Virus record (IMG/VR): IMGVR_UViG_3300027965_000014
Span: 1 to 29,675 of that record
Strand: one strand, 5' to 3'
Source: a virus
Length of the DNA: 29,675 nt
Position 1 is the first letter of the stretch; the number at the start of each line of letters is the position of its first letter. Positions 1 through 29,675 of the stretch are shown here, piece after piece. Below the pieces are notes generated by a model. It was not told where the DNA came from. It saw only the letters and a program-made list of their open reading frames with translations, and ran no database searches. Position numbers and translations under genes: made by a program.

Positions 1-876
1 CGGCCCAGCCGTCGCGGTCTGGTTTGCCGTGGTCGGTGCAACCTCGCTATCGCTGCGACGCGGCTCGGCCGGGATCGGCGCGGGCCAGATGTCGTTGAGC
101 GTGGCGAGCCCTTGCTGGATCGCCCTGATCTGGGTGATCAGCCCGGCGACCTCGCGCGCGGTCCATTCGGCGGCGACGCGCCCGAGCTGCTGCTCGACCC
201 GCTTGAGATCGACGCCGATCTCGTTGAGCCGCTCAAGCGCTCGCGCCTTGGCCTCGGGCAGCTTCGCGCCGACGCGCCGGACCAGATCGTTCTTCGCCTC
301 GTCGAAGCAGAAATTGGTGTAGGGCCGGATCGCGTTAGCGATCACGTTGCGGGTCGCCTTCGACGCGCCGATGTTGAACGCGATCTCAAGGCGGCGACCT
401 TCGTCCTCGCCGCCCAGCCGCGACCCGCCAATTTTGCGCTGCAGGAACGGGCGAATGACGCTGGTGCCGCGCTCGTGATCGATGAACCGCGCGAGGAAAA
501 TCCAGCTGTGCCCGATGTCGATCGGTCGACAGTCGATCTCGGCGTTGCCATATGCCTGCAGGCAGGCCATCGCGCCGTCGATGCTTATGCCCTCGATGTA
601 GTCGGTGCCGCCGCCCTTCTTCTTCACCGGGAACGAGTAGTAAAACTCGTTGGACGCCATGGCGGCGGCCTCCTTGATGCGCATCAGCACCTTCGGCTGC
701 TCGCGCTCGACCTCGCAGCGTCGGGCGGTGATCGGCGCGAAGTGCAGCGCGCTCAGCTTGGTGAGATCGTCGGCCGAGAGCGTCGACAGGGCTCGCCCAG
801 GCGGCGGCGCTTCCGCTACCAAGACCTCTTGGATGCCGGGGCCGCCGAGATCGTCGAGGATGTCAGTCACTGCCAT
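1..876 (-). CDS. Partial phage early protein, possibly recombination-associated
   Basis: The reading frame is open for 292 codons from ATG at 876 to the window edge, so the C-terminus is cut off. A strong AGGAGCT ribosome site lies six bases before the start. Visible landmarks are an IEGISIDGA segment near residue 95, a GGSRLGG segment, and SKATRNVIANAI near residues 172-183. Further on, a tail segment (VEQQLG, then EWTAREV and LATLNDIWP) resembles the C-terminal part of phage single-strand-annealing-type proteins. I recall phage proteins with an IEG.SI motif and an A.KA.RN.I motif lying in early recombination operons, but their activity is not settled. It is the last visible gene of the leftward operon. 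It could equally be a conserved phage protein of unknown function. Confidence 0.8.
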   Translation of the reverse strand, partial: MAVTDILDDLGGPGIQEVLVAEAPPPGRALSTLSADDLTKLSALHFAPITARRCEVEREQPKVLMRIKEAAAMASNEFYYSFPVKKKGGGTDYIEGISIDGAMACLQAYGNAEIDCRPIDIGHSWIFLARFIDHERGTSVIRPFLQRKIGGSRLGGEDEGRRLEIAFNIGASKATRNVIANAIRPYTNFCFDEAKNDLVRRVGAKLPEAKARALERLNEIGVDLKRVEQQLGRVAAEWTAREVAGLITQIRAIQQGLATLNDIWPAPIPAEPRRSDSEVAPTTANQTATAGP

Positions 877-885
877 GGTCAGCTC

Positions 886-1056
886 CTATCGCTCCTTGTT
901 GCGGGGTGGGCGCTCGCGCGCGGGGACGATGAACGGCGGCGCGGGATAACCGGCGTCGCGAAGGATCGAGCGCAGCAGCGTCACGCCGAGATCGACCTGC
1001 CCCGACTCGATCCGCTGCAGCGCGTTCGTCAGCTCGTCCGCTTCGGTCTTGGTCAT
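886..1056 (-). CDS. Small phage protein, 56 aa, unknown function
   Basis: A 56-residue protein beginning MTKTEADELTNALQRIESGQ. Its ATG overlaps the stop of the upstream membrane-protein gene in an ATGA arrangement, which points to translational coupling. It ends ten bases before the next gene of the leftward operon. The first 35 residues look helical and the tail is basic and proline-rich. A longer in-frame extension upstream is open but would overlap the membrane-protein gene completely, so I chose the coupled start. I do not recognise a family. Confidence 0.7.
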   Translation of the reverse strand: MTKTEADELTNALQRIESGQVDLGVTLLRSILRDAGYPAPPFIVPARERPPRNKER

Positions 1057-1250
1057 GGCTGGATCAGATCGGCGACGACTAGGAACGCAGCGACGAGCAG
1101 CAACACGAGCGAGATGCCGAGCAGGATGCGCCGGTCGCCGGGCTTGGGATCGTGCATCGACGACGGCCAGCCGGGGCCGATGTGCGTCACGAGCCACAGC
1201 GCGCCGAACACGGCACCGAGGAACAGGCAGGCGAGCGCGCCGTAGATCAT
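1053..1250 (-). CDS. Small membrane protein, 65 aa, two predicted TM helices
   Basis: The protein has two hydrophobic stretches: residues about 2-23 (beginning IYGALACLFLGAVFGALW) and about 43-62 (ILLGISLVLLLVAAFLVVAD). A hydrophilic loop rich in P, D and K joins them. It is probably an inner-membrane hairpin protein. The ATG overlaps the stop of the preceding coiled-coil gene (ATGA) and an AAGGAGA ribosome site lies about eight bases upstream. Function is unknown. Small membrane proteins in early phage operons sometimes act in exclusion or host takeover, but nothing here shows that. Confidence 0.75.
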   Translation of the reverse strand: MIYGALACLFLGAVFGALWLVTHIGPGWPSSMHDPKPGDRRILLGISLVLLLVAAFLVVADLIQP

Positions 1251-1984
1251 GACGCCATCTCCTTGCGCCGGAATTCAAAGCCTGCCGGGCAGCGTTTGGC
1301 GTCGCCCTTCGTCTCGCGCGCCAGCGCGCTGGCGAGACGCGTCGCGACGACCAAGGCGGCCGATCGGACGGTGGGGTCTTTGCCGTAGCTGCGCAGCGCC
1401 TTGTCCTCGTCGACGACGATGGCGAAGTGGGTCACGCGCAGCGAGCTGGCGCGGTCGCTGAGATCGCCGCGCACGCGGGCACGACGAGCAGGCTTGGCGG
1501 CGGCCCGCTGGGCTTCCTCGAGCTGCTGCTGCGCGCGCTGGACCTCCAGCTCACTCTCGATGGTGCCATCCTGCTGCGCTGCCTCGCGGGCAGCGTCCGC
1601 CTGGGCGGCAGCGTCCCTTGCCAGCCGGGCGCGCTCGGCCGCTTCGGTGTCGAGGCGATCCTGCTCGTGCTTGAGCCACGGCCCGAGCTTGTCGCGCATG
1701 CGGGTGATGGCGATGCCGATCAGCTCCAGCGGCTGGCGGTAGCGGATGCGCACCGCCGCGATGGCGAGATCGAAGGGCGCGCGCTCGGCCTTCATGGCGG
1801 CTTCCAGATCGTCGCGATTGTCGCGCAGCTGCTTGAGCAGCTCCTGCGCAACGCCCGCCATCTCGGCGTCGACGATCTCGGGCCGCTCGGCGCTCCAGCG
1901 GTTCGTGGTGCTGACCAAGTCGCGCATGCGCTCGATGGGATCGGGCGGCGGCTGATTGTGGCCGATGCCAGGCGTATCGGTCAT
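1247..1984 (-). CDS. Coiled-coil early phage protein with N-terminal GHN motif
   Basis: A 245-residue protein. It starts with a short motif GIGHNQPPPD (residues 6-15). A helical region follows and then a long Ala/Glu/Arg/Gln-rich coiled coil at about residues 105-170, and it ends in a small globular part containing PAGFEFRR. The arrangement, with a basic helical half followed by a charged coiled coil and a PGxEF-like end, resembles phage proteins of the DUF1351 type that lie next to recombination genes. That assignment is by feel only. A GAGGTT ribosome site precedes the ATG. It is coupled by ATGA to the membrane-protein gene downstream. A similar GHN motif occurs in the protein encoded at 3553-4107. 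Confidence 0.85.
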   Translation of the reverse strand: MTDTPGIGHNQPPPDPIERMRDLVSTTNRWSAERPEIVDAEMAGVAQELLKQLRDNRDDLEAAMKAERAPFDLAIAAVRIRYRQPLELIGIAITRMRDKLGPWLKHEQDRLDTEAAERARLARDAAAQADAAREAAQQDGTIESELEVQRAQQQLEEAQRAAAKPARRARVRGDLSDRASSLRVTHFAIVVDEDKALRSYGKDPTVRSAALVVATRLASALARETKGDAKRCPAGFEFRRKEMAS

Positions 1985-1987
1985 GGC

Positions 1988-2356
1988 TCAGAACCTCGGC
2001 GGCAGGGCGCGCAGATCGATGCGCTCGCGCGGGTTGGCGGCGGGATGGTGGGGCGCATGCCGACGTGCCCAGCGCGTGCGACGGCGCATGAAAGCGTACT
2101 CGCGCGCGGTGATGCGATGGCCCGAGCAGTAGGGCCATGCCGCCTCGAACACGTCGACCGGCACGCGGCAGCTCTGCTCCTTGTCGAAGCGGCAGCTGCG
2201 CCCGTCGATGGCGACGCACCAGCGCGGCGATCGATCCTGCCGCTCGCCCTCGATCACGGGCGCGCCGTGCCAGATCATCACGGGCACCTCGATGCCGCCT
2301 TTGACGAGTCGCAACGTGTAGAAGCCCCGCTCGGGCAGATCGGGCCGGACGCTCAT
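1988..2356 (-). CDS. Conserved phage protein of unknown function, 122 aa
   Basis: A 122-residue protein that is compact and basic at its C-terminus. The N-terminal half has beta-strand character (GFYTLRLVKGGIEVPVMIW), followed by RSPRWCVAIDG. The C-terminal half is Arg-rich with an RRTRWARRH stretch that could bind nucleic acid. Two cysteines lie close together (residues about 56 and 63). It starts three bases after the stop of the upstream small membrane gene and ends three bases before the coiled-coil gene, so it belongs to the same transcript. It resembles hypothetical proteins I recall from rhizobial prophages. No function can be assigned. Confidence 0.8.
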   Translation of the reverse strand: MSVRPDLPERGFYTLRLVKGGIEVPVMIWHGAPVIEGERQDRSPRWCVAIDGRSCRFDKEQSCRVPVDVFEAAWPYCSGHRITAREYAFMRRRTRWARRHAPHHPAANPRERIDLRALPPRF

Positions 2357-2359
2357 GGC

Positions 2360-2509
2360 TCAGTGCCCGAGGAGAACGAGGGAGCCGAGCTGCAGCGCGA
2401 GCAGCGTCAGGCAGAGGAGAGCAGCGATCCGTACCGCGAGGATCAGCGCGTGGCGGCGACGGCTACGACGGATACGGAGTGGAATGTGAGAGACGATGAT
2501 CGTCGGCAT
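2360..2509 (-). CDS. Small basic membrane protein, 49 aa, first gene of the leftward operon
   Basis: A 49-residue protein with a basic N-terminal part (RIRRSRRRH) followed by one hydrophobic helix (about residues 21-48). That pattern fits an inner-membrane protein with its N-terminus in the cytoplasm. The frame is open further upstream, but a GGGAGG ribosome site sits five bases before the ATG at 2509, so I chose this start. It is the first gene downstream of two operator-like dyads (2571-2589 and 2612-2630), which makes it the probable leader gene of the leftward early operon. Function is unknown. Confidence 0.65.
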   Translation of the reverse strand: MPTIIVSHIPLRIRRSRRRHALILAVRIAALLCLTLLALQLGSLVLLGH

Positions 2510-2570
2510 CGCGGCCTCCCTCGCCATGCGGGAAGGGTGGCTCAGCCGCGGCCGGCCTCGCAATCGATTT

Positions 2571-2589
2571 TTTAGACAGATTGACCAAA
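2571..2589. promoter_or_regulatory. Operator-like dyad 1
   Basis: TTTAGACAGATTGACCAAA is a 19-bp imperfect dyad with 7-bp arms and a 5-bp centre. It lies 62 bases upstream of the first gene of the leftward operon. It shares its layout and most bases with nine other sites in this window. It is the expected position for repression of a leftward early promoter. I could not fix a convincing -10/-35 pair. Confidence 0.7.
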
Positions 2590-2611
2590 CACCAGATGTG
2601 GCGTCGCTGCT

Positions 2612-2630
2612 TTTGGTCGATTCGTTTAAG
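2612..2630. promoter_or_regulatory. Operator-like dyad 2
   Basis: TTTGGTCGATTCGTTTAAG; on the other strand it reads CTTAAACGAATCGACCAAA. It has the same 7-5-7 layout as the site at 2571-2589, and its GACCAAA arm is identical to that site's. The two are 41 bases apart, about four helical turns, between the repressor gene and the leftward operon. Confidence 0.65.
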
Positions 2631-2638
2631 CGCCAGAT

Positions 2639-2656
2639 GATCGTTCGTAGACGATC
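2639..2656. repeat. Inverted repeat after repressor stop
   Basis: GATCGT and ACGATC form a perfect 6-bp inverted repeat with a 6-base loop, starting just past the repressor stop codon at 2660. There is no clear T-run, so it is at best a weak terminator. It may instead be part of the leftward control region. Confidence 0.35.
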
Positions 2657-2659
2657 ACT

Positions 2660-3046
2660 CTACCTATGCGGGTCAGCTCCGTTGTCGTCGAGCGGCGGCT
2701 TGCGCGACCGCGTCGCGCGCTTGCGCTTCGGTTTCGACTTGGGCTCGACGGCGCCTATAGTCTTCGATGCCTTCACGTTGCCTTGCTGGATCAGCTGGCG
2801 CACCTTCGGCTTGAGCGAGTCGAGCGTTCCGCCATAGAGCCAGTTGAAGTCAACGCCGTGCTCGGCGACAACGACGGCGGCGGTGTCGGCATCCAGCGCA
2901 CGCCGCCCTGTCTCGTAGTTGTACCAGCGTTGCGGCGTGAGCTTGACGCTGCGCGCCATCTCCGATGCGTTGCCATACAGTCGCTCTCGCAACAGCAGCA
3001 GACGCCCAGCAATCTCCTTCTGTCGCTTCTTCCCTTTAGATGCCAA
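2660..3046 (-). CDS. XRE-family phage repressor (CI-like), TTG start
   Basis: A 128-residue DNA-binding protein. A helix-turn-helix domain covers about residues 12-72 (ASEMARSVKLTPQRWYNYET is the core), followed by a linker and a very basic Lys/Arg-rich tail (residues about 95-118). There is no LexA/CI-type S24 peptidase domain, so cleavage on SOS induction is not expected from this protein itself. The start is TTG at 3046, with GGAGGT five bases upstream. No ATG lies nearby before the HTH. Two tandem operator-like dyads sit 50-90 bases upstream and two more lie beyond its 3' end. Its position opposite a Cro-like gene makes it the likely lysogeny repressor and the likely binder of the dispersed dyads. 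The last point is inference. Confidence 0.85.
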   Translation of the reverse strand: MASKGKKRQKEIAGRLLLLRERLYGNASEMARSVKLTPQRWYNYETGRRALDADTAAVVVAEHGVDFNWLYGGTLDSLKPKVRQLIQQGNVKASKTIGAVEPKSKPKRKRATRSRKPPLDDNGADPHR

Positions 3047-3095
3047 GCAAAACCTCCGACCCCCGTGATTGTTCCTTCGGCACGCCGTGCTCGCC

Positions 3096-3114
3096 CATAG
3101 ACACCCTGTTTAAG
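3096..3114. promoter_or_regulatory. Operator-like dyad 3
   Basis: CATAGACACCCTGTTTAAG, with 7-5-7 layout, lies upstream of the repressor start. It is placed 20 bp from the next dyad, so the two would lie on nearly the same face of the helix, as paired phage operators do. Confidence 0.6.
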
Positions 3115-3115
3115 A

Positions 3116-3134
3116 GTGTAACGGATTGTTTAAG
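3116..3134. promoter_or_regulatory. Operator-like dyad 4
   Basis: GTGTAACGGATTGTTTAAG, with 7-5-7 layout, lies next to dyad 3 in the 253-bp divergent region between the repressor (leftward) and the Cro-like gene (rightward). Its GTTTAAG arm is identical to that of dyad 3 and of the site at 2612-2630. This divergent region otherwise shows no gene. Confidence 0.65.
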
Positions 3135-3270
3135 AGACTTTCCAGCGCGACGCGAGCGGCATTTGATTACAGGGGGCTGACAGCGACCCAACATTTGGGG
3201 AGTTGGTTCGTTCCGTGGCGCTGCAATGAACGACCAGTTATCCACCGTTTTCGATTATGCGACTTGTCGA

Positions 3271-3289
3271 TTTAGACAGATTGGCGAAA
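3271..3289. promoter_or_regulatory. Operator-like dyad 5
   Basis: TTTAGACAGATTGGCGAAA. Its first 13 bases are identical to the site at 2571-2589. It ends 10 bases before the ATG of the Cro-like gene, so a bound protein would block the early rightward transcript or cover the translation start region. Confidence 0.7.
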
Positions 3290-3299
3290 GTCCGCGCCC

Positions 3300-3650
3300 A
3301 TGCGGGACCTCAAAGTCATCACCGATCTGTGTGACGCGCTGGGCGGCCTGTCGGCGACGGCACGGGAGTTGTCGATCCCCGACCGGCCACTGACGCCGCA
3401 GCACATCTATAACTGGAGAAAGCGCGGCAGGGTTGCGCCAGAGCAGCGGCTCAACTTCCTCACTGTGTTTAACCGGGTGATGCCCAAGCGTAAGCACCTC
3501 GATCTGACGTGGCTTGCCAGTCCCGCTGCCAACAGCAACGGGAGTGCATCGCATGGCGGAAAGAGCAGGCGGAAAGCGCCAGCGCGCAAAGCGCGGCGGC
3601 GGTCGGCGCGGCAAGCGCGGCAACGGGGCGACGCCCGGCCCCGGCCATAA
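3300..3650 (+). CDS. Cro-like helix-turn-helix protein, first rightward gene
   Basis: A 116-residue protein. Residues about 4-60 form a YdaS/Cro-like HTH (ALGGLSATARELSIPDRPLT, then QHIYNWRKRGRVAPEQRL). A segment ending TWLASPAAN follows, then a strongly Arg/Lys-rich tail. Divergent orientation to the repressor and a dyad just ahead of its start fit a Cro or CII-type switch protein. Its last 98 bases overlap the next gene in another frame. The basic tail is the overlapping part, so it may be a by-product of that overlap. The ribosome site is weak (GAAAG). Confidence 0.75.
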   Translation: MRDLKVITDLCDALGGLSATARELSIPDRPLTPQHIYNWRKRGRVAPEQRLNFLTVFNRVMPKRKHLDLTWLASPAANSNGSASHGGKSRRKAPARKARRRSARQARQRGDARPRP

Positions 3651-4107
3651 CTCGGGCGAAGTTCCGTCCGAGGTAATCCAGAGGCACTACGCCCAAATCG
3701 GCACGGCGCTCAAGGCGAGCAAGGCCGCCGACGAGGTGGCGAAGAAGAAGCGGGCCGCGTTGCAGAACGCCTACAAGGCGGCGAAGTCGGACGGCTGTCC
3801 GGTCGACGCCATGAAGGACGCCCGCAAGCTCAACGACGGCGACCATGCCGAGGCGATCCTGCACTACAAGGACGTCGGTCGCGTGCTGGAGATCACCGAG
3901 AGCGAGCTGCCGCTGTTCCGCGAGATCACGCTGCCGCCGCCAGTCAACGCGTACCTGGCGGGCAAGCAGGCGGGCCGCGAAGGCGCGCCCGCCGACAGCA
4001 ACCCCCATCAGCCCGGCTCCGAGGAGTTCGTGCGCTGGGGCGAAGGCCACCAGAGCGGCGTCGACGCGGCGGTGGAGAGCTTCCGCGGCGGCGTGCCCGC
4101 GAGCTGA
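3553..4107 (+). CDS. Early phage protein with GHN motif, unknown function
   Basis: A 184-residue protein from the ATG at 3553 (GGGAG ribosome site nearby). An upstream TTG in the same frame is open but lies deeper within the Cro-like gene. The N-terminus is very basic, then PGPGHNSGE, which echoes the GIGHNQPP motif in the leftward coiled-coil protein. A helical, Lys/Ala-rich region follows (about residues 45-90). The C-terminal third contains YLAGKQAGREG and WGEGHQSGVDAA, of the type seen in alphaproteobacterial phage proteins placed upstream of a resolvase. I do not know its function. It may bind nucleic acid through the basic arm. Confidence 0.8.
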   Translation: MAERAGGKRQRAKRGGGRRGKRGNGATPGPGHNSGEVPSEVIQRHYAQIGTALKASKAADEVAKKKRAALQNAYKAAKSDGCPVDAMKDARKLNDGDHAEAILHYKDVGRVLEITESELPLFREITLPPPVNAYLAGKQAGREGAPADSNPHQPGSEEFVRWGEGHQSGVDAAVESFRGGVPAS

Positions 4108-4113
4108 TCACGG

Positions 4114-4617
4114 ATGGGCGCGATGGCGATCCGCGTCCTCGCGCTCGACTGCTCGACCAATGTCGGCTGGGCGGTCTTTGAGAGCCCAGTCGGGCGCGTG
4201 CGCTTCGATACGTGGCGCGCGCCCAAGAGCTTCCTGCACGCCAACTATGGCCGCTCGTTCGTCGCGCTGGAGCAATGGCTCGTCGATCAGCTCTTGCGCT
4301 ACGTCCCCGACGTGGTCGCCTTCGAGGCCCCCATCATGCCCTTCGCCGGGTTCATCGAGCAGCGCTCCAGCCTCGACATCGTGCGCCTGCTGGTCGGCAT
4401 GGCGTCGGTGGTCGAGCTGGTCGCGACCCGCGCGGGCGCCCACTGCATCGAGGTGCCGGTGCCAACCGCCAAGAAGCGGCTGTCCGGCGACGGCCGGGCC
4501 ACCAAGCGCCAGATGATCAACGCGGCGATCAACCTGGGCCATCTCGTCGAGGACGATCATCAGGCCGACGCCATCGCCGTCGCGCTCGCGGCCTACGACC
4601 ACATCGGGGCGTCGTGA
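4114..4617 (+). CDS. RuvC-like Holliday junction resolvase
   Basis: A 167-residue protein of the RNase H fold. It has the expected acidic active-site positions: D12 in LALDCSTNVGWAV, E71 in VVAFEAPI, and the C-terminal EDDHQADAIAVAL with D148 and D152. Phage RuvC-type enzymes resolve branched DNA made during replication and recombination, and can trim DNA before packaging. It starts six bases after the upstream gene. A second possible ATG lies three codons inside (4123), and neither has a strong ribosome site. Length fits the family. Confidence 0.85.
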   Translation: MGAMAIRVLALDCSTNVGWAVFESPVGRVRFDTWRAPKSFLHANYGRSFVALEQWLVDQLLRYVPDVVAFEAPIMPFAGFIEQRSSLDIVRLLVGMASVVELVATRAGAHCIEVPVPTAKKRLSGDGRATKRQMINAAINLGHLVEDDHQADAIAVALAAYDHIGAS

Positions 4618-4645
4618 GTGCGCGGGCGCTAGAAGCGGTCGCGCC

Positions 4646-4843
4646 ATGAGCATCAACGACCAGCCGAAGGATCGGCGGCCACAGTGGCTGCTGCGCAAGT
4701 GCGCCCAGATCAGCCAGCGCCGCAAGGACCGCTTCGGCGAGATGCCCGAGAACCTCGAGGAGTGGTGGCGGCAGATTCTGCAGGCGGCGACCGACCTGCG
4801 TCTGGAGACGAGCCCGCGCGATTGGGAGCGCTGGCCCGAATGA
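4646..4843 (+). CDS. Small protein of the replication module, 65 aa
   Basis: A 65-residue, Trp- and Arg-rich protein (five Trp, including EEWWRQ and DWERW). It is coupled by ATGA to the DUF1376 gene downstream, which suggests a joint role in replication, perhaps as a small partner. No family is recognised. Coding looks real because it fills the gap exactly between the resolvase and the replication gene. Confidence 0.7.
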   Translation: MSINDQPKDRRPQWLLRKCAQISQRRKDRFGEMPENLEEWWRQILQAATDLRLETSPRDWERWPE

Positions 4844-5253
4844 TCACCGATCCGATCAAGGTGCGCCGCATCGACTTCTCGCCCGACGAGTGGCTCGCTG
4901 CCACGCTGCGGCTGACCGCCATCGAGAAGGGATGTTACTGGACGGTCTGCGCCCTGATCTACAGCAAGGGCGGACCGATCGACGACGATCCGCGCTGGAT
5001 CGCGAGAAATTGTGGGTGCGATGTCAGGACGTGGAAGGCCGTGCGCCGGCGCCTGCTCGCGCTGGGGAAAATCGAGCGCATCGAACCGCCGAAAGGCCCA
5101 ATCAACGCCATTTCCGGCTGTGGGCAAATTACCAACCGACGCTGTGAGCAGGAGCTGAACAAGGCGAGAACGCGGACGATCTCCGCGCGATCTGCTGCTG
5201 ATCGTTCGGCGATCTCCCGGCGATCTCGCAGAGATCGCGGGCGGCTTTCATGA
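4840..5253 (+). CDS. DUF1376 (YdaU-like) replication protein, short form
   Basis: A 137-residue protein. Residues about 10-85 match the DUF1376 pattern: RIDFSPDEWLAATLRLTAIE, then GCYWTVCALIYSKGGPI, DDDPRWIARNCGC and a winged-helix-like end, KIE. DUF1376 proteins are phage replication initiator or primosome-type proteins. Here the C-terminal part after the domain is short and Arg/Ser-rich, and the frame closes where related proteins usually run on. The following 187 bases (5254-5440) hold no convincing gene. Either the tail is naturally short or an old frameshift removed it. The start overlaps the previous stop (ATGA). Confidence 0.8.
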   Translation: MITDPIKVRRIDFSPDEWLAATLRLTAIEKGCYWTVCALIYSKGGPIDDDPRWIARNCGCDVRTWKAVRRRLLALGKIERIEPPKGPINAISGCGQITNRRCEQELNKARTRTISARSAADRSAISRRSRRDRGRLS

Positions 5254-5440
5254 GCCATCAACCACTTAGCGCGAGCGGACGCATAAAACACGCTCAAGCT
5301 AACCATCAACCATCAATTCTTACTGTCATAGAGAGCATTACTGATGCCGCGCGCGCGAGAGTGCGAGCGCTGGCGCGCTCCGCACGCGCGACACCACCGA
5401 CGACACCACCGATCACTGAGGCCAGCGAAGGAGGTCAGCG
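5254..5440. other. Gene-poor, AT-richer gap with CATCAACCA repeats
   Basis: The first 90 bases are visibly AT-richer than their surroundings. They carry CCATCAACCA at 5254 and again near 5302, there followed by a further ATCAA. The gap ends with the strong AAGGAGGT ribosome site of the next gene. It could be a degenerate tail of the replication gene or part of an origin. The evidence for either is thin. Confidence 0.35.
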
Positions 5441-5977
5441 ATGGCGAATGCCCGCAAGCGCAGGGCACGCAAGGCACGGCGTGCCGTCAACCGAGGCGAC
5501 CGCGTGAAGGCGACACCCGAGACGCTCGCCAAGCTGCGGCCGCATCCCCTCGAGGTGCTGCTCGCCCGTGGTCGAGAGGACGGCGGCATCGACGCCGATC
5601 AGCTGCAGTGCGCCGAGGAGATCGTCGACGCCTTCGCCGCCATCACGCGTGGCCTTGGCATCAAGGGCGCGATGCTGGAGCGGATCGGCGGCGCTGGGCA
5701 CGACGAGCTGAGCCCGCGTGAGGAGCGCCTGTCGGTGATCTGGTTCGCATGGGCGGCCGAGCTGCCGCGACGCCTGCTGCCGCGCCCGGTGGTCGTCGTC
5801 GAGCTGATCGCCGCCGTGCGCCCCGCCAAGTCGGACGACATTCGACGGCTCGGTCGTGCCCTCGATCTGTGGGCGAAGGTGCGCCAAGACAGCGCGCGGC
5901 CTGTGCGCGAGGTTTCAACAATTCGTCCAAATCTGCTTGACAGCTACCAGACGCGTTTGACAGTCTCCGGTCGCTGA
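5441..5977 (+). CDS. Conserved phage protein of unknown function, 178 aa
   Basis: A 178-residue protein with a basic N-terminal arm (RKRRARKARRAVNRGDR). A segment HPLEVLLARG and IDADQLQCAEEI follows, then helices. An AAGGAGGT ribosome site gives a firm start. It lies last in the early rightward genes and just before the HNH gene, where phages often keep a late regulator. The architecture would allow an antiterminator-like role but no motif shows it. An operator-like dyad (5913-5931) lies inside its last 65 bases. Confidence 0.8.
   Translation: MANARKRRARKARRAVNRGDRVKATPETLAKLRPHPLEVLLARGREDGGIDADQLQCAEEIVDAFAAITRGLGIKGAMLERIGGAGHDELSPREERLSVIWFAWAAELPRRLLPRPVVVVELIAAVRPAKSDDIRRLGRALDLWAKVRQDSARPVREVSTIRPNLLDSYQTRLTVSGR
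5913..5931. promoter_or_regulatory. Operator-like dyad 6, within a coding end
   Basis: TTTCAACAATTCGTCCAAA, with 7-5-7 layout. It is inside the 3' end of the preceding gene and 62 bases ahead of the HNH gene. Two TTGACA hexamers follow at 5937-5942 and 5957-5962, but no good -10 is seen at the right distance from either. Confidence 0.6.
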
Positions 5978-5993
5978 GGTGTGTCCGCCGCAG

Positions 5994-6857
5994 ATGCCGA
6001 CACGACCCGCCCTCCATCAACCTCACTTCGCCAAGACCGCCGAGCAGCGAGCCCTGGCCGAGCGCGAGCGCATGCGAGAGCGCGACGCGCAACGGCCCAG
6101 CAGCAGCGAGCGCGGCTATGATCGCGAGTGGCGCGAGCTGCGCGCCTCCTTCATCCTCGACCACCCGACGTGCTGTGTGCGGGGCTGCGGTCGACCGACG
6201 GTCGACGTTGACCACGTCGAGGACATCCGCGCCCATCCCCACCGTCGCCTCGACCGGACGAACCTGCGCCCGTTCTGTCACGCGCACCATGCGCAGCGTA
6301 CCGCTCGTGAGCAGGGCTTCGCTCGACCGCGTGAGCTGCGCGACGGTGCTCGCGTCTCGACACGGGGCGCCCTCTACCCTGATTGGCTGCGCCCCTCGCG
6401 CGTGCCGCTCCAGCTCGTGTGCGGCCCTCCTGCAGCAGGCAAGTCCCAATTCGTCAACGAGCGCGCTTCGTTCACCGAGCTGGTTCTCGACCTCGACGAG
6501 ATCAAAGCCGCGCTGTCCGGCCTGCCGATCTACCAGCCCGGCCTGGCATGGCGAGGGGAGGCCCTGCGCCACCGCAACGCCTCGCTGGGCCGCCTGTCCG
6601 GTCATCATCCGAATGTCTCCGGGGCTTGGCTCATCGTCGGCGAGCCCACGCCGCAATGGCGTCAGTGGTGGCGCGAGCGGCTGCGGCCTCTCGTGGTGTG
6701 GGTCATGCCGACCCCCGCTGATGTCTGCCACGCCCGCATCGATGCCGACCCTCGCCGCGAGTTGGTCCGCGATCTGCACCACGTTGCAGTCGACGACTGG
6801 TGGAGACGCTACGAGCCGATGAAGGGCGACCGCGTGGTCAATGCTCAGGGGGGATGA
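5994..6857 (+). CDS. HNH endonuclease fused to a P-loop ATPase/kinase-like domain
   Basis: A 287-residue two-domain protein. Residues about 40-105 form an HNH zinc-finger nuclease: C60/C65, the DVDHVEDI core with D73-H74, N90 and C95-H96. Residues about 138-285 form a P-loop domain with Walker A GPPAAGKS (144-151) and LVLDLDEI downstream, as in small nucleotide- or polynucleotide-kinase-like ATPases. HNH proteins next to the terminase assist packaging-site cleavage in HK97-like phages. What the kinase-like half adds is unknown. The ATG at 5994 has GAGGTG upstream. An in-frame GTG at 5979 is an alternative start. Confidence 0.85.
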   Translation: MPTRPALHQPHFAKTAEQRALAERERMRERDAQRPSSSERGYDREWRELRASFILDHPTCCVRGCGRPTVDVDHVEDIRAHPHRRLDRTNLRPFCHAHHAQRTAREQGFARPRELRDGARVSTRGALYPDWLRPSRVPLQLVCGPPAAGKSQFVNERASFTELVLDLDEIKAALSGLPIYQPGLAWRGEALRHRNASLGRLSGHHPNVSGAWLIVGEPTPQWRQWWRERLRPLVVWVMPTPADVCHARIDADPRRELVRDLHHVAVDDWWRRYEPMKGDRVVNAQGG

Positions 6858-7071
6858 TCCGCCACAAAGCCGTGGCCGCCGAAACCCCCGCACACAGCCC
6901 GGCAAATCCGGGCGCAAATCCAACGTACGGGGCGGAAGCCTTCGCCGCTGACCGATACCGGCATCTTGAGGGGCGGCGAAAGTGCATTTGCGCTCGCTCC
7001 AGCTGACGGACAGTCCGTTTTCGCACACGACCTGCCAATACAGCGGTGCCAAGTGTAGTGTACCAGTCAGA
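6858..7071. other. Non-coding gap, host-like sequence with a 13-bp palindrome
   Basis: Apart from a possible small gene at 7072-7263, I see no gene between 6858 and 7285. The gap contains a short CCCGG/CCGGG inverted repeat near 6900 and a perfect palindrome ACGGACAGTCCGT at 7006-7018. Its composition and word use look like host intergenic DNA rather than packed phage genes. Confidence 0.4.
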
Positions 7072-7263
7072 ATGCGTACGCTCCTTCAATATCCCGACGC
7101 CCGCGAAATGATCGAGCACAGCCATCGCTTGATCTGGCAGTCGCGTCTAGTCCTGGCGGACTCTGAGCGATGCTTGGAGCTAGCTTTGTATCTTCGGGCC
7201 TTTCTCGCCTGCCTCGCCGCGCCCGTTGAGGCAAGCTCATCGGGAGATCGCCCAACCGAGTAG
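7072..7263 (+). CDS. Possible small protein, 63 aa
   Basis: A 63-codon frame begins at ATG 7072 (MRTLLQYPDAREMIEHSHRL). It encodes an amphipathic helical stretch and a Cys-containing hydrophobic part (LELALYLRAFLACLAA). There is no good ribosome site. It resembles short host-type proteins of rhizobia more than the phage neighbours. It may be a remnant of host DNA carried into the phage. Real expression is doubtful. Confidence 0.3.
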   Translation: MRTLLQYPDAREMIEHSHRLIWQSRLVLADSERCLELALYLRAFLACLAAPVEASSSGDRPTE

Positions 7264-7285
7264 ACGTGAAGCCGTCGGAGGCATC

Positions 7286-7885
7286 ATGGCCACAAGGACG
7301 GCAACCAAGAGCGACGAGCTCCAGTTGGACATGACGGCGCTTAACGTCGAGCAGCGCGACCCGCGCCAGCTCAAGCCGCACCCCAAGAATTCGCGCTTCC
7401 ACCCCGAAGTACAGCTCAAGCAACTGGCAGCGTCCTTGCGCCGGTTCGGCATCACCAAGCCGATCCTGATCGATGACGACGACACGATCCTTGCGGGGCA
7501 CGCGACGACGCTCGCCGCCATCGAGTGCCGACTGCACACCGTGCCGGTGGTCGTGGCGCACGGCTGGACCGACCAGCAGAAGCGGGCCTACCTGATCGCA
7601 GACAACCGGCTCGGCGAGAAGTCGACATGGGACAGCACGCTGCTGGCGCTGGAGATCGGCGCTCTCAAGCCCATCGGCGACGATCTCGCGGCGATGGGCT
7701 TCACTGACAAGGATGTCGCCGCAGCCCTGCGGCGGGCAGGCCCCGACAAGCACGGCAGCGAGCAGCAGCTCGGCGACGGGCTCGCTTATCGGGTGATCGT
7801 CGACTGCCGCGACGAGTCGCACCAGACCGAGCTGATTGAGCGCTTCGATGGTGAGGGCCTGAAATGCCGCGCGTTGATCTCGTAG
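7286..7885 (+). CDS. ParB-like nuclease-fold domain protein
   Basis: A 199-residue protein with a ParB/Srx-fold domain at about residues 25-110: LKPHPKNSRFH, then GITKPILIDDDDTILAGHATTLAAIE, then KRAYLIADNRLGE. The usual GHxR element reads GHATT, so the Arg is missing. A small C-terminal domain (YRVIVDCRDESHQTELIERF, then CRAL) is typical of phage ParB proteins. In many prophages this ParB type is fused to a DNA methyltransferase before the terminase; here that place is taken by an ABC-GNAT fusion. It is likely a DNA-binding or DNA-modification accessory. GGAG lies before the ATG, and the gene overlaps the next by 22 bases. Confidence 0.8.
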   Translation: MATRTATKSDELQLDMTALNVEQRDPRQLKPHPKNSRFHPEVQLKQLAASLRRFGITKPILIDDDDTILAGHATTLAAIECRLHTVPVVVAHGWTDQQKRAYLIADNRLGEKSTWDSTLLALEIGALKPIGDDLAAMGFTDKDVAAALRRAGPDKHGSEQQLGDGLAYRVIVDCRDESHQTELIERFDGEGLKCRALIS

Positions 7886-8964
7886 TCCGCAGTCCCATCG
7901 CGCACACGCCGCGCGCCCGCCAGCTGGAGGCGCTGTTTGACGTGCCCGCCATCGAGCAGAGCGAGCGCGAATGGCACGGCGAGGTGCCCATCGACGCGCG
8001 CGACTGGAACGTCGGGCTGATCGTGGGGCCATCGGGCAGCGGTAAGTCGACGATCCTCCGCGATCTGTTCGGAGAGCCAGCGACGTTGACGTGGGGCGGC
8101 GCGTCGGTGATCGAGGATTTCGACCGCGCCCTGTCGATGAAAGAGATCTCCGATATGTGTCAGGCGGTCGGCTTCAACACCATTCCGGCGTGGCTGCGCC
8201 CCTACAGCGTGCTGAGCAACGGCGAGCGCTTCCGCGTCGAGCTGGCCCGCCGTATGCTGGAGACGACCGGCGTCGTCGCGGTCGACGAATTCACGTCGGT
8301 GGTCGACCGCCAGGTTGCGAAGATCGGCGCGCATGCCGTCCAGAAGAGCATCCGGCGCACGGGCAAGCGATTCGTTGCAGCGTCGTGCCACTACGACATC
8401 CTCGATTGGCTGCAGCCCGATTGGACACTGGAGCCCGCCTCGATGTCGTTCACATGGAGGGAGCTTCGGCGACGACCGGACATCACGGTCGAGCTTCGCC
8501 ATGTCGAGTATCGCGCGTGGGAGCTTTTCGCGCCGTTTCACTATCTGACTGCCGAGCTGAACCACGCCGCGCGCTGCTGGTGCCTGTTCGTCGACAGGCA
8601 GCCGGTGAGCTTCGCCGCCGTGCTGCATCGGCCGACCAATCGCCCAACACGCATCAAGGGCGTGTCGCGGCTCGTGACGCTGCCCGACTGGCAGGGGCTG
8701 GGGCTCGCGCTGATCCTCGTCGACCATCTTGGCGCGCTCTACGCCGCGCAGGGCTTCGAGCTGCGGACCTATCCCGCGCACCCGGCGCTGATCCGTTCCT
8801 TCGACCGATCGCCCCGCTGGAAGCTGGAGAAGAAGCCCGGCCGGTTCTCCTCGAGGCCGGGCGAGACGGGCAACGCGCCTATGGGCGGGCGTCCGTGCGC
8901 GGTTTTCTCGTACTGCGGCGAGGCGGGCGATTCGGCCGAGGCGCGCGCGGCGCTCGCCGACTAA
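7864..8964 (+). CDS. ABC-type ATPase fused to GNAT acyltransferase domain (Mom-like?)
   Basis: A 366-residue fusion. The N-terminal half is an ABC ATPase without membrane segments: Walker A GPSGSGKST (55-63), signature LSNGERFRVELAR (117-129), Walker B VVAVDEF (137-143) and H-loop SCH (174-176). The C-terminal half (about 205-350) is GNAT-like, with SRLVTLPDWQGLGLALILVD (268-287) matching the acetyl-CoA-binding motif. An HPALIRSFDRSPRWKL stretch (306-321) follows. COG2401-type proteins have this make-up, and the phage Mu Mom adenine-modifying enzyme is a GNAT. Together with ParB this suggests DNA base modification, which is inference. It is not a transporter, because there is no permease. Confidence 0.8.
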   Translation: MPRVDLVVRSPIAHTPRARQLEALFDVPAIEQSEREWHGEVPIDARDWNVGLIVGPSGSGKSTILRDLFGEPATLTWGGASVIEDFDRALSMKEISDMCQAVGFNTIPAWLRPYSVLSNGERFRVELARRMLETTGVVAVDEFTSVVDRQVAKIGAHAVQKSIRRTGKRFVAASCHYDILDWLQPDWTLEPASMSFTWRELRRRPDITVELRHVEYRAWELFAPFHYLTAELNHAARCWCLFVDRQPVSFAAVLHRPTNRPTRIKGVSRLVTLPDWQGLGLALILVDHLGALYAAQGFELRTYPAHPALIRSFDRSPRWKLEKKPGRFSSRPGETGNAPMGGRPCAVFSYCGEAGDSAEARAALAD

Positions 8965-8969
8965 GGGGG

Positions 8970-8984
8970 TGTCCGCTTTGTCCC
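8970..8984 (+). repeat. Left copy of TGTCCGCTTT direct repeat
   Basis: TGTCCGCTTTGTCCC matches TGTCCGCTTTACCCC at 9871-9885 in 13 of 15 bases. The two copies bracket the AT-richer GIY-YIG gene. The sequence between here and 9158 has no gene and resembles rhizobial intergenic DNA. Confidence 0.45.
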
Positions 8985-9158
8985 GAAAAACCGACATTGG
9001 CGTAGGACGAAGGCATGTCCGTTAGGGGCCACAAGCGTTTCCATAACGAGTGTCTGCGGGTAGCATTCGCTGTTTCTGGCGCGATGCCAGTTGCTGGCAG
9101 GCAAGCTGAGGTTGAGCGCTGGTTTTCTGAGGTCCGATGAGCTGTTAGGTAACTTTGA

Positions 9159-9770
9159 ATGGCCGAATTTCTCTACCCCCACGGAGTTATATACGTTTTT
9201 GAAAACTCCGATGCGCAGCGCGTGAAAGTTGGCATGACGGGTATTGGCGTCAACAACGTTGGCGATCGGCTTAGAGACATCAATGACATGTGGCTAGAAC
9301 GCAAGGTCACTTGCCAGATCTGTGGAGGACGTTTGGTTAGCGTCGGGGGGCTTGTTCCTGAACATGTTAAAAGTGGTAATCGTTGCTCGGGAGGGCGCGC
9401 GTTACCCCTTGAGAAAGATGTGGCGCTTGCAGAGTCTCATCTGCAAAATATTAGAAGTCGTCTCAACGAGCTTGTTGACAGTGAAAAAGGATCAGCCACT
9501 CGAATAGCTAATACGCTTGAGAAGCGATTAGAACGGTATCGACATCGCAATCGACAAGTTGGAACTTGGCAATTCAGGATAGCTTTTTTCACGAAAGGTG
9601 TTGCCGAAGTTGAATCGCTCTCACATAACATCCTCGCGGAGCATCTGGATAAGCTAGCACCATTTGGAGAAGTCTTTTGTTGCTCAGTGTCAGAAGCCAC
9701 GAAAGCGGTTGAAGCAGCGCTGAGTCAGCTAGGACTGTTACATTCAGCCAGGAAAGCAACTCACTTGTGA
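9159..9770 (+). CDS. GIY-YIG / T5orf172-type nuclease-like protein with zinc-finger insert
   Basis: A 203-residue protein. GIYVF-like IYVFEN (11-16) and VKVGMTG (22-28) mark the GIY-YIG core. A Cys-rich insert (C52, C55, C76) may bind zinc. The C-terminal part (HNILAEHLDKLAPFGEVFCC, then VSEATKAVEAAL) matches the T5orf172/MUG113 branch. Such proteins are putative DNA nucleases found in phages and defence islands. The gene is visibly richer in A and T than everything around it, has its own leader and is bracketed by short repeats, so it looks acquired. It could be a homing-type, anti-competitor or defence gene. No substrate is evident. Confidence 0.75.
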   Translation: MAEFLYPHGVIYVFENSDAQRVKVGMTGIGVNNVGDRLRDINDMWLERKVTCQICGGRLVSVGGLVPEHVKSGNRCSGGRALPLEKDVALAESHLQNIRSRLNELVDSEKGSATRIANTLEKRLERYRHRNRQVGTWQFRIAFFTKGVAEVESLSHNILAEHLDKLAPFGEVFCCSVSEATKAVEAALSQLGLLHSARKATHL

Positions 9771-9851
9771 ATTCGCGAGAGCTCCGCTCTGCTTCGAAAG
9801 CCGGCATTGTACATCGTAATCGGAACGTCTGAGATGGGTCAGGAGGCGACA

Positions 9852-9890
9852 TGCCGGGGTCGTCGCCAGATGTCCGCTTTACCCCCGGCA
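9852..9890. repeat. Inverted repeat between convergent genes
   Basis: TGCCGGGGT and ACCCCCGGCA form a 9-bp stem with one bulged C and a 20-base loop, at and just beyond the convergent ends of the GIY-YIG and ASCH genes. No T-run follows. The right TGTCCGCTTT repeat (9871-9885) sits in the loop and stem. It could be a weak bidirectional terminator or part of the cargo boundary. Confidence 0.3.
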
Positions 9891-10202
9891 ACGGACAGTT
9901 CGAGATTTACGGGTACCCGCCCTAGGCGCGGGTGAAAGCTCAATAGCGACCAGTCTGGCGCGGTGACCGTAGATTGCTGCCGCGTGGGGCACGATCGCGG
10001 CGGGCACGACCGATACCGCCTTGATCATCATCTGCAGGCGCGGCCCCGAGTAGCCGCGCGACAGTATGACGGGTCGACCGACCGGCAGGCGCTCCAGCTT
10101 GCCGAGTGGCCCGCCGAGGCGGCGGTATTCAGTGGTCTTGGTGCCTGCGGCGAAGGCGTCGAAGTATTCCCCCTTCAACGGCACCCATAGCGGCGTGGTC
10201 AT
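9879..10202 (-). CDS. ASCH-domain (PUA-like) protein, leftward
   Basis: A 107-residue protein. WVPLKGEYFDAFAAGTKTTE (6-25) followed by YRR, and later VGRPVILSRGYSGPRL, match the ASCH fold of the PUA superfamily, which binds RNA or modified bases. It is transcribed against the terminase genes, and its start (ATG at 10202, or 10205) overlaps the start of the small terminase on the other strand. The last 15 residues lie in the host-like stretch and may not be original. ASCH proteins are common beside terminases in rhizobial phages. A reader role for modified DNA would fit the nearby ParB/ABC-GNAT pair, but that is inference. No strong ribosome site is seen. Confidence 0.7.
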   Translation of the reverse strand: MTTPLWVPLKGEYFDAFAAGTKTTEYRRLGGPLGKLERLPVGRPVILSRGYSGPRLQMMIKAVSVVPAAIVPHAAAIYGHRARLVAIELSPAPRAGTRKSRTVRCRG

Positions 10203-10203
10203 C

Positions 10204-10710
10204 ATGCGCACAAAGAAACCGCTCCCGGCTGCGCTGCACAAGCTCCATGGCGAGCCGGGCCGCCGTCCGACAGTGGACGCCGAGCCCGAAGGCGTCGGCG
10301 ACATCTGGGCACCGCCCAGCTGGTTCGACGATCAGCAGCGCGAGCAATGGCACTACAGCGCCGAGCATGCGCCGCTCGGCCTGCTGACTGGCACCGACCG
10401 GGAAATCCTCGTCGTCTGGGTCGTCGCCTGCGTCGAGCACGCGCGCGCCTGCCAGAAGGTGCGCGAGCTGGGGCAAGTCGTCAGCACCCGCGAAGGCGGC
10501 GTGATGCAGAACCCATACCTCGGCGTGATGAACCGCCAAGCTCACATCATGCTGCGCACCGCGTCGGAGCTCGGGTTCTCGCCCGCCGCTCGCGCGGGCC
10601 TGGGCCGCACGGCGCCGGAGTTTGACCCGCATGCCCCAGCGCTCGGCCAGCCGCGCAACAACGCGCGCCTCGCGGCCTACCTCGACCGCAAGCCCGACAA
10701 GCTCAACTGA
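10204..10710 (+). CDS. terS: Terminase small subunit, P27 family
   Basis: A 168-residue protein. The N-terminus KKPLPAALHKLHGEPGRRP and the following WAPPSWFDDQQREQWHY match the P27 (HK97 gp1-like) small terminase family. A helical core and a short tail with P and R follow. It recognises the packaging site and loads the large subunit. The ATG at 10204 follows no strong ribosome site and overlaps the divergent ASCH start. The 3' end overlaps the large terminase by about 80 bases. Confidence 0.9.
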   Translation: MRTKKPLPAALHKLHGEPGRRPTVDAEPEGVGDIWAPPSWFDDQQREQWHYSAEHAPLGLLTGTDREILVVWVVACVEHARACQKVRELGQVVSTREGGVMQNPYLGVMNRQAHIMLRTASELGFSPAARAGLGRTAPEFDPHAPALGQPRNNARLAAYLDRKPDKLN

Positions 10711-12358
10711 CGAGACGACCGCCTATGCCCGCGCCGTCATCGCAGGCGAGATAATCGCCTGCCGCTATGTCAGGCTGGCCTGCAAGCGGCACCTGTCGGA
10801 TCTGAAATTCGGCCGCCGACGCGGACTCTGGTTCGATGCCGCCGCCGCGCAGCATCGCATCGGGTTCTATCCAGCGTTCCTGCGCCACTCCAAAGGCGAG
10901 TGGGCGCGTCGCCCGGTCGAGCTGTCGTCGTGGCAGAAATTCGTGATCGGCTCGGTGTTTGGCTGGAAGCGCAAGGACGGCACGCGCCGCTTCCGCTATG
11001 TCTACGAGGAGCTGCCACGAAAAAACGGCAAGAGCACCAAGCTGGCCGGCGTCGGCCTGGACATGCTGGCGTGTGACGGTGAGCCCGGCGCCGAAATCTA
11101 CGCCGCCGCGACCAAGCGCGATCAGGCGCGGATCATCTTCGATGAGGCCAAGCGCATGGTCGGCAGCTCGCCCGATCTCGCGGCGACGATTGCCCGATAC
11201 AAGCTCAACCTCAGCATCGACGCCACCGCCTCGAAATTCGAGCCGCTGTCGTCCGACGACCGGACGCTCGACGGGCTCAATCCGCACTGCGTACTCGTCG
11301 ACGAGCTGCACCGGCACAAGACGCGCGCGCTGCTCGACGTGCTCGACACCGCGCTGGGCGCTCGCCGCCAGCCGCTGCTATGGATCATCACCACCGCGGG
11401 CGACGACGACCCGGAGAGCGTCTACACGGCGGAGAACGACTACGCGATCAAGGTGCTGGAGGGCGCCGTCGAGGATGACAGCGTGTTCGCGTTCATCACC
11501 ACCATCGACAAGGGCGACCGCTGGGACGATCCGCAGGCGTGGGCGAAGGCGAACCCCAACCTCGGGATCTCGGTCAAGCTTGACGATTTGGAGCGCCAGG
11601 CCCGCAAGGCGGCCAAGAGCGCGGGCGCACTGGTCGCCTTCAAGCGGCTACGGCTCAACGTGCGCAGCTCGGCGATGGATCGCGTCATCGACATGGCGCA
11701 ATGGGCGCGCAACTCGCGGGGCCGCTTCGACCCCGACAAGCTCGACCAGCGCCGCTGCTTCGCCGGGCTCGACCTGTCGAGCAAGATCGACATCAGCGCC
11801 TTCGTGCGCCTCTACGAGCCCGACGAGAGCGGCATCATGCGGATCGCCTGCCGCTTCTGGATGCCCGCCGACACCGTCGAAGAACGCGCCGACCGTGACC
11901 GCATGCCGTACCGGCGATGGGTGGAGGAAGGATGGATCGAGGCGACCCCCGGCAACGTCATCGACCATGCCGAGATCAAGGCGGCGATCATCGCCGACGC
12001 CAAGCGGTACGACATCGAGTCGCTCGCCTTCGATCCATGGAATGCAACGCAGCTCGCCGTCGAGCTAAACGAGGCAGGCGTCGAGGCGGTTGAATTCATC
12101 CAGGGCATGCGCAGTTACACCGCGCCGACCAAGGAACTGCAGGCCCTGATCGCCGACCGCAAGCTCGATCACGGCGACAACCCCGTGCTCACCGTGATGG
12201 CGTCCAATCTCAAGGTGCAGCGCGACAAGAACCTCAACGAGATGCCGAACAAGGCGCACAGCACCGGCCGCATCGACGGGATCACCGCGCTGATCATGGC
12301 GCTGGGTCGCCGCATGACCGTGACGCAGCGCGGCGAACCCAGCGTGTTCTTCGTCTAG
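10631..12358 (+). CDS. terL: Terminase large subunit (ATPase-nuclease)
   Basis: A 575-residue protein of the HK97/phi-C31-like large terminase family. The ATPase has a deviant Walker A PRKNGKS (129-135), Walker B VLVDE (221-225) and a coupling segment IITTAG (252-257). The nuclease has LDLSS with D381, and FDPWNATQLA. It powers DNA translocation into the prohead and cuts the concatemer. The first 27 residues are Ser/Arg/Thr-rich and overlap the small subunit in another frame. Family similarity begins near AYARAVIAGEII. A TTG at 10622 is also possible. It shares its stop with the opposite-strand gene in the tetranucleotide CTAG. Confidence 0.92.
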   Translation: MPQRSASRATTRASRPTSTASPTSSTDETTAYARAVIAGEIIACRYVRLACKRHLSDLKFGRRRGLWFDAAAAQHRIGFYPAFLRHSKGEWARRPVELSSWQKFVIGSVFGWKRKDGTRRFRYVYEELPRKNGKSTKLAGVGLDMLACDGEPGAEIYAAATKRDQARIIFDEAKRMVGSSPDLAATIARYKLNLSIDATASKFEPLSSDDRTLDGLNPHCVLVDELHRHKTRALLDVLDTALGARRQPLLWIITTAGDDDPESVYTAENDYAIKVLEGAVEDDSVFAFITTIDKGDRWDDPQAWAKANPNLGISVKLDDLERQARKAAKSAGALVAFKRLRLNVRSSAMDRVIDMAQWARNSRGRFDPDKLDQRRCFAGLDLSSKIDISAFVRLYEPDESGIMRIACRFWMPADTVEERADRDRMPYRRWVEEGWIEATPGNVIDHAEIKAAIIADAKRYDIESLAFDPWNATQLAVELNEAGVEAVEFIQGMRSYTAPTKELQALIADRKLDHGDNPVLTVMASNLKVQRDKNLNEMPNKAHSTGRIDGITALIMALGRRMTVTQRGEPSVFFV

Positions 12359-12786
12359 TGCAGCCAGTCCTCAAAAACCTCGACGCCCGGCCACCACAGC
12401 GTCAGGCGTCCGCGCAGCTCGGTGCGTACCCTCCATACGCCGAGATCGCGATTGAGGGCGCGATACAGCTTCGGCCGCCGCTGCAGCGCCCGGAAGATGT
12501 CGACGGTGCGCTGTCGCAGCTTGATCGCGTTGTTGCACGCCACGCCGAGAAACAGGCGTCGCTCGACCGGCACGACGACGAGTGTCAGGTCGAGCTGCGT
12601 GAGAAGGCGCGCGAACGGCTGGTGCCGGTCCGCAACGAAATAGAATGAGCGATCATCCGCCCCTGCCGGGTGGATGCGCTCTCTCGTGGCGGCTCTGATC
12701 GTCGCCTCCGCCTCATAGTCGTCGTCGATCTGGTAGTGCCCGCACTCGTGAACCTCGGACCATCTAAACAACGCCCGCTCCGTCAT
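12355..12786 (-). CDS. Leftward gene of unknown function inside late region, 143 aa
   Basis: A 143-residue protein beginning MTERALFRWSEVHECGHYQI. A GGAGGAG ribosome site seven bases before the ATG supports it strongly. The sequence alternates charged and beta-like segments (LDLTLVVVPVERRLFLG) and ends with a Trp-rich part (GVEVFEDWLH). It is transcribed opposite to packaging and head genes and converges with terL, the two stops overlapping in CTAG. Two operator-like dyads lie about 150 bases upstream. The layout is that of an independently expressed accessory gene. I do not recognise a family. Confidence 0.7.
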   Translation of the reverse strand: MTERALFRWSEVHECGHYQIDDDYEAEATIRAATRERIHPAGADDRSFYFVADRHQPFARLLTQLDLTLVVVPVERRLFLGVACNNAIKLRQRTVDIFRALQRRPKLYRALNRDLGVWRVRTELRGRLTLWWPGVEVFEDWLH

Positions 12787-12936
12787 GTTCGGCTCCTCCG
12801 GGTTTTTTGTTCTGGCCCGCTGCGGCTGGCGGGTCGACTTGGGCGGGTTGCGCTCCCGCACGTCGCGACGAGGGGGAAGCTGTGCTCGTCGCGTGGTTCA
12901 AGATCGTACAGATGCCGCGGCTTCACACGCAACCGT

Positions 12937-12955
12937 CTTAAACAGATTGTTCTCA
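12937..12955. promoter_or_regulatory. Operator-like dyad 7
   Basis: CTTAAACAGATTGTTCTCA has 7-5-7 layout, with a good left arm and a weak right arm. It sits between the divergent genes starting at 12786 (leftward) and 12995 (rightward). The rest of this 208-bp gap shows no gene. Confidence 0.5.
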
Positions 12956-12969
12956 ACAGATCGTGTAAA
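12951..12969. promoter_or_regulatory. Operator-like dyad 8
   Basis: TCTCAACAGATCGTGTAAA, with 7-5-7 layout, overlaps dyad 7 by five bases. It ends 25 bases before the start of the small basic gene at 12995. Confidence 0.55.
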
Positions 12970-12994
12970 GCGTGCGCCCAGAAAGGTCACAGCC

Positions 12995-13168
12995 ATGACA
13001 ACGATCAAGAGCAAGCGCCCAAGAGCTGGACTCGGGCTTGGCTCGGCGATCACGCCTGATCGACTCGTCTCGCGCAGCGCGCACGCAGCCACCACGCGGA
13101 AGCCGAAGCAGGTACGGTCGAGCAAACCGGCGCGACCGGTGCGAGAGACTCGCAAGCCGCCGCGCTAG
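12995..13168 (+). CDS. Small basic protein, 57 aa
   Basis: A 57-residue protein rich in Arg, Lys, Ser and Pro (MTTIKSKRPRAGLGLGSAIT, then a tail of RKPK/RETRKPPR type). It is probably unstructured and able to bind nucleic acid. AGAAAGG lies eight bases before the ATG. Its stop overlaps that of the convergent leftward gene in CTAG. It is a rightward insert between terminase and protease with its own pair of dyads. Function is unknown. Confidence 0.55.
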   Translation: MTTIKSKRPRAGLGLGSAITPDRLVSRSAHAATTRKPKQVRSSKPARPVRETRKPPR

Positions 13169-13458
13169 AGCGGCGTTCCCCACAAACCAGACCAGTACAG
13201 CAGGCATCGCTCGCCGGGCTCGATGTCCCACGCGCGACTAACGGGCGCCATGTCAATACCGGCATCTCCTGCGGCGTGGCCGATGCGAAACGCAGCGCGC
13301 TGCCGCGCGCGATCATCATCGAAGCTCAGCACGAGATAGCGGCGATCCGGCGGCTCGTCGACCACCGAGCCACTCACGACGCGCAGCTCGTACCAGAGCC
13401 GCTTTAGCAGCTCGAGGAACGGCCAGACCTCGCGCCGAACGACGATGCCCGCACCCAT
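13165..13458 (-). CDS. Leftward gene of unknown function, 97 aa
   Basis: A 97-residue protein, probably alpha/beta, with a conserved look: EVWPFLELLKRLWYELRVVS, then RRYLVLSFDDDRARQRAAF, and a C-terminus WDIEPGERCLLYWSG. It starts only 33 bases from the oppositely oriented prohead protease gene, with one operator-like dyad in between. No ribosome site is evident because the dyad occupies the leader. It converges with the small basic gene through an overlapping CTAG stop. No family is recognised. Confidence 0.65.
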   Translation of the reverse strand: MGAGIVVRREVWPFLELLKRLWYELRVVSGSVVDEPPDRRYLVLSFDDDRARQRAAFRIGHAAGDAGIDMAPVSRAWDIEPGERCLLYWSGLWGTPL

Positions 13459-13462
13459 CGGA

Positions 13463-13481
13463 TTTCAACAAATCGTCTAAA
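13463..13481. promoter_or_regulatory. Operator-like dyad 9
   Basis: TTTCAACAAATCGTCTAAA, one of the best matches to the consensus. It fills most of the 33-bp gap between two divergent start codons and directly abuts the GGGGGAG ribosome site of the protease gene. There is no room for two ordinary promoters here. Confidence 0.7.
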
Positions 13482-13491
13482 GGGGGAGACC

Positions 13492-14136
13492 ATGCCCTCA
13501 AACCGCACCGCGCCGCAAGTGGGCGTGGCGATCTCGCGCGCCGTCACCATCGAGAAGGCCGCGAGCGACGGCCTGCGCCGCGTGCGCTTCGTCGCGTCAG
13601 ACGAAACTGTGGATCGCTATGGGGACATCATCCGCGCCAGCGGCTGGCAGCTCGACAACTTCCGCAAAAACCCCGTGCTGCTGTTCGGCCATCAGTCGGG
13701 CCAGCTGCCGGTCGGCAAGGTCGACCCGATCGCCGTCGAAGGCACGCGCCTGATCGCGCACGCCGAATTCACGCCCGAGGGCATGTCGAGCTTCGCCGAC
13801 ACGGTGTGGGCGATGGTCGATCAGGGGTTCGTCCAGGCCGCATCGGTCGGCTTCCTGCCGCTCGCCGCGCCCAACCCGATCTTCGATGCCGACAAGCATC
13901 TCACTGGCTTTGAATTCATCGCTCAAGAGCTGCTGGAGCTGAGCGTCGTCACGGTTCCCGCGAACCCGAACGCGCTGCAGCTCGCCAAGAGCTTCGCCTT
14001 GTCAGGCGAGGAAATGCGCTGCCTGTTCGACGACGGGGCTGCCGCCCGCGTCGCAGCCGCAGCGCGCACCCGCACCATCACTCTTTCCCGCCTCGGCAGG
14101 CATCAGGCGGCCCCCACCCCCGAACGGGGAGCTTAG
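13492..14136 (+). CDS. HK97-family prohead protease
   Basis: A 214-residue serine protease of the U35 type. The N-terminal RRVRFVASDETVDRYGDII leads into NPVLLFGHQSGQLPVG with the likely catalytic H67. The likely catalytic S117 lies in QAASVGFLP, and ELLELSVVTVPANPNAL is the usual family ending. It cleaves the scaffold-like delta domain of the major capsid protein during head maturation. The C-terminal 45 residues are low-complexity and may be a self-cleaved tail. GGGGGAG before the ATG sets the start. The major capsid gene follows two bases on. Confidence 0.9.
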   Translation: MPSNRTAPQVGVAISRAVTIEKAASDGLRRVRFVASDETVDRYGDIIRASGWQLDNFRKNPVLLFGHQSGQLPVGKVDPIAVEGTRLIAHAEFTPEGMSSFADTVWAMVDQGFVQAASVGFLPLAAPNPIFDADKHLTGFEFIAQELLELSVVTVPANPNALQLAKSFALSGEEMRCLFDDGAAARVAAAARTRTITLSRLGRHQAAPTPERGA

Positions 14137-14138
14137 TC

Positions 14139-15539
14139 ATGTCTATTCGCAAGCAGATCGAGGCGCTCCAGAAGAAGCGGAACGCCCACCTCGACGCTAT
14201 GCAGGCGTTGAGCGATACGGCGGCCAACAACAACCGCCTGTTCAGCGAGGACGAGCAGAAGGCCTTCGACAAGGATCAGGGCGAGGTGCGCGACATCGAT
14301 GCGCAGCTTGACCGTCTGAACGAAGCCGAGAAGCAACTCGCCGGTCGGGCGCAGCCCGCGCCGACCCCGACGCCACAGCCGACGCCCCACCTCGAGGTCA
14401 AGCCCTACAAGGGGTTCAAGGGGCAGGGCTTCGTCCGGCTCGCGCTCGCGGTCGGTCGCACCAAGGGCAACTTCCAGATGGCGGCCGAGTACGCCGCGCG
14501 CTGGAAGGATCAGACGCCGGAAGTGTACGAGGTGCTCGCGCAGATCGCGCGCTCGGGGCAGCTTCCCGGCGAGGTCTACCGCGCCGCCGTCGCGGCCGGA
14601 ACGACCACCGATGCGCAGTGGGCTGGCCCGCTGGTGTACGCGCAGAACCTCGCCAGCGAGTTCATCGAGTTCCTGCGTCCGGCGACCATCATCGGCAAGC
14701 TGCCGCTGCGCCCTGTGCCCTTCAACGTGTCGATCCCGCGGCAGACGGGTGCCGCGTCGGTCGGCTGGGTCGGTCAGGGCATGTCGAAGCCTGCCGGCCA
14801 TCTGGCGTTCGATCGACTGCCCATCCCCTGGGCCAAGGTCGCGGTGATCGTCGTCATCACCGACGAGCTGGCGCGCTTCTCCGACCCGAGCGCCGAGCAG
14901 CTCGTGCGCGACGATCTGGTGGCGTCCATCGCGACGTACCTCGACGGGCAGTTCACCGATCCCGCGGTGGCGGCGGTCGCGAACGTCAACCCGGCGTCGA
15001 TCACCAACGGCGTTGCGCCCATCGTGGCCGCGACCGGCGGCGTTGCCGACATCAACACCGCGTTGACGCAGGCGATCCAGCAGCTCATCGCAGCCAACAT
15101 GCCGTTCACCAGCGTCTACTGGCTGCTGAACGCCGGCACCCGCGTGGCGCTCCAGAACCAGCGCATCCCGACCTATCTCAACTACGCGTTCCCGGAGATG
15201 GCCGCTGGCAATCTCAAGGGCTACCCGTGGGTCGAGAGCAACACGATCCCGCTCGGCACGGCGATCCTGGTCGACTGCTCGCAAATCCTGCACGCCGCCG
15301 ATCCGGTGGTAGACATCGAGGCGAGCAACGAGGCGTCGCTGCAGATGGACAGCGCCCCAGCGACCCCGCCGGCGCCGCTGATCTCGCTGTGGCAGCAGAA
15401 CATGCTCGGCATCAAGGCGGAGCAGTATCAGTATTGGGCCAAGCGGCATAACGGCTGCGTCTCCGTGGTCACTGGTGTCGTGCCGACCTCGATCGCCGAC
15501 GAAGGCGCGCCCACGTCGGGCAGCGGTCGCCATCGCTGA
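14139..15539 (+). CDS. Major capsid protein, HK97 fold
   Basis: A 466-residue protein. The N-terminal ~80 residues form a charged coiled coil (IRKQIEALQKKRNAHLDAM, then DEQKAFDKDQGEVRDIDAQL) that acts as the delta domain. A Pro/Thr-rich linker follows, then the HK97-type shell domain from about residue 100, with typical segments RPATIIGKLPLRPVPFNVSI and WVGQGMSKPAGHLAFDR. The ending TSIADEGAPTSGSGRHR is flexible. It forms the icosahedral shell. Its place directly after the protease is standard, but the portal comes afterwards rather than before. Confidence 0.92.
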   Translation: MSIRKQIEALQKKRNAHLDAMQALSDTAANNNRLFSEDEQKAFDKDQGEVRDIDAQLDRLNEAEKQLAGRAQPAPTPTPQPTPHLEVKPYKGFKGQGFVRLALAVGRTKGNFQMAAEYAARWKDQTPEVYEVLAQIARSGQLPGEVYRAAVAAGTTTDAQWAGPLVYAQNLASEFIEFLRPATIIGKLPLRPVPFNVSIPRQTGAASVGWVGQGMSKPAGHLAFDRLPIPWAKVAVIVVITDELARFSDPSAEQLVRDDLVASIATYLDGQFTDPAVAAVANVNPASITNGVAPIVAATGGVADINTALTQAIQQLIAANMPFTSVYWLLNAGTRVALQNQRIPTYLNYAFPEMAAGNLKGYPWVESNTIPLGTAILVDCSQILHAADPVVDIEASNEASLQMDSAPATPPAPLISLWQQNMLGIKAEQYQYWAKRHNGCVSVVTGVVPTSIADEGAPTSGSGRHR

Positions 15540-15596
15540 GCATCGCATGAGGAGGGGGGCGGACGAGCGCTCCACGCTTCGTCCGTCCACCTAAGC

Positions 15597-15614
15597 CGGG
15601 GCCATCGTGCCCCG
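15597..15614 (+). terminator. Possible weak terminator after capsid gene
   Basis: CGGGGC, a 6-base loop and GCCCCG form a short GC stem 57 bases after the capsid stop, followed by a moderately T-rich stretch (ATGTTCTTTCTC). There is no clean T-run. It may reduce read-through towards the opposing gene. Confidence 0.35.
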
Positions 15615-15629
15615 ATGTTCTTTCTCGCC

Positions 15630-15655
15630 AAAAAAGACCCCGCCGAAGCGGGGTC
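15630..15655 (-). terminator. Rho-independent terminator for the leftward basic gene
   Basis: On the minus strand GACCCCGC, a TTCG tetraloop and GCGGGGTC form a perfect 8-bp stem, followed by six T. It lies 25-50 bases past the stop of the leftward Lys/Ala-rich gene and is a textbook intrinsic terminator. In the rightward direction there is no T-run. Confidence 0.85.
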
Positions 15656-15679
15656 CAAAGTTCGTCGTTATCGAGCTGA

Positions 15680-16105
15680 TCAGCTCTTGATGCGAAAGAC
15701 GACGCCGCCGCGCTCTCCGTCGTGCTCCTTCGTCACGCTGTGTAGCTTGCGGACCTTGTCGCGGATCGCCGCGCGCACCTCGCGCGCCGTCTTGAAGCCC
15801 TTGATCGCCTTGGCGGCCTCCTCGTTGGTCGCGCCGTTCTTCGTCTTGAGCAGCGCGATCAGCTCGACGACATGCGGGGCGAGTGGCTTCGCCGGGCGCG
15901 TGTCGGGCACGGGCTTCTTCGTCGCCTCCGGCTTCGTCGCTGTCGCTGCAGCTGCTGCGGGCTTCTTCGTCTCGGTCGCCTTCGGCGCGGTGGCCTTGGG
16001 CTTGGCGGCCTTGGGCTGCGCCTTCGGCTTCGCGGTCTTGCTCTTAGCAGCGGCGTTGGGCTTGGCGCTCTTCGCGGCGGCGGTCGTGTTCGTCGTGGCA
16101 GTCAT
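15680..16105 (-). CDS. Lys/Ala-rich protein with DUF3489-like winged-helix end
   Basis: A 141-residue protein. The first ~80 residues are repeats of K, A, P and T (histone H1-like). Residues about 78-138 form a small folded domain (HVVELIALLKTKNGATNEEA, then KAIKGFKTAREVRAAIRDKV, ending GVVFRI). That domain resembles the rhizobial DUF3489 winged helix. It probably binds DNA. It is transcribed leftward between the capsid and portal genes, with its own AGAGGA ribosome site, an upstream operator-like dyad (16130-16148) and its own terminator, so it is a self-contained unit. It may act in lysogeny or on DNA condensation, which is inference. Confidence 0.8.
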   Translation of the reverse strand: MTATTNTTAAAKSAKPNAAAKSKTAKPKAQPKAAKPKATAPKATETKKPAAAAATATKPEATKKPVPDTRPAKPLAPHVVELIALLKTKNGATNEEAAKAIKGFKTAREVRAAIRDKVRKLHSVTKEHDGERGGVVFRIKS

Positions 16106-16129
16106 TGATCTAGTCCTCTGTCATCTTCG

Positions 16130-16148
16130 TTTAGACGAAATGTCCAAA
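16130..16148. promoter_or_regulatory. Operator-like dyad 10
   Basis: TTTAGACGAAATGTCCAAA is the most symmetric copy: TTTAGAC against GTCCAAA, one mismatch from perfect arms. It lies 24 bases upstream of the leftward basic gene and 110 bases before the portal gene. The rest of this 152-bp gap shows no gene. Confidence 0.7.
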
Positions 16149-16257
16149 CTCAAGACATCCTAGCGGGACGGCCCGACCTGTCGGCGTCGGCGAGCCGCGG
16201 ATTGTCGCAGGCAAAAAGCCAAGCCGGTCAACACTTCCACGTCGGGGAGCGCGCGCC

Positions 16258-17679
16258 ATGACTGATCAGCTCGCTGTCCCGGCGTCGCCGTCGATCCTGT
16301 CGCGTCTCGGCGCTGCTGGGCGCGCGGCGTGGCGCTCGCTGGTCAATGCGGGTGGCGGAGGCGTGAATTGGTACTGGCCGCCGATGGGCTTCGGTGATCG
16401 CGGCCCGCCCGGCTCGTGGCAGATGAACCTCAACGCGGGCATGGGCTCGCCCGAGCTGATCGCCTTCTCGGCGGTCTACGCCTGCACGTCGATCATCAGC
16501 GGCGACATCGGCAAGCTGCCGGTGCAGGTGTTCCACGTCGACATGAAAAGCGGGGCGCGCGAGCTGCAGCGCCGCGACTACTACGCGCAGCTGATGCGCG
16601 AGCCCAACGAGTACCAGACCGCCGCCGACTTCATGCAGCTCTACGTGCTGAGCGCGCTCCTGCAGGGCAACGGCTACGCCTTCGTGCGCCGCAACGCCCG
16701 CGCCGAGATCAACGAGATGCACGTCCTTGATCCGCGCACTACGCGGCCCTACATCGAGCCCGAGAGCGGCGCGGTGTTCTACCGCTGCGGCGAGAACCTG
16801 CTCGCGGGGCTTCGCCCAGGTGCGATGGTGCCCGAGCGCGACATCATCCATCACCGCCTGCCGCTACTGCCGGCCTATCCGCTGATCGGCGTTACCCCGA
16901 TCTTCGCCGCCGCCGCGTCGAGCGCGGTCGGGCTCCACATCCTGCGCAACTCGCAGAGCTTCTTCGGCAACAGCTCGAGGCCATCGGGCGTACTGACCGC
17001 GCCAGGCAAGATCAGCAAGGACACCGCCGACCGACTCAAGGAGGATTGGGACAACAACTACACCGGCCAACGGTACGGCAAGACGGCGGTGCTGCCCGAA
17101 GGGCTGCAGTGGTCGCCGCTGACGATAACCGCGCAGGACGCGCAGCTCATCGAGCAGCTGCGCTGGAGCGTCGAGGATGTCTCGCGCGTGTTTCGCGTGC
17201 CACCGTTCATGCTGGGCGACACCAGCAAGACCACGTACCGCAACAGCGAGCAGCTGGCGCGGGCCTATCTGTCGGGTTGCCTGTCGACCCATCTCACGGC
17301 GCTGGAGCAGCGCTTCGCCCGCGCCTTTGAATTCCCGGTCGATTACGAGCTGAAATTCGACCTGTCGGCGCTGCTGCGCGCCGAGATCGATGTCCGCTAC
17401 ACGGCGTACCAGACGGCGCTCAGCTCGGCGTGGCAGACGATCAACGAGGTCCGCGCACAAGAGGGCCTCGGCCCGGTCGACGGTGGCGACGAGCCGCACA
17501 TCCAGATGCAGTACGTGCCGCTCAGCCAGAGCGGCCAGACGCCCGCCGCGCCCGCGCCAACGCCGCCATCAGAGCCGCCAGCGCCCGCGCCAGGCGACGA
17601 GCCCAACCCCACGCAGGACGAATTCGACGCGGCGGTGCTGCGCCAGCTCGTGCGCCAACGCCTACGGAGGGCCGCATGA
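16258..17679 (+). CDS. Portal protein, HK97 family
   Basis: A 473-residue portal. Typical segments are AFSAVYACTSIISGDIGKLP (about 71-90), YVLSALLQGNGYAF, and NSQSFFGNSSRPSGVLTAPG. Then come QLRWSVEDVSRVFRVPPFML with YRNSEQLARAYL, and a C-terminal Pro/Ala-rich tail. It forms the dodecameric ring at the unique vertex and is the DNA channel and terminase dock. It is placed after the capsid gene instead of between terminase and protease. The next gene starts within its stop (ATGA). No strong ribosome site precedes the ATG. Confidence 0.92.
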   Translation: MTDQLAVPASPSILSRLGAAGRAAWRSLVNAGGGGVNWYWPPMGFGDRGPPGSWQMNLNAGMGSPELIAFSAVYACTSIISGDIGKLPVQVFHVDMKSGARELQRRDYYAQLMREPNEYQTAADFMQLYVLSALLQGNGYAFVRRNARAEINEMHVLDPRTTRPYIEPESGAVFYRCGENLLAGLRPGAMVPERDIIHHRLPLLPAYPLIGVTPIFAAAASSAVGLHILRNSQSFFGNSSRPSGVLTAPGKISKDTADRLKEDWDNNYTGQRYGKTAVLPEGLQWSPLTITAQDAQLIEQLRWSVEDVSRVFRVPPFMLGDTSKTTYRNSEQLARAYLSGCLSTHLTALEQRFARAFEFPVDYELKFDLSALLRAEIDVRYTAYQTALSSAWQTINEVRAQEGLGPVDGGDEPHIQMQYVPLSQSGQTPAAPAPTPPSEPPAPAPGDEPNPTQDEFDAAVLRQLVRQRLRRAA

Positions 17680-17942
17680 GCATGACGCGCGAGGACCACG
17701 AGCAGATCGCCGACCTGATCGCCGATGCCGTCAACGCCCAATTCGACAAGCTGCGCGCCGATGTCTACGCGCGGATGCTGGAGCTCCGCACGCCGCGCTT
17801 CGCCATCACGCCCAAGGGCGAGCTGTTCATCGGCGGCGAATTGGTGGGCGACATCCGCCCCGTGTTTCAGAACGCCGTGACCGAGGCGCTCAAGGCGGCC
17901 GGTCAACTCAACGACGGTGGCGGCGATGACGACGGCCGCTGA
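17676..17942 (+). CDS. Small late protein, 88 aa, unknown function
   Basis: An 88-residue, largely acidic protein. An N-terminal helix (REDHEQIADLIADAVNAQFD) is followed by a beta-like segment FAITPKGELFIGGELVGDI and a Gly/Asp-rich tail. The start overlaps the portal stop and the end overlaps the connector gene by 17 bases. It could be a small head decoration or assembly helper, but I cannot show this. Confidence 0.7.
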   Translation: MSMTREDHEQIADLIADAVNAQFDKLRADVYARMLELRTPRFAITPKGELFIGGELVGDIRPVFQNAVTEALKAAGQLNDGGGDDDGR

Positions 17943-18711
17943 CAAGCCCAAGGCGGTCGAGCTGTCGGCACCGATCGATCTCGACACGGTGAAGGACGAT
18001 CTGGGAATTCCCGCATCGGACACGACCAACGACGCGTGGCTGCAGCGCCGCATCGACGGCATCTGGTCGCGCTTCCGGAGCTACACGCAGCGCCCGCTCA
18101 CGCTCGCGTCGGCCTGGGCCGACGATTGGGGCGAGCTAGTGCAGAACGCTGCGCCGCTCACCGAGCCGCCGCTGATCCGCGCTCATGCCAGCGCGTCGGT
18201 GTTCCTGCGAGTGTTCCCCGTGCAGCAGATCACCAAGCTGACGCTCAACGGCACCGATCAGGACGTGGCGCGCGTCATCTTCGACCACGACGACGGCAAG
18301 CTGATCGGCATCGACGGCTACGCCCACGATCTGCGCAGCGCGCTGGTCTACGGGCGCGCGCGCGTCGAGTACCTCGCGGGCTTCGTCGAGCTGCCGCCCG
18401 ATCTCTACGAGGCGATGCTCGGCGCGCTGACGGTGCAATGGAACGCCCGGCAGCTCAGCCAGAGCGGCATGGGCGGCCTGACGCCGACCCGCATCAACGC
18501 CATCGACGTGGGCGAGGTCGACGTATCGACCGCCACCAACTTCTTCGTCGATCAGGCGACGCGCCGGAGCACGACGCCCGACCCGCTGATCGGCTCCTAC
18601 GCCATGCTGCTGGATAGCTACATCGACTGGCGCTCGATGATCGGCGGCGCGTACCCGACCACTGTCGCCCTTGCGGCGGCGAGCGAGGCCCGCGATGGCG
18701 ACGCTGGTTGA
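17926..18711 (+). CDS. Head-tail connector protein (gp6-like adaptor)
   Basis: A 261-residue protein. LDTVKDDLGIPASDTTNDAW then LQRRIDGIWSRFRSYTQRPL is the classic start of phage head-tail connector or DNA-packaging proteins (HK97 gp6 / Phage_gp6 type). A beta-rich middle follows (ITKLTLNGTDQ), then a helix ELPPDLYEAMLGALTVQWNA. It forms the ring under the portal. An in-frame GTG three codons upstream is an alternative start. It overlaps the next gene by 17 bases. Confidence 0.8.
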   Translation: MTTAADKPKAVELSAPIDLDTVKDDLGIPASDTTNDAWLQRRIDGIWSRFRSYTQRPLTLASAWADDWGELVQNAAPLTEPPLIRAHASASVFLRVFPVQQITKLTLNGTDQDVARVIFDHDDGKLIGIDGYAHDLRSALVYGRARVEYLAGFVELPPDLYEAMLGALTVQWNARQLSQSGMGGLTPTRINAIDVGEVDVSTATNFFVDQATRRSTTPDPLIGSYAMLLDSYIDWRSMIGGAYPTTVALAAASEARDGDAG

Positions 18712-19042
18712 CCAGATCGCTGGCGCGATGCGCTGGGCGCTCGCGATGTTCGGCCGCCCGCAGCAGTACGCCCTCAACGATAACAGCGCGACCGTGCAGC
18801 TCGTGGCGTGGGTGCGCGGCGTGCGCAGTGACGACCTGTTCGCCGGGGCGATGCAGCAGGACATCGCGGCGGTGATCAACGCCGAGGCGTTCCGCGCCGC
18901 CTTCTCGCCGCGCGTGACGCCGCAGCGCTACGACCGCCTCCGCATCGGCGGGCGCTCGTGGTCTGTCGAGGAATGGCGCGGCTCGCCCAACGACGACGCG
19001 CCCGTGTTCTACAAGCTGCTGCTGCGCGGAGGCTCGCAATGA
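18695..19042 (+). CDS. Head-tail adaptor / head-closure-like protein
   Basis: A 115-residue protein. The core reads VQLVAWVRGVRSDDLFAGAM, then VTPQRYDRLRIGGRSWSVEE, and it ends in FYKLLLRGG. Size, order and the beta-rich ending with DRLRIGGRSW fit a head-closure or stopper protein that follows the connector. The assignment rests mainly on gene order. ATGA overlap with the next gene. Confidence 0.7.
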   Translation: MATLVDQIAGAMRWALAMFGRPQQYALNDNSATVQLVAWVRGVRSDDLFAGAMQQDIAAVINAEAFRAAFSPRVTPQRYDRLRIGGRSWSVEEWRGSPNDDAPVFYKLLLRGGSQ

Positions 19043-19518
19043 CGACTCCGCTCGCGATCTTTACGGCGATCTGGGCTGACCGCATCCCGGCGTCGGTGCT
19101 GCCGTACATCGAGGCGGTCAACTCGCCGGTCGACGCCAGCCAAGCGCCCGACGTGTGGGGCGCGGCGGTGGTGCAGCCCGACAGCCGCAGCGACGTGACG
19201 CTCGGCTCGATGCCGTGGGTTGAGGAGAGCGGCACGATCCTGATCGGCCTGTTCACCCGCTCGGGCACCGGCCCGACCGCTCTTGACGAGGCGGTCGACT
19301 ACATTCGCCAGACGTTCCACGGCGCGCATCTCGATGGCCTCGCCATCCTGCAGGTCGATGGCCCGCACGACGTGGACCCCGAGGGCCTGGGCGAATGGTG
19401 GCAGCTTGCGATGACGGCGCGCTACACGTTCCAGACCCGGCGCGACGCCACAGATCCACTTTACGGCGGCTGGCAGGGCTTCCCCGACACGCCACCGCCA
19501 CCGCCGCCGACGCCCTGA
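19039..19518 (+). CDS. Tail completion / tail terminator-like protein
   Basis: A 159-residue protein. Order (after head closure, before the gp10-like gene) and content suggest the tail-completion family: an N-terminal helix near AIFTAIWADRI, then MPWVEESGTILIGLFTRSGT and the late segment WWQLAMTARYTF. The C-terminus is an unusual run of prolines (PDTPPPPPPTP). It likely caps the tail tube at its joining end. The family call is moderate. Confidence 0.65.
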   Translation: MTTPLAIFTAIWADRIPASVLPYIEAVNSPVDASQAPDVWGAAVVQPDSRSDVTLGSMPWVEESGTILIGLFTRSGTGPTALDEAVDYIRQTFHGAHLDGLAILQVDGPHDVDPEGLGEWWQLAMTARYTFQTRRDATDPLYGGWQGFPDTPPPPPPTP

Positions 19519-19520
19519 CC

Positions 19521-20123
19521 ATGGCGACCCGCGTCGAGATCACCGGGCTCGACAAGGCGAAGGAGAATTTTCAGAAGCTCGACGGGCTCGTCCAGAAAGA
19601 GATCGGCCGCCAGTCGCTGCGCGAGCAAGGCTGGGCGCTCGCCAAGCCGATGCGCGGCGCGACGTACACGACGTTCCTCCGCCGCACCGGCTCCATCAAG
19701 GCGGCGCTCGGCGTCGTCGTGGCGCGCGAGCCCAAGGACAACAGCCTCGTCGCCTACGTCGAGGAGCTGCCGCTCAAGGCGTCGTCGTCGCCATTTGGCG
19801 CCCTGGTGCGCAAGCGCAGCCGCCACAACGCGCCGGAAGTCCCGTTCTACTGGCGCTTCCTCGAATTCGGCACCAATCAGCGCCGCAGTAAGCGCACGCC
19901 CAAGGCGCTGCGCAGCGGTCGCATCGGCAGAACAGGCAAGGCGCGTGAGCGCACGCGCAAGCAGCTGCAGGCGTGGCTCGGCAGCGGCAATCGCGGCTCG
20001 GTCACGTCGCGCTCGTGGCTGCGCCCCGTGTTCGGACCCAGCGCGCCGACATCCATCGAAACGTTCCGCGACACCATCCTCAAGCTGATCGACGCGGCGG
20101 TCAGCGACATGCCCAAAAAGTAG
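19521..20123 (+). CDS. HK97 gp10-like tail component
   Basis: A 200-residue basic protein. The start (RVEITGLDKAKENFQKLDG) and the central VPFYWRFLEFGTNQRR are hallmarks of the HK97 gp10 family, in which the FxxxGT signature is typical. The C-terminal SWLRPVFGPSAPTSIETFRD matches family endings. It takes part in joining head and tail or in tail completion. A Lys/Arg-rich insert (about residues 133-160) is longer than usual. It follows two bases after the previous stop. Confidence 0.8.
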   Translation: MATRVEITGLDKAKENFQKLDGLVQKEIGRQSLREQGWALAKPMRGATYTTFLRRTGSIKAALGVVVAREPKDNSLVAYVEELPLKASSSPFGALVRKRSRHNAPEVPFYWRFLEFGTNQRRSKRTPKALRSGRIGRTGKARERTRKQLQAWLGSGNRGSVTSRSWLRPVFGPSAPTSIETFRDTILKLIDAAVSDMPKK

Positions 20124-20132
20124 GAGGCTGCC

Positions 20133-20852
20133 ATGGCCCGTCTTTCGTCTCAGGGCTCCATCATCATGATCAGCGATGACATCGACGCCACGCCGCTCGC
20201 CGTCACCGCCGCGACCAAGGCCAAGCCGTGCGTGCTGACGGTGGCGGTCGGTGCCGCCCCGGTCGTCGGCGACATCGTCGTGCCGAAGGGCACCGGCTGG
20301 AACAGCATCGAAGGCATGCCGTTCAAGGTGAGCGCGGTCGTGGCCGGGGCCGTCACGCTGGAGGACAGCGACACCACCGACGAGATCGCCGACATCGGCA
20401 CCGCCGCGACGATCAGCGTGCCGTCGTTCCTCGAGCTGTGTCGCGCCAACTTCACCGCCAACAACCCGGCCGGGGCGACCATCGACGTGACGACGCTGTG
20501 CGACATCGCGCACCGCATCGTCGCGGGTCTGCCTGCCATCGGGACGTGGAACGCGGCGGGCTTCTACGACGTCGACGACGCCGCGCTGGCGCGCGCCCGC
20601 GACTACTACCGCAGCGGCGAGGATTGCGTCATCGACGTGCGCCTCGCCGATGGCAGCGGCTGGACGTTCATGGCGATCGTCAACACCTTCGACATGACAC
20701 TCGGCATCAACGCCGCTGTCGCCAACACGCTCGGCGGCCAGATCGACGGGCAAGTCCACTTCTACAAGACGCCCGCGCCCGGCTTCGTCTCGCGGCTCGC
20801 CAGGAGCCCGTCGCCGAAGCCAAGCACCGCGCCCGCTCGGGCCGCCGCATGA
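20133..20852 (+). CDS. Major tail tube protein
   Basis: A 239-residue beta-rich protein. The gene has its own strong ribosome site (AGGAGG), as expected for an abundant structural protein. ISDDIDATPLAVTAATKAKP begins a Thr/Val-rich barrel. The C-terminal half contains RARDYYRSGEDCVIDVRLAD and a Pro/Ala tail. Position before the tail chaperones and tape measure is diagnostic. It polymerises to form the non-contractile tube. Confidence 0.8.
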   Translation: MARLSSQGSIIMISDDIDATPLAVTAATKAKPCVLTVAVGAAPVVGDIVVPKGTGWNSIEGMPFKVSAVVAGAVTLEDSDTTDEIADIGTAATISVPSFLELCRANFTANNPAGATIDVTTLCDIAHRIVAGLPAIGTWNAAGFYDVDDAALARARDYYRSGEDCVIDVRLADGSGWTFMAIVNTFDMTLGINAAVANTLGGQIDGQVHFYKTPAPGFVSRLARSPSPKPSTAPARAAA

Positions 20853-21172
20853 ACCGCGACAGCTGGAACGGTCGCCCCGTCAAATTCGTGGAATTCTCCA
20901 TCCGCGAGGGGCGACCGCTGGTCGAGGCATTCCAGCGCGACAGCGAGGAAGGCTCGTTCGCGCTGCTCGTCCAGGCCCTGCGCTACACCGACGACGGCGC
21001 GCCCGTGTTCACGTCGGTCGACGAGGTCATGGATCAGCCGTTCCGCCATCGCGAGCGGCTCGCCTACCTGTCGGGCAAGTGCGCCTTCGTGAACGGCTTG
21101 CGCCCTGACGGCGATGTCGCCGATGGCGCGCAGCCCAACGGGCACGCCGAGGGGCCGCACCCTTCCCACTGA
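20849..21172 (+). CDS. Tail assembly chaperone G-like
   Basis: A 107-residue protein. WNGRPVKFVEFSIREGRPLV then SFALLVQALRYTDDGAPVFT suits a short tail assembly chaperone (lambda gpG / HK97 gp13 class). It starts in the tube stop (ATGA). Its last codons overlap a -1 frame that continues as a T-like domain, so part of the product is probably extended by frameshifting at GGGGCCG (21151-21157). It helps load tube subunits on the tape measure. Confidence 0.75.
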   Translation: MNRDSWNGRPVKFVEFSIREGRPLVEAFQRDSEEGSFALLVQALRYTDDGAPVFTSVDEVMDQPFRHRERLAYLSGKCAFVNGLRPDGDVADGAQPNGHAEGPHPSH

Positions 21173-21486
21173 CGCCAGGGCGGGCGTTCCTGCATCGGCT
21201 CGCTCTGGCGCTGCACATGCGCGTCGCCGACCTCGAGAGCGCGATGACGATGCGCGAGCTGATCGACTGGCAGCGCTTCGAGGCGATGCACGAGCCGCTG
21301 CCGGATCGGCTGGCTGACATCCACGTCGCCACGCTGGCGGCGATCATCGTCAACCTGGCGCGGGCGCCCGACGCCATGCCAGCGCGGCCCGCCGACTTCT
21401 TCGTCATCCGCGACCGCGAGCCGTTGCCGCCCGATGACGGGCTCAGCGAGATCGACCGTCAGATGCTGAATTGGCGGGGAGGCTAG
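21109..21486 (+). CDS. T-like extension of the tail chaperone, read by -1 frameshift
   Basis: The frame is open from 21109 to the TAG at 21484-21486. Protein-like sequence begins well before the only internal ATG (21217): PLTPGRAFLHRLALALHM, then MRELIDWQRFEAM and FFVIRDREPLPPD. The ATG has no ribosome site. This fits a G-T fusion made by a -1 slip at GGGGCCG, giving about 212 residues. G-T products bind the tape measure. If the slip is not used, an 89-residue protein from 21217 is the alternative. Confidence 0.65.
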   Translation, partial: RRCRRWRAAQRARRGAAPFPLTPGRAFLHRLALALHMRVADLESAMTMRELIDWQRFEAMHEPLPDRLADIHVATLAAIIVNLARAPDAMPARPADFFVIRDREPLPPDDGLSEIDRQMLNWRGG

Positions 21487-21488
21487 CC

Positions 21489-23750
21489 ATGGCGGTGATC
21501 GGCGACGTCCTCGTCAAGTTGGTGGCGGACTTCGCCGAATTCAGCAAGGGCATGCAGGAGAGCACGAAGCAACTCGACGACTTCGGCAAGCGTGCCAACT
21601 CGATGCTCGACAGCATCGCCTCTGTCGGGCGCTTCGCGACGGTCGCCGGCGCGGTCGCGCTCGTCGGCAAGGCGGTCACGGCGGTGATCGATGAGATCGA
21701 CCGCCTGCAGACCAAATTCACCGACGTTGGCAATCAGGCCGACAAGCTCGGCGTGAGCTTTGAACGTTTCGAGCAGCTGCGCATCGACAGCATCCAAGCC
21801 GGGCTCGGCGTCGAGAAGCTGACCGACACGATGACCCGGCTGCAGTCGGTCACCCAGCAGGCGCTGCTCGGCAACGCGGCGATCATCGACAGCCTGAATA
21901 AGCTCGGCGTCACCATCCTCGACAACAACGGCAAGCAGCGCAGTCAGGAGGACATCAACCGGCGCGTCGCCGAAGCCTTCACGCGGATGCCGCCCAGCAT
22001 CGAAAAGACGCGGCTCCAGCTGCAGCTGCTCGGGCAGACCGGCGAGCAGACCGACAAGGCGCTCAAGGAGCTGACGACCACGGGCGACAGCTTCCAGCAG
22101 CGCGCGGATGCCATTCGCGTCTCGCAGGCGACGCAGCAGCTCAAGCAGCTCGAGGACCGCGCCGCCGCCGCGAAGGAGAAGTTTGACCTGCTGATGGCGG
22201 CGACGACGATGCCGACCAAGGCGGGCTTCCTCGAGGGCTGGGCGACCGGCATGGAGCGACTCAACGCCGCCATCGTCGCCAACGACTACACCAAGCTGTC
22301 GAATATCATCCGGCTGCTGTTCAGCCCCGGCGAGCAGCTCAAGCTCGGCGGCACGATCCTCGGCAGCGCCGACTCGGTCGGCGACAAGATCAAGCAGCTT
22401 GAGACGGACGTCGAGCGCTACCAGAAGAACATCGACTACGCGACGCAGCCGGGAGCCAACTTCTTCCAGCGCAATTCGTATGACGTGGATCAGCTGCGCG
22501 GCAAGATTGCCGAGGCGCGCGTCGAGATCGGTCGGCTCAAGGCGACACAGACCGAGACGTACCCCGCCGAGGGCGGCTTCGTCGTCCCGCGCCCCGACCC
22601 GCCCGGCAAGCAGCCGCCCAAGGCGACGACGGGCGGCGGCGGTCGCAGCGATGCCGAGGACGTGCAGGCGCTGATCGACCGCTACACCAAGATGTCGAAG
22701 GCGGCGCAGGACAGCGCCGCTGCCGTGCGCGCCAACACCAAAGTCGACATCGACGATCTGGCGCTGATCGTCCAGGCCAAGCAGGAAACGCAGGACATCC
22801 TCGCGCGGATCGAGCAGCACAAGAGCGTCAGCCCCGAGCAGCGCAAGGCGCTTGAGGATGCCGTGCTCGCCGCGAAGCAGCAGCAGCAGGAGACGGCGCG
22901 CTCGATCCAGTACGCGACGCAGGCCGACGCCACCCAGCGCAAGCTGGGCGATGGCACGCAAGCCGACGCCCGCGTGCTGCGCGATCTGGATCGCCAGTAC
23001 GCCAGCGGTCGGCTCGACATCGTCGCCTACACCCGCGCGCTCAAGGAGCAGACCGAGGAAGTCGAAAACGCCGCGCTGTCGGCCAAGCGCTACGACGACG
23101 ATCTCGGCTCGCTGGCGGCGGGTTTCGAGCTGGCGGCGCGGCAGTACGCGCGCAGCAACGACCTGTTCTCGACGGGCGCGCAGGCGTTCCAAGGCTTCAC
23201 CACCGCGATGGGCGAAGGGCTCGACGTGCTGCTGGGCAAGTCCAACAAGACGTTCGGCCAGATCGCCGCCGACTTCGCCGAGATGCTCGCCAAGATGGCG
23301 CTGCAGGCCGCCGCGTCGTCGGTGTTCAAGTCGGTATTCGGGATCGGCGGCGGCATGGCTCAAGCGGGCATGCCGGGCTCGCCGTTCTTCGGCCCGGTCA
23401 ACCCAGCGGTCGCCGCTGCGCCGTCGAGCGGTGGCGGGTTCTTCGGCTGGCTGGGCAGCTTCCTCGGCGGCGGCGGCATGGCGAACGGCGGCGATGTCTA
23501 CCCCGGCACCGCCTACACCGTGGGCGAGTACGGCCCCGAGCGGTTCGTGCCCGCCGCGGCGGGGCGCATCGAGCCCGCCTCCAAGGACAGCGGCAGCATC
23601 AACGTCAACGTCGACATGGGCACCACGACCGGGACGACCGATCCCAGCAGCGCGCTGGAATTCGGCCGCCGCCTGCGCGCCGCCGTCGTCGACGTGATCG
23701 CCCAGGAGAAGCGCCCCGGCGGCACGCTGTACCGCCGCGCCAACGCATGA
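21489..23750 (+). CDS. Tail length tape measure protein
   Basis: A 753-residue protein. The N-terminal part is a helical, coiled coil-rich region (LVKLVADFAEFSKGMQESTK, then Ala/Gln/Lys repeats). The middle has further coiled coils (residues about 390-520). The C-terminal region is hydrophobic and Gly-rich (FGIGGGMAQAGMPGSPFFGP) and includes GGDVYPGTAYTVGEYGPERF, a typical C-terminal motif of such proteins. At roughly 0.15 nm per residue this predicts a tail near 110 nm (inference). GGGAGG ribosome site; starts two bases after the chaperone stop. Confidence 0.88.
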   Translation: MAVIGDVLVKLVADFAEFSKGMQESTKQLDDFGKRANSMLDSIASVGRFATVAGAVALVGKAVTAVIDEIDRLQTKFTDVGNQADKLGVSFERFEQLRIDSIQAGLGVEKLTDTMTRLQSVTQQALLGNAAIIDSLNKLGVTILDNNGKQRSQEDINRRVAEAFTRMPPSIEKTRLQLQLLGQTGEQTDKALKELTTTGDSFQQRADAIRVSQATQQLKQLEDRAAAAKEKFDLLMAATTMPTKAGFLEGWATGMERLNAAIVANDYTKLSNIIRLLFSPGEQLKLGGTILGSADSVGDKIKQLETDVERYQKNIDYATQPGANFFQRNSYDVDQLRGKIAEARVEIGRLKATQTETYPAEGGFVVPRPDPPGKQPPKATTGGGGRSDAEDVQALIDRYTKMSKAAQDSAAAVRANTKVDIDDLALIVQAKQETQDILARIEQHKSVSPEQRKALEDAVLAAKQQQQETARSIQYATQADATQRKLGDGTQADARVLRDLDRQYASGRLDIVAYTRALKEQTEEVENAALSAKRYDDDLGSLAAGFELAARQYARSNDLFSTGAQAFQGFTTAMGEGLDVLLGKSNKTFGQIAADFAEMLAKMALQAAASSVFKSVFGIGGGMAQAGMPGSPFFGPVNPAVAAAPSSGGGFFGWLGSFLGGGGMANGGDVYPGTAYTVGEYGPERFVPAAAGRIEPASKDSGSINVNVDMGTTTGTTDPSSALEFGRRLRAAVVDVIAQEKRPGGTLYRRANA

Positions 23751-23759
23751 GGTCGCGCC

Positions 23760-24146
23760 ATGGCAGGCGAGCCGCAACCCTACTGGCCGTGGTGCCCGCT
23801 GCTGGGGCCGACGCGCGACACCAAACTGTCGGTCGACGAGGTCGCGTTCGGTGACGGCTACAAGCACCGCGCCACGCGTGGGCTGAACCCGGCGCGCCCG
23901 AGCTGGTCGCTGTCGTTCCCGTTCTCCTCTCTAGTCGAGCTGCAGGAGCGCGACGACTTCCTCAAGACCAATGCCGCGCGCGGGTTCTACATCACGCCGC
24001 CCGATGGCACGGGCTACGTGCTCGTCACCGCCGACGAGTGGACCGCGCAGATCAGCGAGAAGAACCGGCAGACCGGCATTGTCGGCATGCTGAGCGTCAC
24101 GCTCACGCAGAGCTTCAACCCGCAGCCGGGCCAGATCGGCTCATGA
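23760..24146 (+). CDS. Minor tail protein M-like
   Basis: A 128-residue protein. The segment VDEVAFGDGYKHRATRGLNP (about 26-45) and the later FYITPPDGTGYVL and VTLTQSFNPQ match the lambda gpM-type minor tail protein. It lies between the tape measure and the L-like gene, as in lambda. It is part of the tail tip initiator. The stop overlaps the next start (ATGA). Confidence 0.8.
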   Translation: MAGEPQPYWPWCPLLGPTRDTKLSVDEVAFGDGYKHRATRGLNPARPSWSLSFPFSSLVELQERDDFLKTNAARGFYITPPDGTGYVLVTADEWTAQISEKNRQTGIVGMLSVTLTQSFNPQPGQIGS

Positions 24147-24829
24147 CCGGGCTCACCACCGAGGGCCTGCTCACGCTGTGGCAGCTCGACACGACCAGCC
24201 TCGGCGGGCCGTGGTTCTACTTCACCAGCGCCAGCGACGCCGAGTACGAGATCATGTGGAGCGGTCAGCTCTACTCGCCGCTGCCGATGGACGCGCAGGG
24301 TTTCGAGATGACGACGCGCGGCGCGTTCCCCACGCCGAGCGTGACGATCAGCAACCTGTACGGCGCGGGCAATCTGCTGCTCGACAGCTACAAGGGGCTG
24401 GTCGGCGCTGAGCTGATCCGCATCCTGACGCTGCGCCGCTTCCTCGACGACGGCGACACGCCCGACCCCAGCGCTTACATCACGCGCGACAAATTTGTGG
24501 TGGCGCAAAAGACCAGCCACACCGCCGTCGCCATCGCCTTCAAGCTGGCGTCGCGGATGGATGTCGAGGGCACGCAGCTGCCGCGCCGTCAAATCCTGCG
24601 CGACGTTTGCACCCATCTCTACCGCTCGTGGGACGAGGCGGCGGACGCTTTCGACTACAGCAACGCCACCTGTCCCTACACGGGCGCGGCCAACTTCGAC
24701 ACCGCCAACCAGCCGACCGACGCGCCGCACGATCAATGCTCGCGCAATCTCAATGGCTGTCTGGCGCGGTTCCCCAACCCGCAGCCGCTGCCCGCGCGCT
24801 TCTTCCCCGGCGTCGGAAAGGTGAAGTGA
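24143..24829 (+). CDS. Minor tail protein L-like, with four conserved cysteines
   Basis: A 228-residue protein of the lambda gpL family: an N-terminal domain (LLTLWQLDTTSLGGPWFYFT) and a C-terminal part with C156, C177, C199 and C206. Lambda gpL binds an iron-sulfur cluster with four cysteines, and the spacing here fits that possibility. It belongs to the tail tip assembly between M and K. The next gene begins in its stop (TGATG). Confidence 0.85.
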   Translation: MTGLTTEGLLTLWQLDTTSLGGPWFYFTSASDAEYEIMWSGQLYSPLPMDAQGFEMTTRGAFPTPSVTISNLYGAGNLLLDSYKGLVGAELIRILTLRRFLDDGDTPDPSAYITRDKFVVAQKTSHTAVAIAFKLASRMDVEGTQLPRRQILRDVCTHLYRSWDEAADAFDYSNATCPYTGAANFDTANQPTDAPHDQCSRNLNGCLARFPNPQPLPARFFPGVGKVK

Positions 24830-25575
24830 TGCAGGCACCCAACCCGACCAGCCCGATGCGACCGACCGCCTGGACGGATGCGGTGCACGAGGCGGCCAAG
24901 CAGCACACCGCCGAGTCCTACCCGCACGAGGCGGCGGGCATTGTCGAGCGCGGCGAGTACGTTCGGCTCGACAATCTCAGCACGCGGCCCGGCGACGACG
25001 TGGCGCTCAGCGAGGCCGATCTCGTGCGTGTCGCCGGGGCCGAGCTGTTCTTTCACAGCCACCCCGATGGCGTGGGGTGCCCGAGCGCCAGCGACATGCG
25101 CTACCAGCAGCAGCTCGGCATCCCGTTCGTTGTGATGTGCTGGCCGCTCTACGACGTGTTCTGGTGGGGCGACCAGCTGCCGCGCGCGCCGCTGATCGGG
25201 CGCGGCTTCCGGCACGGCGTGCATGACTGCTACTCGCTGATCCGCGACTACTACGCCGACAAGGGCATCGAGCTGCCGGACTACCCGCGCGATTGGGATT
25301 GGTGGAGCAAGTCGCGCAGCCTCGATCTCTATCGCGACAACTTCGAGAAGGCGGGCTTCGAGCAGATCGACCCGCGACAGGCGACGCGACCCGGCGACGG
25401 GCTGCTGATGCGCTTCAACTACGAAGTGCCGATGCACGGCGCGGTCGTGTGGGACGATCAGCTCATCCTGCACCACCCGGCCGGGACCAAGGCAGTCGAT
25501 CCGACACGGCTCTCGGTGCTCGTGCCGCGCAGCCGCTACATGCGCCACATCAGCGTCGCGGTGCGTCGGCCATGA
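24829..25575 (+). CDS. Tail assembly protein K-like: JAMM/MPN plus NlpC/P60
   Basis: A 248-residue two-domain protein. The N-terminal JAMM metallopeptidase domain has E34 (YPHEAAGIVE), H76 and H78 (FFHSHPDGVG), S86 and D89. The C-terminal NlpC/P60 domain has C134 (VHDCYSLIRDYY) and H203 (MHGAVVWDD). This is the lambda gpK pattern. It probably processes tail tip proteins or cuts cell-wall peptide links during entry. Both sets of catalytic residues are present. Confidence 0.88.
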   Translation: MQAPNPTSPMRPTAWTDAVHEAAKQHTAESYPHEAAGIVERGEYVRLDNLSTRPGDDVALSEADLVRVAGAELFFHSHPDGVGCPSASDMRYQQQLGIPFVVMCWPLYDVFWWGDQLPRAPLIGRGFRHGVHDCYSLIRDYYADKGIELPDYPRDWDWWSKSRSLDLYRDNFEKAGFEQIDPRQATRPGDGLLMRFNYEVPMHGAVVWDDQLILHHPAGTKAVDPTRLSVLVPRSRYMRHISVAVRRP

Positions 25576-26243
25576 TGCGGGACATCTACCTGTACGGCGC
25601 TGCCGGTCGCGTGTTCGGCAGTCACTTCCGCATCGACGTGTCGAGCCCGGCCGAGGCTGTGCGCGCGCTGATCACGCTGCGGCCCGGCCTGCGCACGGTG
25701 ATCCGCGAGGGCAACTGGCGCGTCGTCGTCGGCCCGCCGCGCCTGCGCAACGCCATCGAGCCCGAGCTGCTGCTCATGAACGCGGGCGCGCAGCCGATCC
25801 ACTTCGTGCCCGCGACGCGGCCTCGAGGTGGCGGTGACGGCAAGGGCATCGCCGGGATCATCATCGGCGTGGTGCTGATCGGCGCGGCGGTCGTGGCGAC
25901 CGGCGGCCTGGCGGCGGCGTTCGCGACGCCTCTCGCGCTCGGCATGTCCTACGGCTCTGTCGTGCTGCTGGGCGCGTCCATGATCTTGGGCGGCATCAGC
26001 TCGCTGCTCACGCAATCGCCCAGCTCGGACGCGGCGACAGATCGCGCCGCGCCCGACGATCGGCCGTCGTTCCTGTTCAACGGCGTCAGCAACAACAGCC
26101 AGCAGGGCGGCCCCGTGCCGCTGGTGTTCGGCACACATCTGGTCGGGTCCGTCGTCATCGGTGCCGGGCTCAACGCCGAGGACATCCCGGTCGACAACAG
26201 CGGGTCGAGCGGCGGCGGAGGTGGCAAGTGGCCGTTTCCATGA
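25572..26243 (+). CDS. Tail assembly protein I-like
   Basis: A 223-residue protein with a ubiquitin-like N-terminal domain (YLYGAAGRVFGSHFRIDVSS, then ALITLRPGLRTVI). Two hydrophobic segments (about 96-115 and 126-146) and a Ser/Gly-rich tail follow (FNGVSNNSQQGGPVPLVFG). It matches lambda gpI, which helps the assembly of the tip with K and J. ATGA couplings lie at both ends. A second ATG three bases later is also possible. Confidence 0.85.
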   Translation: MMRDIYLYGAAGRVFGSHFRIDVSSPAEAVRALITLRPGLRTVIREGNWRVVVGPPRLRNAIEPELLLMNAGAQPIHFVPATRPRGGGDGKGIAGIIIGVVLIGAAVVATGGLAAAFATPLALGMSYGSVVLLGASMILGGISSLLTQSPSSDAATDRAAPDDRPSFLFNGVSNNSQQGGPVPLVFGTHLVGSVVIGAGLNAEDIPVDNSGSSGGGGGKWPFP

Positions 26244-29200
26244 TGCGCCGCCGACGCGACGACGTGGGCGTGCGCGTCCAGGCCGTGCCCGATCCGCGCG
26301 CCACGAAGGTCGCCGCGAAGGGCGGCGGCAAGGCCGGTGGTGGCGGGTCGTCGAGCCAGCATCAGCCGCAGATCGCGCCCAACACGCTGCGCAGCATGGC
26401 GACCGTTCGGCTCCTCGAGGTGCTGAGCGAAGGGCCGATCTATGGCGCGAGCAACGCGCCGATCTCGCCGCTGCAAGGTCTGTTCCTCGACGGCACGCCC
26501 GCCATGGACAGCGCGGGCAACCCGCAATTCAACATCAAGGAAGCCTACTTTCGGCACGGCTACCCGAGCCAAGACCCGATCCCTGGCTACCCCATGAGCG
26601 AGGCTCCGTTCTCGGTCGGGGTGCAGCTGCATACCGGGCAGTACAGCGTGCGCGCGCTCAACGTGCCGCTGTCGGCGGTGCGCTACATCGTGCGGCTCAA
26701 CGGGCTCTATGGGCAGACCGATCAGGGCGATGTCACCAACGCCAGCGTGACGTACACGTTTGACCTCTCGGTCGACGGCGGCCCGTGGTTCAACGTCGTC
26801 ACCGAGCAGATCAGCGGCAAGACGATGTCGCCGTATGAGCGCGCCGTCCGCGTGCAGCTGCCCTACACGACCGGCTCGATCCAGATGCGCATGAGCCGCG
26901 TCGATCCCGAGCACGGCCCGCAAACCCAAAACGACATCTTCTGGTCGAGCTACGTCGAGATCACGGACGGCACGATCAGCTACGACGACACCGCCGTGGC
27001 GGCGATGACCATCGACGCCGAGAATTTCCCGTCGCCGCCGCAGCGCGGCTACCTGCTCGACGGGCTGCTGCTCGAAATCCCGAGCAACTACGATCCGCGC
27101 GCGCGGACCTACAGCGGCGATTGGGACGGCACCTTCAAGTCGGACTGGACGAACAACCCGGCGTGGGTGCTGTACGGCCTGCTCACCAATGAGCGCTGGG
27201 GCCTGGGCCGCTTCCTCGACGTGGAGGCGGTCGACAAGTGGAGCTTCTACGAGACGGCGGTCGCCAACGACGAGCTGGTGCCTGACGGGCTCGGCGGCCT
27301 GCAGCCCCGCTGGCTGTGCAACTGCGTCATCAACACCCGGCAGGACGCCTATACCGTACTCAATGCCGTGGCGTCGTCGATGCTGGCGCTGCTCTACTGG
27401 AGCAACGGCACGGTGTTCCTCGTGCAGGACCGCCGCATGGGTCCGCCGACGCGGCTTTTCAGCCCGGCCGATGTCGAAAGCGGGATCTTCGACTATCAGG
27501 GCGCGGACTATCGCTCGCGCTGGACCGCTGCGGCGGTGACGTGGAACGATCCGAGCGACCAGTACAACGCGGCCGTCGAGCTGGTGCAGGACACCTCGCT
27601 GATCGCCAAGCAGGGCTATCGCGAGACGCAGCAGACGGCATTCGGCTGCACGGTGCGCGGTCAGGCGATCCGCTTCGGTCGCTGGCTCGTCTACACCAAC
27701 CAATTCGAGACTGAGGTCGTCACCTTCCGGGTCGGCCTCGAAAACGCTGATTTGCGGCCGGGCGAGATCGTCGCCATCAGCGACCCGAGCCGCGTCGGCG
27801 CGCGCCTTGCCGGGCGACTGCTCGCCGACGACGGCCCGGACACGCTGACGTTCGACAAGTTTCCCAACGAGATGGCAGCAAACCCGGCCGCGTGGACGAT
27901 CTACGTCACCGTGGGCAACGCCGCCGAAGGCGAGACGCCGCGTGTGTTCGCGTGCCACGTCCAGACCGTGCTGCCCGACAATCAGGTGAGCATTGTCGGC
28001 AAGCAGCCGGGCATGGACGCGGGCTGCAACTGGATGGCGTCGAGCGCGCAGGTCGAGCCGACGCACTGGCGCATCGCGGGCATCACGGATCGCGGCAAGG
28101 GCAGCTACGAGATCACCGCGACCGAGCACCACGAGGAGAAATTCGACTACGTCGACAACGGCGTGCTGATCCCGCCGCCGCCGTTCTCGCTGATCCCGAC
28201 CGGCCCGCTGCAGGCTCCGAGCGACCTTACACACAGCGAATACATCTACCTAGACGGCTCGGGCTGGCCGCAATTCGGCGTCGTCGTGTCGTGGCAGGCG
28301 TCGCCCGACCCGCGCGTGCGCAACTACATGCTGGAGCTCAGCGGCCCCGCCGCCGACTATCGCCGCTTCGCACAGGTGGTCGGCATCGCACAGGACGTGC
28401 CGAACATGCGGCAGGGTCAATGGCTCGCCGTGCTGACTGGTTTCGACAATCTCGGCCGTCGCACCCAGCCCATCACGTACAGCTTTACGCCGATTGGGCT
28501 GACCGCGAAGCCCGCCGAGCCCGGCGCGCTCTACATCACGCCACAGGGCACGACGACCACGCTGACGTGGGTCGCGTCGCCCGACATCGACGTGGTGATG
28601 TATTGGGTGAAGTGGTCGCCGCGCACCGATGGCTCGGCGACGTGGGAACGCGCCACCACCAGCATCGCCCGCGTCGACCGCAACACGACACAAGTCACCA
28701 CGCCGACGCGCGCGGGCACTTTCATGGTCAAGGCCATCGATAGCCTCGGGCAGGAGAGCGACGACTACGCGCTCGCCATCCTGCTGGAGCAGGCCAGCGA
28801 GCAAGTCCAGATCGCGGTCGAGGCAGAGCAGCCCACCTGGGCGGGCGATCTCAGCAACTACTGGCATCGCGTGAGCGACGAGTTGTGGATGCCTCCGCCT
28901 GACGAGCCCGAGCCGATCCCTGATGGCGTGTTCCCCGGCGATCGGGCGCTGGCAGTCAATCAGTCGCCGACGCGGCTCGACGTGTACGGCTTCGCCGCGA
29001 GCCTCGACATCGGGATGGTCAGCAACGTGTCGATGGTCGCGCTCCTCGAGGGGCACGGCTCGTTCATCGGAACCGTGATGGCGGATTGGGTGCCGCTCGC
29101 GAGTGCCGACCCGTTGGCGACGGGCGTGCCCGGCGCGATGGTCACTTGGGTGCCGCTGGCCTCCGCGAAGCCGCTGGCGAGCAACACCTCGGATCAGTGG

Positions 29201-29626
29201 GATGCTCACATCGAGATGCGCGTCAGTCAGGATGCCGTCGAGTACGGTGATTGGACGCCGCTCAAGTCGACGCTGATCACGGGACGCGCCTTTAAGTGGC
29301 GGCTGGTCGGTGCGGTCTACGATCTGCAGACGACGCTGCGCATGATGCAGGCGGAGGTGCGCGTCGAGATACCGACCCGCTCCGTCACCGGCAACGACGC
29401 CGCGCTCGATGCGACCGGCCACCTCAGCGTCGTCTATGCCCATGGCTTTGCCGCGACGCCGACCGTGCAGCTCACCGCGCGGCAGGGCCTGTCGGCGGGC
29501 GGCAACATCGTCCTCATCGAGAGCGACCGCGATCACTTCAAGGTCGAGCACCGCAACGCGGCGGGCGCGGCCACGGCGGGCGGCTCCATCGACTACTTCG
29601 TGCAGGGGTATGGGGGCCACGCATGA
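26240..29626 (+). CDS. Tip attachment / host specificity protein J-like
   Basis: A 1128-residue protein, the largest in the window, of the lambda gpJ class. The N-terminal PNTLRSMATVRLLEVLSEGP and GASNAPISPLQGLFLDG are typical. The middle includes SDWTNNPAWVLYGLLTNERW and the RRMGPPTRLFSPADV segment. Fibronectin III-like modules follow (about 665-840). The C-terminal part is the likely receptor-binding region, with a repeated WVPLASA-PLA unit near 29088-29186. The ATG at 26240 overlaps the previous stop. A GTG at 26228 is an alternative start. It sits at the tail tip and sets host range. Confidence 0.9.
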   Translation: MMRRRRDDVGVRVQAVPDPRATKVAAKGGGKAGGGGSSSQHQPQIAPNTLRSMATVRLLEVLSEGPIYGASNAPISPLQGLFLDGTPAMDSAGNPQFNIKEAYFRHGYPSQDPIPGYPMSEAPFSVGVQLHTGQYSVRALNVPLSAVRYIVRLNGLYGQTDQGDVTNASVTYTFDLSVDGGPWFNVVTEQISGKTMSPYERAVRVQLPYTTGSIQMRMSRVDPEHGPQTQNDIFWSSYVEITDGTISYDDTAVAAMTIDAENFPSPPQRGYLLDGLLLEIPSNYDPRARTYSGDWDGTFKSDWTNNPAWVLYGLLTNERWGLGRFLDVEAVDKWSFYETAVANDELVPDGLGGLQPRWLCNCVINTRQDAYTVLNAVASSMLALLYWSNGTVFLVQDRRMGPPTRLFSPADVESGIFDYQGADYRSRWTAAAVTWNDPSDQYNAAVELVQDTSLIAKQGYRETQQTAFGCTVRGQAIRFGRWLVYTNQFETEVVTFRVGLENADLRPGEIVAISDPSRVGARLAGRLLADDGPDTLTFDKFPNEMAANPAAWTIYVTVGNAAEGETPRVFACHVQTVLPDNQVSIVGKQPGMDAGCNWMASSAQVEPTHWRIAGITDRGKGSYEITATEHHEEKFDYVDNGVLIPPPPFSLIPTGPLQAPSDLTHSEYIYLDGSGWPQFGVVVSWQASPDPRVRNYMLELSGPAADYRRFAQVVGIAQDVPNMRQGQWLAVLTGFDNLGRRTQPITYSFTPIGLTAKPAEPGALYITPQGTTTTLTWVASPDIDVVMYWVKWSPRTDGSATWERATTSIARVDRNTTQVTTPTRAGTFMVKAIDSLGQESDDYALAILLEQASEQVQIAVEAEQPTWAGDLSNYWHRVSDELWMPPPDEPEPIPDGVFPGDRALAVNQSPTRLDVYGFAASLDIGMVSNVSMVALLEGHGSFIGTVMADWVPLASADPLATGVPGAMVTWVPLASAKPLASNTSDQWDAHIEMRVSQDAVEYGDWTPLKSTLITGRAFKWRLVGAVYDLQTTLRMMQAEVRVEIPTRSVTGNDAALDATGHLSVVYAHGFAATPTVQLTARQGLSAGGNIVLIESDRDHFKVEHRNAAGAATAGGSIDYFVQGYGGHA

Positions 29627-29675
29627 GCCAGTACGACTTCGGCACCATCGACCCGTTCGTGAACACGGGCGAGCA
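29623..29675 (+). CDS. Partial late gene after J
   Basis: The frame begins at ATG 29623 inside the J stop (ATGA) and runs off the window: MSQYDFGTIDPFVNTGE. This start resembles conserved small proteins that follow gpJ in rhizobial phages. Function is unknown, possibly tail fibre-related. Confidence 0.7.
   Translation, partial: MSQYDFGTIDPFVNTGE

Follow-up and report, generated by a model that had tools for sequence, protein, structure and literature searches.

The window analysed here is the whole of virus record IMGVR_UViG_3300027965_000014 (G000; 29,675 bp), a partial record of an uncultured soil phage. In its immunity region, the gene of an XRE/lambda-like repressor is divergent from a Cro-like gene, and inverted repeats lie between and beside the two genes (2571–3289), which is a CI/Cro-type layout (Table 1). 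The structure model of the repressor contains a helical HTH fold at residues of about 3–74 and no structure past residue 90 or so, and the C-terminal part, modelled with low confidence, is probably a disordered basic tail. A fold search returned weak matches; those listed are mostly HTH regulators, including P22 c2 and the 434 repressor, and none of them is below an E-value of 0.001. No S24 peptidase domain was found in the 128 residues, for which Pfam gives weak HTH matches only, and the structure model agrees with an earlier reading made from the DNA letters alone (hereafter, the sequence-only reading), in which the repressor was described as a plain XRE protein that lacks a peptidase domain. 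That reading had also listed ten 19-bp dyads, and all of them were recovered at the same positions by pattern and matrix scans; they are named below by their first nucleotide. Five of them are distal and occupy four places 2.6–12.9 kb from the immunity sites. Every one of these places is a gene start; the coding end mentioned in that reading as an alternative location applies to 5913 only, which is a gene start as well. The 5913 element is kept as DNA, and the end of the ORF that it overlaps is, by reading of the frames, poorly conserved as protein. The term genome-wide was too broad, since the tail half of the partial record (16.2–29.7 kb) has no site.

Table 1. Genes and predicted regulatory sites in the window, with counterparts in related contigs; the last six rows give the dyads of G004 in L005 orientation.
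Feature	Position	Strand	Context	Counterparts or matches
Predicted operator	2571–2589		Left-operon side of repressor gene, 7 bp upstream of leftward ORF 2360–2563	Conserved as G001:962 (left operon)
Second predicted operator	2612–2630		Left-operon promoter region	Degenerate counterpart near G001:1003
XRE/lambda-repressor-like repressor gene	2660–3046	-	128 aa, TTG start	phrog_2328, phrog_8; HTH_19 below cut-off
Predicted operator	3096–3114		49 bp upstream of repressor start	G001:1489, same place
Weaker neighbouring dyad	3116–3134		20 bp from 3096 dyad	Matrix
Predicted operator	3271–3289		10 bp before Cro-like gene	G001:1663
Cro-like DNA-binding gene	3300–3650	+	YdaS/carph-isopro type HTH	phrog_8008; NF046037 below cut-off
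Predicted distal operator	5913–5931		In 3' end of ORF 5441–5977, 62 bp before ATG 5994 of HNH/ATPase gene	G001:4325
HNH endonuclease/AAA ATPase gene, small-terminase-like	5979–6857	+	Likely start 5994	phrog_4581
Predicted distal operator, first of overlapping pair	12937–12955		Upstream of 57-aa gene	Pairs in G001 (13032, 13057), L003, L022; single in L025
Predicted distal operator, second of pair	12951–12969		25 bp before ATG 12995	Matrix scans
57-aa basic protein gene	12995–13168	+	Between terminase and protease	Conserved in relatives
Predicted distal operator	13463–13481		Abuts Shine-Dalgarno of prohead protease, 10 bp before ATG	G001:13309, L003:634, L022:3374
Prohead protease gene	13492–14136	+		phrog_617, phrog_80
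Leftward gene	15680–16105	-	Within head-gene region; Lys/Ala-rich N-terminus	Weak DUF3489 match
Predicted distal operator	16130–16148		24 bp before leftward gene, just 3' of promoter-like element	G001:16154, L003:3488, L022:7742, L025:6157
Promoter-like element CCGACA-N16-TAGGAT	16149–16190	- (leftward)	TA-G-T conserved	Kept in relatives including G004
G004 dyad	39758		Before left operon	
G004 dyad	40349		33 bp before cro	
G004 dyad	45434		Before HNH gene	
G004 dyad	6507		Before protease	
G004 dyad	10277		Leftward gene	
G004 dyad	32384		Between excisionase-like gene and next gene of leftward operon	

The pattern TTTARAC-N5-GTYYAAA with at most three mismatches matched the window 17 times, with both strands counted, and these matches cover nine of the ten places (site 3116 is below this cut-off), whereas 100 dinucleotide-preserving shuffles gave 0.85 ± 1.0 matches, with five as the largest number, and never reached 17. 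Scores on a symmetrised matrix were 16.4–30.1 for the ten sites against 12.1 for the best other place in the window and a mean maximum of 11.1 in first-order Markov sequences, and 13463 was the top-scoring site of the whole window. When each site was left out of the matrix in turn, eight of the ten kept scores of 16.6–29.2, with the best non-site at about 11–13; 3096 and 3116 dropped to 10.4 and 12.2, near background, and neither is individually significant. The place of this weak pair upstream of the repressor also has a site in the related contig G001 (1489). A held-out matrix was trained on the five immunity sites alone (2571, 2612, 3096, 3116 and 3271). All five distal sites (13463, 26.3; 5913, 24.1; 16130, 22.6; 12937, 17.4; 12951, 17.0) scored above the best other non-site place in the window (14.1), and therefore the distant sites are predictable from the repressor-flanking sites alone. 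Scores above 15 were reached at nine places in the window vs three in about 257 kb of related contigs (G017 excluded). The consensus refined from 28 sites in five contigs is TTTNRAC-RRWYY-GTYNAAA, with the half-site TTTNRAC-RRW, in which C7/G13 is invariant (56/56 half-sites) and T3 is present in 54 of 56. Unsupervised clustering of dyads was uninformative in these GC-rich contigs, where codon-driven GC dyads dominate.

The same motif is borne by four relatives, G001 (IMGVR_UViG_3300033475_000181, 17.9 kb), L003, L022 and L025; G004, G005 and G017 were compared as further relatives. Identity to the window proteins is 62% for the G001 repressor and 67% for the G001 Cro, and the eight sites of this contig are the top eight matches of the held-out matrix. 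Likewise, the top four matches in L003, the top four in L022 and the top two in L025 are the syntenic sites, namely the pair before the 57-aa gene, the protease site and the portal-side site in both L003 and L022, and one site each before the 57-aa gene and the leftward gene in L025. A dyad is thus present before the 57-aa gene and the portal-proximal leftward gene in all four contigs, and before the protease start codon in three of them. The spacing of the pair before the 57-aa gene varies (14 bp in the window, 25 in G001, 37 in L003 and 25 in L022). Profile scans of the genome-contig collection with the repressor and the portal gave no relative, and the phage collection contained nothing that matched the repressor and nothing close to window positions 9000–20000, so that the alphaproteobacterial host named in the sequence-only reading is only putative. 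L094 carries a distant Cro relative, around which the local arrangement differs.

G004 (IMGVR_UViG_3300025928_000015, 46 kb) has the gene order of the window, its repressor is about 41% identical over the HTH and its Cro-like protein about 30% identical, and the window motif is absent from it. On the other hand, G004 has a dyad of its own, ATCAACG-N3-CGTTGAT, at places matching those of the window, i.e., at the left operon, the Cro-like gene, the HNH gene, the protease and the leftward gene. This motif was first spotted by eye upstream of the protease and in the immunity region and was tested afterwards. With at most two mismatches, there are 13 sites in G004 vs a mean of 0.07 for permuted half-sites; the other related contigs, used as a background that controls for codon bias, have six in about 217 kb, corresponding to about 1.3 expected in G004. 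With at most one mismatch, five sites were found in G004 and none in the other related contigs, and at up to three mismatches the matches include coding background. A different candidate, TTTGGCAA-N7-TTGCCAAA before the protease, had been considered first and was dropped as a single occurrence. At the leftward gene, CCGACA-N16-TA-G-T is common to G004 and the window, while the adjoining operators differ. The site sequence therefore tracks the repressor, with the same motif in G001 (62%) and another motif in G004 (about 41% over the HTH). Repressor and Cro diverge together in G004, so the swap would fit either protein as the reader. In G017, the repressor of which is 34% identical to that of the window, weaker window-type candidate sites lie at 32522 (between an excisionase-like gene and the integrase), 33082 and 29693, and the immunity region contains further candidates of this weaker motif. 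Tyrosine integrases are present in both G004 and G017, and therefore the phage group is probably temperate, with a lysogenic state; no integrase was found in the partial record of the window.

The held-out matrix, the conserved positions and the operator swap that accompanies a diverged repressor together point to a network of dispersed operators for a regulator that the phage itself encodes. We put at about 0.87 the probability that the ten dyads serve the phage's own immunity switch as operators, with a reader predicted from position and from the swap. The recurrence of the dyad and its replacement in G004 strongly suggest that one small repressor keeps the dormant phage silent at many places simultaneously. 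HTH proteins of the lambda/P22 type usually occupy dyads of such a length as dimers, and the 128-aa XRE repressor would bind in this way. The left-operon, cro and repressor promoters would be shut by it in the prophage, with the 3096 dyad presumably serving autoregulation. Its silencing would extend to the transcription units of the HNH/ATPase gene, the 57-aa gene, the protease and the leftward gene near the portal. During lytic growth, the operators are probably also read by the Cro-like protein. The repressor has no self-cleavage domain, so induction would proceed by a route other than RecA-stimulated cleavage of the repressor. Repression at the distal sites is probably mixed. The 16130 operator starts about 8 nt past the -10-like element and should therefore cover the transcription start, and the 13463 operator possibly blocks read-through before the protease Shine-Dalgarno.

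The strongest alternative is that the distal sites are true stoperators, where RNA polymerase would be halted during elongation by repressor bound inside the late operon, in the manner of mycobacteriophage L5, and we regard it as possible although the less probable course. Between the 57-aa gene and the protease, 13463 and its orthologues adjoin the Shine-Dalgarno and are not preceded by any conserved promoter-like sequence, 5913 lies in the end of an ORF, and the sites next to the excisionase-like genes of G004 (before the following gene of the leftward operon) and of G017 (on the side of the integrase) also fit a roadblock. However, a conserved promoter-like element stands immediately 5' of 16130, the dyads are symmetric and without orientation, and every one of them lies at a gene start. 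At the HNH, 57-aa-gene and protease sites, no conserved promoter could be discerned; promoters of GC-rich phages are easily overlooked. In Cluster A mycobacteriophages, 20–30 sites are oriented with transcription, some being operators and most stoperators, and the consensus follows the repressor type (PMC6550527). These sites are asymmetric and 13 bp long (PMC6550527; PMC9283540), and they are read by a two-domain repressor that is monomeric in the crystal structure (PMC9283540). As in L5 and Bxb1, many sites of the window are outside the immunity region (five of ten, at four places), and the site sequence differs with the repressor between relatives (the same in G001, different in G004). As to an association with promoters, a promoter-like element was seen at 16130 and none was recognised at 13463. 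In contrast to L5 and Bxb1, there are about ten symmetric 19-bp dyads without orientation, most of them matched on both strands, and the protein is a small XRE repressor. The sequence-only reading had left the choice between an operator and a stoperator network; the former is borne out by the held-out matrix, the conservation and the swap, and membership of the L5 stoperator class fails on symmetry. We consider it unlikely that a small XRE-type repressor silences a non-actinobacterial siphoprophage by roadblocks at symmetric dyads in the head-gene operon, as a stoperator system independent of L5 whose whole site set is rewritten upon a change of repressor specificity.

The remaining alternatives to an operator network read by the repressor are weaker. 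It is improbable that the distal sites are read mainly by the Cro-like protein (3300–3650), rather than by the repressor, in lytic growth. Cro and repressor usually have operators in common, and both diverged in G004; however, G005 has a Cro-like gene and yet no recognisable repressor gene and no window-type site (best score 11.0), nor was a dyad seen before its protease, the absence being judged from the known motifs and by inspection. Binding of a host regulator is very unlikely: a host regulon, too, could have its sites scattered over gene starts, but the dyads flank the repressor gene, and in the related phage the motif has changed along with that phage's own repressor, with promoter and position retained. 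RNA hairpins in 5' leaders, acting as attenuators or in translation control, would account for inverted repeats near start codons, but they were rejected as scarcely credible, since the arms lack Watson-Crick covariation and are independent at six of seven pair positions (28 sites). Many sites keep only 2–5 of 7 Watson-Crick pairs, and pairs 4 and 5 are Watson-Crick in 9/28 and 12/28 sites, as for independent arms; because the arms vary independently, the dyad is better read as a two-fold protein (dimer) site. Chance or composition, suggested at most by the weakness of 3096 and 3116 once left out of the matrix, is refuted by the shuffles, the held-out prediction and the conservation in four other contigs.

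Among known systems, the CI-Cro switches of lambda, P22 and N15 share the immunity layout of the window: the repressor and Cro-like genes diverge, and operators lie between the two genes as well as on the side of the left operon. Lambda and P22 operators are restricted to the immunity region, whereas the dyads here extend over about 13 kb as far as the portal gene. The repressor also lacks a self-cleavage domain, the S24 peptidase of LexA/CI-type self-cleaving repressors. Dispersed sites are also known as the conserved inverted repeats of phiC31 and the c1 operators of P1, the latter being asymmetric; phiC31 is alike in its inverted-repeat sites, and both phages differ in repressor families and hosts. 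In SPbeta, the master repressor MrpR (YopR), which has a tyrosine-recombinase fold, acts on many SPBRE copies across the prophage (PMC10516654). The window is similar in that a predicted master repressor and many copies of one element would keep the prophage silent, but the protein here is an HTH protein without the tyrosine-recombinase fold, and its sites are 7-5-7 dyads. As predicted from the DNA, the system is best filed as a CI/Cro-type switch with operators dispersed into the head-gene region. No description of a dispersed operator network in this phage group was found in the open-access literature searched; in other phages, namely Cluster A mycobacteriophages and SPbeta, dispersed networks are known.

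In most textbook cases, a CI-type repressor acts at a single immunity region in which its operators are clustered. In the window, a small HTH repressor is predicted to read at least seven separate places, and a relative with new specificity has a new motif at the orthologous places. How a virus can alter the specificity of a repressor that has to be obeyed simultaneously at many sites would become testable within one phage group. Moreover, the natural panel of relatives, with the same motif, a swapped motif or no repressor gene, could separate operator from stoperator action.

In the related contig G017, a strong dyad, TATAAACAGCTTGTTTAGA, separates the integrase gene from an ORF of excisionase-like type; in the relative G004, too, an operator adjoins an excisionase-like ORF. 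An inverted repeat of the GGCGGGTTGCGCTCCCGC type, 5' of the operator pair, is kept in four contigs. Immediately 3' of the distal operator at 5913 lies a direct repeat with a period of 20 bp, which possibly represents a -35 or activator site; it is kept in the related contig G001, while the C-terminus encoded there is not. The DnaA-box-like element 5' of the Cro-like gene has an almost identical counterpart in G001.

Coordinates of the features (window unless a locus is named)
Feature	Position	Remark
DnaA-box-like TTATCCACCG	3238-3247	
TTGACAG-N13-TTGACAG	5937-5963	
ParB-like protein gene, then ABC-type ATPase + GNAT acetyltransferase fusion gene	7226-8964	phrog_11143 (fusion gene)
Low-GC island	9000-9900	GC 0.53 vs ~0.67
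ORF inside the island	9159-9770	weak T5orf172 (GIY-YIG type) match
Inverted repeat	12842-12859	orthologues in relatives
Dyad in G017	L041:12522-12540	
G005 region	L034:2992-4700	

The low-GC island looks like a recent insertion. No recognisable repressor gene was found in the relative G005, which retains the Cro-like gene and left-operon genes; G005 may be a natural virulent derivative.

Follow-up and report, generated by a model that had tools for sequence, protein, structure and literature searches.

Gap upstream of the prohead protease gene

The window (the whole 29,675-nucleotide stretch of viral DNA analyzed here) encodes a 214-aa prohead protease (Peptidase S78) on the plus strand at positions 13492 to 14136, with a match to Pfam PF04586 above the cut-off and to the PHROG head maturation protease. 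Immediately to its left is a 97-aa open reading frame (ORF) on the minus strand (13165 to 13458), preceded by p57 on the plus strand (12995 to 13168), which encodes a small basic protein. By tblastn, p57 has matches in L022 and in three sister phages, X (contig IMGVR_UViG_3300033475_000181), L003 and L036, whose proteases are 90, 82 and 79% identical, respectively, to that of the window. The starts of the 97-aa ORF (13458) and the protease gene (13492) leave a gap of exactly 33 bp (13459 to 13491), and within it, 10 nt upstream of the protease ATG, sits a 19-bp dyad, TTTCAACAAATCGTCTAAA (13463 to 13481), designated site E. It shares its final two bases with the start of AAGGGGGAG (13480 to 13488, plus strand), a purine-rich stretch that, from its sequence, is probably the protease ribosome site. 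The outer arms of site E, TTTNRAC and GTYNAAA, flank a 5-bp center, so that the dyad departs from TTTNGAC-N5-GTCNAAA at one position and fits TTTNRAC-N5-GTYNAAA fully. An initial sequence-only reading had described a near-consensus 19-bp dyad in a 33-bp gap, touching the protease ribosome site, and each of these details is borne out. The real unit is this 19-bp dyad and not the inner palindrome GATTT-N4-AAATC, which was discarded as a family motif when its other matches proved few and near chance.

Whether the 97-aa ORF is a true gene is less certain. Its GC content by codon position (0.73/0.49/0.77) is coding-like. No ribosome site was found upstream of its start, and no homologue was recovered from Pfam, PHROGs, the related loci compared or an IMG/VR scan. 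Candidate paralogy to a 143-aa leftward gene, or to leftward ORFs of a more distant phage, L032, was unsupported (profile comparison probabilities of 0.3% and 6%, respectively).

A dispersed family of operator-like sites

No other position in the window fits the operator family TTTNRAC-N5-GTYNAAA as well as site E, whose match is far beyond chance. About nine copies are spread over 13.6 kb: upstream of a leftward early operon, the repressor gene and cro; at the 3' end of an early gene; and at three positions in the head module. A dyad scan identified strong further copies at 2571, 3271, 5913 and 16130 and a pair at 12937/12951, to which a symmetric weight matrix added weaker copies at 2612 and 3096. 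The matrix, trained on 18 sites from four phages with all E sites excluded, split the nine window sites (scores of 13 to 30) from the remainder (9.8 or lower). Site E scored 30.25, ranking first of 29,657 window positions, and again ranked first when the matrix was trained on other phages alone. Across 154,265 positions of control DNA from ten related phage loci the top score was 12.05, and a simulation of 5 million AT-rich positions produced no score as high as 30.25.

Two of the sites, A (TTTAGACAGATTGACCAAA, 2571 to 2589) and A2 (TTTGGTCGATTCGTTTAAG, 2612 to 2630; matrix score 20.2, left out of training), precede the leftward early operon. The leftward repressor gene has a weaker site upstream of it (3096 to 3114; matrix score 13.2), with a still weaker, overlapping-type copy nearby (3116 to 3134), and site B (TTTAGACAGATTGGCGAAA, 3271 to 3289) is 10 nt upstream of the cro-like gene. 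Site C (TTTCAACAATTCGTCCAAA, 5913 to 5931) falls within the 3' end of a coding sequence (5441 to 5977). In the head module, sites D1 (12937 to 12955) and D2 (12951 to 12969) overlap each other upstream of p57, and site F (TTTAGACGAAATGTCCAAA, 16130 to 16148) lies upstream of a leftward 141-aa gene (15680 to 16105, minus strand) that it may control. Sites A, B and C are conserved in X, site F is conserved in all three sisters, and the D pair is likewise placed upstream of p57 in all four phages. By the working gene list, eight of the nine sites are wholly noncoding, compared to 7% of placements (binomial P of ~4e-9). The nine sites therefore have the character of dispersed operators, with many copies outside the immunity region, mostly intergenic, and the same sites at the repressor and cro operators (3096 and 3271; partly kept in X).

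Site C imposes seven consecutive A/T-ending codons on its gene, more than in any other run of this kind in 14 main genes (the next longest being four), and this run is evidence of noncoding constraint. Lying inside a coding end, site C is in a transcription path. To its right, at 5936 to 5962, are two copies of TTGACAG about 20 bp apart that X retains, although the bases between them differ; the copies could be promoter -35 elements or the direct repeats of an activator.

Candidate repressor

The sites encircle an immunity-like region in which leftward rep (2660 to 3046, minus strand) and a YdaS/Cro-like gene (3300 to 3650, plus strand) diverge. Rep is a 128-aa helix-turn-helix (HTH) protein and a probable repressor (PHROG transcriptional repressor, 1e-8; Pfam HTH_19 below the cut-off), and the 116-aa Cro-like protein matches a PHROG DNA-binding protein and, weakly, Pfam YdaS. 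The leftward genes behind A/A2 include one that is exonuclease-like. X was the sole relative found with homologues of both rep and cro: its Rep is 62% identical, with a nearly identical HTH region carrying one R-to-A change, its Cro is 67% identical, and the same sites occur at the same places. L003 and L036 are fragments that do not cover their repressor genes. Since the sites surround rep and cro, and X carries both genes along with the same sites, Rep probably binds the operator family, which Cro may read as well. Rep had no match among 50,697 phage records, and its predicted structure (mean pLDDT of 50) was too poor for use. From the rep/cro pair we infer a lysogenic lifestyle; no integrase was found among the ORFs scanned in this 29.7-kb virus record, which may be incomplete, and a terminase scan of bacterial genomes returned distant matches only.

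Conservation of site E in sister phages

Orthologous E sites are found 8 to 10 nt upstream of the protease ATG in X (CTTCAACAATCTGACGAAG), L003 (CCTCAACAATCTGACCAAC) and L036 (CTTCAACAATCTGACGACA). They are weaker than site E here (matrix scores of 13 to 18, against 30) but still above every control. All three sisters lack the 97-aa ORF: p57 is followed after ~40 nt by the protease gene in the same direction, with E between them. The leftward ORF is therefore best read as an insertion specific to the phage of the window, and the retention of E without it indicates that E is part of the protease junction or leader. The divergent start codons that the sequence-only reading had noted around the dyad are peculiar to this phage and are not the essential feature. 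D2 and E are 512 bp apart here, against 252, 212 and 255 bp in the three sister phages.

A collection-wide scan for an A/B-type site yielded 115 stretches; judged by the regulatory genes tested, X alone of the loci returned was clearly related. A similar scan for a sister-type E site with a ribosome site recovered only X, L036, L003 and three contigs without homologous genes. In the more distant L032, leftward ORFs occur between the terminase and protease genes, and a perfect 23-bp dyad, TTTGGCAACCAATACTTGCCAAA, lies upstream of the protease gene (L032 positions 6530 to 6552) as a single copy in the 46-kb contig.

Operator, promoter or RNA element

The sequence-only reading had noted that two ordinary promoters would not fit in the gap and had proposed direct repressor control of the head genes, by a roadblock or by a block on ribosome access. 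Consistent with this, a consensus scan of positions 12300 to 16400, which may miss promoters of a high-GC host, found no sigma-70-like promoter. Nor does any conserved -10-like element adjoin E in the three sisters, where the sequence to its left is unconserved. A conserved leftward -10-like hexamer does adjoin site F, so that F looks like a promoter operator and E does not. That E stays with the protease start in phages without the leftward gene fits direct control of the head genes, and it fits a transcriptional roadblock. The earlier proposal thus stands in part: the dyad belongs to the phage's own operator family, while a block on ribosome access by bound repressor is unsupported. A repressor bound to DNA leaves the mRNA unmasked, and the transcript folds no better than its shuffles.

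An alternative hypothesis is that the 97-aa ORF is a small cargo gene silenced or switched by the repressor, and that E is an ordinary operator at the start region of its leftward promoter. The strongest E accompanies the leftward ORF, which it might seem to serve, and in L032, whose protease gene is also preceded by leftward ORFs, the gap holds a dyad that is perfect but different; together these make leftward-promoter control a serious rival. Site F, with its -10-like hexamer, likewise precedes a leftward gene. In contrast, X, L003 and L036 all carry E without the ORF, and no leftward promoter-like sequence, ribosome site or homologue was found for the ORF itself; we consider this explanation unlikely. 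It is also unlikely that E covers an unrecognized rightward promoter of the protease-capsid genes, at which initiation would be repressed. Site B, a probable promoter operator, is separated from the cro start codon by the same 10 nt that separate E from the protease ATG, so a cryptic promoter at E is conceivable, and the sigma-70 consensus may not be that of the host. However, sigma-70-like hexamers were not found, and the sequence to the left of E, which in the sisters is the end of p57, is unconserved among the four phages.

Two further explanations are less likely still. The whole family might be read by another protein, either the Cro-like protein alone or a ParB-like protein (7286 to 7885) for which the copies would serve in partition or packaging. 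X has kept both the Cro-like gene and the sites, and the ParB-like gene is present in the window, but sites at the rep and cro genes indicate immunity control, the ParB-like protein has only a weak ParB_N match with no DNA-binding domain detected, and many relatives with the ParB-like gene have no sites. Partition sites for ParB were rejected on the latter two counts, and a different reader of either kind is highly improbable. Least credible of all is that the dyad works in RNA as a hairpin shielding the protease ribosome site. A 5-bp hairpin, GAUUU-CAAC-AAAUC, can be drawn immediately upstream of the ribosome site, yet folding was no better than that of shuffled sequence (z of +1.33 and -0.36), the bases of the hairpin differ from those kept in the sisters, and members of the family also sit where no ribosome site is near.

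Proposed block on head-gene transcription

We put at close to an even chance the hypothesis that E is a dispersed operator of the 128-aa HTH repressor, serving to block head-gene transcription internally, in the manner of a stoperator. In a lysogen, Rep would shut the early promoters at A/A2 and B, and would also occupy further sites along the path of lytic transcription: C within an early gene, and D, E and F ahead of p57, the protease gene and the 141-aa gene, respectively. A Rep dimer on E would then most likely stop or slow RNA polymerase in the protease-capsid leader, whether it had come from an upstream promoter at D or by read-through. It is the lack of a recognizable promoter at E, together with the unconserved sequence to its left, that favors a bound dimer acting as a block. 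Contact between E and the D pair, about 210 to 510 bp apart, could aid it. Such a block may be most effective against weak stray transcription in the lysogen and give way to strong lytic transcription. With weak to moderate promoters, roadblocking by LacI can be as much as 25-fold, while strong promoters partly overcome the block (PMC4132739); a similar dependence here would suit both silence in the lysogen and release during lytic growth. The clearly weaker E sites of the sisters, the company that the strong E keeps with the leftward ORF, and the spacing that it shares with site B all count against the block.

Relation to known repressor systems

Dispersed repressor sites are already known in P1, SPbeta and L5. 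In Cluster A mycobacteriophages (L5, Trixie, TipsytheTRex), stoperators occur throughout the genome, many of them in short gaps at a distance from promoters, and are proposed to stop elongation (PMC6550527, PMC9283540). The sites described here are likewise scattered. At E no sigma-70-like promoter was found, though the host consensus may differ, and C lies in a coding end. In contrast to the 20 to 30 copies of a 13-bp asymmetric site in Cluster A, oriented with transcription and recognized by a monomeric protein that has two DNA-binding domains, the window holds about nine near-palindromic 19-mers and a short one-HTH protein. Being palindromic, the present set is not a stoperator set in the strict sense. 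Phage P1 has a single repressor, C1, with 22 operators dispersed over its genome (PMC8546580); there the operators are asymmetric (17 bp), the repressor is unrelated, and P1 is a plasmid prophage. The Bacillus prophage SPbeta also has a repeated intergenic element, SPBRE, bound by the master repressor MrpR at about ten places (PMC10516654), but its 15-bp motif lies in promoter regions and its repressor has a recombinase fold. Intergenic 22-bp repeats in the T1-like phages Stevie and TLS have been compared to stoperators by their authors (PMC4319613, PMC11447400), although these are asymmetric, occur in lytic phages and have no assigned binder or role.

What is unusual in the present set is its conserved placement in a head-gene leader and the additional site in a coding end. 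This placement suggests that repressor control reaches virion-assembly genes directly, in addition to the early genes that are its usual targets. Phages of the lambda type hold off their late genes indirectly. If the set works as read, a short repressor would guard early and head genes simultaneously. It is possible, though on balance doubtful, that this is a temperate phage with an HK97-like head whose repressor roadblocks virion genes at palindromic leader sites, including that of the head protease, and inside coding sequence, as an independently arisen, symmetric-site counterpart of stoperators. The weak E sites of the sisters and the strong E here offer a natural series for relating operator strength and gene insertion to any roadblock control.

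Neighboring genes

The 141-aa protein encoded next to site F, between the capsid and portal genes, has an N-terminal part that is histone-like and rich in Ala, Lys and Pro, and it shares its C-terminal part with X, L003, L036 and L032. A strong terminator-like hairpin with a T run, oriented leftward, marks the end of its gene (15635 to 15656). Adjoining the ParB-like gene, positions 7864 to 8964 encode a 366-aa protein that joins an ABC-ATPase-like N-terminal part to an acetyltransferase-like C-terminal part.
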